Shown here: positions 1-51,571 of the stretch, one piece after another
Layout of the letters: each line of letters opens with the position of its first letter
How positions within the stretch are numbered: position 1 is the stretch's first letter
Origin: a virus
IMG/VR virus record: IMGVR_UViG_3300050821_002877
Coordinates: 1-51,571 of that record
DNA: 51,571 bases
Strand: one strand, 5' to 3'
Program-made: the position numbers and the translations under genes
Notes under the pieces: model-generated
The model's input: the letters and a program-made list of their open reading frames with translations, nothing else
What the model was told of the DNA's origin: nothing
The model's database searches: none

Positions 1-80
1 CTGCTGGAATTTGGTGGAGTTGGGACAATATTCGCCGAGAACGCCGCCTGCCTTTGAGCCTGAGCGTGTTTTGCATTAGT
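1..80. repeat. Left copy of 80-bp terminal direct repeat
   Basis: These 80 bases are identical to the last 80 bases of the window. A coding frame continues through the overlap from the right end into position 81 and onward, so the repeat marks where a circular assembly was cut (or a short physical terminal redundancy), not two separate loci. Confidence 0.97.
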
Positions 81-125
81 GCTATCTTGTGGATGTACGG
101 CTTCGCTAGATTGATCACGCTTTGA
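1..125 (+). CDS. 3' part of junction-spanning small membrane protein
   Basis: This is the end of the gene that starts near the right edge of the window (start codon at 51422). Joined across the 80-bp overlap it gives a 64-residue protein ending in a hydrophobic stretch (LSLSVFCISAILWMYGF) followed by RLITL and a TGA stop. In this piece whole codons begin at base 3. The product looks like a small membrane protein with one or two hydrophobic segments. No family is recognised. The uninterrupted frame across the join is the best evidence that the genome is circular as assembled. Confidence 0.6.
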   Translation, partial: AGIWWSWDNIRRERRLPLSLSVFCISAILWMYGFARLITL

Positions 126-204
126 AACAAGTAGCGTCACTAATCGCTCAGGGCGGCTACATCAAATGGCAGTGCAAGAGGAGAAGCCAATAAAGGAATA
201 ACAA

Positions 205-609
205 ATGCACCTTCAAATAAAATTTCTAATAGATATCCTAAACAACATAGATTCCAATCCACAGCAATCTATGCAGTTTATAACATCTGGTGGCTGTAAA
301 TATATATCCACATCTCCATCAAATCTCAGCCCGTCCAAGGATTGTAGATGGACATTAATAGGCGAGATTTTACACAAAAGTCAACATATACAAATGTCCA
401 ATGATAACTGTGGGGAAGTGGATATGTATATTACAGATATTTTCACAAAGCTAAATGATGTTTATCAACACTCTCAGCAATATTGTTGGAAATCTCACGA
501 ACATCATTTTCATACGAATTTTGAACAGTATGTAAATTGTCCAGTGACATGTATTAGTGAAATTAGTGAATATCTCGAAAGAACTTTAAAGGAGATGTAT
601 AATGGCTAG
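205..609 (+). CDS. Hypothetical early protein, 134 aa
   Basis: No family is recognised. The protein is soluble, mixed alpha/beta in appearance, with scattered Cys and His and no clear metal-binding pattern. An AAGGAAT ribosome site lies about 6 bases before the ATG. Its end overlaps the next gene by 8 bases, so the two are probably translated together. The preceding 79 bases after the junction gene contain no convincing gene. Confidence 0.7.
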   Translation: MHLQIKFLIDILNNIDSNPQQSMQFITSGGCKYISTSPSNLSPSKDCRWTLIGEILHKSQHIQMSNDNCGEVDMYITDIFTKLNDVYQHSQQYCWKSHEHHFHTNFEQYVNCPVTCISEISEYLERTLKEMYNG

Positions 610-844
610 ATTTCTAGATTTTTTAAGAGCAAGATGGGAATTAGCAGAAAGACGCGCAAGAATTGCTAAAGAATTTCAAGAATCACGAAAATATCACATG
701 CAAGCATCGTATATTGAAATTAATGAAAATCAGACACAGCGACATTGTTATAATCATCCACAGAATGTTGCAACACATTTTGAATTAAATATACAGGATA
801 AATCATATAAACGTCCTGTATGTTCAGGATGTGTTCCGGCATAA
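602..844 (+). CDS. Hypothetical 80-aa protein with basic helix and Cys/His tail
   Basis: The N-terminal third is a charged helix (MARFLDFLRARWELAERRAR). The C-terminal part carries His and Cys residues (RHCYNHP near residue 50, PVCSGC near the end), compatible with a small zinc-binding fold of the CYNHP...CSGC type. An AAAGGAG site stands 7 bases before the ATG and the gene overlaps its upstream neighbour. Function unknown. Confidence 0.7.
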   Translation: MARFLDFLRARWELAERRARIAKEFQESRKYHMQASYIEINENQTQRHCYNHPQNVATHFELNIQDKSYKRPVCSGCVPA

Positions 845-916
845 TAGCCGTGCGTAGCGCGTGAAATCGAGACAACAAAATCCACAATAACCATCATCAC
901 TAGAATGGAGATGATT

Positions 917-1216
917 ATGAGAATAGGAATACATAACAAACCACCAGTATCTCCGTATGAGTATTGGTGCTTTGTTTGTAGGACGATGAATCTGGCATTC
1001 GTAGAACTTGATAAATGTCCAGAATGCGGCGAAGTTATTAAATTAAAGGGCGAAATTGGTGCCCTAGATGTGGAGGAATTGAGAGGCAGGCGAAAAATAA
1101 ATATTGACCAAAAGGCCATCCTGCAAACTATTCTCACAGCGATACTTACAGAGCAAGAAAACGCGATCATCAATGAATATTACCCTAGCACACTTGACAA
1201 GGTTTCGACGGAATGA
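917..1216 (+). CDS. Zinc-ribbon protein, about 99 aa
   Basis: Two CxxC pairs (CFVC and CPEC, about 18 residues apart) form a classic zinc ribbon in the first 40 residues; the rest is a charged helix. An ATG lies 12 bases upstream in frame, but the GGAG ribosome site sits inside that longer version, 7 bases before the ATG chosen here. A perfect -35 box of the next promoter lies inside the 3' end of this gene. The role could be nucleic-acid or protein binding; no specific family is recognised. Confidence 0.7.
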   Translation: MRIGIHNKPPVSPYEYWCFVCRTMNLAFVELDKCPECGEVIKLKGEIGALDVEELRGRRKINIDQKAILQTILTAILTEQENAIINEYYPSTLDKVSTE

Positions 1217-1222
1217 TAGGAT
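1194..1222 (+). promoter_or_regulatory. Sigma70-like promoter TTGACA-17-TAGGAT
   Basis: A perfect -35 hexamer is followed after 17 bases by TAGGAT (4 of 6 matches to TATAAT). Transcription would start near base 1229, exactly where a row of three hairpins begins. It lies within the end of the zinc-ribbon gene and would drive the strongly expressed-looking gene downstream. Confidence 0.6.
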
Positions 1223-1228
1223 AGTCTT

Positions 1229-1316
1229 GTCTTTGGGAGAAGACATTAATTCCCCCGCTAGGGCCGACGGAAATATCGGCCCACTTTTCAGAGCACCCCG
1301 CAGGACGGGATGTTCT
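1229..1316 (+). promoter_or_regulatory. Structured leader with three consecutive hairpins
   Basis: Hairpin 1 is GTCTT/AAGAC (1229-1233/1240-1244). Hairpin 2 is a perfect 7-bp stem GGGCCGA/TCGGCCC (1261-1267/1276-1282) with an 8-nt loop. Hairpin 3 is AGAGCA plus CCCG pairing with CGGG plus TGTTCT (1290-1300/1306-1316) with one C-A mismatch and a G-U pair. There is no U-run after any of them, so they are not intrinsic terminators. They sit between a promoter and the start of the 212-aa protein and probably stabilise or regulate that mRNA. Confidence 0.6.
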
Positions 1317-1383
1317 GGAATTTAAATTGTAATAAACTTCAAAATAGTAACTTTTTAAATTAACAAAAAGGAGCACCAAAACA

Positions 1384-2022
1384 ATGGCAACTGCAACATT
1401 GAATCAAGGAGAAATGTCAGGTAAATCTACTCAATCAACAACTCACATTCAAACCAACACAGAACGTTTTGACATCGCTTATGGTTTTAAGACCAAGACC
1501 GACAAGGATGGTGTAACACCATTAAAGGATGATAAAGGAAATGTTGTAAAGGAACCCACTATCATTCTGAAGGTAGAAGATGCAGAATTATTGTCCGACA
1601 AGAATTTGTTTGAAGGAACAACGACCAGTGTAACATGCGATTATCCGGCAACGTGGGATGCATTGCTTGCTTTTGCAGAAAAAGAATGGTCAGATACGGA
1701 TGAGAATGGTAAGACTGTTGTTCGTAAGAATGAAGATGTAAAGGCAGAAATTGTCAAGTTGTTTAATAATGGCGCCAGTAGCAAAGTGATGAATAGGCTG
1801 CGGGCCAAATTGACAGAATTGGATAAGACTGGTAATTTCGTATTCCAGGGTGATCTTCTGGATATGACTAATGAAATCACCAGTGGTAGTAAGCGCGTAT
1901 TCTTGACAGAAGAACAGAAAATGTACAAGAGTATCGCTATGCTACCTGCTGCTTCCAAGGAAGCTGTCTGGCGTGCATATCTTACGAGCGTGAACAAAGA
2001 ATATTACGTCCCGCAGGAGTAA
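1384..2022 (+). CDS. Unknown 212-aa protein, probably highly expressed
   Basis: The protein is Thr- and Lys-rich, has no Cys, and looks soluble and globular with a helical C-terminal half (residues about 110-205). An AAGGAG site lies about 11 bases before ATGGCAAC. Codon use is more GC-rich (many AAG, GAC, ACC) than in the neighbours, as expected of an abundant protein. The gene has its own promoter and structured leader. The unknown 144-aa protein at 48.3 kb also starts MAT after a complex leader and shows similar codon use. No family is recognised. Confidence 0.85.
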   Translation: MATATLNQGEMSGKSTQSTTHIQTNTERFDIAYGFKTKTDKDGVTPLKDDKGNVVKEPTIILKVEDAELLSDKNLFEGTTTSVTCDYPATWDALLAFAEKEWSDTDENGKTVVRKNEDVKAEIVKLFNNGASSKVMNRLRAKLTELDKTGNFVFQGDLLDMTNEITSGSKRVFLTEEQKMYKSIAMLPAASKEAVWRAYLTSVNKEYYVPQE

Positions 2023-2039
2023 TAATCTTTCATGACTTT

Positions 2040-2130
2040 AACTCCATTGCTACTGTAAGTTCTTTGACAATCGGCTTTGCACCTTTCATTTGTGGAATAA
2101 GGAGCCGAACACCATACGGACAGTGGAGTT
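2040..2130 (+). other. Nested inverted repeats after the 212-aa gene
   Basis: AACTCCA (2040-2046) pairs with TGGAGTT (2124-2130), and inside it CGGCT (2072-2076) pairs with AGCCG (2103-2107). A TTGACA at 2064 has no good -10. No gene is seen. It may be the 3' end of the upstream mRNA or the first domain of the structured RNA that follows. Confidence 0.4.
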
Positions 2131-2160
2131 AATTAATAAACTTAGTAAATTTATAAAGTT

Positions 2161-2244
2161 TGTGGGATGGTGAAGATTAGAGTTACTTCTATGGATGAAC
2201 AGTCCGCAAGGGCTGAAAAACTCTAATCGCATGTTCCTCCCACA
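2161..2244 (+). ncRNA. Candidate structured RNA with GNRA-capped stem
   Basis: Three stacked helices are visible. P1 is TGTGGGA/TCCCACA (2161-2167/2238-2244). P2 is a perfect 10-bp GATTAGAGTT/AACTCTAATC (2175-2184/2219-2228). P3 is CAGTCC/GGGCTG closed by a GCAA tetraloop (2200-2215). Two purine-rich asymmetric internal loops separate them. A weak TATAAA lies just upstream and a strong terminator 24 bases downstream, so it is either a free small RNA or an attenuator-type leader of the next small gene. I could not match it to a known riboswitch or ribozyme. Confidence 0.6.
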
Positions 2245-2267
2245 ATATTTTTAGTAATTGTTACAAT

Positions 2268-2301
2268 GGGTACAATCATTAATTTGGTTGTACCCTTTTT
2301 T
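2268..2301 (+). terminator. Rho-independent terminator
   Basis: A perfect 8-bp stem GGGTACAA/TTGTACCC with a 12-nt loop is followed directly by six T. It ends transcription of the structured RNA and lies only 17 bases before the next start codon, so it can also act as an attenuator for that gene. Confidence 0.85.
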
Positions 2302-2318
2302 ATTACAATAGGAGATAT

Positions 2319-2507
2319 ATGAGAAAACCTAAACTTAAACTTTGTTATAATGAGTATGTAGCCACATTACGAAAACAAGATAAACAAGGTAGATGGAGAA
2401 AAATATCTACTATAGGTAATACTGGAGTAGCATTTGATTTTGTAAAAACACTAGAAAATTTAGGATTCATAGTTATTTTAGAACCACACTTACTAAATGA
2501 AAATTAA
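2319..2507 (+). CDS. Small basic protein, 62 aa
   Basis: The protein is very basic (MRKPKLKLC...RKQDKQGRWRKI) and may bind nucleic acid. A GGAG ribosome site lies 5 bases before the ATG, immediately after the terminator stem. No family is recognised. Confidence 0.65.
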   Translation: MRKPKLKLCYNEYVATLRKQDKQGRWRKISTIGNTGVAFDFVKTLENLGFIVILEPHLLNEN

Positions 2508-2525
2508 TTATCTAAAAATTCAGTA

Positions 2526-2575
2526 ATATACAAGAAATTCATATTCCCATATTCAGGATATGATTTCTTGTATAT
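2526..2575. repeat. 18-bp hairpin between genes
   Basis: ATATACAAGAAA pairs perfectly with TTTCTTGTATAT, one unpaired T follows on the left arm, and TCATAT/ATATGA continues the stem around a 13-nt loop. No U-run follows, so it is not a simple terminator. It may be an RNA-processing site or a stabiliser of the downstream J-domain mRNA. Confidence 0.6.
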
Positions 2576-2651
2576 CATTGAAAACAAAGAAGATAAAGTT
2601 GTATACAGCCATCATGTGAATATGCCAAACTGAAAAGATTGGGAGAGTCTC

Positions 2652-3191
2652 ATGTCTTATAAGCGCCGTCATTCATATTATGACCCATCCTATCCTTCCA
2701 CAACGAAGGTTAGTATCCACTGGTCTAATAAGTCTGCATCTTATGCTATTAAGTTTGCAGATACAAAGAACTGGAATCAGATGCAAATCTGTATAGGATA
2801 TCTGAAAAATATTACTTATGGCGAACGTGATTATGATTCAGAGAATAAGGTCTGGTTCCTTATTGAAAAACATATTGGTGCCTTCAAGGAGATAATTACA
2901 TCTCTTAATCAATATTTTGAGCTAGACTTCATTCCAAAGCCCGAGAATCAAGTAAATATACATCAATTTATACCTATTGATGTATATTTCGATAGATTCA
3001 AGAATCTAACTGGACAAGATATTCGTAATCTCGATTCAGGAAAGGCAAAGAAGATTTATCTTAAATGGCTTATGATTAATCATCCAGACAAGGGTGGAGA
3101 TCATATTATTGCCCGTGATGTAAATGAAGCATGGACAGAATTGGAGAAGAATTTCTTTAAATCTAAAAAGGAGCCTGAATATGTGTCTTAA
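2652..3191 (+). CDS. J-domain protein (HPDKGG) with N-terminal HARP-like region
   Basis: Residues about 128-170 carry the J-domain signature: a basic helix (KAKKIYLKWLMIN), the loop H144-P145-D146 followed by KGG, then a second helix (DVNEAWTELEKNF). J-domains stimulate Hsp70 ATPase, so the protein probably recruits host DnaK. Residues about 20-95 (YDSENKVWFLI...) loosely resemble the HARP-type fold of annealing helicases; that part is uncertain. It overlaps the next gene by 11 bases and leads a coupled cluster that includes a VWA protein and an FtsK-like motor. Confidence 0.75.
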   Translation: MSYKRRHSYYDPSYPSTTKVSIHWSNKSASYAIKFADTKNWNQMQICIGYLKNITYGERDYDSENKVWFLIEKHIGAFKEIITSLNQYFELDFIPKPENQVNIHQFIPIDVYFDRFKNLTGQDIRNLDSGKAKKIYLKWLMINHPDKGGDHIIARDVNEAWTELEKNFFKSKKEPEYVS

Positions 3192-3612
3192 TCAAATAGA
3201 TTGGAATGCCAAATCCCGTGCACATCCTAAAAATCGTGATAAATGGCTTGTGGGATATAAAGTAATGTCAATAGATCACGGTAATCCATTTGGCTATGAT
3301 GGGATATTTTATGAATATATATCTCCAATAGCATATAATGAAATTCTCAAAGCAAAAGGAACAACACAAATATATAGTGATGGAATATCATATCACTATG
3401 GTTTCCATATCCTCAAGACTATTGAGGATGCTAAAAAATATACACAATATAATAATAATCGTGTAATATTCAAAGTAGAATATCGTAAAATAGTTGCACA
3501 AGGTATACAAGTTAGAATTGGTAAATTACCTTGTGACGTAGCAGCAGAAATGCGTTTTATATCTATAGTAGAACAACCAAAGGAGGAAAATGCAGAATAT
3601 GTCGGAAACTAA
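3181..3612 (+). CDS. Hypothetical 143-aa protein
   Basis: No family is recognised. The mixed alpha/beta sequence has a conserved-looking core (KWLVGYKVM...GFHILKTIEDAKKY...VIFKVEYRKIV). Longer in-frame starts exist, but AAGGAG lies 7 bases before this ATG. It overlaps the J-domain gene and the VWA gene, so it is co-translated with both. Confidence 0.75.
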   Translation: MCLNQIDWNAKSRAHPKNRDKWLVGYKVMSIDHGNPFGYDGIFYEYISPIAYNEILKAKGTTQIYSDGISYHYGFHILKTIEDAKKYTQYNNNRVIFKVEYRKIVAQGIQVRIGKLPCDVAAEMRFISIVEQPKEENAEYVGN

Positions 3613-4342
3613 TCTAACAGTAAAACCAAAAATGCCCAGCTTTAAGAAGGGTATTGCTCTCGCCAGAGAACAGGCAGAGAATACTATTAGTTCAATTGAT
3701 CCAACAAAAGTCCCTAATAGACTAGGACTAGTATTTGATGACTCTGGTAGTATGGGTGGAAAATCCATAGAAGATGCTCATACGGCCGTTAAAAACTTTA
3801 CTAATTCATGTAACTTCAATGATACAAGTATTGCCATCTATCCATTGAATAAGGACAAGAAGCCTCTTACAATAGATTATGATCTCCTTAATCTATATGT
3901 AATGGGTATATTGGCCGATGGTGGTACACCACTTTATCACAAACTTCTCGAAATGATCGAGAATGAGAATATGACTCGCGCGGTAGTATTCTCAGATGGT
4001 TCTCCAACAGACAGTAAATTAACTGGCACCTGTGAATCATGGGATTCTAAGCCTGCGGCATTTGCACAGGATATAATCACTAAGTATATTGAGAAGAAGA
4101 TTCCCATAGATACCATCTATATCGGATATGCATCTGATGTAACTGATGTATATGAAGATGGATCAAAGCCCGCAGGATATAGAGAGATGGAGAAAATTGC
4201 AGAACTAACAGGAGGAATATTTATCCATTTCAAAGATAGTACCAGTCTGAGTAATAACCTGAAGTATCTTGCACCAAGGTATAGGGCATTATTGTCGAAT
4301 GCAGAATTAAAATCCAAAGTAGAAAAAGGAGAATCAATATGA
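3590..4342 (+). CDS. von Willebrand factor A (VWA) domain protein
   Basis: The MIDAS metal site is complete: D50-x-S52-x-S54 in VFDDSGSMGG, T113 in DGGTPL and D136 in VVFSDGSPTD. The Rossmann-like VWA fold covers residues about 44-230. AGGAGG lies only 3 bases before this ATG and 12 before the ATG nine bases later, so either start is possible. VWA proteins usually act as scaffolds with ATPase partners; here an FtsK-like ATPase lies one small gene downstream. Confidence 0.9.
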   Translation: MQNMSETNLTVKPKMPSFKKGIALAREQAENTISSIDPTKVPNRLGLVFDDSGSMGGKSIEDAHTAVKNFTNSCNFNDTSIAIYPLNKDKKPLTIDYDLLNLYVMGILADGGTPLYHKLLEMIENENMTRAVVFSDGSPTDSKLTGTCESWDSKPAAFAQDIITKYIEKKIPIDTIYIGYASDVTDVYEDGSKPAGYREMEKIAELTGGIFIHFKDSTSLSNNLKYLAPRYRALLSNAELKSKVEKGESI

Positions 4343-4476
4343 TGGCAGAAGATGAAGTATGCCCAGTATGTGATAGTGATCCTTGTGTTTGTGATACTTA
4401 TGACGATCTAAATGGTTACGATGATTTCGATGATATCGAAGATCAGAACGAACAAGAGGAAGAAGAAACTCAATGA
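4339..4476 (+). CDS. Small acidic Cys-containing protein, 45 aa
   Basis: It begins MMAEDEVCPVCDSDPCVCD and ends in a run of Asp/Glu, so it is very acidic with four closely spaced Cys. It starts in an ATGA overlap with the VWA stop and ends in an ATGA overlap with the FtsK-like start, which is strong evidence for translation. It may bridge the two neighbours or mimic nucleic acid. Confidence 0.7.
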   Translation: MMAEDEVCPVCDSDPCVCDTYDDLNGYDDFDDIEDQNEQEEEETQ

Positions 4477-5615
4477 CAGGTACTTATACTCCAGAACAGA
4501 ACAATAATATACTAGCCTTGGTTCAAAAACTTAATGGTCTTGATATCAAGGCTAGTATATGTGGAGTTGAGACTGGTCCAATAGTAACAGCATACTTATT
4601 CGTTCTTGATCATTCTCAACCCATTGCTAAGATTATGAAAAAGTCCGAAGACTTTGCTCTTAGTCTTGGCGTGGATAACGTAATAATCCAAAGAATAAAG
4701 GATAAAATCGTAGTTTTTATCCCAAATGCCGACAGACAAGAAGTAGATTATAAGGATGTTCTTCATTGGTACTTAAATGACCCATTCGTTCAAAAAATGC
4801 GCTTACCTATCCCACTCGGAGTAGATTTCCATGGAAAGAAATCTGCAATTGATATTGCTGAGTGTCCCCATATTCTTATTACCGGTTCTACTGGTAGTGG
4901 AAAATCCGTCTTTGAGACAGCGATTATTAGTAGTCTCGTATATCGTTACGACAGTAGCGAATTATATTTGTATCTCGTTGATACTAAGCAGGTTGATTTG
5001 ACATTATTCAAATCACTGCCACATGTAAAAACTTGTGCAGATAATGTCGATGCATTTCATAACATGATGTTTATTGTAATGGGAGAAGTCCGAAAAAGGC
5101 TAGGAGTTCTACAAGGAGCATCTTGTCAGAATATTTCTCAATACCATGCAATGTATGGTGGTGACGTAACTATTATGCCATATATTGTTGTAATTCTTGA
5201 TGAGTTTGCAGACTTGGTAGATTTAGATAGTGCTTTCCGAAAGGCAGATAAGGAGAAATATGAGCAAACGCCTACAGTCAAGGGATGGATTAAAAGTGCT
5301 ACACAAATCTGTCGCGCGGCTGGGGTACACATCATTGCATGTACCCAGAGAGCTTCTGTTAAAATTATTGATGGCGACATTAAAACGAATCTTCCCTGTA
5401 GAATTTCGCTCAGGGTTCCATCAAGGGTTGATAGTCAAGTTATACTGGGCACAGGAGGAGCTGAGAATTTGCTTGGAAAAGGAGATATGTTAATAAAGTA
5501 TCCCGAAAGTGACGCAATACAAAGATTTCATGGACCATTTGTAAAAATGAAGGATATTCAAGAATTAGTAACAAATTATGAACAAATGAAAGGAATAATA
5601 AATCCAAGGAGCTAA
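4473..5615 (+). CDS. FtsK/SpoIIIE-like DNA translocase
   Basis: Residues 1-115 match the FtsK beta region (GPIVTAYLF...DFALSLGVDNVIIQRI...FIPNADRQEV). The motor follows with Walker A GSTGSGKS (138-145), Walker B IVVILDEF (238-245), and the typical CRAAGVHIIACTQR and NLLGKGDML motifs. At 380 aa it lacks the membrane domain and the gamma DNA-recognition domain. The reaction is ATP-driven translocation along duplex DNA. In a phage it could move host or phage DNA during take-over or replication. It ends the J-domain/VWA cluster. Confidence 0.92.
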   Translation: MTGTYTPEQNNNILALVQKLNGLDIKASICGVETGPIVTAYLFVLDHSQPIAKIMKKSEDFALSLGVDNVIIQRIKDKIVVFIPNADRQEVDYKDVLHWYLNDPFVQKMRLPIPLGVDFHGKKSAIDIAECPHILITGSTGSGKSVFETAIISSLVYRYDSSELYLYLVDTKQVDLTLFKSLPHVKTCADNVDAFHNMMFIVMGEVRKRLGVLQGASCQNISQYHAMYGGDVTIMPYIVVILDEFADLVDLDSAFRKADKEKYEQTPTVKGWIKSATQICRAAGVHIIACTQRASVKIIDGDIKTNLPCRISLRVPSRVDSQVILGTGGAENLLGKGDMLIKYPESDAIQRFHGPFVKMKDIQELVTNYEQMKGIINPRS

Positions 5616-5618
5616 ATT

Positions 5619-5792
5619 ATGAATGATAGAAATGATAGACTTGATTACTTCATTACAAGACTTTTACATTATCTTCTTTTTGTAGAAGATGAAATAGTAG
5701 ATGCTATTAGACATGCTAAAATTGATTTAGAAGCGATGGATCGTGCTAATGTTAAAAATGGCGAACATACTACTCCATTAATGCGCTTGTAA
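5619..5792 (+). CDS. Small helical protein, 57 aa
   Basis: An AAGGAG site 7 bases upstream of the ATG and close spacing to the FtsK-like gene (3 bases) support it. The sequence is helical and acidic (FVEDEIVDAIRHAKIDLEAM). No family is recognised. Confidence 0.6.
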   Translation: MNDRNDRLDYFITRLLHYLLFVEDEIVDAIRHAKIDLEAMDRANVKNGEHTTPLMRL

Positions 5793-5796
5793 TGAA

Positions 5797-5952
5797 CCGT
5801 TGCGGCAGGGATTTCCCCTGTAAACGGATTTGCAGACTCCCTGTAAGTCGTTGAAAACAAAGGAGAGAAAGTGCTTGCACAGGCATCGTTTACGGACTAG
5901 TCTGGAAGGGTTCCGCATATCACGGCATTCCTTCCAGATTAGCTCCGTAAAC
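5797..5952 (+). ncRNA. Structured intergenic RNA with a 22-bp helix
   Basis: Left domain: CCGTT/AACGG (5797-5801/5823-5827) encloses CAGGG/CCCTG (5806-5810/5816-5820). Right domain: GTTTACGGA plus a further 13 bases (5888-5909) pair with 5930-5952, giving 22 bp with one G-U pair and one bulged C. There is no U-run. An AAAGGAGAG at about 5860 precedes no gene. It could be a small RNA or a leader of the following RHH-like gene. Confidence 0.55.
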
Positions 5953-5993
5953 AATACTATAACGCAAATAAACGATATCCAAAATCACTATTT

Positions 5994-6179
5994 ATGGCAC
6001 AGAAAAAAGGACAGAAAGCCAGTTGGCCGGTCGTCGCGGCACGTATTCCGCCGGAACTCCGCCAACAAATATTACAACGTCATCCTGGTAATGGATGCAT
6101 TAGTAATCTAATTTATATACTATTGAAAAAGTATATGGAGAATAAGATTTTCGGTATTAAAATTGAAACAATACAGTAA
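5994..6179 (+). CDS. Putative ribbon-helix-helix-like DNA-binding protein, 61 aa
   Basis: The segment VVAARIPPELRQQILQRHP is shaped like the strand plus helix of ribbon-helix-helix regulators, and a second helix (ISNLIYILLKKYMEN) follows. The N-terminus is basic. There is no obvious ribosome site before the ATG, and a long hairpin ends 42 bases upstream, so translation may be controlled by RNA folding. The assignment rests on a short motif. Confidence 0.5.
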   Translation: MAQKKGQKASWPVVAARIPPELRQQILQRHPGNGCISNLIYILLKKYMENKIFGIKIETIQ

Positions 6180-6201
6180 ATTATGCCTAACGGAGCCATT
6201 C

Positions 6202-6783
6202 ATGCCATCTCCAGAGGAGACAGATACATTAAAAACAGATGATATTTCAATCTGCGCCTTTGATAATTGTTCAGAGCAAAACATCCATAAATGCAGAAAG
6301 TGTACTAGATCTTTCTGCATAATGCACTGTAACACATTCTCACCTAATTTCTGCAAAGATTGTTTTAAGAATCTCTCCATTATTTCTGATAAGTTTAAGC
6401 GTACTTTTGACCATATTGCAGAGAATGGACAGATGTATGTCCAGACAGAAGAACGTCTGCGATATTATCTCGATGGCCCAGACTGGCCATTTGTTACACC
6501 GTGGATAGATAGCCTGAGTGATGAAGAACTTAGAAGTATATGGGTTTTTCATCATTATATAATGAAATTGATCGAAGTAGAAAATGATACAAGAAAAGTA
6601 GAAAGAACACGACAACTAGCGAATACGCCAATACCGAGATTGATAACAACTACGAAGACTAAGAGTGTTACAAAAGTTATTACGCAAGAGACTCCGGATG
6701 ATCTTAGGAAGAAATGGAAGAAGATGAATATTCCGGATGCGACAATTGAACAGATGATATTAGCGATGGGAGTGAAACCATGA
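6202..6783 (+). CDS. Zinc-finger protein with B-box/AN1-like Cys cluster, 193 aa
   Basis: Residues about 20-55 hold an eight-ligand cluster (CAFDNC, CRKC, FCIMHC, FCKDC) resembling small treble-clef or B-box folds, with His in CIMHC. The rest is helical with a basic, Thr-rich linker (TTTKTKSVTK) and a short C-terminal helix. GGAG lies 6 bases before this ATG; a longer in-frame start overlaps the previous gene and has no ribosome site. Function unknown; an adaptor role is plausible. Confidence 0.7.
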   Translation: MPSPEETDTLKTDDISICAFDNCSEQNIHKCRKCTRSFCIMHCNTFSPNFCKDCFKNLSIISDKFKRTFDHIAENGQMYVQTEERLRYYLDGPDWPFVTPWIDSLSDEELRSIWVFHHYIMKLIEVENDTRKVERTRQLANTPIPRLITTTKTKSVTKVITQETPDDLRKKWKKMNIPDATIEQMILAMGVKP

Positions 6784-6866
6784 TGACAAAGTAGAAAATA
6801 CAACAATGTGTACAGAATACTATGATGTACAAGTAATAAGAAGAGATAGTCTAGGTACAATATAAA

Positions 6867-8051
6867 ATGACTCCACAAGAAGCATCATCCCGTTATCATT
6901 GGTGTCAATATAATAAAGACACCAATACTATAGAACTCTTTCTCGATAACTATATGTTATCCTGCCTCCGTTCATGCGAAGCTAAATTCTATCTTGAACA
7001 TTTATTGAATATTAAGCCTCGTTATACGGAGCTAGATCCAGCTAATTTGAATGGTAAAGTTTCTAGAAAGCCTTGGTTCTTTGATTTTGGAGAATTTGTT
7101 CATTATTGCCTAGAGAATTTTTATAATGAATTTAAGGTATCAAAATCTCCTCCTCAGATTGATTGGTGGTTGGCTTTGTGTAAAATTAAATGGTCTAATA
7201 TGAGGATGGACGATTATAAGAATAGTATTGTTGAAGCAGACGTGAAGAAATACGATGAAGTAAAAGGCTGGGAAGGTGTGGCAGGATTACTGTGTCAATA
7301 TTATGCATTCTATATGGACATGAGGCTGAGGATTATTGATACGGAGATTACGTTTGGGCATAATAGAGAAGTTCCTATAGGAAAAACTTCTATTCTTGAT
7401 TATTTTGGGTATGAGAATGATTTAATTATAGAATGTTATTTAACTGGCCGCATAGACCTTCTCGTAGATAATGGTTATAAGATTGGCCCAGTAGATCATA
7501 AAAGCACACATAAATTTGATGGCTTTGAACATAAGGATTTTAATCCACATGATGCCATGACAGGGTATATATTGGCGATTCATGAAATCCTTAAGAATTA
7601 TTATCCATTAGTACCAGAAAATTCAGATCATGGAACTAGAAGTAATCTTATTCCACAATGTCTCGGTGGCTGGATCTATCATATTAGTGCTTGTACACCC
7701 GCAGAGCCTAATAAGAAATCTGTAGCCGCAGGTAAGAAACAAGGTCCACGATTTAAGACAACCCCTGTTGACAAAACTATATCCCAGTTAGAAGATTATA
7801 AGTCTCGCCAATTATCAACATTTAAGCGAGTAGCAGAACTCCTTTTCAATAATAAAGTACCTGAATGGAATACAACAAATTGTCATAATATGTTTTTCAG
7901 GGATTGTGAATATGTCCCGATACACGAACAACCATCAGAACAATGGCAAGATATTATCAACAGATTCTATACCATACAGCCAGCATGGGACACTAGAGCC
8001 GGTTCAAATAAGAATAAGGAAATTAAGTCTGAAGAAACATCTAACATATGA
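6867..8051 (+). CDS. PD-(D/E)XK nuclease, RecB/Cas4-like
   Basis: The core catalytic motif is GRIDLLVDNGYKIGPVDHKS with D197 and D210-x-K212, and an upstream acidic helix (FGEFVHYCLENFY) as in RecB-family exonucleases. It is 394 aa, usual for phage members. It opens the recombination set: the next genes are a Sak4-like ATPase and a probable ssDNA-binding protein. The likely role is 5'-3' resection of DNA ends for annealing, or DNA turnover. No strong ribosome site is seen. Confidence 0.85.
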   Translation: MTPQEASSRYHWCQYNKDTNTIELFLDNYMLSCLRSCEAKFYLEHLLNIKPRYTELDPANLNGKVSRKPWFFDFGEFVHYCLENFYNEFKVSKSPPQIDWWLALCKIKWSNMRMDDYKNSIVEADVKKYDEVKGWEGVAGLLCQYYAFYMDMRLRIIDTEITFGHNREVPIGKTSILDYFGYENDLIIECYLTGRIDLLVDNGYKIGPVDHKSTHKFDGFEHKDFNPHDAMTGYILAIHEILKNYYPLVPENSDHGTRSNLIPQCLGGWIYHISACTPAEPNKKSVAAGKKQGPRFKTTPVDKTISQLEDYKSRQLSTFKRVAELLFNNKVPEWNTTNCHNMFFRDCEYVPIHEQPSEQWQDIINRFYTIQPAWDTRAGSNKNKEIKSEETSNI

Positions 8052-8202
8052 AGATTGGTTCTATCATACTTATCATCTTTCAGACCATATTGAGAAATGT
8101 AAAGATTGTAAAGTATGTTGTTGGGCCGGAGGGATAAGTGAGAAGACTAAAAAATTAATTTTTACTGGTAAAAGGAGTAGGAAAAATCATGCCAGAAAAT
8201 GA
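7906..8202 (+). CDS. Small Cys-rich protein overlapping the nuclease gene
   Basis: The part beyond the nuclease stop reads LTYEDWFYHTYHLSDHIEKC then CKDCKVCCWAGG, a compact zinc-binding-like cluster. The first ATG in frame lies 146 bases inside the nuclease gene. Another possibility is a CTG at 8029 with AAGGAA 8 bases before it, giving about 57 aa. It overlaps the next gene by 14 bases. The protein-like C-terminus makes it likely real, but the start is unresolved. Confidence 0.45.
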   Translation: MNMSRYTNNHQNNGKILSTDSIPYSQHGTLEPVQIRIRKLSLKKHLTYEDWFYHTYHLSDHIEKCKDCKVCCWAGGISEKTKKLIFTGKRSRKNHARK

Positions 8203-8983
8203 TTTACTTAACAAAGCTATACAACAGATTGGTGGCTGTATAGATAGTATGAAAGTCACCAATATAGACAGACTCCATGTCGCAGTATGTGGAGAGTCTG
8301 GAACAGGCAAGAGTAATATAATTGCGCGAAGTGCGAGAAAGCCAGCATACATATGTGAATTTGACAATCGAAAAGAATCTATAGCAGAGATTCCAGAAGT
8401 AATAATTAAGCAGTATCTCGATAAAGCCGATGATAATCCTGTAGCATGGGCGAATCTGGAAACAGATGTTAGTACATTTGAATATTTAAAACAGAAGAAT
8501 GAGTTTCCATTCAAATCTATAGCACTAGACTCTGCGACATATCTATATCAATATGCCGAGCATCAATTTCTGAAAACATGTAAAGCCAGTATGTTTACAT
8601 TTAAAATTGGTAGTACTACATATGTAACTGGCCGCGATTGGGATGCAGTTGTTGGTGTTCAGAAAATGTTAGATAACTTGTTGAATAGACTATTCGCACT
8701 CGATATTGATGTATATATGACCTTTCACACAAGGCCAGAGAAGGATCAGGTAAAATCCACACCAAAAGTTGCGGTATATACAGAGAAATTGACGATAAAT
8801 CCACCAAATTTGAAGATGCTTCTTCCGAAATTTAATGATAAATGGCGGACATTCGTGGAAGATGGTAAATTCATGGTCCAGCTTAGACCAGACTTCCAGT
8901 TTACTGCCGCGACAGTATTAAAGAATGTCGGAGAAAGTGAAGTAGCGGATATACAGAAGATGTTGGAGAAACATAATAAATAA
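8189..8983 (+). CDS. Sak4-like RecA-fold ATPase (single-strand annealing)
   Basis: Walker A is GESGTGKS (35-42) and the Walker B-like strand is FKSIALDS (D114). Length (264 aa) and layout match phage nucleotide-binding proteins of the Sak4 group, which promote single-strand annealing with an SSB partner. An AAAAGGAG site precedes the ATG. Its position between a PD-(D/E)XK nuclease and a putative ssDNA-binding protein supports a recombination role. Confidence 0.8.
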   Translation: MPENDLLNKAIQQIGGCIDSMKVTNIDRLHVAVCGESGTGKSNIIARSARKPAYICEFDNRKESIAEIPEVIIKQYLDKADDNPVAWANLETDVSTFEYLKQKNEFPFKSIALDSATYLYQYAEHQFLKTCKASMFTFKIGSTTYVTGRDWDAVVGVQKMLDNLLNRLFALDIDVYMTFHTRPEKDQVKSTPKVAVYTEKLTINPPNLKMLLPKFNDKWRTFVEDGKFMVQLRPDFQFTAATVLKNVGESEVADIQKMLEKHNK

Positions 8984-9029
8984 ATTGGCTTGAGCCACAG
9001 CCTAAAAAGCTCATAATCAAAGGAGTTAT

Positions 9030-9524
9030 ATGCCCAAGATGGGGGTTAACCCGGAGCAACTCGAAGCACCGCAACCAGTACCTTCTGGATGGTATAAACT
9101 TAGACTGAAGATGATTACTTGCAAAAAGTCTAAGAGTGGAAAAGGCTTTAATTATGAAGCAGGTCTTACCACTGTAGAACAGCCAGCAGAAACAAATGAT
9201 AAATTCGTTATGTTTCGTATGAATAATGGTTTCAGTCAAGCCGAAGCTGCTCAGGATTTGTGTCATGCATTAGGTTTCCCTGTTGAACCTGATGGCAGTT
9301 TCCCAGGTGATTGGAATTTAAAAGATGCTGCTAAGCCAGATGAGTTTGATGGTGCTCAGTATATTGGAGTACTGTTAGGCAAAACTGGGGAAGCAGAGCT
9401 TGTAACTGATAGTTATGATGGACGTGAAAGCAATGTTGTAAAACAATGGAAGTGTAAAGTAGATCAGTGCGCGACACGTTTCCCGAAAATACGTCACAAA
9501 ACTGATCTACGTGGAAAGAAGTAA
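9030..9524 (+). CDS. Probable ssDNA-binding partner of Sak4 (DUF669-like)
   Basis: The start of the core (PSGWYKLRLKMITCKKSKSG) and the strands that follow look like the OB-type fold of phage SSB/DUF669 proteins. It directly follows the Sak4-like ATPase, the usual place for the SSB partner. AAAGGAG lies 7 bases before the ATG. The C-terminus is basic (KIRHKTDLRGKK), unlike the acidic tail of bacterial SSB. The assignment rests on context and fold impression. Confidence 0.55.
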   Translation: MPKMGVNPEQLEAPQPVPSGWYKLRLKMITCKKSKSGKGFNYEAGLTTVEQPAETNDKFVMFRMNNGFSQAEAAQDLCHALGFPVEPDGSFPGDWNLKDAAKPDEFDGAQYIGVLLGKTGEAELVTDSYDGRESNVVKQWKCKVDQCATRFPKIRHKTDLRGKK

Positions 9525-9536
9525 TTTTATCAAGAT

Positions 9537-9663
9537 TCCCATAACTAAATGAGTTAGTGGATTTTCTCTATATTATGGGATGTATCTCCTCCAAGGCGCT
9601 CATGAATGCCTCTCCGGCGATACTTATAACTATCTTGCTCATACTGGAGGAAAGATAGTTATA
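9537..9663 (+). promoter_or_regulatory. Intergenic region with three hairpins
   Basis: TCCCATAA/TTATGGGA (9537-9544/9573-9580) encloses CTAA/TTAG. AGGC/GCCT follows near 9594-9611. A perfect 12-bp stem TATAACTATCTT/AAGATAGTTATA (9625-9636/9652-9663) lies 9 bases before the AAAGGAG of the next gene. It probably forms the leader of the DUF1599-like gene, or a processing site. Confidence 0.5.
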
Positions 9664-9685
9664 TTTTATAAAGGAGCAATAGAAA

Positions 9686-10042
9686 ATGGCATATAAAAGA
9701 AAAGTCCTTGTCCCTATCCCGCAGATTAAACTAGAATCAACACAAGAATTAATTCAATTTCATATAAAAATCTGCCAAAAAGCCCGTGATTTAATGGAAA
9801 AAAAGAACAGCGATTATGGTGGTGTCGATGAACCGTTTAGAAATTTTCATGGTTTTGGAGCATATGGGATTCTTGTTCGTTTATCAGATAAGATCGCAAG
9901 AATGAGAACATTTTTAGAAAAATTAAAAAATAAAGAGCCTATGGCAGTTATATCTGAATCCGTGGAAGATACGGCGATTGATGCCATAAACTATGTTATT
10001 CTCTTTCTTGGATATCTTAGAACATTTGGATTAGAAAAATGA
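9686..10042 (+). CDS. DUF1599-like nucleotide-modification-associated protein
   Basis: The hallmark KNSDYGG..EPFRNF...GAYGILVRLSDKIARM and the C-terminal ESVEDTAIDAINYVILFL match the DUF1599 (nucleotide modification associated domain 1) pattern, at the usual length of about 110-120 aa. Such proteins are predicted to work in phage nucleotide or base modification pathways; the chemistry is not established. Its stop overlaps the next start as ATGA. No dedicated base-hypermodification enzymes are seen nearby. Confidence 0.75.
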   Translation: MAYKRKVLVPIPQIKLESTQELIQFHIKICQKARDLMEKKNSDYGGVDEPFRNFHGFGAYGILVRLSDKIARMRTFLEKLKNKEPMAVISESVEDTAIDAINYVILFLGYLRTFGLEK

Positions 10043-10215
10043 AATGTCAAGGAACATATACCCGTAGGAGATTGAAAGGTAAACAATGTAGACTACCTGC
10101 AACTTTTGGTAGCAAGTTCTGTGGAAATCATGATCCTAAGCGTAGATTATATGCAGATGGACGAAATGTTTCTACTATCTTTGTAGCAAAAGAAGAAACA
10201 AGATGGCACAGATAG
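10039..10215 (+). CDS. Small zinc-finger protein, 58 aa
   Basis: The pattern MKCQGTYTRRR...KQCRLPATFGSKFCGNHDP gives four ligands (three Cys and one His) in a known small phage/archaeal zinc-knuckle layout (C..GxxC...A..GS.FCxxH). It starts in an ATGA overlap with the DUF1599-like gene and ends 13 bases inside the UDG-exonuclease gene, so it is tightly coupled. Confidence 0.65.
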   Translation: MKCQGTYTRRRLKGKQCRLPATFGSKFCGNHDPKRRLYADGRNVSTIFVAKEETRWHR

Positions 10216-11321
10216 CTAACTTTGGCCCAGAAACATCTCCAATATGGATATTATTAGATGAACCTTATCCTAATGATGCCGATAGTGGTGTGATTCTTGG
10301 AGGAGGATATGGGTGGAATTTTAAGAAAATCTGGAAACTGGCTGGTCTTTCGCTTAACGATATACACATTAAATCTATTAAACCTTGCCTTGGTGCTACC
10401 TATATCCAAGAGAATGTGTTATCGAATCTTTTATTGGAAATTGAACGTTGTAAACCTACTTTTATCATACCATTATCAGACGAAATTTTAAACTATCTTG
10501 TTCCTGAAACAACCCAAGCAAAGGAAAAGAATTCATCCCTAGGTAAGTGGGCAGGCTCCTTATTAATATCAAAATATATATCATATCCACATTATATAAT
10601 AGGGAGCCAACCACCAGACTGGGTAACGGCAAACTGGGACTACCATGAGATTCAGGCATTCATAGATTTTGGCCATATTCGAGAGGAATATAATTATTGG
10701 AAACAATATGGAACCCTTAATCCACTTCCTAGACGAAATCTTAATGTCGAACCTCTTTATCCTGATCTTATTAGCTTCCTTCATGACTGTCTCAACTGTG
10801 CTATTATATCAGTTGATATTGAAACGATCAGACCTAAAGGGAAAAGTGGGGGTAAAAACAATACATTTTATTATGCTATTAACCCTGGATATCCTTATAC
10901 TATTGCTATTGCTCGTTCTCCTAAGGATGTCATGAGTTTTAGTTTCTGGGATTATGAGGAAAATCAATGTGTGCAAATATGGAGGATGTTAGATGCGATT
11001 CTTAAAAAAGTACCTCAAATTGGTCAAAATTACTTTCTATTTGACGCGCACTATTTGGAAGCAATGGGATTTAGACTCACTCTTAACCGTTGTAGAGATA
11101 CACTCATCCGACATCACATTCTTTGGCCCTCTCTTAAGCATGCTTTACACTTTCAAACCAGACAGTACACCCGTGAAGTTTACTATAAAGATGAAGGACG
11201 AAATTTCAACGTTAAACGTAAAAAACAGTTTATGATATATAATGCTAAAGATGCGGCAGTGACATATGAAATATACGAAGCTCAAGAAGAAGAATTTAGA
11301 GAACGTCCACAGCTTATTTAA
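10203..11321 (+). CDS. UDG-like plus 3'-5' exonuclease half of a split DNA polymerase
   Basis: Residues 1-165 resemble family-4 uracil-DNA glycosylase (FGPETSPIWILLDEP...GGGYGWNFKKIWKLAGL...IHIKSIKPC and YIIGSQPP where UDGs have HP), but the GEAPG catalytic motif is altered to DEPYPND. Residues about 195-372 are a DnaQ-like exonuclease with ExoI D205-x-E207, ExoII FLFD281 and ExoIII Y346-x3-D350. The chain stops where a polymerase I finger/palm domain should follow; that domain is a separate gene 297 bases downstream. The role is proofreading, possibly with uracil sensing. Confidence 0.85.
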   Translation: MAQIANFGPETSPIWILLDEPYPNDADSGVILGGGYGWNFKKIWKLAGLSLNDIHIKSIKPCLGATYIQENVLSNLLLEIERCKPTFIIPLSDEILNYLVPETTQAKEKNSSLGKWAGSLLISKYISYPHYIIGSQPPDWVTANWDYHEIQAFIDFGHIREEYNYWKQYGTLNPLPRRNLNVEPLYPDLISFLHDCLNCAIISVDIETIRPKGKSGGKNNTFYYAINPGYPYTIAIARSPKDVMSFSFWDYEENQCVQIWRMLDAILKKVPQIGQNYFLFDAHYLEAMGFRLTLNRCRDTLIRHHILWPSLKHALHFQTRQYTREVYYKDEGRNFNVKRKKQFMIYNAKDAAVTYEIYEAQEEEFRERPQLI

Positions 11322-11355
11322 AAATGAACATTACATATACAAAAAGGAGCCGATA

Positions 11356-11610
11356 ATGGCCAAAGACATGATTGGTAATAGTATGAAGGTCGGGGACAAA
11401 ATAATGTTTAATGGTATGATTTGTACTATTAAAGAAATCCAGGAAAATAGGATAATTGGCGGCAAAACTATGACTGGCCGACAAATTACAGGTATGAAAG
11501 TACCAGATATTCTTACACTCGAAATTGATCTTCCTTTTGAGTGCGAGAAACCATTTAATGGAGTTATTGTACAAGTACCGGCAGAGTTGGAGAAACAGAA
11601 AGTGCAGTAA
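11356..11610 (+). CDS. Small SH3-like barrel protein between the polymerase halves
   Basis: SMKVGDKIMFNGMICTIKEIQENRIIGG has the strand spacing of a KOW/SH3 barrel. A longer in-frame start overlaps the exonuclease gene, but AAGGAG lies 6 bases before this ATG. It is 84 aa. It sits between the exonuclease and polymerase genes and might tether them or bind DNA. Confidence 0.65.
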   Translation: MAKDMIGNSMKVGDKIMFNGMICTIKEIQENRIIGGKTMTGRQITGMKVPDILTLEIDLPFECEKPFNGVIVQVPAELEKQKVQ

Positions 11611-11617
11611 TTCTTGT

Positions 11618-13129
11618 ATGCAGAATCTCATAAACTCAACCTATGAGCATCAATTAGCCTATCACTTCCATCAAATTGATAAGCGTGGCCTCCTAATTGA
11701 TGTAGATAAGAAGGAAAATCATGTACGTATACAATGTGAAGAGGAACTCAAAAACAGTTGCGATTTTCTTTCAACCCTTTGGAACACGAACGTATATATT
11801 GGCACTGAAAACAGACCCAACAACACAGACTCTCTTAACCTCAACGCCCCGCTTAAAGTGTTGGAATATCTTAAACATCTGGGTTTTAATGTACCAAAAA
11901 TCAGAAAGAAAAATACGGAAACAGATGAATATGAAATGAAGGATAGCGCAGGGGAACTTGCGCTAGTAAAATTATTAGCAGATCCATCCAGATGGCCATC
12001 TCCGAGTTCTGGAGATGGCATAAAAAAGTTACTTGAAACAAGAGAAGTAATTACTTTCAGAAATAGGTATCTTAATGCAAGACTCTATAAAGATGTGTAT
12101 TATAGCAACCATAATGTTGCCTCCACAGTTACAGGCAGAAGGGGAAGTAAAAAGACTATCTTTGGATTTGGCGGAAATGACCAAAACTTCCCATCACGGG
12201 GACGTTTGTCTGATCTCTGGAAAGAGTGTATTATATCTAGACCAAATAGAATATTTTTCTTTGTCGATCAAGTAAGTGCGGAAGATTGGCCAGTTCAAGC
12301 CTTGAGTGAGAATCATACTGCATTACAGCAGATGATGCAAGGAGTAAATCGTCATTATATATTCGCGAGTCAGATATTTGGCATTCCAGTAGATGAATTA
12401 AAGAAATTAAGGAATAATAAAGATGGCCTATATTGCACAAAAGAACAGCAAGACACAGCAGAGATGCAATATTATATGGGAAAGAAAGGCCGTCATGCGA
12501 ATAATTATGGAATGCAGCCAACACGTTTCAGCGAAGCATTAGCCTCAGAAGGTGGATTTACAGTCACAGTAGATGCATGTAAGAACATTCTAAGTATTAT
12601 TGATCGGATTGATCCTAATGTTAAGCGAATTTACCATAAATATATCCAAGACGAATTGGCCAGATCAGAGCATTTACTTAGAACTCCACTGGGGAGAGAA
12701 AGACAATTCCTTGGACTTCGATCAGGTGAAAAGAATTATAGCATACTTAATGAAGGTTATGCATACATACCACAATCAGTAGTAGGAGATAATACTGGAT
12801 TAGCAATTTCATTTCTAGAAACTAAACATCCTTATGTATTACAAGAAAGTCATGATAGTATATGTCAAGAAATCCCGGCAATTGAAGATGAGATAGTAAA
12901 AGTATTTTTAAATACACTCAAAGCATTTGAACGATCTATAAGATTTCATAACGGATTTGAAATAAATATTCCTATAGAGGGTAAAATTGGCTACAATTGG
13001 AATGATACAATCACTATTAGTGACTTTACCTCCGATGGTATCGTTGCCGCCTTTAAATCTCTTAAGCAACAAAGAGATCTATATTCTAGATGCGATACTA
13101 CGAAGAGTAGTTTCATTACCGTGCCCTAG
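11618..13129 (+). CDS. DNA polymerase family A, polymerase domain
   Basis: All three palm/finger motifs are present in this 503-aa chain: motif A FVDQVSAED (D217, E222), motif B K289-x7-YG (K289, Y297-G298) and motif C H412-D413 in SHDSICQE (E418). The C-terminus KIGYNW is typical of family A. The exonuclease is missing here because it is encoded by the gene upstream. The ribosome site is weak; a longer in-frame start overlaps the SH3-like gene. It replicates the phage genome. Confidence 0.9.
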   Translation: MQNLINSTYEHQLAYHFHQIDKRGLLIDVDKKENHVRIQCEEELKNSCDFLSTLWNTNVYIGTENRPNNTDSLNLNAPLKVLEYLKHLGFNVPKIRKKNTETDEYEMKDSAGELALVKLLADPSRWPSPSSGDGIKKLLETREVITFRNRYLNARLYKDVYYSNHNVASTVTGRRGSKKTIFGFGGNDQNFPSRGRLSDLWKECIISRPNRIFFFVDQVSAEDWPVQALSENHTALQQMMQGVNRHYIFASQIFGIPVDELKKLRNNKDGLYCTKEQQDTAEMQYYMGKKGRHANNYGMQPTRFSEALASEGGFTVTVDACKNILSIIDRIDPNVKRIYHKYIQDELARSEHLLRTPLGRERQFLGLRSGEKNYSILNEGYAYIPQSVVGDNTGLAISFLETKHPYVLQESHDSICQEIPAIEDEIVKVFLNTLKAFERSIRFHNGFEINIPIEGKIGYNWNDTITISDFTSDGIVAAFKSLKQQRDLYSRCDTTKSSFITVP

Positions 13130-13136
13130 AGCTGGA

Positions 13137-13469
13137 ATGACTAATTGTTTAATATTTGATATGAAAATTAGTAATTCTAGTTGGGGATATCCTAGAATAA
13201 GTGTAGAAAATAAACCACAATATGTACATAAATTATTTTTACAAATGAAATATGACGATATTATAATTAATGGCGATCATATATGTGAAGTTAAAAGATG
13301 TGTTAATATAGATCATCTAGATAATGTATCAAGAATGGAAAATAGGGTAAGAGAGAGAAGATCACATATAGAATCTTATTTTATAGAATATAGAAGTAAA
13401 GCATTAATCTGTCATAGAACAATAAAGAAAATAGAGGACTATAAATTTAGAAGAAGTAGATTAAAATAA
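13137..13469 (+). CDS. HNH homing endonuclease, 110 aa
   Basis: It has the HNH_3 layout: GYPRIS, YVHKLFLQM (H31), GDHIC (D47-H48), CVNIDHL (N57, H60), then the basic N..R.R tail. It is free-standing and lies 7 bases after the polymerase stop. It is markedly AT-rich. A longer in-frame start lies inside the polymerase gene and is less likely. Homing endonucleases next to phage polymerase genes are common and can accompany gene splitting. Confidence 0.85.
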   Translation: MTNCLIFDMKISNSSWGYPRISVENKPQYVHKLFLQMKYDDIIINGDHICEVKRCVNIDHLDNVSRMENRVRERRSHIESYFIEYRSKALICHRTIKKIEDYKFRRSRLK

Positions 13470-13493
13470 TAAAGTTCAGAAAGTGTCCTTTAC

Positions 13494-14729
13494 TTGTCCC
13501 GTCTTTTAAAGAAAGCATGGCTCGATAGTTTTCTTGATTATACTGCACATACCGAGACTCCCAGAGAGTATCTTTTATGGGGTGGAATAAGTACAATATC
13601 TAGTGCTCTTAAAAGAAATATATTTATTTGGTATTACGACACACAGATCACAGCGAATCAATATATTATCCTTGTTGGTCCTCCCGGGATCGGAAAAGGT
13701 GTCGCAATATCTAAGGGTTTTGGAATTGCTAGAAAAGCTAAGGCAATCAATTATATCAAGAACTGGCACACGCCGCAAGAAGTAATAGAGAAGATCGCGG
13801 AAGGATTTTCCACAGTAACACTCAAGCCCGGCCAAGTAGTCACGGCGAATATGAAGATGGATCATACGGCATGTATAGTAGCACCAGAGTTGGCCGTATT
13901 TCTACAAAATTATGAGAATCTTCATAGTCTCCTTTGTGATCTATGGGACCAGAAGGAGTTCGATTATGGGACTCGTAACAAGGGTAAGTTCCAGATTGAA
14001 GACATGTCTGTTAGTCTTCTTGGAGGATGTGTTCCTGATTATGTACGAAATTTTAGTAAAGACAGACTGGCTCCTATTACTGGCGGGTTTACTGCTCGTA
14101 CTATATTTGTGTATGCTTCTGAGAAGTATCAATTAGTAGATAATAATTTTGGTTCTCCGACAACAGTTATTAGTCAATTAGAAAATGATCTTATTAATGA
14201 TCTAGCCCACATATCAACCCTGAAAGGAGAGGTAAAACTTGACAAAAAAGCAGTCCCACTCTGGGAAGAAACATATAAAAAACATAATGCAAGGGGAAAT
14301 ATTGATAGTGACGCTAGTCAGAACTTCAAAAGCAGAATTAGTACCCACATTATCAAAACCGCCTTGTCAGTCAGTCTTTCTGAATCAGATAGTCTCATCA
14401 TCACAAAAGATCAGTTACAGCGAGCTATTGGATATGTTGAAGGAGTCAGAGATAAGGTTGATGTTGTGTTCAGATGTATTGGCGAAAGTCCACTTGCCGT
14501 TGCAATGAGTAAGGCACAAGCATATATAGATGCGGTTGGGATGTGTAGTTATAAAACTTTATTGAAGTATATGTATAGAGATTCCACAGAAGATCAATTA
14601 AATGCAATAGTGACAGTTCTGGAAAAGACTGGATTAATTATTACAAAAATTGATCTGAATGGAAATTTGATGTATTGGAGTACTAGTACAGGGAATGGAA
14701 GTAATCCACATAAAGGAGTTGGACCATAA
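13494..14729 (+). CDS. DUF3987-like P-loop replication protein/helicase
   Basis: The N-terminal pattern (WLDSFLDYTAHTETPREYLLWGGISTISSALKRNIF) leads into Walker A GPPGIGKG (residues about 62-69) and an ELAVFL strand, as in phage DUF3987-type primase/helicase proteins. There is no ATG; the only start before the conserved region is TTG, after two in-frame TAA stops that end the HNH gene. The stop overlaps the next start (ATGA). The likely job is replication initiation or helicase activity. Confidence 0.75.
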   Translation: MSRLLKKAWLDSFLDYTAHTETPREYLLWGGISTISSALKRNIFIWYYDTQITANQYIILVGPPGIGKGVAISKGFGIARKAKAINYIKNWHTPQEVIEKIAEGFSTVTLKPGQVVTANMKMDHTACIVAPELAVFLQNYENLHSLLCDLWDQKEFDYGTRNKGKFQIEDMSVSLLGGCVPDYVRNFSKDRLAPITGGFTARTIFVYASEKYQLVDNNFGSPTTVISQLENDLINDLAHISTLKGEVKLDKKAVPLWEETYKKHNARGNIDSDASQNFKSRISTHIIKTALSVSLSESDSLIITKDQLQRAIGYVEGVRDKVDVVFRCIGESPLAVAMSKAQAYIDAVGMCSYKTLLKYMYRDSTEDQLNAIVTVLEKTGLIITKIDLNGNLMYWSTSTGNGSNPHKGVGP

Positions 14730-15442
14730 TGACAAGACCTGTATATAAAATATGTATTCAATGTGGTGGTGAAGTAGATTTTGATACAAATAAATGTATA
14801 TTATGCGGTGAGGATAATAGCAATACTCCTAGATTGAAAAATATTCCTTTTCATAATACATTATTACAAAATAAACAGCCTATAAATTCTCAATGGGCCG
14901 TTATAAAAGATCAGTATATGATTTCTCCCATTTATGGCGGAAATGGACGTGTTCTCGTCCAAGAAAATCCCTTCAAGAGTAAATTCGATTGCAGTAAATG
15001 TGGTGGCCAGAAACATCTCGGTATAACTTGTCCACGTTGCGAAGGTACAAAATTAGTAAAAGGTGATGACTGTTGGGAATGTGAAGTTGCCTCCGAGCGT
15101 ACATCAAATGTCATGGGCGGTAAGATTTCTATAGGCTTTGTACCATGTGACCAATGTCATGGTACAGGAGGGACGATCGTAATCCCGGAAGAAAATCAAA
15201 GAAATACTCAGACAGGAAAAGTTTTGGCTGTTAGTGATCGAGAGATATTAGAAGTAAAGATTGGAGAAGACGTGATGTTTACTAGTTTTTCTGGAAGTCC
15301 CTTCAAGTTCCTTGATATTGATCTAAGGATTATTATTGAAAGGGATTTACTAGGAAAAGTTAAGCAACTTAAGAAGAATGTAGATGGATTAAATGAGGGC
15401 ACCTTTGCTGCTCTGGAAAATACAGGTACCCCCCGTGAATGA
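14729..15442 (+). CDS. GroES-like co-chaperonin with DnaJ-type zinc finger inserted
   Basis: There are three modules. A zinc ribbon occupies residues 9-26 (C9, C12, C23, C26). A GroES-like first strand (GRVLVQENPF, about 73-82) then breaks into a DnaJ-type Cys-rich domain with four CxxC pairs (C88/91, C101/104, C115/118, C140/143, the last CDQCHGTG). The GroES pattern resumes as GGTIVIPEENQ, TGKVLAVSD, VKIGEDVMFTSFSG and IIIERDLLGKV. IVI (150-152) aligns with the GroEL-binding IVL of the GroES mobile loop. It probably caps the host chaperonin or targets substrates. It is the last large gene of the early unit. Confidence 0.75.
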   Translation: MTRPVYKICIQCGGEVDFDTNKCILCGEDNSNTPRLKNIPFHNTLLQNKQPINSQWAVIKDQYMISPIYGGNGRVLVQENPFKSKFDCSKCGGQKHLGITCPRCEGTKLVKGDDCWECEVASERTSNVMGGKISIGFVPCDQCHGTGGTIVIPEENQRNTQTGKVLAVSDREILEVKIGEDVMFTSFSGSPFKFLDIDLRIIIERDLLGKVKQLKKNVDGLNEGTFAALENTGTPRE

Positions 15443-15539
15443 ATTAATACCGGAATTGAAAGGTTTAATTGATGCTATCACTGGATTTATAGTAGTTTAT
15501 ACATTTTTAACAATCTGGAGATTATTTTCAGGTGATTGA
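15435..15539 (+). CDS. Putative 34-aa single-pass membrane peptide
   Basis: A GTG start overlaps the end of the GroES-like gene by 8 bases and the frame runs to two bases before the convergent fibre gene. One hydrophobic helix is evident (LIDAITGFIVVYTFLTIWRLF). There is no clear ribosome site, so the evidence is modest. The plus- and minus-strand units converge here and no bidirectional terminator is visible. Confidence 0.35.
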   Translation: MNELIPELKGLIDAITGFIVVYTFLTIWRLFSGD

Positions 15540-15541
15540 TA

Positions 15542-18500
15542 TTATGGCTCCATCGCAAATCCGACAAATTGTCCGAAACCATTCGCCGTGATAACTCCTA
15601 GTGTTGCTGGCATTACTCCTCCACTTAGAGGATTAGCCGCTGTCCCTACTCTTGTTCCGAATGGACCATTATACGGTAAATATGAACTACTTGGAATAGC
15701 ATAACCACCTTCACTAGAGGCTTGAGGACTTGTTCCATTATAGTCTCCAGATGTACACATCCAGTATATACCAGGCTGGATGTTAACTGTAGCAATCGTA
15801 TTACTTTTTGTGATTGGCACACCGGTAACTGCATCTATATTATCCCAACTCCATACCTTAGTACCAGCTCCAGTATACATTCCAATCGAAACATGTGACG
15901 CTGCCGGTCCAGCAGTGTTAAATCGGAAAGAGAGATTATTAATAGTCAAAGAGAAAGGTATTCTTGAGAGCAAGCACTTTAGTTGATTTGCAGTTCCAGT
16001 AGTAAAAACTCCTAATGTAGTACTCAAACTAAATGGTGTCCCATCTCCGGAAAGCCAGACAGAAGGTTGTACAGATAAGGCACCAGCATTACCTCCTCTT
16101 ACTAGAGCAAAATAATTAGTATTATCTGAATATATCCAAGCACATTGACCAGTAGTTAATGGCAGAGCACCAGTAATATATGATGCTCCTGTTGTATAAC
16201 TCATAGTACTAACTGTCGGTGTAATTGTAACTGTTCCTGCGCCAATATCACAGGCTAAAGTTACATAATTATTAGCAAAACCAGTCGTACTTGCTTGTGG
16301 TAAAGTTACTGTTACTGCTCCGGCATTATTAAATGTCACATATCCTGCTCGGTCAGAAGCTAGAAATGTATAACTTGCTCCAACTTGAGCATTTGGTACA
16401 ACTCCTGGAGGTGCCCATGCTGGTAAAGTAGCTAATCCGCCAGATGGCGTAGAAGTAAGTACTTGCGTTACTCCATTCACTCCAGTTGGTCCCGCTATTC
16501 TAGCTGCTGCTGGTACGGCATTCTCGATGATCATATCTCCTAATGTTGTCATCGGATTAGCAAATCCGCCCCCACCTGCGCCACATGGAGAGGCTATAGT
16601 AGTAAGTATTCCCGCTATTCCTGCCTGGACACAATTACCAGAAATTAAGGCTGAATCTGTAACATTATTAGCTGTTATATTACCGCGGACAGTAAATCCA
16701 CCATCAATAACTGGCCCACCAACTCCAGCGGCATCACCAGGATATCCATATTCAAAATCAGGATTAGTATTACCTGATGTATATCCTGTTATAATATTAT
16801 TAGTAATATTCGTACATCTTGTAGAAAAATTCCTGCCCCGATAATGAATACTACCTGTCGATCCTGCACCACTATGAGAAATATACACACAGTTATCTAC
16901 AATTGGCCCAACAGAGAACATTACTGTTCCTATCTCAAGTGCCCTTACATTCTTTAGATCAAAATAACTAACATTAGCCGTAGTACAAGCACCTCCGACT
17001 ACACAGCCTTCAATATAAATATTATTAAAATGAACTAGAGCTATAGAATGTACCACTGATCCAGTAACAAATGTTGTACCATTCCATGCAGCACTACCAT
17101 CTATATTAACATCACAACCTCCACCAGGACCAGCAGTACATGGATTAGATGAACCATCAATTGTACCAGTATCACCAATATTCGCACCAATAAATGTATA
17201 ATTACTCCCTGCTCCTGTACCAGCGCCACTTACAATATTAATGGGAATACAATTACTTCGGCCACTACAATTAGCAATTAAATTAATAAAGGTAACATCA
17301 TTATTATCTCCCGAGAATCCTGCCGGAGAATCTTCTAGTGATACATCCGCCGTATTAGCAATACCTTGAATTTGAACACCTGTAAAAAGTCCTTTTCCTT
17401 CTACTGATACAACATCTAATATTCCACGAGTAATTACAGCAGTATCACTCGCATTCATGGAATGACCACTAAAAAACATCTGTGATTGTAGACCATCATA
17501 CTCTGCACTAGAAACAAGAGAAGTATAAGCAGTAGTAGCACTTCCATGTATTGTACAACCTGATGTTGGACTAGCAGCTTTCCCAGGAACAGAGCACCAT
17601 AGATTTCCCCATTGTGCAATAGATATACAGGGATATCCACCTGTATTTTGTGTACATGTTAATGATACTCCACGATTCTCTACTGATACTGATTGTGTTC
17701 CGCTTCCAATAGTTACTGGAGCATCAAAATTTACTCCAGATAGAGTTCCTATAGATGTAGTAAGTGTTAATGTTGTTGCTGATTGTACAGATTGTACAGT
17801 TGCCACAGCACCGGCAATATTTATTGTATTTGCTGTCCAATTAGTAAATGTCATTCCAGAAATCCATGTTACACAATGGGCAGAACATCCATTAATAGGC
17901 CCATCCTGAACATTCACAGTTCCACTATGAGAGCCAGTAGCAACAACCATAGGATTTATTGCTGGATCAAGATCAATAACACATGGAGTACCTGCCGCTC
18001 CTGGGCCATTACCTTGTGGTGGAGGACATTGATTTAACATAGATTGAAGTGTCGGATTAACAAATCCTGCCGAATGATATTCAGAAGGAATTGATTGATA
18101 TCCAATAGCACCATTATTATTTACAATTACAGTCCCCTGAAGTCCTGTTGGAAGACCTCCGCCACCTCCAGTGCCGATAGCTTGCCAATTTAATGGACAT
18201 GGCGCAGTTACACATCCAAATAAAGTATTTGATATTGTATTCCAATATAATGATCCCTGACCACCAAGAGCTTCATTATTATTGTATGCCCTATAAATAG
18301 TCGGCAGGGTATTTACCACTGGCGTGTTAAGAACACTACTTAGTGATGCCGTAAGACTCATACTCGCGCCAGTAATAATTAATGTCGTTTGGCTACAATT
18401 TGTTATTGTAGCATTTGGACAAATAGTAAATTTCCACTTACTTCCGGCAGGAGTAAGAACATTATTATCATCCAGAGATATAGATAAATTTCCAGAGATA

Positions 18501-18733
18501 TCAGTCATAATGGTATTTATTGGACTAGCAATAGGAACACCATTATTCAGTAATGGACTTGGATTCCCAAATGGAGAAACAATATTAACAGTAATTATGG
18601 CATTTGACCAAACTTGTCCAGATCCATCAGTCAATGATGCTGTAACTGCTGTACATGTCCCAATACACTGTCCAAAAGATATCCCTACGCTGATAATCAT
18701 GAAAAAACTACAGGCTAGAAACCTTTGCATCAT
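15542..18733 (-). CDS. Large exported tail fibre/spike protein
   Basis: This is about 1,060 aa with a Sec signal peptide (MMQRFLACSFFMIISVGISFG, then Q), a carbohydrate/Ig-like N-terminal region (SLTDGSGQVWSNAIITVNIVSP), long Gly/Thr/Asn-rich beta-structured stretches typical of parallel beta-helix spikes (about 230-680), and a C-terminal adhesin-like part (YTFLASDRAGYVTF...). GGAGAG lies just before this ATG-ATG pair; an earlier in-frame ATG has none. It ends the late unit. A signal peptide on a virion-type fibre is unusual. Confidence 0.8.
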   Translation of the reverse strand: MMQRFLACSFFMIISVGISFGQCIGTCTAVTASLTDGSGQVWSNAIITVNIVSPFGNPSPLLNNGVPIASPINTIMTDISGNLSISLDDNNVLTPAGSKWKFTICPNATITNCSQTTLIITGASMSLTASLSSVLNTPVVNTLPTIYRAYNNNEALGGQGSLYWNTISNTLFGCVTAPCPLNWQAIGTGGGGGLPTGLQGTVIVNNNGAIGYQSIPSEYHSAGFVNPTLQSMLNQCPPPQGNGPGAAGTPCVIDLDPAINPMVVATGSHSGTVNVQDGPINGCSAHCVTWISGMTFTNWTANTINIAGAVATVQSVQSATTLTLTTSIGTLSGVNFDAPVTIGSGTQSVSVENRGVSLTCTQNTGGYPCISIAQWGNLWCSVPGKAASPTSGCTIHGSATTAYTSLVSSAEYDGLQSQMFFSGHSMNASDTAVITRGILDVVSVEGKGLFTGVQIQGIANTADVSLEDSPAGFSGDNNDVTFINLIANCSGRSNCIPINIVSGAGTGAGSNYTFIGANIGDTGTIDGSSNPCTAGPGGGCDVNIDGSAAWNGTTFVTGSVVHSIALVHFNNIYIEGCVVGGACTTANVSYFDLKNVRALEIGTVMFSVGPIVDNCVYISHSGAGSTGSIHYRGRNFSTRCTNITNNIITGYTSGNTNPDFEYGYPGDAAGVGGPVIDGGFTVRGNITANNVTDSALISGNCVQAGIAGILTTIASPCGAGGGGFANPMTTLGDMIIENAVPAAARIAGPTGVNGVTQVLTSTPSGGLATLPAWAPPGVVPNAQVGASYTFLASDRAGYVTFNNAGAVTVTLPQASTTGFANNYVTLACDIGAGTVTITPTVSTMSYTTGASYITGALPLTTGQCAWIYSDNTNYFALVRGGNAGALSVQPSVWLSGDGTPFSLSTTLGVFTTGTANQLKCLLSRIPFSLTINNLSFRFNTAGPAASHVSIGMYTGAGTKVWSWDNIDAVTGVPITKSNTIATVNIQPGIYWMCTSGDYNGTSPQASSEGGYAIPSSSYLPYNGPFGTRVGTAANPLSGGVMPATLGVITANGFGQFVGFAMEP

Positions 18734-19085
18734 ACTCTCTCCAGTCAACATTCAATTCCTTTGCCATTTTTCGTTCCATCTTCGTTGCAAAGGCATGTTC
18801 TTTATTATATGGCGCTGATGGTGAATCGCCAGGTTCACTGAAGTCATTCTCCATACGATTGGCTTCATATTCGATATCAAAGTTATCTACAACCTTCTGA
18901 TCAATATTCCTATCCTTGCATAACATTACTTCTATTAGTTCATGAAAAGCCACAAGGAATTCATACTTCCAATTATTCATATTAGAAATACGAATAGAAA
19001 TATTATCTTCATTAATAAATGTCCAATCTCCAACAGTAGGATATCTTTGTTCGGAATGCGGAATTGTTTCAATAATAATTTTCAT
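18708..19085 (-). CDS. Conserved phage protein with HELIE motif, 125 aa
   Basis: The recognisable block is YPTVGDWTF...WKYEFLVAFHELIEVMLC...EPGDSPSAPYNKEHAFAT. The HELIE segment and the later H-x-x-A-T helix recall inactive or divergent zincin-like folds; a catalytic HExxH is absent. It starts in a TAATG overlap with the gene upstream and overlaps the fibre gene downstream, so it belongs to a coupled cassette. Function unknown. Confidence 0.75.
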   Translation of the reverse strand: MKIIIETIPHSEQRYPTVGDWTFINEDNISIRISNMNNWKYEFLVAFHELIEVMLCKDRNIDQKVVDNFDIEYEANRMENDFSEPGDSPSAPYNKEHAFATKMERKMAKELNVDWREYDAKVSSL

Positions 19086-19540
19086 TATGGATAATATCCC
19101 TTTACTGCTTCATATGTCCGAAAAGTTGTTGCTCCGGCGACTAATGGAACAGCCATACATCTACAAATATACTTTTCAAGTACAAAATGAAAGCCTGTAA
19201 CTGCGACAGTAGAGACATAGGCATCTAGATATAATTCAAAATGTTTAGGAACTGGAGTTAGTTGTTTTTCATTTCGCGTAGTTTGTACTAATGCAAATGT
19301 TGAACCCCAATTTCCTAATTCAAGTAATAGAAATTCCTTACTTCTAAGTATCTCACGATTAGTCCTTAATGGTTTCGGAGCATCCCATCTTCCCATTGTC
19401 CAATAACCAGGAGGAGCAATAATAGTTTTAAGTAGATTCCTATGTTTTATAGAAACTGGCTGTGGAGTATCTGGGAGATCCTGCGATAAAACTGATATAG
19501 ATGATAATATTAAAAAAGAAATAATCGTTATGATTTTCAT
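19085..19540 (-). CDS. Exported small protein with LPDTP motif, 151 aa
   Basis: It has a Sec signal peptide (MKIITIISFLILSSISVLS, then QDLPDTPQP). The mature part contains a hydrophobic segment (VSTVAVTGFHFVLEKYI) and a Cys pair (CRC). As I recall, similar QxLPDAP starts occur in exported acidobacterial proteins; this is a host hint, not proof. TAATG overlaps link it to both neighbours. It may be a periplasmic or envelope-modifying factor. Confidence 0.7.
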   Translation of the reverse strand: MKIITIISFLILSSISVLSQDLPDTPQPVSIKHRNLLKTIIAPPGYWTMGRWDAPKPLRTNREILRSKEFLLLELGNWGSTFALVQTTRNEKQLTPVPKHFELYLDAYVSTVAVTGFHFVLEKYICRCMAVPLVAGATTFRTYEAVKGYYP

Positions 19541-20430
19541 TATTTACTTATCAACCTCACGCCACCAAGCATAGCGAGAATATGTTCGATATTTGTCCCC
19601 TCATCATAATCATCCCATGTCGGGATACATATATATGGAATTGTCGGAGGAATTACTCCAAGTTGATCAAAGAACCAATTTCCACCTTGACTATCAATTA
19701 CTCGCGTTGGTCCATTACCAGGCCAGACAGATAATGAATAATCTCGTAAACCTTTAAAATCTTTTGCTGATATATTCGCAGGAATTGGCTGCCCACCATC
19801 ATTGAAACATGGATTGGCAGAACACATCTTCATTGTGGACTTAGCACTATCAGATTTTAATATCGCAAGAGAGTCTACTGGATTCGCAGAGTTATTTGAA
19901 ACATTTGGCCACGTATATCCAGAATGCCAAGAAATAATCGGAGTTGTTGGACAGGCCAATTGTACATTAACTATATTCACACCAGCAGAATTCGCTAGAT
20001 CAAATTCACAGATATATCGTTCTGGGAGATATATAGGAGAATCAAATATTCGCTGATAATCTACTGATTGTAGTGAATCAATCACTGCCTGTGTCGGATT
20101 TGGCTGTTGCTTTGCGATCCAAGGATCTAAAAGAAGGCAAAATAACATTTGTCTTTCTAGACAAGCTTCCCATAATTTTATTGTCGCATCATGAAGAAAT
20201 GGATTTACAGTTACTCCTTGTACAGTCAGACGCCAACCATCAAATCCCGCAGCTTGTGCTAGATCACATTGATTTGCAATCACGGATGGATCATTAGATA
20301 GATATCTACTCTGCCGATGGACTTGTGTTCCATTCTTCTCACCGGACCAAGAAATTTTATCAACTAATACTTTCCCATTCCATCCAGGGATATTTTTCTG
20401 AATAGATTTCTTAATATTAAGTTCTATCAT
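19540..20430 (-). CDS. TIM-barrel glycoside-hydrolase-like protein
   Basis: The C-terminal IPTWDDYDEGTNIEH resembles the WNDYGEGT motif of GH71/GH99-type and related (beta/alpha)8 hydrolases. Earlier strands (GFDGWRLTVQG, LFCLLLDPW, PIISWHSGY) fit a TIM barrel. It is 296 aa with no signal peptide. It may be a lysin or polysaccharide depolymerase, or may process a product of the adjacent ATP-grasp enzyme, whose stop it overlaps (ATGA). The assignment is motif-level only. Confidence 0.6.
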   Translation of the reverse strand: MIELNIKKSIQKNIPGWNGKVLVDKISWSGEKNGTQVHRQSRYLSNDPSVIANQCDLAQAAGFDGWRLTVQGVTVNPFLHDATIKLWEACLERQMLFCLLLDPWIAKQQPNPTQAVIDSLQSVDYQRIFDSPIYLPERYICEFDLANSAGVNIVNVQLACPTTPIISWHSGYTWPNVSNNSANPVDSLAILKSDSAKSTMKMCSANPCFNDGGQPIPANISAKDFKGLRDYSLSVWPGNGPTRVIDSQGGNWFFDQLGVIPPTIPYICIPTWDDYDEGTNIEHILAMLGGVRLISK

Positions 20431-21698
20431 TTAAGCCATCCTTGAGAGTCGAGAATCTTATATCTTTCCGTTGTTAATTTCTCAATATCAGTCCTATACT
20501 GCATACTAGGGATATGAATCTTCTTTATTTTCTCATTAACTTTTCCAAATGCTTCATATATACTTCCTCCGTTACACAATGGTACGCATACCAGACCATT
20601 AGTGCCACAGGTGACAAAATGATCATTATCATCACAACAACAATCATAGAGAAAGCAATTTTTAATAATATCATCTTCTTCCAATCCCTCTATGGGAATA
20701 TCTTCCGGATGTTTATTCCTTATTTCCGACGGATATGGAGGAATGCTAATACGAATACCAGCAGCATAAGTATTAAGGATATTAATAGTGGGATTTCCAC
20801 CCACACTAATCTCGCCGATGAAGTCACCAAGATTATCAATACAAGTATACAAAGTAGCACTAGCATCGTATCCAAAGCGTGGTGTCCATTCAAGGCCATA
20901 CAATTTTCCATCAGTTACAATAGTATTTAAGTCCACCATTCCATAAAAATTATATTCTTGAAGAAAATCTTTTAATTTCCCAAGACCTTCTCTAAAAATA
21001 TAGGGCTTGTTCTGTTGATCATATATCCAAACAAGATTCCCACTACATCCAGTATTCGGCCCCTTGCCATCATTCATAAACTTCTTCTCTTCAAGAGTTC
21101 CATTAATCAAGAAGAAGTCTTCCCCATTAAACCATCCTTCCGTTGATACTTCCGTCCCTTGAACAACTTCCTGTAAAACGAATTCTGTTCCGTGGGATGT
21201 ACTATCAAGTTTATCGAGATACAACAACATATCTTCCGCTGATTTTGAGACATAAGTACTTGCAGTATCCTGAGACTGTCCACCATTCGGTTTGAACACA
21301 AATATTTTATTAGTTTTCTTGATAAATCGTCTGGCAGCTCCAAGGTCATCAAAGGTTTCATAGAATGGGACATTAATATCACACTTTTCCATTACTTCTA
21401 TCCCGAAGGTACGGTCATCTTCGAGTTCGCTATGAAGATCACCATCGCCAATAGTAGGTGCATAAGTACTCGCCTCTTCTGCAAGTTTTGGCTTTCCTGT
21501 TAAATCAAAAAGTATTAAATCATATAATGCAAAATTTGGCCTAGCCCTTAGCGGCAGTTTTATTATGCCGCTAAGGACTATGCTATAATCATCATAGTGA
21601 GCACAGAGCCATATATCTACAGAATGACCTTCTTCTTCTAATTGAAGAGAGAACCATGATCCGAACATACTATATGTCACTATGAGGATTTTTGCCAT
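20427..21698 (-). CDS. PurD-like ATP-grasp ligase
   Basis: The order of motifs follows glycinamide ribonucleotide synthetase: N-terminal ILIVTYSMFGSWFSLQLEEEGH, DGDLHSELEDDRTFGIEVMEK, ATP-grasp FVFKPNGG and FVLQEVVQGTEVSTEGWF, then GMVDLNTIV and GLEWTPRFGYDAS in place of PurD LEFNVRFGDPE. The catalytic Asn and Glu of that last motif are replaced, so the substrate may differ from phosphoribosylamine. ATP-grasp enzymes join a carboxylate to an amine or thiol. It sits in the late unit with a glycosidase-like gene. Confidence 0.8.
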   Translation of the reverse strand: MAKILIVTYSMFGSWFSLQLEEEGHSVDIWLCAHYDDYSIVLSGIIKLPLRARPNFALYDLILFDLTGKPKLAEEASTYAPTIGDGDLHSELEDDRTFGIEVMEKCDINVPFYETFDDLGAARRFIKKTNKIFVFKPNGGQSQDTASTYVSKSAEDMLLYLDKLDSTSHGTEFVLQEVVQGTEVSTEGWFNGEDFFLINGTLEEKKFMNDGKGPNTGCSGNLVWIYDQQNKPYIFREGLGKLKDFLQEYNFYGMVDLNTIVTDGKLYGLEWTPRFGYDASATLYTCIDNLGDFIGEISVGGNPTINILNTYAAGIRISIPPYPSEIRNKHPEDIPIEGLEEDDIIKNCFLYDCCCDDNDHFVTCGTNGLVCVPLCNGGSIYEAFGKVNEKIKKIHIPSMQYRTDIEKLTTERYKILDSQGWLK

Positions 21699-21713
21699 TA
21701 CTTTTATCTAATT

Positions 21714-21911
21714 TTACAAAGGCCGCTTACTTACAACATCCGATCCTTCAGGTGAAGGTTCTACATCTTTAGTATAGGTTGTTTTTACAGTACTTGTACT
21801 AGTACCACCAATACCTTTCGGACCTTCATTATCTCCACGGCCCTTGTTATGTGAAATAGCCTTAATATCTGCCTTAGCCTCATCTGTCGTGTGAACGTGA
21901 GGAGCGACCAT
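21714..21911 (-). CDS. Small Gly/Thr-rich hypothetical protein, 65 aa
   Basis: It is low complexity and probably disordered (GPKGIGGTSTSTVKTTYTKD). An AGGAG-type site precedes the ATG. It lies between the internal-virion-type genes and the ATP-grasp cassette. Function unknown. Confidence 0.55.
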   Translation of the reverse strand: MVAPHVHTTDEAKADIKAISHNKGRGDNEGPKGIGGTSTSTVKTTYTKDVEPSPEGSDVVSKRPL

Positions 21912-21931
21912 TATTTTTCTCCTTTTCTATA

Positions 21932-23302
21932 TTATTGAACAATTAATTGCATAGCATGTCTAAGATACCATGCCTTCGTTAATCCAAGAATACTTAAAAC
22001 TCCAGTACTTAATATAGCTGCCTTTCCTAAACGCTGCTGCTGTGCGAGTTTATTTACTTCTTGTAAAATTGGATAATACCGACTCCCAAGTAAATCCTTT
22101 GCCATATCACCCTTTTGTACTAAATCTTTTTGTACATCAACCCAATTAGTTTTCTTCCCCATAGCTAAAGATTTTCCAGTAAATTTTTCAATTATAGCCC
22201 TTATTATAGTATCTTGTAAATTTTTTATAGCCTTAGGATGCTCTTCCAATTGTTTAATAACATCCCGAGCAAGACTTTGATTTTCCTTTCCACCTTTAGC
22301 TAACTTCATTATCAACTGTTCAGGTGAACTCGCTCCAGCTATTTTAGATCCAAACTTCGTAACTGCTGCATGAAGTTCTTGTGCTTCTTTTAATTTCTCA
22401 GCAGCTTCTTTGTATGTTGCTATAAGTTTAGGATCTGCTTTTCCTTTTGCCTTTATAATTAATTCAACATATTCAAGTTCATCTTTAGCATCTGATAATT
22501 TTGCTACACTATGGGAAATATTATCCTTAACAATCTTCTGAACCATCTCTCCCATCTTAAGTTCCCTAGGTGCTGTTGATACTGGAAGAATTGCAGATTT
22601 AGGATTTAATAATTGTTTAACTCCCTTAACAATCTTACTTCCACCTTCAGCAACACCTTCTACTGTTTTAGATGCCCCTTTAGCAGTTAACTCTGCTTCT
22701 TCAGGAGCCATAAAGGATAAAGGAATTTCTGATGCTTGTGATACACCACTTATAACTTTTCCTGTTCCCTGTAATTTTTTACCTTGTCCAATATCTCCAA
22801 AACCTTCTAATGCTTTTAATATTCCTTCAGGCATAGATAAGACAAAATCTGCCACCTTGGGATTTACTCCAGCGTAGAATGGTTGGCCACCAAGTTTTTT
22901 ATATATTTGTCCAGCTTTAGTCTGCCCTGTACCAAATCTTAAATCAGCGCCAAGAGCCTCTGCATATCTAGAAATAAATGCTGATATATTTCCAGGCTTT
23001 AAACTCATTTCATCAGGATTAGAAACTGAACTAATCTGTCCTATACTATCCTTTTGAGCCTGTCGTTGACTTAATTCTTGTCTATATTTATCAGGAGCAA
23101 ACTTAGCATTCCATAAGTCATGCTTTACTTCTTTAGGTAAATTAAGTTTATCAAAGTAAGATTTAAATTCTTCTGGTGTTTTTGATCCATGATATGCCTC
23201 CCATGTTGTATGCTTAATAGATTTATCCACCTGTATAGGATCAAGTATAGTCTTGATATCTATTTGTGAATTATCTATACTAGTAGGGATTTGCTGGGGC
23301 AT
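21932..23302 (-). CDS. Putative internal virion/ejection protein, 456 aa
   Basis: It is helical, Lys/Ala-rich, with a glycine-rich central stretch (GFGDIGQGKKLQGTGKVISG) and long helices. It overlaps the 549-aa gene upstream by 23 bases. Three such large helical or Gly-rich genes next to the neck/tail genes are typical of podovirus ejection proteins. No specific family is recognised. Confidence 0.55.
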   Translation of the reverse strand: MPQQIPTSIDNSQIDIKTILDPIQVDKSIKHTTWEAYHGSKTPEEFKSYFDKLNLPKEVKHDLWNAKFAPDKYRQELSQRQAQKDSIGQISSVSNPDEMSLKPGNISAFISRYAEALGADLRFGTGQTKAGQIYKKLGGQPFYAGVNPKVADFVLSMPEGILKALEGFGDIGQGKKLQGTGKVISGVSQASEIPLSFMAPEEAELTAKGASKTVEGVAEGGSKIVKGVKQLLNPKSAILPVSTAPRELKMGEMVQKIVKDNISHSVAKLSDAKDELEYVELIIKAKGKADPKLIATYKEAAEKLKEAQELHAAVTKFGSKIAGASSPEQLIMKLAKGGKENQSLARDVIKQLEEHPKAIKNLQDTIIRAIIEKFTGKSLAMGKKTNWVDVQKDLVQKGDMAKDLLGSRYYPILQEVNKLAQQQRLGKAAILSTGVLSILGLTKAWYLRHAMQLIVQ

Positions 23303-24929
23303 TTGAATCTCCAGTACTCGCTGCCTTTCCTAGTAATTTCTTCTTTCCATTTACAAATTTCTGCATTAGACTAATACTATCATCAAGAGTCTTGTTCATT
23401 ATTTCTTTATCCTGCCATAATTGTCCACGTAAGGCAAGCATATTATCATATGCAGGAATACTACGGAATCCTTGAGCAGATAAAGCCTGACGAAACTTAT
23501 TCATATATTCCGCTGATTCTTGCCATGCAGCAGTAGCTTTTTTTTCTTCTTCCGTAGAAGGAATAAAACCACCGAGTATTCTAGACTTACCATCTGGAGC
23601 AGTTACAAGACTAACTTTACCAGCTTTTAACATATTCTGATAAATTCCAGTATATTGTCTAATATCTTTAAGTCTCTCTATAACCGCTTCATCTCCAGTA
23701 ATATCTGTTTGTAGTTTATCTGCCTGTATAGGATTAAGTGCTTTAGATGTTCCAGAAATAATTTGAGCATTAGCTGGAAGACCTAATCTTGTGTGCACAT
23801 CATTAGTTGTAGTTGATGACTTTTTAGATATTTCTGATTTATTTTTAACATTCTGCTGTGCTTGTTGCGCTACTTGATTAGGAAATATCTTTTTAGAAGA
23901 ACTTTCTACAGGAACCTTTACAATATATTGTTTCGTCGGATCTTCCGGATCAGTTATAGTAAGTACACGTTCTCCTGTATGCTCTGAAGTTAAGATCCCT
24001 GGAGATATAACGTTTTTAATAACTGTAAATGTTTTACCATCTTTACTTGGAACAATTTTCTGTGCTCCTGTTACAGAGTCCGTAGATAAATCTCTTATAA
24101 CCGCACCACCTGCACCTGGTTGACTTCCTAGTGCAGCAGCATATTTAAGATCATCTTGAGATTTAAGTCTCTCAAGCTCCATTGCGTTCTGATGTTTTTG
24201 TTGTTCTAAATCTTTTTCACGTTGAGTTATTTCTTGTTGGTTAGCATCTGGAGATACCCTAGCAGCAATCATTGCTGCATGTTGTTGTACTGCTTGTGTT
24301 AACTGCTGGCGTATTGCCTGACTCTGCATTAATCTCTGAGCCATAGGATTAAGAGCAGATTTATCTCCGGCCTTCTGTTTCTCTCCATAACTCTTCCATG
24401 CATCTATTAGAGCCTTATTCTCATTCTTATTCTTACCATTTCCAAATAAATCAATATTAAAGGCTTTCTCTAATTGTTTATGGATTTTTGGATCAGCAGC
24501 AATAGTGTTAATAATTTGAGTATTAGTTTCTATCGCCTGCTTAGCCTTTGGATCATTTGGATTTTGCTGTAATAATTGTTTCGCCTCTTCTATTCCCTGC
24601 TGTGCAGACATAAGATTCTCTATAGAAGTCTGCAAGACTCTATTCTTTTTTGCCTGTATATATTCACCAGCAGATTTTATAGTACTCGCAATACCATGAA
24701 AGAGTGCTTCCTTGTCTGCCCTTTTACGTCCACTAACAGTAGAGAATTCATTTCCTGCCTGTCCATACTTAATATCCGGTGGTTTAAACTGTGGTAATGG
24801 TGTTGGCATAGCTAATGGCGCTGGTCCCATAGTAGTCATGCCACCACCAGGATTATTACCTCCCTGCTGTGGAAGACTCGCACTAGCGGCCATAGAAAGT
24901 AGATCAGGTATACTCATTCCACCGCTCAT
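23280..24929 (-). CDS. Putative internal virion protein with coiled coils, 549 aa
   Basis: The N-terminus is Gly/Pro/Met-rich (GGGMTTMGPAPLAMPTPLP), followed by long Gln/Lys/Glu-rich coiled coils (about 85-260) and a helical C-terminal half. The layout suits an ejected inner-core protein. A strong AGGGAG site precedes the ATG. Function inferred from position only. Confidence 0.55.
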   Translation of the reverse strand: MSGGMSIPDLLSMAASASLPQQGGNNPGGGMTTMGPAPLAMPTPLPQFKPPDIKYGQAGNEFSTVSGRKRADKEALFHGIASTIKSAGEYIQAKKNRVLQTSIENLMSAQQGIEEAKQLLQQNPNDPKAKQAIETNTQIINTIAADPKIHKQLEKAFNIDLFGNGKNKNENKALIDAWKSYGEKQKAGDKSALNPMAQRLMQSQAIRQQLTQAVQQHAAMIAARVSPDANQQEITQREKDLEQQKHQNAMELERLKSQDDLKYAAALGSQPGAGGAVIRDLSTDSVTGAQKIVPSKDGKTFTVIKNVISPGILTSEHTGERVLTITDPEDPTKQYIVKVPVESSSKKIFPNQVAQQAQQNVKNKSEISKKSSTTTNDVHTRLGLPANAQIISGTSKALNPIQADKLQTDITGDEAVIERLKDIRQYTGIYQNMLKAGKVSLVTAPDGKSRILGGFIPSTEEEKKATAAWQESAEYMNKFRQALSAQGFRSIPAYDNMLALRGQLWQDKEIMNKTLDDSISLMQKFVNGKKKLLGKAASTGDSNAPANPY

Positions 24930-24954
24930 AATATCTCCCTTATTACTTTAATTA

Positions 24955-25929
24955 CTATGGCAATCCATATAAGAATCCAGGAATACTACTAGTTCCAGCA
25001 GTACTAGCTCCACCTAGATCAGCAGCAGCACTTTGAGATTGTTCATTAAGCATCCATTGATCTACAAAGTTTCCTTGAGCAGTTGGATTACTTCCAAATG
25101 GAGCCATATTACTAAATCCACCTGTGCCAAATGAAGGCAGAGGACCAAAAGAATTACCCCCACCAACATTATTCCCTGGCGCCAATCCTTGTCCTAGTTG
25201 TTGCGCTCCCATTCCTACAAGTGGAAGACTAGCACCACCAGTAAATGGCGCAGCAAGAACACCTCCGGCAATTTCTAGACCACCAATAAGATCATGTATC
25301 CATCCACCACTATTAGCCTTTTCCCCATGAAGTGTCGGGAGGACTCCTTCTAATAATTGTAATTGATCTTGCTGTGCTTGCATATACATACTAGCAAGAG
25401 TTTGTTGTTCATTTAGATTTACTTGACTTTCATAATTCCCTAGTCCTAATGCTGCCGCAGAACCGAATCTTGATCCTTCCGCACCAAAGGCATTTAATAC
25501 CGATGCCTCTCCTTGATGTATAGATGGCTGCATGGCATTAAGAAATGCAGCGGCTTCTTGTGGATTAAATAATCCTTCAGAAAGAATATTATAAATGGCC
25601 TGTCCCGGACCTTTACCATACGCCTTACCTAGTTCATTAGCAAGATTACTCCAATTAGTCCCAAGATCAAATCCACTACCCATACTTGCAAGGCCGCCAC
25701 TAGTGCCACTAAATAAAGGAGCATTAGAAGATGGCGTGACTGGACTAGATGGCTGTGTTGAAAATAACTGTGGCCATCCTTGAGTATTTCCAAATGATCC
25801 AAAAGCAGGACCACTAAAAGGATTACTACTATATACTCCTCCAACATTCCCTGTCGGATTCGTATTCCCGCGAGGAGGCGGTGGAGCGTTATTCGATGTT
25901 CCAGGTAGACCAAAACTTGGAGATGACAT
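24955..25929 (-). CDS. Gly/Pro/Ser-rich virion protein with hydrophobic glycine zipper
   Basis: It is low complexity in residues 1-90, then helical, then a glycine-rich hydrophobic segment (GGLEIAGGVLAAPFTGGASL, about 215-234) that could insert into membrane during DNA ejection. It is 324 aa and linked to the upstream neck gene by a TAATG overlap. Probably the third internal virion protein. Confidence 0.55.
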   Translation of the reverse strand: MSSPSFGLPGTSNNAPPPPRGNTNPTGNVGGVYSSNPFSGPAFGSFGNTQGWPQLFSTQPSSPVTPSSNAPLFSGTSGGLASMGSGFDLGTNWSNLANELGKAYGKGPGQAIYNILSEGLFNPQEAAAFLNAMQPSIHQGEASVLNAFGAEGSRFGSAAALGLGNYESQVNLNEQQTLASMYMQAQQDQLQLLEGVLPTLHGEKANSGGWIHDLIGGLEIAGGVLAAPFTGGASLPLVGMGAQQLGQGLAPGNNVGGGNSFGPLPSFGTGGFSNMAPFGSNPTAQGNFVDQWMLNEQSQSAAADLGGASTAGTSSIPGFLYGLP

Positions 25930-26726
25930 TATGTATATCTCCTTACTACAGGCTTTAACTGCCGACTATTAAATGATGCCTGTCGATCTTGTTGTGATTC
26001 ACGAACAGTTAATATACCAGGATGATCGCTACCACGTTTGTCTTTATAACCATAAATTTGTTGATGATAGGACATTCCTATCTCATTAAGTCCTATCCCA
26101 TAACATGCCTTTTCAGCAGCAGCGAGAATGATTATTTCAATCCAATCCTTAGGCATCCTTACCTTACTTCCTGCCACTTGAGCAGAAAGAGAAGGATTAC
26201 CAATTGATTGCAGAACTTGTTCATATGGCACATTAAATGGATGTTCTCTCTGATATGTCAACTGTGTTGGATATGGATTATCTGGCATAAAGCCAACAAG
26301 AATATATCCATAATTATCATAATCACCACTAATACAAGCAACAGTCGGAATACCATTAATTTTAGATGTTGGTTCTACAACGCGAATATCTCTAGTTTTT
26401 ATCTCATGACCAGTACTTACGCCGGGAATAACTACGCCACTTGTATCAAAATATATAAACCAGTTCCGTAGAAATGTTATTCTATCATCTGGAGATTGAA
26501 TAAAAGGATTCCCATTTATTCCCAGAGGATCATACCCCCTTAAGGGATAACTTGCAATTCCAGTTACAAAATTTGTAAGTGGCCCAGTCTGTTTAAGTTC
26601 TTCAAATTCGTAATTCTGAGACAAATCTATTAATGTCTGCGCGATGTAATATGGACAAGAGGATATCTTATCCGTCCTACCGCGGAGTTTGTCTATGACA
26701 CCAGGAACTAAATCATTAATTATCAT
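25929..26726 (-). CDS. Putative neck/head-tail adaptor protein, 265 aa
   Basis: The start (DLVPGVIDKLRGRTDKISSCPYYIAQTLIDLSQNYEFEEL) is the helical opening typical of podovirus tail-tubular-A/gp4-like adaptors, followed by beta-rich middle and WIEIIILAAAEKACYGIG...MSYHQQIYGYKDKR. It lies next to the tail beta-propeller region, as expected. The assignment is by pattern and position. Confidence 0.6.
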   Translation of the reverse strand: MIINDLVPGVIDKLRGRTDKISSCPYYIAQTLIDLSQNYEFEELKQTGPLTNFVTGIASYPLRGYDPLGINGNPFIQSPDDRITFLRNWFIYFDTSGVVIPGVSTGHEIKTRDIRVVEPTSKINGIPTVACISGDYDNYGYILVGFMPDNPYPTQLTYQREHPFNVPYEQVLQSIGNPSLSAQVAGSKVRMPKDWIEIIILAAAEKACYGIGLNEIGMSYHQQIYGYKDKRGSDHPGILTVRESQQDRQASFNSRQLKPVVRRYT

Positions 26727-26727
26727 G

Positions 26728-27126
26728 CTATCCGCCTAAGAAATACTCTACCAAACAACCAGCCGCACTAGGAGTCATAGTTAGTGCTGTTATCCCTGAT
26801 GCGCCAGTAGGAGAACACCAGAAAATAATTTGATCCCCTGGAGTCAAGTTCAAGATCGTAGCTGATCCAACAGATCCAACAGAAGTCCAATTCACAACTA
26901 CAGTTTTTATTGGATCAATATTCTTTATATATACTTGTGCCGCAGGGGTTACAGGTAGAACAAATGAATTAAGTCCTGGATTAAGTGCAAGATATGTAGT
27001 AAATTGCCCAGCACTAGCTGAGAATGCAGGATTGCCAGTTCCTCTATTAATATCAACATTAGAAGTACTCTGTTCAGTACTGGTAATATTAGCAATTAAA
27101 GTATTAGTCACATCAGTAGTAGGCAT
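26728..27126 (-). CDS. Beta-rich structural protein, 132 aa
   Basis: Almost entirely strand-forming, Thr/Ser/Val-rich sequence (TYLALNPGLNSFVLP...VVVNWTSVGSVGSATILNLTPGDQIIFWC) suggests a beta-sandwich virion or tail decoration protein. It lies one base from the adaptor gene. No family recognised. Confidence 0.6.
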   Translation of the reverse strand: MPTTDVTNTLIANITSTEQSTSNVDINRGTGNPAFSASAGQFTTYLALNPGLNSFVLPVTPAAQVYIKNIDPIKTVVVNWTSVGSVGSATILNLTPGDQIIFWCSPTGASGITALTMTPSAAGCLVEYFLGG

Positions 27127-27143
27127 TTATAACTCCTAAAAAT

Positions 27144-27512
27144 CTAATGAATCCAAAGTCTAATTTTCACATTTGCAGTAGTACTTTTAAGAAAAATCTG
27201 TGTCTTTGTCCAAGCAGTACCACTATCATAAATAATAGTAGCATCGCTCATATATTTCACATCATAAAAGAGTGGTACTCTTCCTAGATTATGTGTTACT
27301 GCAAATAATATATTCGCTGCCCCAGTATTTGCAATCTCAGCAGATACTCCTTCAATGTTTTGATCTGCATTTGGATCAACTTGAGTATTATTATGATATT
27401 GTACTGCGCGACCGAAACTTATACCTCTATTAGAAAGCTTATACAGATCCTCTATGAATCTTTTATGATTCATATCCTGTATAGCTGAAGTTTCTGGTCT
27501 AATAATTTTCAT
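27144..27512 (-). CDS. Small beta-rich tail protein, 122 aa
   Basis: The first 35 residues are helical (IQDMNHKRFIEDLYKLSNRG), the rest beta-rich with VTHNLGRVPLFYDVKY, a motif frequently seen in phage tail/fibre small proteins. It is separated from its neighbours by a few bases only. Function inferred from context. Confidence 0.6.
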   Translation of the reverse strand: MKIIRPETSAIQDMNHKRFIEDLYKLSNRGISFGRAVQYHNNTQVDPNADQNIEGVSAEIANTGAANILFAVTHNLGRVPLFYDVKYMSDATIIYDSGTAWTKTQIFLKSTTANVKIRLWIH

Positions 27513-27515
27513 AAT

Positions 27516-28118
27516 TTATATCTGAGGAGTCTCATCTGCATTACCACATAATGATAATGATACTATTGAATATGGTCCACTACTACCAACACTATTTAAT
27601 GTAACTTGTGGCCTTTCACCGGGAACATTAATTGGAATAAATAATGTATGTATCCGTTTATCTGGAAATGATCCTTTTCTATTTCCTTGTAAAACCTTTG
27701 GTGGAATATTTACAACATATGGAAATGATGTAAACTGATCTGTAGCCTTTTCGAATGTTGTAACATTAATTGTAATTTGAGCAACTCCGAGTTCTCTATA
27801 TTTTAATTTAATCAAATGACAATTAACATCACAACCTTCCTGATATGGATTACCTTGTACACTTGGAATTAATTGAGGAAAATCATACTCACAATTCTCT
27901 TCACAATTAAAATTATTTGGGTCCATCAATAAAACATATGACTTTCCAGTAGTATTATTAATCACTGGCGTCAAAAGGAATCCATTTATTCCAAATAATC
28001 CACCAGTACTTGTAAGTAACCCTGGACTACTTCCAAGAGGTTTATTAGACACATTACCCTTTGGAGGATTACTCGGTGGAGGCGGTGGTTCTGGTGGAAT
28101 TGGAAATGGGCGAGCCAT
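27516..28118 (-). CDS. Structural protein with polyproline N-terminus, 200 aa
   Basis: It starts MARPFPIPPEPPPPPSNPP, then a beta-rich body with NCEENCEYDF and GCDVNC Cys pairs. The ATG chosen lies 6 bases after a TTG in frame; AGGA is upstream. It sits between two beta-rich tail genes. No family recognised. Confidence 0.6.
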   Translation of the reverse strand: MARPFPIPPEPPPPPSNPPKGNVSNKPLGSSPGLLTSTGGLFGINGFLLTPVINNTTGKSYVLLMDPNNFNCEENCEYDFPQLIPSVQGNPYQEGCDVNCHLIKLKYRELGVAQITINVTTFEKATDQFTSFPYVVNIPPKVLQGNRKGSFPDKRIHTLFIPINVPGERPQVTLNSVGSSGPYSIVSLSLCGNADETPQI

Positions 28119-28127
28119 ATACAATAA

Positions 28128-29471
28128 TTATCCTGTGAAACAATATCTTGTATGTCCAGTATATGTTGTATTCGATTTAAACTCTGCTTGCCATGAATCA
28201 TCCTCTATAGCATAATTCCATATCTTTGTCCCATTATTCTGAGGGATAGCGAGTCTATAATGATTATAAATATAATTTAATTGGTAATATGGAATAATTG
28301 TCCCTATTGGATTTCCAATAGCAAGATTGATATCATTGTATATAGCATCTCTTGCTGCACCGCCAATACGCTTAAAGCCTCCAAGAGAAACATTATAGAT
28401 ATCATCACTGGATATAAATATACCTAATGGCCCATATGCAGAATATCCAAATGGTAATATATTCCCTATCCCACGATCACTGGCCCAGAGATGATTAAAA
28501 TTAAATGGATTTATCCCCACACCAGTACTAGTTACTTCTGTTATTCCATTCTGTCTCAATATGAATGCCGTTGTTCCGACAGTTAAGGCGCCAAATATAC
28601 TATCCGCAACATCGAGTTCATCATTAAATCCTGCTCCGATATTAACATTCGGATCCCATATAGTCGGGAGTCCTGATGGTGTCCATCGAATACGTTGTGG
28701 GAAATTACCACCACTAGATTCTACAGTATTCAACATCAATAACTGTGCATTCAATTCTATCAGAAAATATGCCCCCGCCGTTACTCCATTCGTAGCATCC
28801 ACCATCCCGACCGCGCTAAATCCATTAGAAGCCGCTGGTTTTCCTCCCATTGTCCATATTATAGGAGTTGTACCAGGATCAGATGTTGTACCAGACAAAG
28901 TGATATTCCATATAGGAATAGTTCCCCCACTAATCCCAGCATTTCCTGCAATTTCTACATTTCCATTACCATCGAGTATTTGTGCCCCTTGTTTATAGGC
29001 AGTATTCTTCCGCCATATAGAAGGAGCACCAACAGAAGTAATTCCATCCCATGACCAGATATTTGTCCCACCATTCGTCCAGAATAATTTATTTACAAAT
29101 ACTTGTACTGCCGCGGGATTTATCGGTCCTGGTTGTATTGGAAATGATCCAATAAGACTCCATACTTTGTCTGGCTTAGACTTATTCTTTAACCACTGAC
29201 TATTAAGTTGCCATAGACCAGTTGGCGTTACAGCACATGTATGATACACATTATTACTATCAATAAATGAAGTAATAAATAACATTGTTTTTCCATCAGG
29301 AGGACCAGGGATATATAATGATTGATTTGGCCGTGTACGGATTTCTCCATTCTTTAGAATAAAATTAACCATAAAAGGAGAAAAATCTGGAGTAAGTTGA
29401 TCCTCTGGAGTACTTACATTTACTCCTCTCCACGGTCCCTTATATTTTTGTTCAAAATAATTTTTAGACAT
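28128..29471 (-). CDS. Beta-propeller tail nozzle/stabilisation protein, 447 aa
   Basis: Repeated beta blades with W-x-W/NGG turns (KLFWTNGGTNIWSWDG, PQRIRWTPSGLPTIWDP, GFNDELDVADSIFGALTVGTTAFILRQNGITEVT) match the phage tail propeller found at the podovirus nozzle (P22 gp10/T7 gp12-like position). It overlaps the exported gene upstream by 8 bases. Likely a ring at the tail tip. Confidence 0.7.
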   Translation of the reverse strand: MSKNYFEQKYKGPWRGVNVSTPEDQLTPDFSPFMVNFILKNGEIRTRPNQSLYIPGPPDGKTMLFITSFIDSNNVYHTCAVTPTGLWQLNSQWLKNKSKPDKVWSLIGSFPIQPGPINPAAVQVFVNKLFWTNGGTNIWSWDGITSVGAPSIWRKNTAYKQGAQILDGNGNVEIAGNAGISGGTIPIWNITLSGTTSDPGTTPIIWTMGGKPAASNGFSAVGMVDATNGVTAGAYFLIELNAQLLMLNTVESSGGNFPQRIRWTPSGLPTIWDPNVNIGAGFNDELDVADSIFGALTVGTTAFILRQNGITEVTSTGVGINPFNFNHLWASDRGIGNILPFGYSAYGPLGIFISSDDIYNVSLGGFKRIGGAARDAIYNDINLAIGNPIGTIIPYYQLNYIYNHYRLAIPQNNGTKIWNYAIEDDSWQAEFKSNTTYTGHTRYCFTG

Positions 29472-30987
29472 AATATACTATTCTCGATAATAGTATTCTC
29501 GCAAACATCCCTATTGCTGGTGCTGGTGGTTGTTGCCAGTCTAGGGCGAGAATAAATGTATCACTTCGACAATTAGTTAATGCTGTACAACTACTCCCAC
29601 CAGAAGTAGATCCAAGAGTATTATTCATCGGAGATGTAAATAAGTACCATCTCCCATCTTGAGATATTGATCCTATCGCATTTTCACCATCAAATGATTG
29701 TGTTGGTAATGAATATGTATGCCCAAATCTAAGTATTATGCCAGACTTGGCTATATTTGTCGGTGGATATATCCCAAGTATTTCATTTACGTCACAAAAT
29801 GTATAACTTGGATTTGATGCTATTGTCGTACTTGTCCAGAAAAATGGCTCTTGATCACTGCCTTTATTATTATACCATCCCCCATGACCATCAAAAGGCG
29901 TAATAATACCAGAACATTGACTAGCTGGAACCGATGTTGGTGTTGTTAATGACGTAACTGGTCGCCCGGCCCAAAAACCATTATTATAATTATTAATTAA
30001 TTCTGTCACGCCAGAATCTATATGGTGTCCTCCACATTGCGTTAATGATGGCCCACACCATGCCCAGACATTAGTAGTCCCACGTTGCCATATATATGGA
30101 CTAGCACCATTATAACATGTCCCATCGCAAGTCTGGATAATAACTATAATATATTGTTCCCCAACTATACCTACATTATGTATACTAAATGTCCCCGGAT
30201 TAGTCGCTCCACCAGTACAATTTTGACAAACAACTGGTCCAGTAGTACCATAATCTCCTGTAATTACTCCAGTAGATGTATTATAGGCTGAACATCCTAC
30301 TCCAGGTGTATATGCCGCTATATATCGTCCTGTTCCTTGTGATGCACTAGTAGAGAATCCATTTGCAAATGTACCATCTGTAGACGATACTGCTGGTGGG
30401 TCAGTTGGATGAATAAATGTATTTGGTATACATGTGGCACTAAAATCATAAATAGTAACACCAGTTGGAGGAGAAGAACTTCCCATATTCCAAGTTTTTA
30501 ATACTGGTCCATCAGCAGATGATGCTGCACTAGCCATTGCATAAAATGGATCTTCAAAAACACGAGAAAAATTTCCACCATTCGTTAGATCAGTTATTCC
30601 AGAGATAGTACTATATTTTAATGTTGGAGTAATTGTATTTGCATTAAAATCATAGAAAAAATGTGCTCCGCCACTACTAGACAAGTAAAAGTGTTTTGAT
30701 GTCTTACTCCAATGATTCCTATCTCCAGAGCCACTAAAATCGGCTACCATACTTTGATTAGATCGAGTATTTGCATCTGTTACTCGTTCTATAGGAAGAT
30801 GAAAAGCTCCAGAATTATTCCCACCACTTACTGGCTCTGGATCAAATACTATTGTCCCTGATCCAGTCAAACCTGAAAATGGTGCTATCGCTGGAGGAGG
30901 GATAGTTGCAGTACTAGTACTAGCACCAAGATAAGATTGGGCATATGATGACGTTACTAAAACTAAAATGAATAATAATCGCTTCAT
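29464..30987 (-). CDS. Exported beta-propeller-like protein, 507 aa
   Basis: It has a Sec signal peptide MKRLLFILVLVTSSYA, then QSYLG. The mature part is beta-rich with repeats of FYLSSSGGAHFFYDFN-like strands and several close Cys pairs (CQNC, CDGTC, CGPSLTQC), consistent with folding and disulfide formation outside the cytoplasm. It lies in the tail-gene cluster. It may be a receptor-binding or secreted decoy protein. Confidence 0.7.
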   Translation of the reverse strand: MKRLLFILVLVTSSYAQSYLGASTSTATIPPPAIAPFSGLTGSGTIVFDPEPVSGGNNSGAFHLPIERVTDANTRSNQSMVADFSGSGDRNHWSKTSKHFYLSSSGGAHFFYDFNANTITPTLKYSTISGITDLTNGGNFSRVFEDPFYAMASAASSADGPVLKTWNMGSSSPPTGVTIYDFSATCIPNTFIHPTDPPAVSSTDGTFANGFSTSASQGTGRYIAAYTPGVGCSAYNTSTGVITGDYGTTGPVVCQNCTGGATNPGTFSIHNVGIVGEQYIIVIIQTCDGTCYNGASPYIWQRGTTNVWAWCGPSLTQCGGHHIDSGVTELINNYNNGFWAGRPVTSLTTPTSVPASQCSGIITPFDGHGGWYNNKGSDQEPFFWTSTTIASNPSYTFCDVNEILGIYPPTNIAKSGIILRFGHTYSLPTQSFDGENAIGSISQDGRWYLFTSPMNNTLGSTSGGSSCTALTNCRSDTFILALDWQQPPAPAIGMFARILLSRIVYYV

Positions 30988-30989
30988 AA

Positions 30990-33752
30990 TTATTGTAACT
31001 GTACGGTTGCCACATCCCGAAACGATGGCGCGTTGGCCACGATTGCCTGATAGCTGATCACGTTTGCTCCGGTGGATCGTACACCAAATATATCTATACC
31101 GGAGTTAGCTGCTGTACAAGCATGAGAAGGTCCAAGTTGATTAGTTGCTCCCAAGACAGGCTCAGAATAATTCACTTGAAATTGCAACGTAGAAGTAGCG
31201 ACCGCTGCACAATCCCAGATAATCTTCACCGTATACGCTAGAGGGTTGATGTTGGAGTTGAAGCTGGCCGGGACCAGCGTTGTAACGCCTAGCGAAGCAA
31301 TCGAGCCAATTTCGGCATCGCACCCTATAGTACTTTCGTACCACGTACAATTATTAGTTCCAGCCCCAACTGTAGAATCATTAATATTGGCAGTTTTGTT
31401 ACCAAATGATCCACTACCAATACCAAAGATATTACCAACTATTTTATTAGGCGGAATCTGATGTATAGCAAAATTAATCCCATATCGTTGAGTCTGAGTA
31501 CCCTGATTATCAAAGATATTATTAGCAGATATAATATTACTAAATGAATTAGTAGCCCCAGAAGATTGTAGAAATATACCATCATAAGTACCAGTAGATG
31601 ATTGACTATTATTGAAAATAGTATTCCCAGTAATAGATGCCTGTTCTGTCCCAGAAAATAAAATACCATACTGACCACACCATGTTAAATTATTTCCTGT
31701 AATATTCACATTACCCATAAGTGTTAATGATAAACATGGTCCAGTTCCAGCAGGACTAGTTGCAGGGCCAAAAACTGTATTTCCACTAATAGTTCCATTT
31801 ATTGGTACACAACAGTTTGTAGATGTAATAACAATACAACCAGCAATATTCCATCCACAGTTCTGAAAATTATTATGATGAATATTAAAGTTACCAAGTG
31901 ACATAGTATTATTTAAACCAACTAAACTAAACCCAATAGACGCACCATTGCTAGTATTATCATGAAAATCTACAGTTTGTACTCCCAAGGCTCCAGTCGC
32001 GTCAGAAAGAGTAAAGGCATTTAGAGTGGAAGTTACACTAGGGCCTTGTTCGATAATGGTATTATCATGGACCGTTAGATAACTAGACCCTCCAGCCGCC
32101 GTTACGTGATTAATAGCATAACCAAAAAACCCTTCATTCACTTGTGAGGAATCCGCAGGATCGGATATATAGTTATCTCCTACGGTAATTTGTCCTGTAT
32201 CCTCAAAAAAAACATCATGACAAGGATTTGGTCCAAGTAAAGTACAAATCATATTAAGAAAATGTCCACCAGTAACTTCCACATTAACATTTGGACTAGT
32301 CTGGCCACTTGCTCCACGATAATCAATACATGCATCTGTTACTCCTGAACAATATATAAAAGCATGTCGCATATTACTAGCAGTAGCTCCCGCACTAGAT
32401 GATGCATGAAGAACATCTCTACCCGCTGTAATCTGAAGATCACGATCAAATCCCTGTCCACAATGTTCACAATCAACAACAGCCTGAAACGCATCTGTTG
32501 CGCTGGCTGAAATCGCATGTACATTATCTAGATGTAGATTCCACATTTCTTGATTCGCTGTGCCATTACGCAAAATTAGAGAAGAAGCTAAAAAAGTTGT
32601 ACAAGATGCTGTACAAGGATCACCCAAAATATAGCTTCGAGTAAAACGTCCTTGTCCAAAGATACAGGTATTTGCAGCCCATGTTAGTTGCGTGTTCATC
32701 ATGTAAAACGATTTCTGCGCCTGCGGGACATAAACACAACCCTGAATTGCTGATGCTGCCGTCATCGCCGCTGCAATCGCCGTCGAGTCATCAGTTGCCC
32801 AATATAAGGTTGCAAAGTATCCGGCTCCTGCTGTGCCAACAGTAAGAGCACTTACAACGCCACCACTAACAGCACAATTTAATGCTCCTCCTGATCCAGT
32901 CTGGGATTGTTGCATTAATATTTTCACTGTACAACTCGCTGCACTAGCCGTACCATTAGCTACAATAACTCCACCAGTAATAGCACCTGCTGAACTAACT
33001 GTAGCATATCCATAAGGAACAGTAGTACATCCTACACATATAATATTAATTGGAAGAGTTAAAGCTGGTGATCCTCCAAGAGTAATACTCGACGAAGATG
33101 TAAATCCTGCAACTGTGGTTACTAAGTTTACGCCCACATTACATCCAACACAGATAACTGATTTCCCAACATCACCAGCTACAAATAATGCAGAAGCAGA
33201 GGTAACTGTAGTAGTACCATTTGTCACCACATCACGTACTACTTGACCATTACCTAAAGCTCCTTTTGTTTGTATATCAATCCATCCAGCAACATTATGA
33301 CATACCCCATCACCACCAAGATACTGAGCACCAGTACACGAGGCACCACCACCTGTACATGTACTATTAACACAACCTTGTCCAACAAAATTAAGATATC
33401 CACCACCAGTTCCAATAATATAAGATACTCTTACATATGCTGGAGAAGAATTAGATCCAGCAATAATACTTCCACTACTAGTACAAGTTTGAGCAGAAAT
33501 TAACTGCCCTGCAATAGTACTTCCATCAGTACTATAATCTACTTGAATTGTACATGTAGCAAGACTTCCATTAATTGTCCATGAAAGACTTGCATACGTC
33601 GGAGTAATTCCACCAACACTAACAAATCCCGTATTTCCAGTAATACTTGCACCACCTACTGGCTGGAGAATACGATATAGATATACTTGCTGTGCATATA
33701 ATATAACCGTAAGAGATAAAATAAATAATAGTATGAATATTCTTTTCTTCAT
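30990..33752 (-). CDS. Exported tailspike: SLSW beta-domain plus pectate-lyase-like helix, 920 aa
   Basis: It has a signal peptide MKKRIFILLFILSLTVILYA before QQ. Residues about 40-130 are a beta-sandwich with CTIQVDYSTDGST and YVRVSYI, shared with another exported protein at 36.0-36.8 kb. After GDGVCHNVAGWIDIQTKGALGNG (about 150) comes a pectate-lyase-3-type parallel beta-helix with many N-rich turns. The C-terminal region (SLGVTTLVPASF...) may trimerise it. It probably degrades or binds host surface polysaccharide. Confidence 0.75.
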   Translation of the reverse strand: MKKRIFILLFILSLTVILYAQQVYLYRILQPVGGASITGNTGFVSVGGITPTYASLSWTINGSLATCTIQVDYSTDGSTIAGQLISAQTCTSSGSIIAGSNSSPAYVRVSYIIGTGGGYLNFVGQGCVNSTCTGGGASCTGAQYLGGDGVCHNVAGWIDIQTKGALGNGQVVRDVVTNGTTTVTSASALFVAGDVGKSVICVGCNVGVNLVTTVAGFTSSSSITLGGSPALTLPINIICVGCTTVPYGYATVSSAGAITGGVIVANGTASAASCTVKILMQQSQTGSGGALNCAVSGGVVSALTVGTAGAGYFATLYWATDDSTAIAAAMTAASAIQGCVYVPQAQKSFYMMNTQLTWAANTCIFGQGRFTRSYILGDPCTASCTTFLASSLILRNGTANQEMWNLHLDNVHAISASATDAFQAVVDCEHCGQGFDRDLQITAGRDVLHASSSAGATASNMRHAFIYCSGVTDACIDYRGASGQTSPNVNVEVTGGHFLNMICTLLGPNPCHDVFFEDTGQITVGDNYISDPADSSQVNEGFFGYAINHVTAAGGSSYLTVHDNTIIEQGPSVTSTLNAFTLSDATGALGVQTVDFHDNTSNGASIGFSLVGLNNTMSLGNFNIHHNNFQNCGWNIAGCIVITSTNCCVPINGTISGNTVFGPATSPAGTGPCLSLTLMGNVNITGNNLTWCGQYGILFSGTEQASITGNTIFNNSQSSTGTYDGIFLQSSGATNSFSNIISANNIFDNQGTQTQRYGINFAIHQIPPNKIVGNIFGIGSGSFGNKTANINDSTVGAGTNNCTWYESTIGCDAEIGSIASLGVTTLVPASFNSNINPLAYTVKIIWDCAAVATSTLQFQVNYSEPVLGATNQLGPSHACTAANSGIDIFGVRSTGANVISYQAIVANAPSFRDVATVQLQ

Positions 33753-33761
33753 TTTATCTCC

Positions 33762-34049
33762 TTATGGTTTGTGATATATCCGAAGTGTTCCATTAGTTAT
33801 CCCATGAATAGGCACAGCAAGCCCATCAGAATGACCAACGGCACCAGTTCTAACAGTTTCTAAATCTGCCGCCGCAGAGAGATATGTAAAAAGTTTACCA
33901 TTAGACTGATTTAATGTAGCATTATCAGTATTGACAGTATATTGTGTAAACTCCACATTAAGTATGAGTAATTTTCCAACCCATACTACTACTGGACCTG
34001 CTGCTACATCGGCAGCATTTACAATAATAGGATTACTGGTAACATCCAT
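33762..34049 (-). CDS. Small beta-rich structural protein, 95 aa
   Basis: The sequence is strand-rich (VVVWVGKLLILNVEFTQYTVN). It lies between an exported spike and the 220-aa beta-rich gene, with only short spacers. Function unknown. Confidence 0.55.
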   Translation of the reverse strand: MDVTSNPIIVNAADVAAGPVVVWVGKLLILNVEFTQYTVNTDNATLNQSNGKLFTYLSAAADLETVRTGAVGHSDGLAVPIHGITNGTLRIYHKP

Positions 34050-34057
34050 AGGTCACC

Positions 34058-34720
34058 TTAATTATAATTGAATGTGATTAATAGTGAAAGACTATATAGT
34101 CTAAATGTACACCCACCAGGCGTTACTGGATTTAGACGAATGAACATCTGTGTATTATCATTTGTATCAAAGAATGGCGCCGCGATAGGAACAGTCGTTA
34201 CATTACATGTAGTAGCATTTGCAGTATTCGCAAGAACAAGTCCATTCTGTCCACTAGCAACCATAGATGTAATAACGTTAACCGTTGCCTGTTCAAAAGT
34301 ATTTATATCCGCTCTTACTACAAAACTCGTAAGCGGCCCACCCTGAACAGAATAAGCCAGTTCAAATCCAGTTATCTTAGATCCCTTTAATATTGGAGCA
34401 TCTCCAGAATCATCTGCAAGTAATCCTGAAGCATTCAATGCTGGAACACTTGTAGTACTAAGAAGATCATTTGATTGTTTAAAATATTCTGATGCACACA
34501 TTCCAATAACAGCATTCTGTGATGCAGCGACATTAATACTAACATCACCAGGAGCATTCTCTGTTAAGACTGCATTTGTTAAAATATAACTATTATTCAT
34601 CGGAACAGACAAACAACCAATCGTAATATTCCCATCCATCACAACCGGAGAAGTAGGATCAATTATTGTCTGTCCAGCGGCATTAATTGTATGTTGTCCC
34701 TGAAATCTAATTGGAGGCAT
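34058..34720 (-). CDS. Beta-rich structural protein, 220 aa
   Basis: Continuous beta-strand pattern with Ala/Thr/Asn turns and a hydrophobic end (LYSLSLLITFNYN). An AAGGAG-like site precedes the ATG. It is likely a minor tail or decoration protein; no family recognised. Confidence 0.55.
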   Translation of the reverse strand: MPPIRFQGQHTINAAGQTIIDPTSPVVMDGNITIGCLSVPMNNSYILTNAVLTENAPGDVSINVAASQNAVIGMCASEYFKQSNDLLSTTSVPALNASGLLADDSGDAPILKGSKITGFELAYSVQGGPLTSFVVRADINTFEQATVNVITSMVASGQNGLVLANTANATTCNVTTVPIAAPFFDTNDNTQMFIRLNPVTPGGCTFRLYSLSLLITFNYN

Positions 34721-34732
34721 CTTATAATCTCC

Positions 34733-35011
34733 TTAATATATTAAGCCATCATCAAGACTTGCATTAATTTCTTCTGTATCAGTTAATTTAGGATCAGGTT
34801 CCATTTCCGTTGAAGGATTGTCAAATACTGCTATTATTGCTGCTTCTCTTTGGCCAATTAATGGAAAACCATCATTTCCATAATCTATACAATCTGGACA
34901 AAGTAATAAACCACGTTGCCAAGACATTTCACTAATATGAGTTTTATTTACACATCTTGCACAAAAGTGCCACGGGCCAACTAGTTTACTTCTTTTTCCT
35001 TTGAATGCCAT
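34733..35011 (-). CDS. Zinc-ribbon structural-locus protein, 92 aa
   Basis: CARC and CPDC, about 19 residues apart, form a zinc ribbon of the type often found near phage head-tail genes (HFCARC...GLLLCPDC). The C-terminus is acidic. The ribosome site is weak; GGAG lies 26 bases upstream inside the pseudoknot-like leader. Confidence 0.65.
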   Translation of the reverse strand: MAFKGKRSKLVGPWHFCARCVNKTHISEMSWQRGLLLCPDCIDYGNDGFPLIGQREAAIIAVFDNPSTEMEPDPKLTDTEEINASLDDGLIY

Positions 35012-35036
35012 AATATATTATGATCTTTAAAGAAAT

Positions 35037-35105
35037 GGCTCCTATTCGGTTTATTATAATATAAACAGGATGAGTTAAAGGAGCCAAAGGAAAACCTCAT
35101 CCTGT
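35037..35105 (-). promoter_or_regulatory. Pseudoknot-like leader and possible terminator
   Basis: On the minus transcript ACAGGATGAG and CTCATCCTGT (35105-35096/35074-35065) form a 10-bp stem followed by a T/A-rich run with TATAAT. GGCTCC in its loop (35085-35080) can pair with GGAGCC downstream (35042-35037), an H-type pseudoknot that would hide a GGAG. It may partly terminate transcription or control the zinc-ribbon gene. Confidence 0.5.
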
Positions 35106-35142
35106 CCCCTTGCCTGCCCGTTACAAGCAAAGGAACTTGTTG

Positions 35143-35709
35143 TTATTTCTTAACTGGAGATGCACCCGGAACAGCAGCAGACCAGGAAATATTCATAGTC
35201 GTTGGTTGTCCAGTAGTTCCAGCAGTCACAGTAAGAACGCCTTGTGCAGATAGCGTTGTTGCACTATCACTAACCGCAACTCCAGTTGCTCCTGCTTTCA
35301 ATGGAGTAAATGTTGCCGATCCATCTGCATTTTGTACAAAACTTGCTACAGTAGGATCTTGCACAGCCCAAGCAATCTTAGTTGGATCATATGCAAACTT
35401 GGTTGTTCCATCTGCAAGCAATTCTACAGGAGTTCCAAGATTATTTCCAAAAGGCGCTACTAGATTCAGTGTTACATCATTTACTGCCATAATATTAGTT
35501 TCTCCCTGATTTAACTGATTTGATTGTGTTATAGTTGATAATGTCCAATTTATGAACATCATTACAGGCGGATTCTTCTCACTTTCTTCTATCTCCTCTT
35601 CTTTATGCATTTTTCGGAAGAGTCTCAATAAGTCTTCATGTACATGAACTAATCTTCTCAGATCATCATGTATACTTTCAATTATCTTAAAATCTTTATG
35701 ATCTAACAT
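35143..35709 (-). CDS. Helical head plus Ig-like (Big2) domain protein, 188 aa
   Basis: Residues 1-45 form a charged helix, and a linker follows. From M74 onward an Ig-like Big2 domain (VTLNLVAPFGNNLGTPVELLADGTT...VQDPTVASFVQ...FTPLKAGATGVAV) runs to the end. A strong AGGGAG precedes the in-frame ATG at 35490, so a 115-aa Ig-only product may also be made. The ribosome site of the long form sits in a hairpin. Ig-like domains often decorate capsids or tails. Confidence 0.7.
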   Translation of the reverse strand: MLDHKDFKIIESIHDDLRRLVHVHEDLLRLFRKMHKEEEIEESEKNPPVMMFINWTLSTITQSNQLNQGETNIMAVNDVTLNLVAPFGNNLGTPVELLADGTTKFAYDPTKIAWAVQDPTVASFVQNADGSATFTPLKAGATGVAVSDSATTLSAQGVLTVTAGTTGQPTTMNISWSAAVPGASPVKK

Positions 35710-35710
35710 A

Positions 35711-35731
35711 AATAGGCTCCTTTAGCCTATT
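35711..35731 (-). promoter_or_regulatory. Hairpin holding the Shine-Dalgarno of the Ig-like gene
   Basis: AATAGGCT-AAAGG-AGCCTATT forms an 8-bp stem just before the ATG, with AAAGGAG spanning loop and 3' arm. It overlaps the stop codon of the upstream gene, so translation of that gene would open it. Confidence 0.6.
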
Positions 35732-36029
35732 ACTTAAATGCTGGTTTCCATTCAGGACTTCTTTGTACATCAACCTTCTTATCAAATGGACTCCACTTCT
35801 CACCTCTTACAGGACTAACTCTCGTATCACTTCCAGGTGCAGTTGATTGACTAGAATAATGTGGTTCTTTCCCATGATGAACTAGATGATTATCAAACTG
35901 ACTTTTCGCTGCCGCTTCTGTTCCCATCCTAGTCTGAAAACCACACTTACATTCAACATAATGCCGATATTGCTCATAACTATTCGGCTGATATTCATAC
36001 ATAACAAGCCCATGTTCAATCAAAGCCAT
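35730..36029 (-). CDS. C2H2-like zinc-finger protein, 99 aa
   Basis: ECKCGFQTRMGTEAAAKSQFDNHLVHHG gives two Cys and spaced His ligands of a C2H2-like finger. The C-terminus is basic and disordered-looking. An AAAGGAG-type site precedes the ATG. Function unknown. Confidence 0.65.
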   Translation of the reverse strand: MALIEHGLVMYEYQPNSYEQYRHYVECKCGFQTRMGTEAAAKSQFDNHLVHHGKEPHYSSQSTAPGSDTRVSPVRGEKWSPFDKKVDVQRSPEWKPAFK

Positions 36030-36038
36030 AAGTCTCCT

Positions 36039-36791
36039 TTATGTCCCCCAACAAACATAATTGAAGGTATCCGAACTAGAGTTACCATCTGTGATAGTAA
36101 AAGAAGATGAACTCACATAGGTAATCTTAAAGATTGCATTAGCTGCTGTTGTAGCATCACTAGCGGCACAGAAATAAGATGTTCCACTAGTAAATGCAGG
36201 AGCAATAGATGCTACAGTACATGTAGTTGCCGCGGAAGCAGTACATGAGCCATAGATAACGCGAAAGTTAGTAGTGAAGACTGAAGTACAGGTGGTAGTA
36301 GTACCGCAGTTAATTGCAGAGGACAATATATTCTGTGGAGTATTTCCAATTTGTCCAAAATAATTAAATGCCAGAGAACCACTACCAGTAGTAGTCAGAG
36401 CAGTAATATTCACACGAACATATGCTGCTGATAGTGTAGCAGTATATGTCCCAGAGGATGTACAAGTCTGAGCAGTACCAAGTGCAGTATACGTACCAGT
36501 TAAAGTAGTAGACTGCTCTAACTGTATTGTACAGACAGAAACAGTCGCCACTGCTGTCCAGGATAGTGTCATTGATGTAACAAGACTATTCTGGAACATA
36601 GAACCTTGTCCACCACAAGGACTAATACCAACACTAGTAGCTACTCCAGTTGCAGCAGTACATGCTACTAGTGCTGATACTGGACCAAGACTCTGAACAT
36701 ATTGAGTTTGTTGGGCCTGTGTCGTGACTGAACATAAGGCACAAATTATCCCGGCGACCAGAAATGTTAATGATTTCTTAAGAAATTTCAT
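36039..36791 (-). CDS. Exported SLSW-domain protein, 250 aa
   Basis: It has a signal peptide MKFLKKSLTFLVAGIICALCSVTTQA, then QQTQY. Residues about 70-150 match the beta-domain of the 920-aa spike (MTLSWT...CTIQLEQSTTLTGTY...AQTCTSSGTY...YVRVNITAL). A second beta-region (about 160-250) carries paired Cys. It lies directly downstream of the capsid gene in transcription order, an odd place for an exported protein. Confidence 0.7.
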   Translation of the reverse strand: MKFLKKSLTFLVAGIICALCSVTTQAQQTQYVQSLGPVSALVACTAATGVATSVGISPCGGQGSMFQNSLVTSMTLSWTAVATVSVCTIQLEQSTTLTGTYTALGTAQTCTSSGTYTATLSAAYVRVNITALTTTGSGSLAFNYFGQIGNTPQNILSSAINCGTTTTCTSVFTTNFRVIYGSCTASAATTCTVASIAPAFTSGTSYFCAASDATTAANAIFKITYVSSSSFTITDGNSSSDTFNYVCWGT

Positions 36792-36842
36792 TTAATAATC
36801 TCCATTGTCTATAAAGTTCTGGAAATGAACTTCAACATACTA

Positions 36843-37796
36843 CTATGGACCATTAGAACCCCATGTACCATAATAGAAGTTAGCAATAGCCGTAAAGCGA
36901 CTAACAACGGACTCTTTCAATGCCTTTGTATCAAAGTCATCATCAAAATCAGTCTTAGGCTTCTGCCGCCAAATAAAATCAAGATGATGATATTTCTTCT
37001 CACAAAAGGCAAACCATGCACCGACTGAGATTAAGTAGTTACTAATCATATAACCCAAATCTTCGCCAAGAAGTGAGTTAATTTCATTAGTCGCTGTTCC
37101 AGGCTTTCCCGGACTACCTAGAAGCTCACGCGCTAGGAATCTATTAGTAAAATGAATAAGAATAGATTTCGGGAAGTACGTGATGGGCATTCCTTGTCCA
37201 TCAATCATTCCTTGAAATTGATTCGTCATTAATTGAATACCAGCAAAAGACAAATCAATATCCGTAGATGGCCTATTAGGATAAGTACCAGGAGCACTAA
37301 TAATTGTTCCAATGCCCGGTGTATAACTTGTCGCCGTAGGTCCACCCAAAAGAGGATGTTGGTTATTAAATAATGAAACACCATCAACAGTCTTGACAGT
37401 AGAGAAGCCAAGATTGATAATATTCCATGCCACAAGTTCCTCTGTAAAGCGCTGTGATCGAGCCAGCGCTTTAGGGACTTGAATGATTACGCCATGCTGA
37501 TCATCATCATGTAACTCAAAGGATGATCTTGCCGCCATTCCATAAGTAAGAGGAATAGCTCGGATTGTCCCACCCTGGATAAGTCTTGTATAAAAGAGTG
37601 GTGTATTTTCAGGTTTAAGAACCATCGGAGGGGTTCCAGCAAATTCCAGTTCATCATTATACATTGATGTAATGGACTTAACATTAAACACTGCTGGATA
37701 TTGTAATTCACGCTGCATCATTTCATTCCACTGAAGGAATATGAAGCGCTGGCCCTTCGCCATTAATTGGGCATATTGACCCCGTACCATACTCAT
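36843..37796 (-). CDS. Major capsid protein (Mu gpT-like)
   Basis: It is 317 aa with the capsid-like ending FDTKALKESVVSRFTAIANFYYGTWGSNGP, internal LFNNQHPLLGG and a long E-loop-like region. The order scaffold, then decoration-like protein, then this gene fits the usual head module. Mu gpT-like heads end with similar aromatic/Gly tails. An AGGGAG site precedes the ATG. Confidence 0.8.
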   Translation of the reverse strand: MSMVRGQYAQLMAKGQRFIFLQWNEMMQRELQYPAVFNVKSITSMYNDELEFAGTPPMVLKPENTPLFYTRLIQGGTIRAIPLTYGMAARSSFELHDDDQHGVIIQVPKALARSQRFTEELVAWNIINLGFSTVKTVDGVSLFNNQHPLLGGPTATSYTPGIGTIISAPGTYPNRPSTDIDLSFAGIQLMTNQFQGMIDGQGMPITYFPKSILIHFTNRFLARELLGSPGKPGTATNEINSLLGEDLGYMISNYLISVGAWFAFCEKKYHHLDFIWRQKPKTDFDDDFDTKALKESVVSRFTAIANFYYGTWGSNGP

Positions 37797-37863
37797 TGTT
37801 AATCTCCCTTATAATTAAATAGCAGGCTTAGCTCTGTTATTTTCATCAATCATATATCTTCTT

Positions 37864-38484
37864 TTACGGAATCAACTGTGATGCAGCCTGCAAGAATTGA
37901 AACAAAATCCGAGCATTTGCAATAGAACCATCTATAGGATGAAGACCGATCATTAAAAGAACAGTATTCGTACCTGGAGTCGTTTTTGCAAAATCGACAT
38001 ACCAATAACCATTAGCATCTAGAGACATACCATACTGTGTACCAACGTTTGCCTGTGTAGGTGTAACAGCAGCACCGGTACTATTATCCGTCTGTCCTGA
38101 GAAAATAGTATCTAGATTCGCTTCTGCTACATCAATATAACCTAGTGATGCCGGAGCACCTTCAGGAATATTAACTGCCGAAGGTTGAAATGGTACAGAA
38201 CCAAAGGTTGTTCCTGTCCCTGGGAATCCTACAATACCAAATGCAGTAGGCGCACCAGCACCATTGGTTGCTAGATTATGAGCATTCTCAAGAGCAACAC
38301 CCACAATACCTTTAACTATTGTCACACCATCCCAAGCCTGCACAAAGCCAGCATTTAATTGCACTGGCGTCCCCATAAAGAATGTCTGTGCAGCCTTTTC
38401 TTGTGGTGCATCTGTCATCTCAGTTGTGTTTTGCTTAGTCTCCACAACTTCGAGAATAGCATGCGTTGCAAGTAATGAGGCCAT
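37864..38484 (-). CDS. Head decoration-like protein, 206 aa
   Basis: Beta-rich small virion-type sequence (FFMGTPVQLNAGFVQAWDGVTIVKGIVGVALENAHN), typical of proteins that sit between scaffold and capsid genes. No Cys. Strong GGGAGATATA site upstream. Probably stabilises the capsid surface. Confidence 0.6.
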   Translation of the reverse strand: MASLLATHAILEVVETKQNTTEMTDAPQEKAAQTFFMGTPVQLNAGFVQAWDGVTIVKGIVGVALENAHNLATNGAGAPTAFGIVGFPGTGTTFGSVPFQPSAVNIPEGAPASLGYIDVAEANLDTIFSGQTDNSTGAAVTPTQANVGTQYGMSLDANGYWYVDFAKTTPGTNTVLLMIGLHPIDGSIANARILFQFLQAASQLIP

Positions 38485-38531
38485 CGTTTATATCTCCCAT
38501 TCTACAACAATAGACAAATTAGAACTATTTA

Positions 38532-39455
38532 TTATGTCCTACTAAATGTTACTGGTTCTTTCCCACTTGCTTGTCTATACTTATTTAATGTTCCACGTCC
38601 ACCTGGTTCAAATCCTATAAGATCATTAAATGATTGACTCGCCGCTGCTTCTGCCATCTTTCCGGATGTAATACCATCAAGTTTAAAGGCCGCGACTTCG
38701 ATATTACGCTTATAAATAGCCATCAGTTTAAGAACACTAATTTTCATCAAAACAACATCATATTGTGTTATTTGTGTCCCATCAATCATTTTAGGATGAA
38801 TAGGAGTCTTTACTGTATCCACATCATCTATAGATGCCGCTTCAAAGCCATCGGCCATTAGACGCATCATATTACCTTGTACAAAGTTTACTTTATTCAC
38901 CCACCTAAATCGAATAGATGGATCTTTCGGGATAGGATGGAAACTATCCTGAATATCATAACCAGCAGTCTTGATGAATGATAAATCAAGAATCATTGAT
39001 TCATCAAGCCGTCGCATATCATCATCTGTAGCTGTTCTGGCTCTAAATCGTTCAATCATATCCTCCCGTTGTCGAGGAGTTATGGGACCAAGAAAAGCCT
39101 TCTTATCAGATGATGGAGTTACTTGAACATTACCACCACGAGTATACGCTTCCGCAGGGACAGAAGTCATTGTATTATCTGCTTGATCTTGCTTCATTTT
39201 CTTAGAGACTGCCTCTGCAAGATCAGCGAGAGCATTTACAGTATCAGTATTGTCTATAACAGCAGGAATAGACTCAGTATTTAAAACAACTACTGGCTCA
39301 TTAGAATCTATATGACTAAAATCCTGTTTCAGTGATTCTTGCTGCTGTTCATAATTAAATACTGAAGTCTGCTCTGGCTCAGGAGTATTACTTACTTGTC
39401 CATCTCCCTGTGGCTGAATAGGTTCTTCAGGATTATTTTTTCGTTTTAGAGTCAT
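38532..39455 (-). CDS. Hypothetical head-module protein, 307 aa
   Basis: The N-terminal 110 residues are acidic and disordered (NPEEPIQPQGDGQVSNTPEPE), followed by a helical C-terminal part (ITPRQREDMIERFRARTATDDDMRRL). It is between scaffold and decoration genes. It may be an assembly factor; no family recognised. Confidence 0.55.
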   Translation of the reverse strand: MTLKRKNNPEEPIQPQGDGQVSNTPEPEQTSVFNYEQQQESLKQDFSHIDSNEPVVVLNTESIPAVIDNTDTVNALADLAEAVSKKMKQDQADNTMTSVPAEAYTRGGNVQVTPSSDKKAFLGPITPRQREDMIERFRARTATDDDMRRLDESMILDLSFIKTAGYDIQDSFHPIPKDPSIRFRWVNKVNFVQGNMMRLMADGFEAASIDDVDTVKTPIHPKMIDGTQITQYDVVLMKISVLKLMAIYKRNIEVAAFKLDGITSGKMAEAAASQSFNDLIGFEPGGRGTLNKYRQASGKEPVTFSRT

Positions 39456-39458
39456 ATA

Positions 39459-40241
39459 TTATACTCCCTGCCCTGACATAACCTTAACTTCCTCTGCTTC
39501 CATATCTTTTCCTGCCTGAATCCATTGTTCAGGAGTCATATTATACTTAGCGGCCTGTTTCTTCTCAATATCGGTCATCATATCTTCTGGCTTACGATTA
39601 CCGCCAGTATTATCACCAACAGACTGATTATTCCCACCGCCACCGCTAGAGGCAACCATATTAAATTTACCATCTTTCTTATCTGTATCTCGATTTATAT
39701 CATCAATATGATTCCCCATAACCATATTGTGAATCTTCAAAAGAAGTTTATCTGGATCAAAATCTTTAGACAAAGCAAATTGCTCAGGCTTATATTGTGC
39801 CCATTCCTGTTCAATTTCTTCTCGCAAGGCAGTATTCTTAAATCCTTTAAGATTATTCCTTGCACGATCCATTGCAAGATCCATACGCATTCTAGTGGCC
39901 TGGATAGCACTATAAGTTACTGATTGTCCAACCTTTTTATTCAGGAAGGCAACTGGATCAGTAAGAAATTCAGCCTGTTCATCAGGTTTGTCATTATTAT
40001 TGTTATTATTGTTATTATTGTTGTTATTATTATCATTATTTACAACTGGCGGCTTTAGTTTTGTCTCTAGTTCAGTGAATTGATTCTTGATCAATTCTGT
40101 CATAGAAGTAGCCAATTCAGTCTTCAATGTATCTAAATCTGCCTTTTTAACACCATTAGCCTTCAATTCAGCCAAATCTGCGGGATCTAGACCAGCTTTC
40201 TTCAAATCTTCTGCTGTTAGTTCTTGATTACGCCAGGCCAT
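39459..40241 (-). CDS. Putative scaffolding protein with Asn run, 260 aa
   Basis: Helical N-terminus (LTAEDLKKAGLDPADLAELKANGV), an Asn-rich run of about 16 residues near position 70, helices, a Gly/Asn linker and a charged C-terminal helix (MTPEQWIQAGKDMEAEEVK), all typical of phage scaffolds. TAATG couples it to the 85-aa gene upstream. Confidence 0.65.
   Translation of the reverse strand: MAWRNQELTAEDLKKAGLDPADLAELKANGVKKADLDTLKTELATSMTELIKNQFTELETKLKPPVVNNDNNNNNNNNNNNNNDKPDEQAEFLTDPVAFLNKKVGQSVTYSAIQATRMRMDLAMDRARNNLKGFKNTALREEIEQEWAQYKPEQFALSKDFDPDKLLLKIHNMVMGNHIDDINRDTDKKDGKFNMVASSGGGGNNQSVGDNTGGNRKPEDMMTDIEKKQAAKYNMTPEQWIQAGKDMEAEEVKVMSGQGV
39991..40040 (-). repeat. AAY trinucleotide microsatellite coding for Asn
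   Basis: A run of AAT/AAC codons in the scaffold gene encodes uninterrupted Asn. Such tracts can change length by slippage and here fall in a linker. Confidence 0.85.
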
Positions 40242-40498
40242 TATACTACCTCCTCAAGATTAGTACTAAGTTTAATAGGTTGAAGAGGTTGACCAAAAGT
40301 AAGCATTTCTAGATAAATTTCACCAGTAATAGCAATCTCTTCAAGTTCTTCTTTAGTTAGTTTCCATTTAGAAATAACCCTATTTCCATCTGATATCGCA
40401 GGAAGTGGAATATATTCAGGCTGATCTTTGGCATAAACTACTTTTCTATATCCTTGAATACATCCAATCTCAGTTAACGGAATTTCTACTGGTGTCAT
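40241..40498 (-). CDS. Small hypothetical head-module protein, 85 aa
   Basis: Its sequence (GCIQGYRKVVYAKDQPEYIPLPAI...LTKEELEEIAITGEIYLEMLTFGQPLQP) recalls small proteins encoded next to portal/scaffold genes in podoviruses. It abuts its upstream neighbour directly. Function unknown. Confidence 0.65.
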   Translation of the reverse strand: MTPVEIPLTEIGCIQGYRKVVYAKDQPEYIPLPAISDGNRVISKWKLTKEELEEIAITGEIYLEMLTFGQPLQPIKLSTNLEEVV

Positions 40499-40822
40499 TT
40501 AATTGCCTCCTTTACTTACTTCTTCCTGTATTTTTGTATGTTCTTCAAGACCACTTTTCATTTTTGTTACCATTTCTAATGCTATGATAAATCCCCGAAG
40601 GATATCTGTGATATTCTGACCTTGCTTATTTACATAACGGGAAACGAGATCATTTTTATATTCTTCTAATTTCTTATTGTAGTAACTGTCCAGTATTATT
40701 TGCTCCGGCTGTTTGAGGTGAAGGAGAAGCATTTGCTTGTGGTCCAGGAGTTTGCTGTACTCCTTGTCCATTACTATTTGGTTGAGCTTCTCCTGCGCCT
40801 CCTTGAACGTTTTGTTGTCCAT
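40499..40822 (-). CDS. Helical 107-aa protein overprinted on the portal C-terminus
   Basis: AAGGAG lies exactly 8 bases before this ATG, supporting a start 149 bases inside the portal gene. The protein is a charged helical chain (FKEAQEKLNQIVMDKEYSKLL...ALEMVTKMKSGLEEH). The overlapping portal tail is low complexity (Gln/Asn/Gly/Pro), suggesting that one frame constrains the other. Possible assembly chaperone; no family recognised. Confidence 0.65.
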   Translation of the reverse strand: MDNKTFKEAQEKLNQIVMDKEYSKLLDHKQMLLLHLKQPEQIILDSYYNKKLEEYKNDLVSRYVNKQGQNITDILRGFIIALEMVTKMKSGLEEHTKIQEEVSKGGN

Positions 40823-42644
40823 TTGCTGCGCTCCTTATTTGTTTAAGTATTTCAACTTCAGGCTGCATTCTGGAGATATCATCATATCCAAAGGCACGGA
40901 GTAATTTGGACATAATATATGACATACCCCCAATACTTCCTAGCAGAAATTGTTTAATCTCCGGAGGAATAACGGGATTTGTTACACCTTGAAGAATCTG
41001 TGCTATTGCGCCATAATGCCGCTGCATTACTTGCGTAAAGAGCATTCCAGTTTGTTTTTCAATCTCTTTATTAATCGACGCTGTTGCCGCTTTAATAGGA
41101 AGTTCAATTCTTCCAGACTTGATGTTGTCAAAAGCCTTTTGTAGTATTGCAGCCTGCTTACCAAGATACCGAAGCCTGTCTTCTCCAATACCGAAATGTG
41201 CATACTGATTAGAAGACTTCTGTCCGATATTAAGGTGCATGTACCGGAAGTCAGTAACATTAATGTTTATTCTCCTATTCCCTGCTTGCATGATAGAAAA
41301 GGTGCCCATACTATTATAATTACCTTTTTTATCAACTGTACCACTTCCCATACCTTCAGAACCGGGCATATCCGTTCCAAAGCGGGCTTTCGCAAGAGAT
41401 AGGGTTAACATCTCTTCATTTACTGATTCTGGAGCAGTTCTTCCTAGTTGTACAATTTCTGCCTCATCAGGATTAAGTGGGAGAACGGCCATTGGAAATA
41501 AACTTATTCCGGCATCAATTCGAGCATTACGGCCACCTAGGACAACACTAGTATTAGATAATGTCCGAGAATCAACACGCTGATTATGTGTCGTACATAC
41601 TTCTTCTTGATACATCTCACCCATTTCAGCAAAACCATAACCAATTAGTCCATCTTCACTATATCCAAGGCGACAAAACTCAAATGGTTCGGTATTCTTT
41701 GGATAAAAATTATAGAATGCCGCCATTCTCAGGCCACCACAATTCTCTCCACCATGACCAAGATGCATGGTAAAAAGAATACTAAACTTCTTATTATTAT
41801 GCCAGTATTTAAACCAGCACTCATAAAAGATCCAAGTAGCAGTATTCTCTCCAGATGGACTAGGAGGATCAATATTCTGATCTTTTAATTTCTCTTCCTC
41901 CTCCGTAGACATGCCTTCATTATCTGGAGAATTTTTAATTTTTTCCCATGCATCCCTATCAAACGCCCCGACAAAAACTTTCTCTTCACATTTACTTTTC
42001 GTAAGGGGATATTTATGATATTTAAATTCTGCATCTTCCCACTTACTAACTCCCGGCGTTGCTGCCCAGTTCTCATAGGCTAATTTTTCAGGCTTAGGAC
42101 CATCATATACTACTCTATCATCAAACATTGGCTTACTATCGGTATCTATTCCGGTAACTATTGCCTCTGTTTGAGTAACCCAGGGTAATTTTATAAGAAC
42201 TGATCCAAGACCAGCATTATCATGTGCGGCTCTACTTTCAGTTCTATATAAGTCTAATTCATCCTGTTTAAGGCCCATTAGATTAAGAAACTCTTCTAAT
42301 GCAACTCTCTGCTCATCCCCATTCTCTGTCTCTGGCCAATCACCACATAAACCAGCAGTAAATAGGGGAAGAATCTCATATATACTCCCAAGCTGTGTGG
42401 CTTTGAGTGTATCGACATTTTCCCCTATTAACTGTATAACAACATTACTAGCATTAGCCCAAGGAAAGCTTCGTGATTCTTCCTTTGGTTTACCTTTTAT
42501 TAATTTACGCCACTTTGGGACCAAGTTTTCATGCAGATTTGCATAGGCATCTTTTAGAGATGTGAGATTATCATAGACATATCTGTCTAGATTCTTATCC
42601 TCATCTCCGCCGAGGTTTACCTTTACTGGTCTTAATAATGGCAT
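40674..42644 (-). CDS. Portal protein, podovirus type, 656 aa
   Basis: The sequence shows the usual portal layout: N-terminal helical wing (PKWRKLIKGKPKEESRSFPWANASNVVIQLI), central DNA-tunnel region (GYGFAEMGEMYQEEVCTTHNQRVDSRTLSNTSVVLGGRNARIDAG) and helical crown. The length is close to P22-like portals. The low-complexity C-terminal 45 residues overlap the next gene. It forms the dodecameric DNA gate at the head vertex. Confidence 0.85.
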   Translation of the reverse strand: MPLLRPVKVNLGGDEDKNLDRYVYDNLTSLKDAYANLHENLVPKWRKLIKGKPKEESRSFPWANASNVVIQLIGENVDTLKATQLGSIYEILPLFTAGLCGDWPETENGDEQRVALEEFLNLMGLKQDELDLYRTESRAAHDNAGLGSVLIKLPWVTQTEAIVTGIDTDSKPMFDDRVVYDGPKPEKLAYENWAATPGVSKWEDAEFKYHKYPLTKSKCEEKVFVGAFDRDAWEKIKNSPDNEGMSTEEEEKLKDQNIDPPSPSGENTATWIFYECWFKYWHNNKKFSILFTMHLGHGGENCGGLRMAAFYNFYPKNTEPFEFCRLGYSEDGLIGYGFAEMGEMYQEEVCTTHNQRVDSRTLSNTSVVLGGRNARIDAGISLFPMAVLPLNPDEAEIVQLGRTAPESVNEEMLTLSLAKARFGTDMPGSEGMGSGTVDKKGNYNSMGTFSIMQAGNRRININVTDFRYMHLNIGQKSSNQYAHFGIGEDRLRYLGKQAAILQKAFDNIKSGRIELPIKAATASINKEIEKQTGMLFTQVMQRHYGAIAQILQGVTNPVIPPEIKQFLLGSIGGMSYIMSKLLRAFGYDDISRMQPEVEILKQIRSAANGQQNVQGGAGEAQPNSNGQGVQQTPGPQANASPSPQTAGANNTGQLLQ

Positions 42645-42677
42645 AAATTAACGTCGTTGGGAGAAAAATTAATAAAA

Positions 42678-43271
42678 TTAGTAAATAATCTGTTCTTGTT
42701 GATTATTCGCAACTAATAGATCATTAAAGTCAGTCTTGAACTGTTTTACTGAGCGTTTCTTCGGAACAAAAATAATAGTTTTAGTTGTTGTCCGCATGGC
42801 TTTCATAGCCGAAGGACTAGCGATCGGAGGTGGAAGAGATGGGAGAAATGCAGTTAATGTGGATAGAATTACGCCAAGAAGTCCAGAAATTAATGTCGCA
42901 AGACTTCCATCTGGAAGATTTAGATTACTCCAGAATGCCTGTATTTCTGACTTAACCGCATCAATTGCAGTAGAAATTTTACCAAGAAGACTTGCCTTAT
43001 TAGCAGCAGGAGCATTATTATAATTTGTAACTACCACTTGTAAATCTGCAAAGCCGGCCTTTACTTCACTAATTAAGGCTGCTACAGGTAATGAAAGGGC
43101 TGGATCTAAAAGATTTATCACTACTTGAAAGGCAGAAAGGCCAACAGGGACATATTTCTCAATATCTAAGAATATTGAACCACAGGACAAGCCTAATGAT
43201 GTAACACCAAGAGGAATAGCAATCACGCCTCCTGTTAATACTTTCCCAAATTGTCGTCGGGTTTGAGACAT
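42678..43271 (-). CDS. Tat-signal-like exported protein, 197 aa
   Basis: The N-terminus MSQTRRQFGKVLTGGVIAIP is a twin-arginine signal (TRRQF) followed by a hydrophobic stretch and LSC, which could be a weak lipobox. A hydrophobic C-terminal region (LISGLLGVILSTLTAFLPSLPPP) and basic tail follow. AAAGGAG precedes the ATG. It lies in a run of small membrane-protein genes and may be part of lysis or envelope interaction. Confidence 0.6.
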   Translation of the reverse strand: MSQTRRQFGKVLTGGVIAIPLGVTSLGLSCGSIFLDIEKYVPVGLSAFQVVINLLDPALSLPVAALISEVKAGFADLQVVVTNYNNAPAANKASLLGKISTAIDAVKSEIQAFWSNLNLPDGSLATLISGLLGVILSTLTAFLPSLPPPIASPSAMKAMRTTTKTIIFVPKKRSVKQFKTDFNDLLVANNQQEQIIY

Positions 43272-43291
43272 AGAAAGCTCCTTTTATCTTA

Positions 43292-43615
43292 CTATCTATT
43301 CCACTTAATATCTGATCCTTTTGGTGCCGGATTAGTGTCATACTTTGGCTGTGCAAGAATACTTCCAGTAGTATCAACTGGCGCTACTGGAATATTTCCA
43401 CCTAATACTTGTGCTTGCGCCTGTCTAGTAGCAAGAACTCTAAATATCCCACCAGTAAAAGTATGGATAAAGTCAAAAAACCATCTATAGAATCCCGTGG
43501 CAGACTGAGGAGATGGCATTGCGCCTACAGTACTGGAAATAAAGAGTACTGTTATTGTTGTTGCCATATACGGGTGAGCTATATATAGATTAGTAAACCA
43601 TTGAATAAAGGACAC
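43292..43615 (-). CDS. Small membrane protein, holin candidate, 107 aa
   Basis: GTG start in a TAGTG overlap with the upstream stop; GAGGAG lies 6 bases before it. One transmembrane helix (MATTITVLFISSTVGAMP) then PSP..GFYRWFFDFIHTFTGG, a pattern common in phage holin-like proteins, and a disordered C-terminus. Holin role inferred. Confidence 0.55.
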   Translation of the reverse strand: MSFIQWFTNLYIAHPYMATTITVLFISSTVGAMPSPQSATGFYRWFFDFIHTFTGGIFRVLATRQAQAQVLGGNIPVAPVDTTGSILAQPKYDTNPAPKGSDIKWNR

Positions 43616-43833
43616 TAGGACTCCTCTTTTTCCCTTATTTGAGATCCTATTTGCTCTTTTCTATGCTTTAATTCCTTTTCTAGCACAATTATTTCACTAT
43701 CAATAACATTTTCCAAATCCTTATATAATACATTCCCACGAGTACTCTTAAGATCCTCAATATGATTCTCGATCTCAGTCATCGTCATATCTCTGAGAGC
43801 AATATAATCTTTCTCAATTTTGATCTTTCGCAT
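43615..43833 (-). CDS. Coiled-coil protein, 72 aa
   Basis: Highly charged helix throughout (ALRDMTMTEIENHIEDLKSTRG...IIVLEKELKHRKEQI). It overlaps both neighbours. Could partner with the holin candidate or spanin-like proteins; unknown. Confidence 0.6.
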   Translation of the reverse strand: MRKIKIEKDYIALRDMTMTEIENHIEDLKSTRGNVLYKDLENVIDSEIIVLEKELKHRKEQIGSQIREKEES

Positions 43834-44158
43834 CTACTTTTGCCTGATTAATCAAATGTTGTTGATATATCATTTCCTGATCCTTAACCACCACATCCGC
43901 AGCTTCTGCGGCTACTTTATCAGCATCTACATTCGTTATTTCTGCTATTCTATGTGCTTGAACGGCATATCTACGAGCAAAATCTACATTAAGTTTCTTC
44001 TGTTCCCCCATTGCACTATTAGATAACATATGTGTAGCCTCACCAGTTTTCTTAATTTTCCCTGCCTGATACGCATTCCATGCAGTAGTTATACCAATTG
44101 CAAGGAGCATTATATTACCAGCGTTCATATCATTAGGACTAAGCATAAATAATCCCAT
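43814..44158 (-). CDS. Small protein with N-terminal hydrophobic helix, 114 aa
   Basis: Residues about 12-30 (NAGNIMLLAIGITTAWNAYQAG) form one membrane helix; the rest is charged and helical, possibly coiled coil. It starts in a TAATG overlap with the large terminase. A lysis or internal-virion role is possible. Confidence 0.6.
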   Translation of the reverse strand: MGLFMLSPNDMNAGNIMLLAIGITTAWNAYQAGKIKKTGEATHMLSNSAMGEQKKLNVDFARRYAVQAHRIAEITNVDADKVAAEAADVVVKDQEMIYQQHLINQAKVDAKDQN

Positions 44159-46038
44159 TAATATCCTGTAATAGCAGATCGTCCAGAATTACTTCGTGAA
44201 TTGATAAGCATCTTCTGTTGATTATGTACAAACAAATCTGTTTCTTCCTCACTCATATGAGATAAATCAAGATTTTGAATCCCGTGTCCAAGAATATCTA
44301 AGATATCACGAGTTGCACAATGAGGATATTCGTTGTATTCTTCGAGGAATTTTTGTGTAAATCCTTCTCCTGCATTTTGACAAATCCAGATTTGCCCGCG
44401 ACGAAAAAATGGCTCTGTGTCTTCAATACGATCACTTTTGGCATTCGCATTCCTGTTGTCTTTGAACTCATTTATCTGCCTAAAAAACCACTTGCCAAGT
44501 GATTGTCTTGTTTTATCTTCTACCTCAAATGCTGTCTTACACCATGTTTGTCCAGCGCTTATTTCTACCCATATTTCCCTTACGCGCCACTTTTCCGCCA
44601 TAACATATGCATGATGCATGATATCTTCTCGACTACATGTATCAGCGCGGCCATCGAGAATATACAGATTTGTAGGAGTATTATTAATCCCAAGTAACAT
44701 AAGAGCATGATTCGCACGACCTTCTTCGCCCTTGTGATTTGGATCTAACATCAACATCTTAGATAAGGATGATGTTGGGATATCTTTAGGAAGAATACCA
44801 TTATTCATCTCATGGCGAATAGTCATATGACGTTTCGAGACTAATTCATCTGAGGGAATAATACGATAGCCCATTGTTCCAAATGTACCAGAAGGACCAA
44901 GAGGGATATTTAGTTCGTCTTTTTGAAAAGATTGTGCATGTTTTTGAACTACTGTTGGAATTAATACAAAGTATCGTAACCACTCGGACTTAAAGGTATT
45001 ACCGCCAGGGGGAATAGGTTTGTTGCGAAATTGGCAACTGTAAAAGTATTCTCCCAATCTTGACCGCATTCTACTAAGTTTCGCAATAGACCATTCCTCT
45101 GGGAATATTGGAGTATTGGTTGGATGAAGATCACAACATCCCCCTTCAGCATCATGAGTATGAAAACGGAAATAAGGAAGTTCTTTCTTTATCTTCCAAT
45201 TAAGATCATGGAAGGACCACCTATTACCATTTACAACCTCATCGCATTCACTCTCTGGATCATCGGGATCACTATCGAAAGCGCCTACGGCTAATTGGAA
45301 CCATTCCCATGTGGATAATGCTACTAATTCTGACTTAAGAGCATCTTTTCCATACAAATCATCATAGATAATGCGCCGATAGTGTTTTGATTGGAGAGCA
45401 GCATCAACACCAGTAAATTCAAATGTACCTTCTCCTTGATTGGCATCACTTCTAGAATAGTCTCTCTTGTGTGTCATTGTATCCGCTGACCACTGACAAG
45501 AGGAATCTGGCATTATTTCAGGGAATAATTTCTGAAATAATTGATTATGCTTATATTCATTCGATATTTTCTTTCCAATCTTCCATGAGTTCTTAATTGT
45601 CTCCATCGCAATAAGAGTACGTGTATTCTGATCATGTACTCTTTTCATCCAAGTGATCCACTCATCACCATATCCGAGAGATCGCATGAACTTTTCATCA
45701 CGATCCGTGAATGGTAATGCCCACCAAATGGGCATACCAATACTACCAATAGTAGTTTTGAAATGATCTCTAGGGATTTCATTTACTTCTTTTAATTGCC
45801 AACAAAGGAGAGTATCGCAGAATTGACGATGAAAAACATTAGACAAGCGGCGCTTACGAAGAATAATCTTAATAAAGTAGAAATTATCCCCTAATGCATT
45901 AAGACGATGAGCTAAGTTCTGGACGTATGGATTATTTGCTACTGGAGGGATATTATTCCACTTATAGGCAAAACTTGTCCTATTAATCTCTTGTACAAGG
46001 TCGATCTGTGGACTATCGAGGACTTCATTATCTAACAT
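44158..46038 (-). CDS. Terminase large subunit, 626 aa
   Basis: ATPase domain with a Walker A-like PRDHFKTT (89-96) and Walker B IIYDD (223-227); the nuclease domain begins at LMLDPNHKG (D432) and includes DRIEDTEPFFRRGQIW. It cuts and packages DNA into the procapsid through the portal. The endonuclease VII gene overlaps its start by 7 bases. Confidence 0.92.
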   Translation of the reverse strand: MLDNEVLDSPQIDLVQEINRTSFAYKWNNIPPVANNPYVQNLAHRLNALGDNFYFIKIILRKRRLSNVFHRQFCDTLLCWQLKEVNEIPRDHFKTTIGSIGMPIWWALPFTDRDEKFMRSLGYGDEWITWMKRVHDQNTRTLIAMETIKNSWKIGKKISNEYKHNQLFQKLFPEIMPDSSCQWSADTMTHKRDYSRSDANQGEGTFEFTGVDAALQSKHYRRIIYDDLYGKDALKSELVALSTWEWFQLAVGAFDSDPDDPESECDEVVNGNRWSFHDLNWKIKKELPYFRFHTHDAEGGCCDLHPTNTPIFPEEWSIAKLSRMRSRLGEYFYSCQFRNKPIPPGGNTFKSEWLRYFVLIPTVVQKHAQSFQKDELNIPLGPSGTFGTMGYRIIPSDELVSKRHMTIRHEMNNGILPKDIPTSSLSKMLMLDPNHKGEEGRANHALMLLGINNTPTNLYILDGRADTCSREDIMHHAYVMAEKWRVREIWVEISAGQTWCKTAFEVEDKTRQSLGKWFFRQINEFKDNRNANAKSDRIEDTEPFFRRGQIWICQNAGEGFTQKFLEEYNEYPHCATRDILDILGHGIQNLDLSHMSEEETDLFVHNQQKMLINSRSNSGRSAITGY

Positions 46039-46388
46039 TTAGATTTGATAAATGGAGGAGGTAATCTTCCAGAAATACTACCTATAACTTCACCTTTTAA
46101 TTCTTTTACATTACTACCACCAAAATAAGAATATTTTACGTTAGTATTACATTGTAAATGATATTCTATACGTAATTTAAAAGTTCTTAACCACAACCAA
46201 TAAGAACTCTTTTTAAAATAATGTATATATTTATTAGTAGATTCATACATTCCTAATCTTTCATTACATACATCACATAACCATCCACGTATAAATCCAG
46301 TTTTATGATTATGATCTCTAACTAATCTTTTTGTTTTTGTCTCAGCTTCTAACTTACCACAGATATTACAATATATTGATTTTACCAT
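46032..46388 (-). CDS. Endonuclease VII-like HNH (treble clef) protein, 118 aa
   Basis: YCNICG (C7, C10), LVRDHNHKTGFIRGWLC and CDVCNERLG (C38, C41) are the recombination endonuclease VII signature. It lies between small and large terminase genes, a common site for free-standing HNH genes. It is very AT-rich and has no good ribosome site; a strongly structured region precedes it. It may be a homing gene or help resolve DNA branches before packaging. Confidence 0.8.
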   Translation of the reverse strand: MVKSIYCNICGKLEAETKTKRLVRDHNHKTGFIRGWLCDVCNERLGMYESTNKYIHYFKKSSYWLWLRTFKLRIEYHLQCNTNVKYSYFGGSNVKELKGEVIGSISGRLPPPFIKSKC

Positions 46389-46401
46389 TGTAGCATTCTG
46401 G

Positions 46402-46506
46402 GACCAGATTTTCCCCTTCCCGAGACCGCCTCATAACGTACAACCTCATTAATCAATAAGAGTATTAACTTTTGTCTCGGTTGTATTGGTCGTGGCGGTT
46501 CTGGTC
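46402..46506 (-). promoter_or_regulatory. Nested alternative helices upstream of endonuclease VII/terminase
   Basis: GACCAGA/TCTGGTC (46402-46408/46500-46506), ACCGCC/GGCGGT (46425-46430/46494-46499) and ACAACC/GGTTGT (46440-46445/46479-46484) are nested. A competing 7-bp helix CCGAGAC/GTCTCGG (46420-46426/46474-46480) excludes the second and third. The rest of 46389-46619 holds no gene. Confidence 0.6.
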
Positions 46507-46619
46507 AGGACCGTGATCCACTCTTGTACAATTATAACTAAGTTAATACCCTTATTTATTACTGAGTCGTCTCCGTTAAAGGCGGTGTATCAATAGTGGC
46601 CGGCGTGGGTTTGGTGTTA

Positions 46620-47102
46620 TTATTTTTTCATGTCTGCCATTGCCTTCAACATCTCCAGAACTGCTTTATTATCCTTATCATCTGCAACGCCACCTTGTTC
46701 TGCTGTAGCTAAGCCATGACGCTGTACTTTCGCGAATCGGCCATCACGATCGAGAATATCATTAAAAGCCTTATTCTTAACTCTCTCATCCTTCGCAAGC
46801 AGGGCTTGTTTTACTAGTCCCTGTATGGCAATAGGGACACCAAATTCTAGTGTTTTCTGTGCCTGAATATACTTTGATCCAATACTCTGATCAAGATTCG
46901 TCAATAATCCTGTCATATACTGATTATGGATTTGTTGATAATATGGAGAGGATTTAAGAATAGAATATCGCTGAATAGACAGGCCACAGAGACTAGCTAT
47001 ATTTGTAGAAGAAAGATATGGATTATCAAGTTCCAGGCGAACAAGTAGATTAATTTTATCAATTGTACGAGTATGGAGCTTCTTGCTATGTCTTACTGCC
47101 AT
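46620..47102 (-). CDS. Putative terminase small subunit, 160 aa
   Basis: An N-terminal helix-turn-helix-like region (NPYLSSTNIASLCGLSIQRYSILKSSP) is followed by an oligomerising helical region (AKDERVKNKAFNDILDRDGRF), as in phage small terminases. It is first of the packaging genes. It should recognise the phage DNA for packaging initiation. Confidence 0.7.
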   Translation of the reverse strand: MAVRHSKKLHTRTIDKINLLVRLELDNPYLSSTNIASLCGLSIQRYSILKSSPYYQQIHNQYMTGLLTNLDQSIGSKYIQAQKTLEFGVPIAIQGLVKQALLAKDERVKNKAFNDILDRDGRFAKVQRHGLATAEQGGVADDKDNKAVLEMLKAMADMKK

Positions 47103-47220
47103 GAAGAACTACTTTTATCTTTCTCTTACCGGAAAGTACTTCTCTAGTTACTTTCCTCAACTGTGCCTGAGTGTACTTCCCCGTCTTTGGATCTTGGCCG
47201 ATTTTTGGATGTTTGATCAT
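47086..47220 (-). CDS. Small basic protein, 44 aa
   Basis: AAAGGA lies about 5 bases before the ATG. The sequence (MIKHPKIGQDPKTGKYTQAQ...REVLSGKRKIKVVL) looks like a real folded mini-protein. It overlaps the small terminase start by 17 bases and the 62-residue frame upstream by 77. DNA binding is possible. Confidence 0.55.
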   Translation of the reverse strand: MIKHPKIGQDPKTGKYTQAQLRKVTREVLSGKRKIKVVLHGSKT

Positions 47221-47329
47221 AATATTCCTTTATATGTAAGCGAAGGGCATTAACCAATGGCCCATCATCACTATCAACAATGCCCACGCTCAATGATTCA
47301 TTGTCAATATTGTTAATGGTATCCATCAT
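47144..47329 (-). CDS. Hypothetical acidic protein, about 61 aa
   Basis: ATG-ATG start with weak AAGGG upstream; acidic N-terminal half and hydrophilic tail. Its 3' part shares 77 bases with the 44-aa frame in another frame, which has the better ribosome site. One of the two may not be expressed. Confidence 0.4.
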   Translation of the reverse strand: MMDTINNIDNESLSVGIVDSDDGPLVNALRLHIKEYYDQTSKNRPRSKDGEVHSGTVEESN

Positions 47330-47737
47330 AGCCAATGCCCTTCTTATCGGCGTCTACCGGACCACTCATGCACTTTTGGAAGTCTATCCTTTATATGTAT
47401 GAATGTCCAGAGAATAATTCCAGTGATTCCCGTTGTTTACAAAGGACATACGAATTATTTTCCCTTCTCCAGACATGTGCTAATCTGTAAACAAACCCGC
47501 GTCCCCAACCGGCCCCCATTCCATTACAAAATCATCTCAACTATAAAATCACCAACATTCCTTACATTATTAATACTCAAAGTATCATTAATAGACATCA
47601 TCTTTGACTCACTGGTATTTTTATTTTTTTATAAAAAATTTTTGTGTAACGTCTCGCCCGCCGATCACTAACTTTGTGATACAAAGTGGTCGCCTGGGCA
47701 AAGGGCATAATGTCGAGTAATATGATAGACTTACTTG

Positions 47738-47820
47738 TTACTACATAGTAAACACTAGTAATAGTGTATACTAATTAGTTAACCACAATAGAATTGGATA
47801 GTCTACTAAGTCTATAGACT
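47738..47820. repeat. Row of short palindromes, operator candidates
   Basis: TTACTACATAGTAA (47738-47751), ACACTA-GTAA-TAGTGT (47752-47767), ACTAATTAGT (47770-47779) and AGTCTATAGACT (47809-47820) follow one another. Their spacing suggests protein-binding sites at the divergent promoters. Confidence 0.5.
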
Positions 47821-47890
47821 ATATATAAGTCATTGATTCTAAAGGAATTAGAGTTCTAGGTGATTTCACGCGTGTGTATTATTATATTTT

Positions 47891-47914
47891 TGTGGTTGAG
47901 AGACAACAACCACA
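47891..47914. repeat. 8-bp hairpin TGTGGTTG/CAACCACA
   Basis: A perfect stem with loop AGAGACAA, followed by GGGAG and an ATG that opens only a 13-codon frame. Possibly part of a leader RNA. Confidence 0.5.
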
Positions 47915-48018
47915 GGGAGTATGGACCGTAGGCTACGGGTGATAGAGGCTACTACACAGTAGACCTGTAGGCGAAGACACTAGTACAGTGGGAGGATGCC
48001 CTGACCATAGATATGGTA

Positions 48019-48046
48019 TGTACTACAGTACAAGTATTGTACTACA
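48019..48046. repeat. Direct repeat TGTACTACA x2 around hairpin
   Basis: Two identical 9-mers start 19 bases apart; between and across them AGTACAA/TTGTACT forms a 7-bp stem. Operator or RNA element candidate. Confidence 0.45.
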
Positions 48047-48054
48047 ATTCGACT

Positions 48055-48147
48055 AGAGTCAACGGACAGATATTATATATCATTGGTACTCTTGTTGCTA
48101 TTTAATCCAAGAGTTAACGGACAGATGATTTATAATATTGGTACTCT
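48055..48147 (+). repeat. Two tandem 38-nt hairpin repeats
   Basis: Copies at 48055-48092 and 48110-48147 share AGAGTYAACGGACAGAT and ATTGGTACTCT around a variable 10-nt centre. Each can fold AGAGTYAA with TTG-gt-ACTCT; the C/T difference keeps pairing (C-G or U-G). The conserved loop CGGACAGAT suggests a protein- or RNA-binding site. Confidence 0.65.
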
Positions 48148-48176
48148 AGCCGAAGTTTTATCCTCATACACTGTGC

Positions 48177-48311
48177 TATAGCAGATATGAGATGATAGAT
48201 AGGAGTATCGTTACTCCATGCACTAACGAGTTAGCCTTGAGTATATCTCTCATATTCAAGGGAGAGACTAACAGAACCTTCTATCATCTCTTACCTGCTA
48301 TATCATAGCAG
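48177..48311 (+). promoter_or_regulatory. Multi-helix leader RNA with pseudoknot and ribosome-site switch
   Basis: P1 TATAGCAG/CTGCTATA (48177-48184/48295-48302), P2 11 bp GAGATGATAGA/TCTATCATCTC (48189-48199/48280-48290), P3 GGAGTA/TACTCC, P4 CTAA/TTAG and P5 CTTGAGTAT/ATATTCAAG make a junction. Loop 5 TCTCTC pairs with GAGAGA (48246-48251/48262-48267). The 3' half of P1 can instead pair with ATAGCAG at 48305-48311, right before AGAGGAG of the next gene. Confidence 0.7.
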
Positions 48312-48328
48312 AAAGAGGAGAAAACATC

Positions 48329-48763
48329 ATGGCAACAATGAATGGAGTTACGCCTGAACAGATGGCAGCATCCATTATCGCGGGTGCCGTTGAATCCAAG
48401 ATGATCGAGATCTCTGGTATATCATTCCAGAAGCTTGAGACTGTTGTACGTTATCTCAATCGTGATAAGATCAGCGCACGCGGCGACAATTGGTTTAAGA
48501 AGAACTTTGATTCTTTGACCAGCGATGCCGTTGAAACACTCATTACGGCACGGGAGAAAGCCATTACCGATTACCAGAACAAGAAAGAGTTGCAGGACAA
48601 AGACGAATTGTTCCGCACACTCATTTCTCGTGGCGTCGATATCGCTACGGCATATAAGGATGCATATGGTGTTGCATATGTGCCGCAGTCGAAGGAGACT
48701 GTAGTCGGCAAGAACGATGGCACACTGCCACAAGTTGGAGAAAAAACCACCTTGAAGAAGTAA
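48329..48763 (+). CDS. Unknown 144-aa protein, probably abundant
   Basis: First gene of the early unit after the structured leader; AGAGGAG lies 8 bases before ATGGCAAC. It is soluble and helical (ETVVRYLNRDKISARG, VETLITAREKAITDYQNKKELQDKDELFRTLISRG) with a Lys-rich tail. Codon use is more GC-rich than most genes here, like the 212-aa protein at 1.4 kb that also starts MAT after a structured leader. No family recognised. Confidence 0.85.
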   Translation: MATMNGVTPEQMAASIIAGAVESKMIEISGISFQKLETVVRYLNRDKISARGDNWFKKNFDSLTSDAVETLITAREKAITDYQNKKELQDKDELFRTLISRGVDIATAYKDAYGVAYVPQSKETVVGKNDGTLPQVGEKTTLKK

Positions 48764-48796
48764 TAACTCTGTTATAGCATGGTGTAGGAGGATAAA

Positions 48797-49060
48797 ATGT
48801 CCACACGTGAACAAGAAAGAACATCATACGAAGAAGGCAAAATAATGAACATCCCCACTCCAAAGATCAGAAACAAGACAAATCTTGTTATGATCAACAC
48901 GCCAGTTCGTAATGAGACTGGGCGCTTTGTATTCAGGCAATGCCGTCCAGTTCTTCACACAGAACCCGCAAAGATTATTATGTTCCCAACATCCCACGAT
49001 ATTGAGAACAGACTTCGCCATAACCTTCGTATGATTAATATAACCCGTGGTATCTATTAG
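48797..49060 (+). CDS. Hypothetical basic protein, 87 aa
   Basis: AGGAGG precedes the ATG by 6 bases. The sequence (IPTPKIRNKTNLVMINTPVRNETGRFVFRQCRPV) is basic and beta-prone. No family recognised. A long hairpin begins 4 bases after its stop. Confidence 0.7.
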   Translation: MSTREQERTSYEEGKIMNIPTPKIRNKTNLVMINTPVRNETGRFVFRQCRPVLHTEPAKIIMFPTSHDIENRLRHNLRMINITRGIY

Positions 49061-49063
49061 ACC

Positions 49064-49123
49064 ATGCGGCTTAGAACGATACAATTATTATCATCATAGA
49101 CCTTGTATCGTTCTATGCAGCAT
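49064..49123. repeat. Long hairpin after the 87-aa gene
   Basis: A perfect 13-bp stem TAGAACGATACAA/TTGTATCGTTCTA (49072-49084/49103-49115) extends outward through GC and ATGC/GCAT with two mismatched positions. There is no U-run. Likely an mRNA 3'-end stabiliser or processing site. Confidence 0.6.
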
Positions 49124-49135
49124 TATCTGATCGCT

Positions 49136-49580
49136 CTGAACATCATAGCGTTAACTAAGTTCGTTCTGGGGGGAGTAATACTCAACGCAAATGATTGAAA
49201 ACACATGAGTTACCCCCCAAATGATTGCTATGTTCGCACCTTGCTTACAGATGACACCCCCCTTGTGCACGCTGCGAATCTTTGTCATGGGGGGTGCCTG
49301 CGATTTTTGGTTCGTTAATCGTTCCTTGTAACTGTCTGGCTCACTGTAACTGATCTCGTTCCTAGATCATAGATCTATCACACACAAAATTTCCATCATA
49401 CAGAACCTAAATTCGCCCGGGAACCCGGAGATAAAGATTCGCAGGAGAAGCATGGGGGGTGTTATCTGTAGGGGAGGAGGATTTTAGAGTGTGAAATCAC
49501 CCCTATGTCCTTTGGATTCAATGATTTGCAGTGAGTATTACTCCCTACAAAAAGAACTTGACAAACGCAATGAAGTTCAG
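49136..49580. repeat. 445-bp imperfect palindrome with one symmetry axis
   Basis: Arms 49136-49199 and 49517-49580 match at about 80 percent as inverted copies, including a perfect 14-mer GGGAGTAATACTCA/TGAGTATTACTCCC. Inner blocks CAGATGACACCCCCC/GGGGGGTGTTATCTG (49248-49262/49454-49468, one G-U) and CTGCGAATCTTT/AAAGATTCGCAG (49272-49283/49433-49444) share the same centre near 49358. G6/C6 tracts occur five times. No gene is seen from 49061 to 49819. Confidence 0.8.
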
Positions 49581-49587
49581 GTAGACT
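49558..49587 (+). promoter_or_regulatory. Sigma70-like promoter TTGACA-18-TAGACT
   Basis: Perfect -35 and a 4-of-6 -10. It lies in the right palindrome arm, 12 bases after the palindromic GAGTATTACTC operator candidate. In the left arm the -35 is replaced by TTAGTT, so only this copy should be active. It would drive the zinc-finger gene and the rest of the early unit. Confidence 0.55.
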
Positions 49588-49649
49588 TGTTAATGACTGG
49601 TATTAATAGGCTGGAGTAAACTATGAAAACGGGATCACTTAATAGTACA

Positions 49650-49800
49650 ATAGAGATTCGCGAGAGATTAGCTATCTCATAGCGATCTCTATGATATATG
49701 ATAAAGGCTATTAACAACTATTTCTAACCAATTTAGTTGAGATTCCCGGCGGGTTGATCTAATACTGTGGTGGTATTAGAATCCTATACCAGATAATACC
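49650..49800 (+). promoter_or_regulatory. Structured leader of the 228-aa zinc-finger gene
   Basis: A long hairpin stacks ATAGAGAT/ATCTCTAT, CGC/GCG and GAGAT/ATCTC (49650-49692). Then two mutually exclusive stems occur: TCTAATAC/GTATTAGA (49758-49765/49773-49780) or GGTATTA/TAATACC (49772-49778/49794-49800), just before the start codon. Confidence 0.5.
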
Positions 49801-49819
49801 AGCCATTAATGTGTTTACT

Positions 49820-50506
49820 ATGAGTGGAAAGAAAAAGAAGAAAATAAGATCTAAGGAATACCTGAGAAGAAAAATGGAGACAAGAAAAAGACGTAGACAA
49901 CAGAATCATGTTTATTATGAGAGTAATTGCGTGATATGTTTCAAGCCATTTGTACATGATAGATTGACTGCGATGTATTGTAGTCAGGCATGTCGGAATA
50001 AATCACGTTCATTCCCGGCAAAATTTCTGGAATCAATGTATAAGAAGGCGAATCTTACATTGAAAAGATATGATCGAACGCCGGAGGCGATGCAAGAATA
50101 TATTAAGTCATTGCCTATAAAAGATGCTCTCAAGGAGAGTTTAAAGGATATGAAAGAAGAATTTAAAATCCTTGGCTTTCAGGATTCTGATATATCTGAA
50201 ATGGATAAAGAGATTGAAAGACTCAAAGCACAAAGACGTATAACAGAACGAAGAAATGCAATGAGTCAACAGGATAGTACTGGATTTATAACAACAGAAG
50301 AATCTAACACTTCAGAATCATCTGAATTAATTGATCCAGAGATGAGAGAATTTAAATTAGATGAGATTGATGATAGAAATGCCCAAATTGATTCAATGGT
50401 GTTAGCAGATGAACCATGTCCTGATTGTGGTTCAAATCATCACAAAAGTTGTAATCAAAAGCCAAAGAAATATAAAATCCGCAAGATTGGAGAGAAAAAT
50501 GGCTAA
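49820..50506 (+). CDS. Zinc-finger protein with two Cys clusters, 228 aa
   Basis: A Lys/Arg-rich N-terminus leads to CVICFKPFVHDRLTAMYCSQACR, a treble-clef-like finger common in phage proteins; long helices and an acidic Ser/Thr/Glu stretch follow, then CPDCGSNHHKSC near the end. A GTG start lies three codons upstream in frame. There is no clear ribosome site. Probably nucleic-acid binding. Confidence 0.75.
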   Translation: MSGKKKKKIRSKEYLRRKMETRKRRRQQNHVYYESNCVICFKPFVHDRLTAMYCSQACRNKSRSFPAKFLESMYKKANLTLKRYDRTPEAMQEYIKSLPIKDALKESLKDMKEEFKILGFQDSDISEMDKEIERLKAQRRITERRNAMSQQDSTGFITTEESNTSESSELIDPEMREFKLDEIDDRNAQIDSMVLADEPCPDCGSNHHKSCNQKPKKYKIRKIGEKNG

Positions 50507-50714
50507 AAGATTTATTACAATGGAGATGCGTATAAATGAAGCAATAAATAAGCGCAATCTCCATGATTGGCTACAATCTCTTACAAGTCATGAAACATTT
50601 GGATACGGAGGAGTTGAAGAATCAATCTCCATATCTATATGGTTTGAGACATTAATCAGACTAAAAGATTATCTCAAATTTCTGCCATATCCACTTGGAG
50701 GAATACAAAAATGA
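50499..50714 (+). CDS. Hypothetical 71-aa protein
   Basis: GGAGAG lies 4 bases before this ATG; longer in-frame starts overlap the zinc-finger gene without a ribosome site. Helical (MRINEAINKRNLHDWLQSL). It overlaps both neighbours (8 bases and ATGA). Confidence 0.65.
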   Translation: MAKRFITMEMRINEAINKRNLHDWLQSLTSHETFGYGGVEESISISIWFETLIRLKDYLKFLPYPLGGIQK

Positions 50715-50848
50715 ATTATGAAAAAGATTATAACCATCATCGCACCATACGTCTTCTCAAATCATTATGTTGGTTAATTCTCCTCCAAGGATTTATGTAT
50801 TTTGCAATATGGTTCGTTGTGATGCATAGTAGTTATGCACATCAATAA
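50711..50848 (+). CDS. Small single-pass membrane protein, 45 aa
   Basis: Starts in an ATGA overlap with the previous gene, with GGAG about 12 bases upstream. Basic/His-rich N-terminus, then one membrane helix (LCWLILLQGFMYFAIWFVVM). Possibly an early membrane effector. Confidence 0.6.
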   Translation: MNYEKDYNHHRTIRLLKSLCWLILLQGFMYFAIWFVVMHSSYAHQ

Positions 50849-50884
50849 CTATTATAATTATCGCAACCGAAAGGTCTGAGAAGC

Positions 50885-51085
50885 ATGCGCTCTGAATTTG
50901 ATGAAATCACCAGTGGATGGACTCTTGTTAGCGGCATGGACGATCTTACAAACATGATTGAACGTGCCGCTGATTGGACCAAGCACAATGGGCCGCTGCT
51001 CCCCGACGAAGAGGCTAGGATAAAACTGATGATCAAAACCCAAATATTTAGAGGCTTGTATGGGGAGAATGAAGATGGCGAATGA
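50885..51085 (+). CDS. Acidic hypothetical protein, 66 aa
   Basis: Helical and acidic (MRSEFDEITSGWTLVSGMDDLTNMIERAADW...LLPDEEARIKLMIKTQ). Weak AAGG/GAGAAG site upstream. It overlaps the next gene start. The local base composition is richer in G+C than the neighbours, possibly a recent acquisition. Confidence 0.6.
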   Translation: MRSEFDEITSGWTLVSGMDDLTNMIERAADWTKHNGPLLPDEEARIKLMIKTQIFRGLYGENEDGE

Positions 51086-51425
51086 TCAGGAGGCCACACC
51101 CCAGAGCGTGGAACCAATGACATTAAAGACTGCTGCTGAAAAAGTTAAACAGAAGCGGACGGCATGGCTCGAACAGCATGGTGTTCCTATTTCAACAGAA
51201 TTCGCTAAATTTGCCGAAGCTATTGGAGAACTAACAGATTTAGCCGAGAGCAGAGCACCACAGACGCCACCACGGTGTCCAACATGCGGCAGCAACGATC
51301 GCGGTATGCCTTGGTGCATGAATCCAGAGCATGCCAAGCGCGTTCATTCTATCGTGCGGTACGAGTGCGAAAGATGCGCCGACCTGTGGCACTCAGCAGG
51401 AGCAGTGCAAGAGGATAAACCATGA
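51075..51425 (+). CDS. Zinc-ribbon protein, 116 aa
   Basis: N-terminal helix (TLKTAAEKVKQKRTAWLEQHGV) resembling phage small HTH/oligomer helices, then CPTCGSNDRGMPWC and YECERCADLWH, a multi-Cys ribbon. GGGGAG stands 7 bases before this ATG; two earlier in-frame ATGs overlap the upstream gene more. It is linked to the junction-spanning gene by ATGA. Confidence 0.65.
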   Translation: MANDQEATPQSVEPMTLKTAAEKVKQKRTAWLEQHGVPISTEFAKFAEAIGELTDLAESRAPQTPPRCPTCGSNDRGMPWCMNPEHAKRVHSIVRYECERCADLWHSAGAVQEDKP

Positions 51426-51571
51426 TGATAGAAATCACGTCTTGCTGCCAATATTTCCCAAAGTGGTGTGCTATTTTTGCTCCTTTCGGCGCTGCTGGAA
51501 TTTGGTGGAGTTGGGACAATATTCGCCGAGAACGCCGCCTGCCTTTGAGCCTGAGCGTGTTTTGCATTAGT
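51422..51571 (+). CDS. 5' part of junction-spanning small membrane protein
   Basis: ATGA overlap with the zinc-ribbon stop. The first 50 codons (MMIEITSCCQYFPKWCAIF...) have a hydrophobic Trp-rich segment (CAIFAPFGAAGIWWSW) and a basic turn (RRERR). After the 80-bp overlap the frame continues at base 81 of the window to a TGA at 123-125, giving 64 aa. Confidence 0.6.
   Translation, partial: MMIEITSCCQYFPKWCAIFAPFGAAGIWWSWDNIRRERRLPLSLSVFCIS
51492..51571. repeat. Right copy of 80-bp terminal direct repeat
   Basis: Identical to bases 1-80; see the left copy. It closes the circle. Confidence 0.97.

Follow-up and report, generated by a model that had tools for sequence, protein, structure and literature searches.

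A phage co-chaperonin of the GroES family with a DnaJ-type zinc finger in its mobile loop

The mobile loop of GroES is the part by which the lid docks on GroEL, and a gene of an uncultured virus raises the question of whether this loop can house a second chaperone-type domain. The gene lies in IMG/VR record IMGVR_UViG_3300050821_002877, the whole 51,571-nucleotide stretch of which was analyzed (hereafter, the window). A sequence-only reading had placed an open reading frame at 14729-15442 on the + strand and described its product as a GroES-like co-chaperonin with a DnaJ zinc finger at the mobile loop. These coordinates are correct, and the frame, which encodes a protein of 237 aa that we call ZF-GroES, is intact. 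Pfam and PHROG matches, an excision rescan and AlphaFold/Foldseek comparisons uphold the proposed architecture: the product is a GroES/Cpn10 protein whose mobile loop contains, immediately ahead of an IVI tripeptide, a DnaJ/BSD2-like finger with four CxxC motifs.

The Cpn10 part is recognizable in the intact protein and more so when the finger is removed. Residues 146-211 match the Cpn10 family (Pfam PF00166) with an E-value of 3.6e-9 and 37 bits against a cut-off of 21.1, and the PHROG match is co-chaperonin GroES (E=3.8e-6). In an excision construct joining residues 64-85 to 145-220, a Pfam rescan raised the Cpn10 score from 37 to 47.2 bits (E=2.4e-12) with a match over profile positions 6-93 of 93, so that the GRVLVQE strand ahead of the finger belongs to the Cpn10 fold. 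GRVLVQENPF had been proposed as the GroES first strand, and we locate this strand at RVLVQE, residues 74-79 (14948-14965, + strand), which is also a strand in the AlphaFold2 model. The same excision in relatives gave long Cpn10 matches above the cut-off for L042 (profile positions 2-92), L026 (3-93) and L006 (5-78), and all 10 members of set A1 matched Cpn10 in a profile test. The remaining Cpn10 barrel, residues 145-212 (15161-15364, + strand), is delimited by Pfam and the model and has a shortened roof segment. Near its start stands IVI, residues 150-152 (15176-15184, + strand), which had been read as the counterpart of the GroEL-binding IVL of GroES; both homology to GroES and column conservation agree with this, every one of the 61 members having I, L or V at residue 150. 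The docking tripeptide reads LAH or ISH, with no hydrophobic triplet, in L132 and L136, and these two may bind a different GroEL or may not bind by the docking loop.

We ran AlphaFold2 on the window protein with an alignment of 51 members. The barrel was modeled confidently (blocks of residues 161-210 at pLDDT 90-95), the finger and loop less certainly. In Foldseek searches with this model the best PDB matches were Cpn10, GroES and T4 gp31 chains, which made up nearly all of the first 34. The sequence-only reading had named two outcomes that would speak against it, the lack of a GroES fold on removal of the finger and a closer resemblance to some other beta-barrel family; what we found is that excision improves the Cpn10 match and that the structural matches are co-chaperonins. 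Another barrel family is ruled out by the excision rescan and by the Foldseek order, in which alcohol-dehydrogenase barrels match only at E>0.2. Against BFVD, the two best matches were unusually long viral Cpn10s, A0A8S5S075 (200 aa) and A0A8S5RQD3 (174 aa), which may be further, unrecognized ZF-GroES members.

The inserted finger spans residues 86-144 (14984-15160, + strand), and its four CxxC motifs lie at residues 88-91, 101-104, 115-118 and 140-143. Its DnaJ/BSD2 character comes from profile comparisons and from a structural match for the relative L042, and is firm for relatives. The window protein itself matches the DnaJ central domain weakly (E=0.012, 16.2 bits, below the Pfam cut-off of 32.7), while in isolation the L026 and L042 fingers span the full model (1-65 of 65) at 1e-7 and 6e-7, respectively. 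Even the best isolated finger among the relatives stays short of the DnaJ cut-off (32.5 vs 32.7), and the L042 finger is narrowly above the Pfam BSD2 cut-off (27.5 vs 27). When the 51-member profile was compared with PDB sequences, its second half matched GroES/Cpn10 chains and its finger part matched the DnaJ cysteine-rich domain (1exk, 2.3e-4) and BSD2 (6ekb, 3.8e-4). The DnaJ/BSD2-like structure of the finger was demonstrated on L042 rather than on the window model: the AlphaFold model of L042 is confident in both parts, with values of mostly about 90 in the finger and 66-72 in the docking loop, and it matches co-chaperonins including gp31 first, followed by BSD2 6ekb (E 0.015, prob 1.00) and DnaJA2 7zhs. 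Whole-query TM-scores are low because only part of the query aligns to either fold. The CxxC motifs form two pairs, as the DnaJ cysteine-rich domain requires, and losses in the family go by pair; two zinc sites are predicted in the finger. A Pfam scan of the window ZF-GroES protein found no J domain (PF00226).

Two further elements of the window protein need separate mention. A zinc ribbon had been proposed at its N-terminus, and the CxxC...CxxC pair is indeed there (residues 9-26; 14753-14806, + strand), with a Pfam DZR match at only E=0.08; it is missing from the closest relatives, L002 and L029, and we retain it as a putative ribbon. The roof segment between G163 and G179 has 15 residues against 22 in an ordinary phage GroES, so the window protein does not have a roof hairpin of GroES length. 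Such a hairpin is no defining feature of phage co-chaperonins, as gp31 also lacks roof loops.

Is this protein an oddity of one contig? A single-protein search of IMG/VR with the window protein gave no match. The first relatives came from a degenerate DNA pattern encoding C..C.G.GG.I..P, and profile-guided scans of IMG/VR brought the family to about 75 distinct relatives, nearly all on phage contigs of uncultured viruses, with a few cut by contig ends. A second, relaxed DNA pattern returned chance matches only. One later search pattern sits in the barrel instead of the finger, and all intact proteins from the search round that included it still had the finger. Four tblastn queries against INPHARED (the window protein, its core, L026 and a handwritten sequence resembling a consensus) did not recover the fused architecture from any phage. 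The matches of phrog_37414 and phrog_9844, possible PHROGs of the same family, were weak and mixed. GTDB genome contigs yielded a single locus, L094 (JARLJL010000016.1). It lies in a Sulfuriferula MAG, on a contig that is phage-like in that the neighbors of the gene are tail-like phage genes also present in L012. We found no further member in 300 genomes of Sulfuriferula's order; with only this one GTDB locus, the host link to Sulfuriferula is tentative. Beside the phage gene, the profile finds an ordinary GroES in this MAG and a DnaJ whose gene lies downstream of DnaK. The two halves of the ZF-GroES profile are thus separate proteins there, each half independently picking its own.

The protein is under selective constraint: between the window gene and L002, pN is 0.22 and pS 0.73, with synonymous sites near saturation. 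Within the protein, change is faster in the finger (pN 0.34) than in the barrel (pN 0.14). An origin of the finger in chance cysteines or a frame artifact is ruled out by the intact, constrained frame and the roughly 75 distinct relatives.

What might such a lid do? In T4, gp31 takes the place of GroES, and the capsid protein gp23 cannot fold without it (PMC6318259, PMC3012670). Since gp31 acts in this way, we suggest that ZF-GroES would likewise replace host GroES on host GroEL to fold phage proteins. ZnJ2, a DnaJ-type finger protein without a J domain, is a holding chaperone for unfolded chains (PMC5818400), and by analogy with DnaJ and ZnJ2 the finger of ZF-GroES may handle clients as well. 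The finger, with its two predicted zinc sites, follows strand 1 and precedes the GG-IVI docking motif, and a presumed heptamer would show seven fingers near the GroEL rim. There their most likely task would be to retain or guide non-native phage chains at the mouth of the cage, thereby joining Hsp40/BSD2-like holding to the lid in one protein. A gp31-like co-chaperonin that caps host GroEL, with the finger as a client-holding arm for virion proteins, is in our assessment the probable function. More tentatively, and somewhat short of an even chance, a single phage polypeptide may unite zinc-finger client holding with GroEL capping such that the seven fingers receive or retain head proteins, making a phage-specific chamber.

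Gene context bears on the likely client. We counted neighbors in 64 sequences including one plain GroES control, leaving 63 members. In 50 of these, a terminase large subunit (TerL) match follows downstream at a distance of 1-4 genes and on the same strand, and 34 have a portal match there; in L141 the gene order goes on to a scaffold-like protein and then the major head protein. The client would most likely be a head protein, whether capsid, portal or terminase. In the window, ZF-GroES instead closes the replication module, away from the head operon: the DUF3987 gene immediately upstream (13494-14729, + strand) has a stop that overlaps the ZF-GroES start (TAATG), which suggests one operon with replication genes. 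The window does encode homologs of the head genes, all on the - strand: a terminase large subunit (44158-46038) homologous to the TerL that adjoins ZF-GroES in the main clade, a portal protein (40674-42644; 1.3e-113 to the portal of relatives) and a candidate major capsid protein of 317 aa (36843-37796; 1.9e-110 to their capsid protein). By homology of these three proteins, the window phage belongs to the same broader lineage as L141. An exact 80-bp direct repeat at the window ends (1-80 and 51492-51571) indicates that the window is probably a complete genome of about 51.5 kb, circular or terminally redundant.

A phage GroEL (Cpn60) was found in none of 30 family records, window included, many of which are fragments. 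J-domain proteins occur in 4 of the 30, 2 of them above the cut-off. The sequence-only reading had assigned a J-domain protein to the window genome as well; the protein concerned (2634-3191, + strand) does have an HPDKGGD motif near its C-terminus and phmmer similarity (3e-8) to J-like proteins of related ZF-GroES phages, two of those just counted among them, and it has no Pfam J-domain match. We therefore refer to it as J-like.

For the gp31-like function we count the Cpn10 homology, the hydrophobic docking residue in 61 of 61 members, the head-gene context and the lack of Cpn60 in the 30 records. Against it count the position of the window gene outside the head operon, the faster evolution of the finger and the LAH/ISH tripeptides of L132 and L136. 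One competing idea is that the barrel has been reused and is no longer a folding cofactor, serving as a GroEL inhibitor, a virion assembly factor or a nucleic-acid-binding regulator. Zinc fingers bind many ligands, the gene accompanies TerL and portal genes in most members, and two members lack the standard docking tripeptide, all of which would suit such a role. Yet the GroES barrel and docking hydrophobics are conserved under constraint, the C-terminal strand is kept and the nearest structures are co-chaperonins, and we consider this reuse highly improbable.

Loop and roof lengths invite a second comparison with gp31, which has longer loops than GroES and no roof loops (PMC6318259, PMC3012670); its mobile loop counts 22 residues against 16. 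Measured from position 80, just past strand 1, to the TG that starts strand 2, the loop of ZF-GroES has 50-100 residues (median 75, n=61) against 16 in an ordinary Acinetobacter-phage GroES, and the roof segment has 13-20 residues against 22 in the control among the 61 members, except for two zinc-roof members with 46-47. These changes run in the same two directions as in gp31 (PMC6318259). The finger could accordingly be a structural spacer, a longer mobile loop giving a higher lid and a larger cage with no client contact, and the variation of finger length and CxxC number among members fits this. The size of gp23, about 56 kDa, serves as the explanation of gp31 (PMC6318259), but the capsid protein here has only about 317 aa, well under that. 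A spacer also has no need to keep cysteine pairs or a DnaJ-like profile, and with the finger preceding the short GG-IVI tip, the inserted stretch may bulge outward without raising the lid. We regard the spacer as unlikely.

The pattern of CxxC loss suggests a third alternative. Most members have four CxxC motifs, eight show three under the strict C..C pattern, several of these having CxC in place of one motif, and another six show two. In a barrel-column tree, built on few columns and with weak deep forks, the two-motif members L012, L054 and L123 fall apart, indicating three independent losses of a CxxC pair. The motifs retained are the first and last, which close the base of the finger in the DnaJ topology, so these members keep a single predicted site. 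This would suit a regulatory clamp, in which zinc stapling at the base of the loop would order the docking tip in advance and raise affinity or tune specificity for host GroEL, letting the phage lid win out over host GroES. One site would suffice for a clamp, however, whereas in most members all four motifs persist, as do long inner hairpins of the DnaJ/BSD2 type; we think the clamp rather less likely than the spacer. As for the preferred client-holding role, a fast-evolving finger and the presence of only two CxxC in several members are as compatible with a spacer, or with an adaptor particular to a lineage, as with a general client site. Zinc need not be essential for holding, because a ZnJ2 mutant without cysteines retained its holding activity (PMC5818400).

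Two members carry a second CxxC...CxxC hairpin, located in the roof loop: L011/L088 (IMGVR 3300050821_003459) and L075 (3300036846_001153). In the same tree, with the same weakness of its deep forks, L075 and L088 stand apart, indicating two independent gains. Their lids would bear zinc elements at both the rim and the roof.

How does ZF-GroES compare with known systems? With GroES/Cpn10 it shares, by profile and structure, the barrel fold, a Gly-preceded hydrophobic docking tripeptide and the C-terminal strand. It differs in a loop of 50-100 residues with a zinc finger in place of about 16 and, in the window protein, in the shorter roof and in N- and C-terminal extensions within its 237 aa. 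T4 gp31 and RB49 CocO are likewise phage co-chaperonins that come without their own GroEL and have a longer mobile loop and a reduced roof. They also share the proposed service to head proteins, which for ZF-GroES is suggested by gene context. Although gp31 is a structural match, the identity in the structural alignment is just 7-12% and no zinc finger has been described in gp31. The four CxxC motifs are those of the DnaJ cysteine-rich domain (PF00684), and DnaJ and DnaJA2 are among the matches of the family profile and of the model of L042; ZF-GroES, in contrast, has neither J domain nor substrate barrels, its finger sits inside another fold, and motifs 1-3 of the window protein deviate from CXXCXGXG. 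BSD2 and ZnJ2 also have a DnaJ-type finger without a J domain, and the L042 finger resembles BSD2 by its Pfam score and by its structural match to 6ekb. Those proteins, however, are chloroplast Rubisco factors that work as separate proteins beside the chaperonin and are not fused to its lid.

We found no described fusion of this kind in the open-access literature. The lid is a recognized Cpn10 and the insert a recognized finger; the combination and its site are new as far as we searched. The GroES mobile loop evidently tolerates a second chaperone-type domain, which selection has kept across a whole phage lineage, and ordinary annotation would label such proteins merely GroES or hypothetical. 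The family offers a natural test case for client selection by a lid and, to those who engineer chaperonins, a ready-made place to attach new functions.

Two other features of the window genome were observed. A tRNA-Gln (anticodon ctg) is predicted at 30459-30550 on the - strand in the structural-gene region, where it overlaps the ORF at 29464-30987 and is possibly a false positive. An ATP-grasp protein resembling phosphoribosylglycinamide synthetase is encoded at 20427-21698 (- strand) near a tail-fiber-like gene, and ATP-grasp-like neighbors occur in L012 and L094 as well.

Follow-up and report, generated by a model that had tools for sequence, protein, structure and literature searches.

In the textbook view, tailed phages are assembled entirely within the reducing cytoplasm. 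P22-type tailspikes, which have a constant N-terminal attachment domain and an exchangeable C-terminal part, are added last and can join completed heads in vitro. Virion proteins that pass through the Sec route are known from filamentous phages: the signal peptides of the coat proteins pIII and pVIII are cleaved, and pIII has disulfides. Filamentous phages are put together as they pass through the membrane, with no lysis, whereas tailed phages assemble in the cytoplasm. We know of no tailed phage with exported spikes that are taken into the virion, and a literature search, confined to open-access papers and thus showing little, found no report of exported tail fibres.

In Bacteroidetes, cleavage by signal peptidase I exposes a Gln at position +1, a Q-rule described as Bacteroidetes-specific (PMC5837995, PMC10653852). 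Porphyromonas gingivalis phages carry five Q-rule genes of unknown function, discussed as host-surface modifiers (PMC10367356). The Tunturiibacter phages Tunturi_1 and Tunturi_2 (PP887698, PP885685) have been described in a paper whose main text mentions neither signal peptides nor mass spectrometry (PMC11924767).

Here we analyse five predicted exported proteins of the window, the whole 51,571-nucleotide stretch of viral DNA studied, which is a podovirus-like contig of ~51.6 kb. Like P22-type tailspikes, its candidate spikes have a constant N-terminus and an exchangeable C-terminal part; unlike the window proteins, P22-type tailspikes are made and folded in the cytoplasm, with no signal peptide and no disulfides. 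The Sec route with a cleaved signal peptide would be shared with pIII and pVIII. As in the P. gingivalis phages, the phage signal peptides fit a Gln rule, presumably that of the host, but the window proteins are fibre- or spike-like, encoded in the structural region, Cys-rich with even counts and conserved throughout a lineage that probably infects hosts other than Bacteroidota.

Five predicted signal peptides with cleavage before Gln

A sequence-only reading had proposed that five late proteins carry Sec signal peptides cleaved just before Gln, and all five ORFs, starts and N-termini are present (Table 1). Signal peptides were called with a rule-based scheme (positive n-region, h-region and −3/−1 rule) that does not reward Gln at +1 and that called 10 of 10 Escherichia coli test signal peptides positive. 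All five proteins were called, with scores of 5.1 to 8.7 and small residues at −3 and −1 in each. Strong calls number six among the ~60 genes of the window; the sixth, the 43271 lipoprotein, is the only other gene to score at least 5. It is encoded within the TerL–portal interval, where relatives encode exported β-barrel-like proteins.

Table 1 Genes of the window, named by their start coordinates; N-termini of the five predicted exported proteins are those of the minus-strand ORFs with these starts.
Product	Coordinates	Strand	N-terminus or motif	Predicted cleavage	Cys (mature)	Remarks
1063-aa spike/fibre-like, predicted exported protein	15542..18733	-	MMQRFLACSFFMIISVGISFG-QCIG	SFG-Q	28	
151-aa small, predicted exported protein	19085..19540	-	MKIITIISFLILSSISVLS-QDLP	VLS-Q	2	CRC
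Tail/structural protein	28128..29471	-				phrog_3287; flank of spike slot; no signal peptide
507-aa predicted exported protein	29464..30987	-	MKRLLFILVLVTSSYA-QSYL	SYA-Q	12	
920-aa spike/fibre-like, predicted exported protein	30990..33752	-	MKKRIFILLFILSLTVILYA-QQVY	LYA-Q	32	
95-aa conserved protein	33762..34049	-	MDVTSNP...AADVAAGPV			other flank of spike slot
250-aa two-domain β, predicted exported protein	36039..36791	-	MKFLKKSLTFLVAGIICALCSVTTQA-QQTQ	TQA-Q	10	
Major capsid protein	36843..37796	-				PF10124, E 2.6e-4; phrog_371
197-aa Tat-type lipoprotein	42678..43271	-	TRRQF ... LGLS-C			missed by the sequence-only reading
Terminase large subunit	44158..46038	-				phrog_38, E 3e-47

The selection had been made by eye, which might suggest chance or a preference for hydrophobic N-termini. 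A six-frame scan nevertheless passed only 6 of 125 ATG ORFs of at least 60 aa, and five of these are named genes or 43271; the 18733 gene is absent from the passes because the longest ORF there starts at 18751, the other of its two usable starts (AAAGGAATTGA-ATG at 18751 and TGGAGAGAGT-ATG at 18733). Gln directly follows the best-scoring cleavage site in all five proteins, against a background of ~4% Gln in these proteins (chance, ~1e-7). Together with the conservation of signal peptide and Gln in relatives, which refutes it, these results make chance an exceedingly improbable explanation.

The 18733 protein has an N-terminal Ig-like domain, B, with a Cys pair (W.F[TN].C[PS]...C), followed by a variable C-terminal part. 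The 33752 protein has a conserved domain, A, at residues ~21–135 (Cys67/Cys90), and an unconserved C-terminal part. Domain A recurs in the 36791 protein, together with a C-terminal domain; the 36791 gene lies immediately downstream of the one for the major capsid protein, and the 30987 gene directly precedes the tail protein gene. The five genes do lie in the proposed late locus, but that span also holds at least 15 genes without signal peptides. Nor does a fibre-like reading extend to all five: the 19540 protein is small, and no relatives of it were found in plasmids and viral contigs. A supposed acidobacterial motif, 'LPDAP' following the signal peptide, was tested and not supported. AlphaFold gave mean pLDDT values of 53 (36791) and 39 (33752), with no secure spike fold or trimer, and structure searches with domain A returned weak jelly-roll or carbohydrate-binding-like matches only (best Z 6.3), which we do not use as evidence.

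Conservation across a soil-phage lineage

Relatives were collected with the major capsid protein as the reference gene. The signal peptide and Gln were found again at the same gene positions throughout a lineage of soil phages. Identity among relatives is 25–40% in the signal sequence versus 63–78% in the mature protein, and in an alignment of 25 N-termini the region of the cleavage site has a single invariant column, Gln. The domain-B family comprises 23 viral-contig loci, all 23 with signal peptide and Gln, and its proteins occur once or twice per contig in 7 lineage contigs of 44–52 kb, the window among them. In both the domain A and domain B families the N-terminus is kept and the C-termini are unrelated.

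The spike slot lies in the tail/structural region, between the 34049 gene and the phrog_3287 tail gene, the product of which has a relative in Tunturi_3 (E 1e-16). Some 20 records encode a protein immediately behind the 34049 gene in this slot, and the first one in each bears a signal peptide. Two relatives (L026 and L029) have no such protein and encode a fibre-like, non-exported, Cys-poor protein two genes upstream. In a cultured-phage collection, distant terminase matches alone were found, and none to the portal, the 33752 protein or domain B.

A cultured likeness is Tunturi_1, a podophage with an acidobacterial host, Tunturiibacter psychrotolerans X5P2, and, like the window phage, clustered fibre genes whose products have signal peptides, Gln and even Cys counts. 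Its ORF12, 13, 14, 16 and 17 all have signal peptides, four with Gln; automatic annotation labels ORF14 'tail spike' and ORF17 'virion structural'. Profile searches covering the first 50 kb of Tunturi_1 detected no similarity between its head, tail and spike proteins and those of the window lineage. Fibres without signal peptides are found in the acidobacterial phages Tunturi_3 and Tunturi_4 and in the Bacteroides phages crAss001 and B40-8, a point against exported virion spikes.

Cysteine parity

Proteins that fold with disulfides outside the cytoplasm are marked by an even Cys count. The proposal that several of the proteins have Cys pairs was an understatement, as the count is even in every mature form. 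Pooled mature exported proteins have even:odd Cys counts of 71:3, against 73:90 for non-exported proteins of the same phages; complete exported proteins of the lineage give 37:1, and all 21 independent C-terminal clusters are even on whole mature counts. C-terminal parts cut at residue 190 give 14:6, which is not significant because this arbitrary cut separates Cys partners, and parity tests were therefore run on whole mature proteins. Granulicella's own exported proteins have no even-Cys bias (21:21), an observation that we counted against a spike role.

Conservation and cysteine parity strongly support both the export of the five proteins and Cys oxidation outside the cytoplasm. A rival explanation is that the N-terminal stretch serves as a particle anchor or is a remnant of a host secreted protein, unused for export; in its favour, the calling rules were our own, and a hydrophobic helix might conceivably be packed within a tail. 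An anchor, however, needs neither the −3/−1 rule nor an invariant Gln and leaves the even Cys counts unexplained, and a remnant would not persist in several phage groups and on spikes with unrelated C-termini. We consider this explanation very unlikely.

The Gln rule and the host

The suggestion that the Gln fits the Q-rule, perhaps beyond Bacteroidota, proved right. With Runella as positive control (+1 Gln in 9 of 13 signal peptides), Gln is at +1 in 38 of 84 signal peptides of the Acidobacteriota Granulicella and Acidisarcina versus 5 of 35 in controls, counts that come from plasmids only and from small controls (Gemmatirosa, as a control, gave only 6 signal peptides). Bacteroidota were recognized by the lack of Shine–Dalgarno sequences and by TTTG/TAnnTTTG promoters. 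In the window, a Shine–Dalgarno sequence of at least 4 bases precedes 38 of 51 starts, versus 13% of random sites, and the promoter motif is not enriched, which argues against a Bacteroidota host. The window phage shares the predicted +1 Gln with the Bacteroidetes Q-rule but differs from its setting in using Shine–Dalgarno starts, and the Gln preference was also measured in Granulicella and Acidisarcina; its host probably lies outside Bacteroidota.

Scans of genome collections for host prophages with capsid and domain-B alignments found no relatives; the host is therefore one that we infer. Glutaminyl cyclase (PF05096) had no match on the six plasmids searched, the Bacteroidota control plasmid being equally without one. 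That Acidobacteriota share the Gln rule with Bacteroidota, that their phages exploit it and that spikes are exported and joined at or after lysis seems to us, taken together, evenly poised.

A role for the exported proteins

Export signals and even Cys counts suggest that the host-binding parts fold outside the cytoplasm; these parts may not be attached to the virus particle until lysis or later. The sequence-only reading offered effectors or decoys on the one hand and spikes that join later on the other. Virion spikes are favoured by where the genes lie, by the constant N-termini and variable C-termini of their products and by the absence of other candidates for a spike. Our best reading, held with slightly more confidence than doubt, is that the proteins are receptor-binding spikes, exported and disulfide-bonded, which are added to virions at lysis or afterwards. 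Of this reading, the sequence supports the signal peptides, the conservation of Gln, the even Cys counts, the conservation throughout the lineage and the modular N/C architecture. The 19540 protein, and possibly 36791, may have jobs different from those of the three large proteins. Small or single-domain exported proteins (19540 and FN3-like ones) fit poorly with a spike role and were counted against it.

The same export, Gln and cysteine evidence applies if the proteins never enter the virion and act beyond the cell or at its surface, as depolymerases, as receptor-masking proteins that block superinfection or as decoys. Depolymerases could free progeny from exopolysaccharide, and some relatives have weak matches to PF12708 (pectate-lyase-like, in L037) and PF13290 (sugar-enzyme-associated, in L035). 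The lineage also encodes small exported proteins and β-barrel-like outer-membrane proteins, which suggest a wider envelope remodelling, and Q-rule proteins with no assigned function are also known from phages of P. gingivalis (PMC10367356). However, the genes lie between head and tail genes and encode proteins with a constant-N/variable-C spike architecture, and most of these phages would be left without a recognizable receptor-binding protein. We regard a role outside the virion as possible, though clearly short of probable.

If the proteins are virion spikes, they would be made late in infection as Sec pre-proteins and cross the inner membrane, and host signal peptidase I would cut before Gln, the exposed Gln probably being capped as pyroglutamate. 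Disulfide-bonded folding would follow in the periplasm. The three large proteins (18733, 30987 and 33752) would be receptor-binding tail spikes or fibres, and 36791 would probably be a related appendage of the capsid or tail. Assembly of capsids and tails would proceed in the cytoplasm while oxidized spikes wait in the periplasm, and docking through the conserved N-terminal domain (A or B) would be the last step, when lysis mixes the compartments. Such last-step addition is plausible because P22 tailspikes can join completed heads in vitro. The pyroglutamate, the docking at lysis and the presence in the virion are, like the host, what we infer.

Implications

Whether tailed soil phages of a widespread class divide virion assembly between the two sides of the inner membrane and exploit an Acidobacteriota Gln rule is, in our estimate, as open to acceptance as to doubt. 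We give the same even weight to the division of labour that this entails, in which capsid and tail are cytoplasmic and the spikes leave through Sec, are cleaved according to the Gln rule, become oxidized in the periplasm and are attached at or after lysis. An acidobacterial Gln rule would carry a feature described as Bacteroidetes-restricted into one of the commonest soil phyla and provide a sequence clue for giving hosts to unassigned viral contigs. With Tunturi_1 in culture on Tunturiibacter, the main question can already be put to the test. Should spikes be exported and oxidized first, assembly would gain an extra-cytoplasmic step, and the study of adsorption, lysis timing and particle maturation in soil phages would change.

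Predicted export of late proteins

Five late proteins of the window, a podovirus-like phage contig of 51,571 bases with its late genes on the minus strand, had been proposed in the sequence-only reading to carry signal peptides cleaved before Gln. All five are present with the N-termini described, the first having two possible starts (18751 or 18733), each with a plausible ribosome-binding site. Signal peptides were called by rules (n-region charge, h-region hydropathy and the −3/−1 residues) in which the +1 residue earns no score, and which recovered ten E. coli test signal peptides. Among the ~60 window genes, only these five and a lipoprotein starting at 43271, overlooked in the first reading, scored 5 or more; only 6 of 125 six-frame ATG ORFs passed. 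The calls uphold the predicted cleavage before Gln, which occupies +1 of the best site in 5/5 proteins (background ~4%). Taken with the conservation and cysteine counts below, export of the phage proteins is predicted with near certainty.

Features of the window and of related viral contigs (L-numbers)
Feature	Position	Strand	Details
Exported protein	18733 (start)	−	28 cysteines in mature form
Exported protein	19540 (start)	−	2 cysteines in mature form
Exported protein	30987 (start)	−	12 cysteines in mature form
Exported protein	33752 (start)	−	32 cysteines in mature form
Exported protein	36791 (start)	−	10 cysteines in mature form
Tat-type lipoprotein, sixth exported protein	42678-43271	−	TRRQF motif, lipobox LGLS-C; between terminase and portal genes
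Terminase			phrog_38
Major capsid protein			weak PF10124; phrog_371
Structural protein			phrog_3287
Family-A DNA polymerase	10203-13129	+	apparently split: 372-aa ORF without Pfam match and separate PF00476 family-A ORF, with a small overlapping ORF between
ATP-grasp protein	20427-21698	−	GARS_A, E 2e-10; within late operon; retained beside the 19085-type gene in several relatives
260-aa protein	39459-40241	−	run of about a dozen Asn; scaffold-like position before capsid gene
tRNA-Gln (ctg)	30459-30550	−	ARAGORN call within 30987 coding region; probably a false positive
TerL–portal-interval proteins	L014:4306-4830, L022:3136-3660, L036:188-733, L044:2106-2597, L040:5060-5632
FN3-like exported proteins	L006:17577-17954, L034:14099-14440
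FN3-like exported protein	L205	−	120 aa

Conservation across the lineage

Through the capsid protein we gathered 42 viral contigs, 37 of the same lineage (capsid identity of 52% or more; about 25% in the remaining five). Synteny delimits a slot bounded by the gene for a conserved 95-aa protein (34049) and the phrog_3287 tail gene, and the first slot protein directly after 34049 has a signal peptide in about 20 records with such a protein, the window included. In some relatives, the capsid gene is followed by a gene of the 36791 type. Across 25 aligned N-termini (proteins with domain A, the conserved N-terminal domain of 33752 and 36791, and their neighbours), the signal peptide is followed by an invariant Gln column, and most of the sequences also share the Cys pair CT[IV] ... 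[TS]CTS[SN]G. The family sharing domain B, the N-terminal Ig-like domain of 18733, shows a signal peptide and Gln start at 23/23 viral-contig loci, with at least one member in each of seven lineage contigs of 44–52 kb; additional members all have a signal peptide, a few with another +1 residue. Relatives of 36791 are 25–40% identical in the signal part and 63–78% in the mature part, a faster divergence typical of real signal peptides, which are retained for their properties.

The TerL–portal interval of relatives holds signal-peptide proteins of 163–190 aa, without cysteines where counted and four of them ending in Phe. They look like small outer-membrane β-barrels, with a possible role in superinfection exclusion or lysis. 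Small exported FN3-like single-domain proteins with 2–4 cysteines lie near the late-operon end of relatives.

Cysteine parity

The suggestion that several proteins have Cys pairs suited to oxidation outside the cytoplasm is supported by even counts in all five mature proteins. Complete lineage proteins with a signal peptide are even or odd in a ratio of 37:1, the sole odd exported protein being the lipoprotein. At these loci, the proteins that are not exported comprise 73 even and 90 odd. Pooling with further phages gives 71:3 (Fisher 4e-16), a count inflated by relatedness, and taking one protein per independent C-terminal cluster, with cysteines counted over whole mature proteins, gives 21/21 even (5e-7). 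According to a passage in PMC7678975 (citing Dutton et al. 2008), even cysteine numbers are favoured in exported bacterial proteins because of disulfide formation; with the counts here, this argues that the exported phage proteins most probably fold in an oxidizing compartment. Granulicella's own Gln-type exported proteins show no bias (21:21 even:odd), so the trait belongs to these phage proteins and not to exported proteins of such a host in general.

The Gln rule and the host

The Gln rule has been called specific to Bacteroidetes (PMC5837995, PMC10653852). Of the signal peptides predicted on plasmids of Granulicella tundricola (NC_015057, NC_015065, NC_015058) and Acidisarcina polymorpha (NZ_CP030841, NZ_CP030842), 33/73 and 5/11, respectively, place Gln directly after the best site (+1), versus 1/11 in E. 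coli, 3/18 in Sinorhizobium and 1/6 in Gemmatirosa (38/84 versus 5/35 pooled, p 0.0009); Runella, the Bacteroidota positive control, gave 9/13. When a Gln site no more than a few residues away also counts, the difference is 62/84 versus 8/35 (p 3e-7). On these plasmids there is thus a strong Gln +1 preference in Acidobacteriota, outside Bacteroidetes, as the sequence-only reading had allowed for other Gram-negative groups.

Shine–Dalgarno matches of four or more bases precede 38/51 window gene starts (versus 13% of random sites), and the window shows no enrichment of the Bacteroidota promoter; together these results argue against a Bacteroidota host. With the acidobacterial Gln preference, the host is plausibly acidobacterial, although a GC content of 37–40% is low for cultured Acidobacteriota and weighs against this. 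Scans of genome collections with the capsid and domain-B alignments found no host genome carrying a relative.

Spikes or secreted effectors

Behind the signal peptide, a conserved N-terminal domain is followed by unrelated C-termini, as is usual for spikes and fibres, and the genes are situated among head and tail genes. All of the window's large fibre-like proteins (18733, 30987 and 33752) have a signal peptide, leaving no obvious alternative receptor-binding protein. Two relatives (L026 and L029) have nothing in the slot and encode, two genes upstream, a fibre-like protein that is Cys-poor and not exported, which suggests substitution; a third (L007) carries small proteins of this kind alongside exported ones, so mutual exclusion is not strict. 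The structures predicted for 36791 and 33752 were not good enough to establish a fold. On balance, incorporation into the virion is somewhat favoured; the main rival, that the proteins are secreted enzymes or receptor blockers, has perhaps a one-in-three standing.

Tunturi_1 (PP887698), a podophage of Tunturiibacter, Acidobacteriota (PMC11924767), shares this design of a signal-peptide fibre cluster. In the region separating its head genes from later structural genes, ORF12, ORF13, ORF14, ORF16 and ORF17 all have a signal peptide, followed by Gln in four, and contain 20, 10, 20, 1 and 32 cysteines; ORF14 is annotated as tail spike and ORF17 as virion structural protein. Profile searches of the first 50 kb with 24 window families found no relatives. 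ORF17 has relatives in large viral contigs of up to 231 kb; there too the fibre genes carry signal peptides, and cysteines are even in 15/15 complete ones. Fibre genes of Tunturi_3, Tunturi_4, crAss001 and B40-8 lack signal peptides, so not all phages of Gln-rule hosts follow this design.

For proteins destined for the virion, the most likely route would be late synthesis of pre-proteins, Sec export, cleavage before Gln and oxidation in the periplasm, with docking to particles once lysis mixes the compartments.

Follow-up and report, generated by a model that had tools for sequence, protein, structure and literature searches.

A mirror-symmetric dyad with a single early promoter as a candidate replication origin region of a lytic soil phage

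The genome of a soil phage contains, in its early region, a large imperfect palindrome (the dyad) that we read, with somewhat more confidence than doubt, as the mirror-symmetric replication origin region of a lytic podovirus-type phage, coupled to a single early promoter. The window, i.e., the whole stretch of DNA analysed, corresponds to a complete virus record (51,571 bases) whose ends overlap by 80 bp. The first-pass annotation of this DNA had proposed a replication origin, a bidirectional control switch or the remains of a transposon-like element. Of these options, the origin is best supported, by the conserved place of the dyad, by its link to a polymerase/primase module, and, in relatives, by mirrored iteron- or IHF-type sites at an AT-rich spot, whereas a transposon remnant is not supported.

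Results

One inverted structure in the early region of the genome

The exact 14-, 12- and 9-mer pairs of the dyad are all centred on 49358.0, which bears out the earlier view that this is one inverted structure and not a set of random repeats; its extent, previously given as 49136-49580, proved slightly too small (Table 1). The extended arm matches cover 88 nt at 73%, 64 nt at 80%, and 68-70 nt at 77%, and a gapped alignment of the arms spans ~20 to ~235 nt on either side of the axis. When the 51.6-kb genome was scanned for ungapped dyads, the centre at 49358 scored 58.3, compared with 21.4 for the runner-up, and is thus the top dyad of the genome; the maximum score of random sequence, from 20 first-order Markov resamplings, was 15-23. 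The folding z-score of the dyad is -9.4 both as DNA and as plus-strand RNA, and -9.3 as minus-strand RNA. The palindrome GAGTA(A/T)TACTC occurs in the window only at 49173, 49533, and 33080. The dyad lies between two plus-strand genes, past a terminator-like hairpin, and one of the close relatives (L009) also has a hairpin at the matching place.

Table 1 Coordinates of the dyad and of adjacent features in the window
Feature	Position	Strand	Size or identity	Remarks
Terminator-like hairpin after the preceding plus-strand genes	49056-49131		74% self-complementary	
Dyad (imperfect palindrome), whole	49121-49595		475 bp	In soil phage genome
Symmetry axis	49358 (49358.0)			
Left arm	49121-49357		~235 nt	Lacks the -35 box
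Right arm	49359-49595		~235 nt	Bears the promoter-like site
Outer arm pair	49121-49208 / 49508-49595		88 nt, 73% identity	
Exact 14-mer GGGAGTAATACTCA, left copy	49171-49184			Contains the 11-bp palindrome GAGTAATACTC
Exact 14-mer, right copy	49532-49545			Contains GAGTATTACTC
Inner left block	49246-49313		77% to 49403-49470	Holds 12-mer 49272-49283 and 9-mer 49254-49262
Inner right block	49403-49470			Holds 12-mer 49433-49444 and 9-mer 49454-49462
Promoter-like TTGACA - 18 nt - TAGACT	49558-49587	+		Right arm only
First conserved downstream gene	49811-50506	+		Zinc-finger-like N-terminus

The late genes run leftward from 47.1 to 15.5 kb, and the early and replication genes run rightward from 48.3 kb through the join of the record to 15.4 kb. 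This plus-strand early block encodes a PolA-type polymerase, a primase, and a Sak4-like ATPase, which puts the dyad among the early genes of a genome that codes for replication proteins, at a place matched in relatives. The 80-bp direct terminal repeat (1-80 and 51492-51571), whose join lies 2.1 kb from the dyad, implies a circular or terminally redundant record. GC skew is lowest at 47672, where gene orientation switches, 1.7 kb from the dyad; it tracks gene orientation and is uninformative for placing an origin. The zinc-finger gene downstream follows the dyad directly in L017 and is separated from it by an HNH-like gene in L009, L010, and L012, and the downstream gene starts ~+220 to +245 from the axis in the four relatives (the start in L009 being read from the sequence).

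Several other features of the genome were recorded. An Endonuclease VII family gene (46032-46388, minus strand; PF02945, E 3.8e-14) lies between the small and large terminase genes; members of this family are cruciform-resolving nucleases. The gene at 14729-15442 (plus strand) combines a weak zinc-ribbon-like N-terminus with a Cpn10 co-chaperonin domain, and phage vir526 likewise carries groS close to its terminase gene. Leader and ribosome-site sequences form inverted repeats that surround the first early gene (48152-48199, 48280-48328, and 48768-48797), and L010 has a similar inverted leader pair flanking its homologous first early gene. An ARAGORN tRNA-Gln call (30459-30550, minus strand), probably a false one, is enclosed by a 507-aa ORF of that strand (29464-30987). 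Within the dyad region, the small ORFs at 49151-49288 (minus strand) and 49491-49619 (plus strand) have SxICxEYYSxQxEL in common, which we judged to be a by-product of the DNA symmetry; a search of the relatives for like-placed related ORFs of at least 45 aa returned none.

Only the right arm carries a promoter-like site

The promoter-like site of the right arm is directed outward from the dyad. The mirrored position in the left arm reads TTAGTT where the right arm has TTGACA (49558), and the same asymmetry recurs in all five close relatives (the window group): TTGACA with a -10-like box occupies +168 to +200 of the right arm, and the mirrored left-arm TTGACA is absent. The annotated asymmetry, with a -35 box in the right copy alone, is therefore borne out. 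As one of the two mirrored promoters is missing and the dyad is nevertheless kept, the purpose of the symmetry is probably not the promoters.

Close relatives keep the place and the symmetry, and change the sequence

Four phages (L009, L012, L010, and L017) have large terminases 65-79% identical to that of the window, and each has its top dyad at the matching place; that of L009 is 430 bp long, with its axis at the most AT-rich 40-mer of the contig. Within each phage, the arms match one another with z-scores of 10-32, whereas the arms of the window align to those of most of the others no better than shuffled sequence does (z ~0; highest 5.5). The arms of L009, L012, and L010 can be aligned with one another, and their outer block is nearly identical in both arms of each phage and differs among the three (TGCTCTAGGCAC, GAAT(C/T)TATCT, and TAAGCTCT). 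Arms that are matched within phages and divergent between them indicate that the symmetry is older than these phages and has been maintained during sequence change. Non-conservation of the arms in relatives had been named beforehand as grounds for dismissing the structure; what the relatives keep is the symmetry and the geometry, and hardly any of the arm sequence. Two zones, 40-115 and 160-215 nt from the axis, tend to show the highest arm identity in the relatives, with lower values at 120-160 nt, and in most of them GC content peaks ~80-100 nt from the axis.

L009 and L012 are 98-99.7% identical over most of both flanks and entirely different across the dyad, the HNH-like gene, and the part of the zinc-finger gene that encodes the N-terminal ~70-80 residues (3624-4974 in L009 and 3624-4819 in L012, in reverse-complement upstream coordinates). 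Judged from the two sequences, this difference is a whole-module exchange, and the exchanged module may pair a DNA-binding domain with its own site.

Dyads at the matching place in distant phages

The GenBank phage ctLwi270 (MW202554), whose terminase is 27% identical to that of the window, has a dyad scoring 46.6 (next, 22) at 35895; its terminase lies 1.35 kb downstream. Two of its relatives, L037 and L036, have their top dyads 1.1-1.3 kb upstream of the terminase, and in a third, L032, the dyad there is the top dyad in the gapped scan only. The phrog_17 polymerase and phrog_14296 primase families are common to the window group and the MW202554 group, and for this reason other phages with that primase were fetched and scanned for dyads. 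In this primase-based set of nine phages, one of them (EBPR3) a partial record, four (ctMlz233, Desulfofustis phage, vir526, and Microcystis phage Mel-JY34) have a clear top dyad where the terminase and early genes meet, and VS-ABTNL-3 and Polaromonas phage Tiera have a weak ungapped top dyad there; 119X, Caulobacter phage Kuura, and the partial EBPR3 record have no clear top dyad at that junction.

As a comparison set, we scanned seven phages (lambda, T7, T1, LUZ24, and three with distant terminase similarity), too few for an estimate of rarity, and in five of the seven the top ungapped dyad scored 14-18. Proteus phage RS51pmB (L028) has a dyad of score 24 (gapped z 12.7) in the non-coding gap 14804-15502, and phage T1 (L050) has an AT-rich top dyad at its left end (1-540), with the AT minimum at 252 beside it. 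These dyads are possibly origins; being non-coding and origin-like, they indicate that the feature is not exclusive to the polymerase/primase module. Searches for direct DNA homologues in the phage collection, for prophage relatives in bacterial genomes, and, with the primase as query, for relatives among viral contigs all returned none.

Origin-type features in the relatives and in the window

In L009, MW202554, L037, L032, ctMlz233, Desulfofustis phage, Mel-JY34, and Tiera, the 40-mer with the lowest GC content in the whole contig or genome coincides with the axis or lies close to it, and an AT-rich core was found in L009, L017, MW202554, L036, L037, L032, and several of the module-sharing phages. 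IHF consensus sites (WATCAANNNNTTR), of which 0.03-0.07 are expected per dyad, are mirrored to within 1 nt in L036 (+96/-96), L037 (+103/-102), and L032. A perfect DnaA box stands 31 nt from the axis in MW202554, and another DnaA box is at -10 in vir526. The arms also contain repeated words specific to each phage, AAAATCAATAGCTT seven times in L032 and AAGAAACGGC six times in L037, and AAATGCA-type words are mirrored in both arms of vir526, as read off the alignment. An AT minimum, IHF and DnaA sites, and word repeats, together with a replication module and no integrase or resolvase, are as expected of a replication origin.

The window itself departs from this picture. Its axis is not AT-rich (the 40-nt GC minimum is 30%, a value reached by 21% of the genome), and an AT-rich axis is also absent in L012 and L010. 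Neither IHF nor DnaA consensus sites were found in the window dyad, and DnaA boxes are not in excess in the window as a whole. A TGGGGGGTGT-like word occurs four times in the window (p 2e-6, uncorrected), clear arrays being confined to L032, L037, and vir526. As the AT-rich core and the IHF and DnaA sites are absent from it, we do not class the window dyad as a member of the iteron-origin type, and the origin reading for the window rests on homology of place and architecture.

Discussion

As a plausible mechanism, a putative initiator, for which the zinc-finger protein encoded downstream is the first candidate in the window group, would bind both arms and open a melting centre at which replication starts, with the right promoter supplying a priming or activating transcript. 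With the arms mirrored, two forks could then be loaded, or each strand could expose a hairpin, and template switching between the arms could help to keep them alike during sequence drift. More generally, the arms may stay alike because one protein reads both, because their pairing is selected, or through template switching, which might be favoured where strands open, as at an origin. Homogenisation of inverted-repeat arms by template switching is documented (PMC8604942).

Among the alternatives, a mirrored transcription-control region would have a phage regulator bind matching operators in both arms, loop the DNA, and switch the right promoter, and fast-evolving protein-operator pairs would hold the two arms alike. 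Such a region fits the TTGACA at +168 to +200 of the right arm in all five relatives, the outer block, which overlaps or abuts the promoter and differs among phages while being near-identical in both arms of one phage, the GAGTA(A/T)TACTC palindromes in both window arms, and the joint exchange of the dyad and the zinc-finger N-terminus between L009 and L012. We nevertheless consider it unlikely, as the ~200 nt of mostly non-repeated sequence that are mirrored go beyond the needs of a few operator copies, a genome-wide AT minimum at the axis would be unexpected, and the phages, having no integrase or resolvase, look lytic. A genome terminus or packaging site, at which concatemers would be cut at the dyad, perhaps through a hairpin end, is a serious rival that we regard as distinctly unlikely. 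A hairpin-end route has been discussed for the cutting of T7 concatemers, lambda cos also uses IHF, and the dyad occupies the junction of terminase genes and early operon that in LUZ24 holds the 184-bp terminal repeats. However, T7 and LUZ24 themselves lack a strong dyad, the contig ends fall outside the dyad, at the 80-bp overlap 2.1 kb away, and pac or cos sites are not known to contain iteron-like words or an extreme AT centre.

A transcribed region acting as a long hairpin would account for the folding z-score of -9.4 as RNA, but such an RNA element is very improbable, given that the arm changes show no G-U wobble bias between strands (38 versus 32), that the arm differences contain no excess of transitions (70 versus 118 transversions), that the promoter-like site is oriented away from the dyad, and that Rfam gave no match. 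Hardly credible, finally, is an inverted duplication or transposon remnant that has no function and owes its symmetry to template switching alone: the homogenising process exists (PMC8604942), but it leaves unexplained why very distant phages have a dyad at the matching place, why the AT minimum is at the axis, and why the IHF sites are mirrored. The dyad keeps its place and not its sequence, which also speaks against the transposon-like remnant of the first-pass annotation, and a scan for resolvase and integrase families found none. Two further identities were tried and rejected: an attP site, tyrosine and serine integrases (PF00589 and PF00239) being absent from nine records, several of them fragments, and a protelomerase telomere site, PF16684 being absent from the window genome in a search whose control was positive.

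Beyond the window, we suggest tentatively, with rather more doubt than confidence, that mirror-symmetric origin regions constitute a widespread class of lytic-phage origin defined by symmetry and not by sequence. Its members would have ~200-nt arms, alike within a genome and subject to near-complete turnover between genomes, a melting axis, and one arm doubling as an early promoter, and the arms would fire divergent forks or form hairpins for the phrog_14296 primase. Our searches of the open-access literature returned no description of such dyads. Since they have no sequence in common, the origins of most lytic phages have not been mapped; if symmetry and place are the conserved signal, a simple dyad scan could locate origins in phage genomes, and the replication start of the polymerase/primase phages would become directly testable. 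Symmetry that persists through near-complete turnover of sequence also offers a clean natural example of co-evolving arms.

Comparison with known systems places the proposed origin near several architectures. Iteron-type theta origins, such as lambda ori and plasmid oriV, resemble the dyad relatives in having an AT-rich zone by repeated initiator sites, IHF or DnaA sites, and a location near early or replication genes, but the repeats of the dyad form two mirrored arms around the AT zone, ~450 bp in total, whereas lambda ori has, according to its annotation, four tandem iterons inside a gene (the O gene) and showed no dyad there in our scan. The N15 telRL/tos telomere site has nested inverted repeats on one axis, as the dyad does, but the window dyad has no perfect central palindrome and its genome no protelomerase. 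The ssiA and ssiB sites of RSF1010, which needs its own RepA, RepB', and RepC, are mirrored single-strand priming sites, and the dyad is similar in comprising two inverted elements that could prime on opposite strands, although its arms are longer. Closest in plan is the herpesvirus oriL, a large palindrome with an AT centre and mirrored initiator boxes, where the boxes likewise flank an AT-rich axis next to promoters; the two are not related, and the phage arms differ in being imperfect and in their fast turnover.
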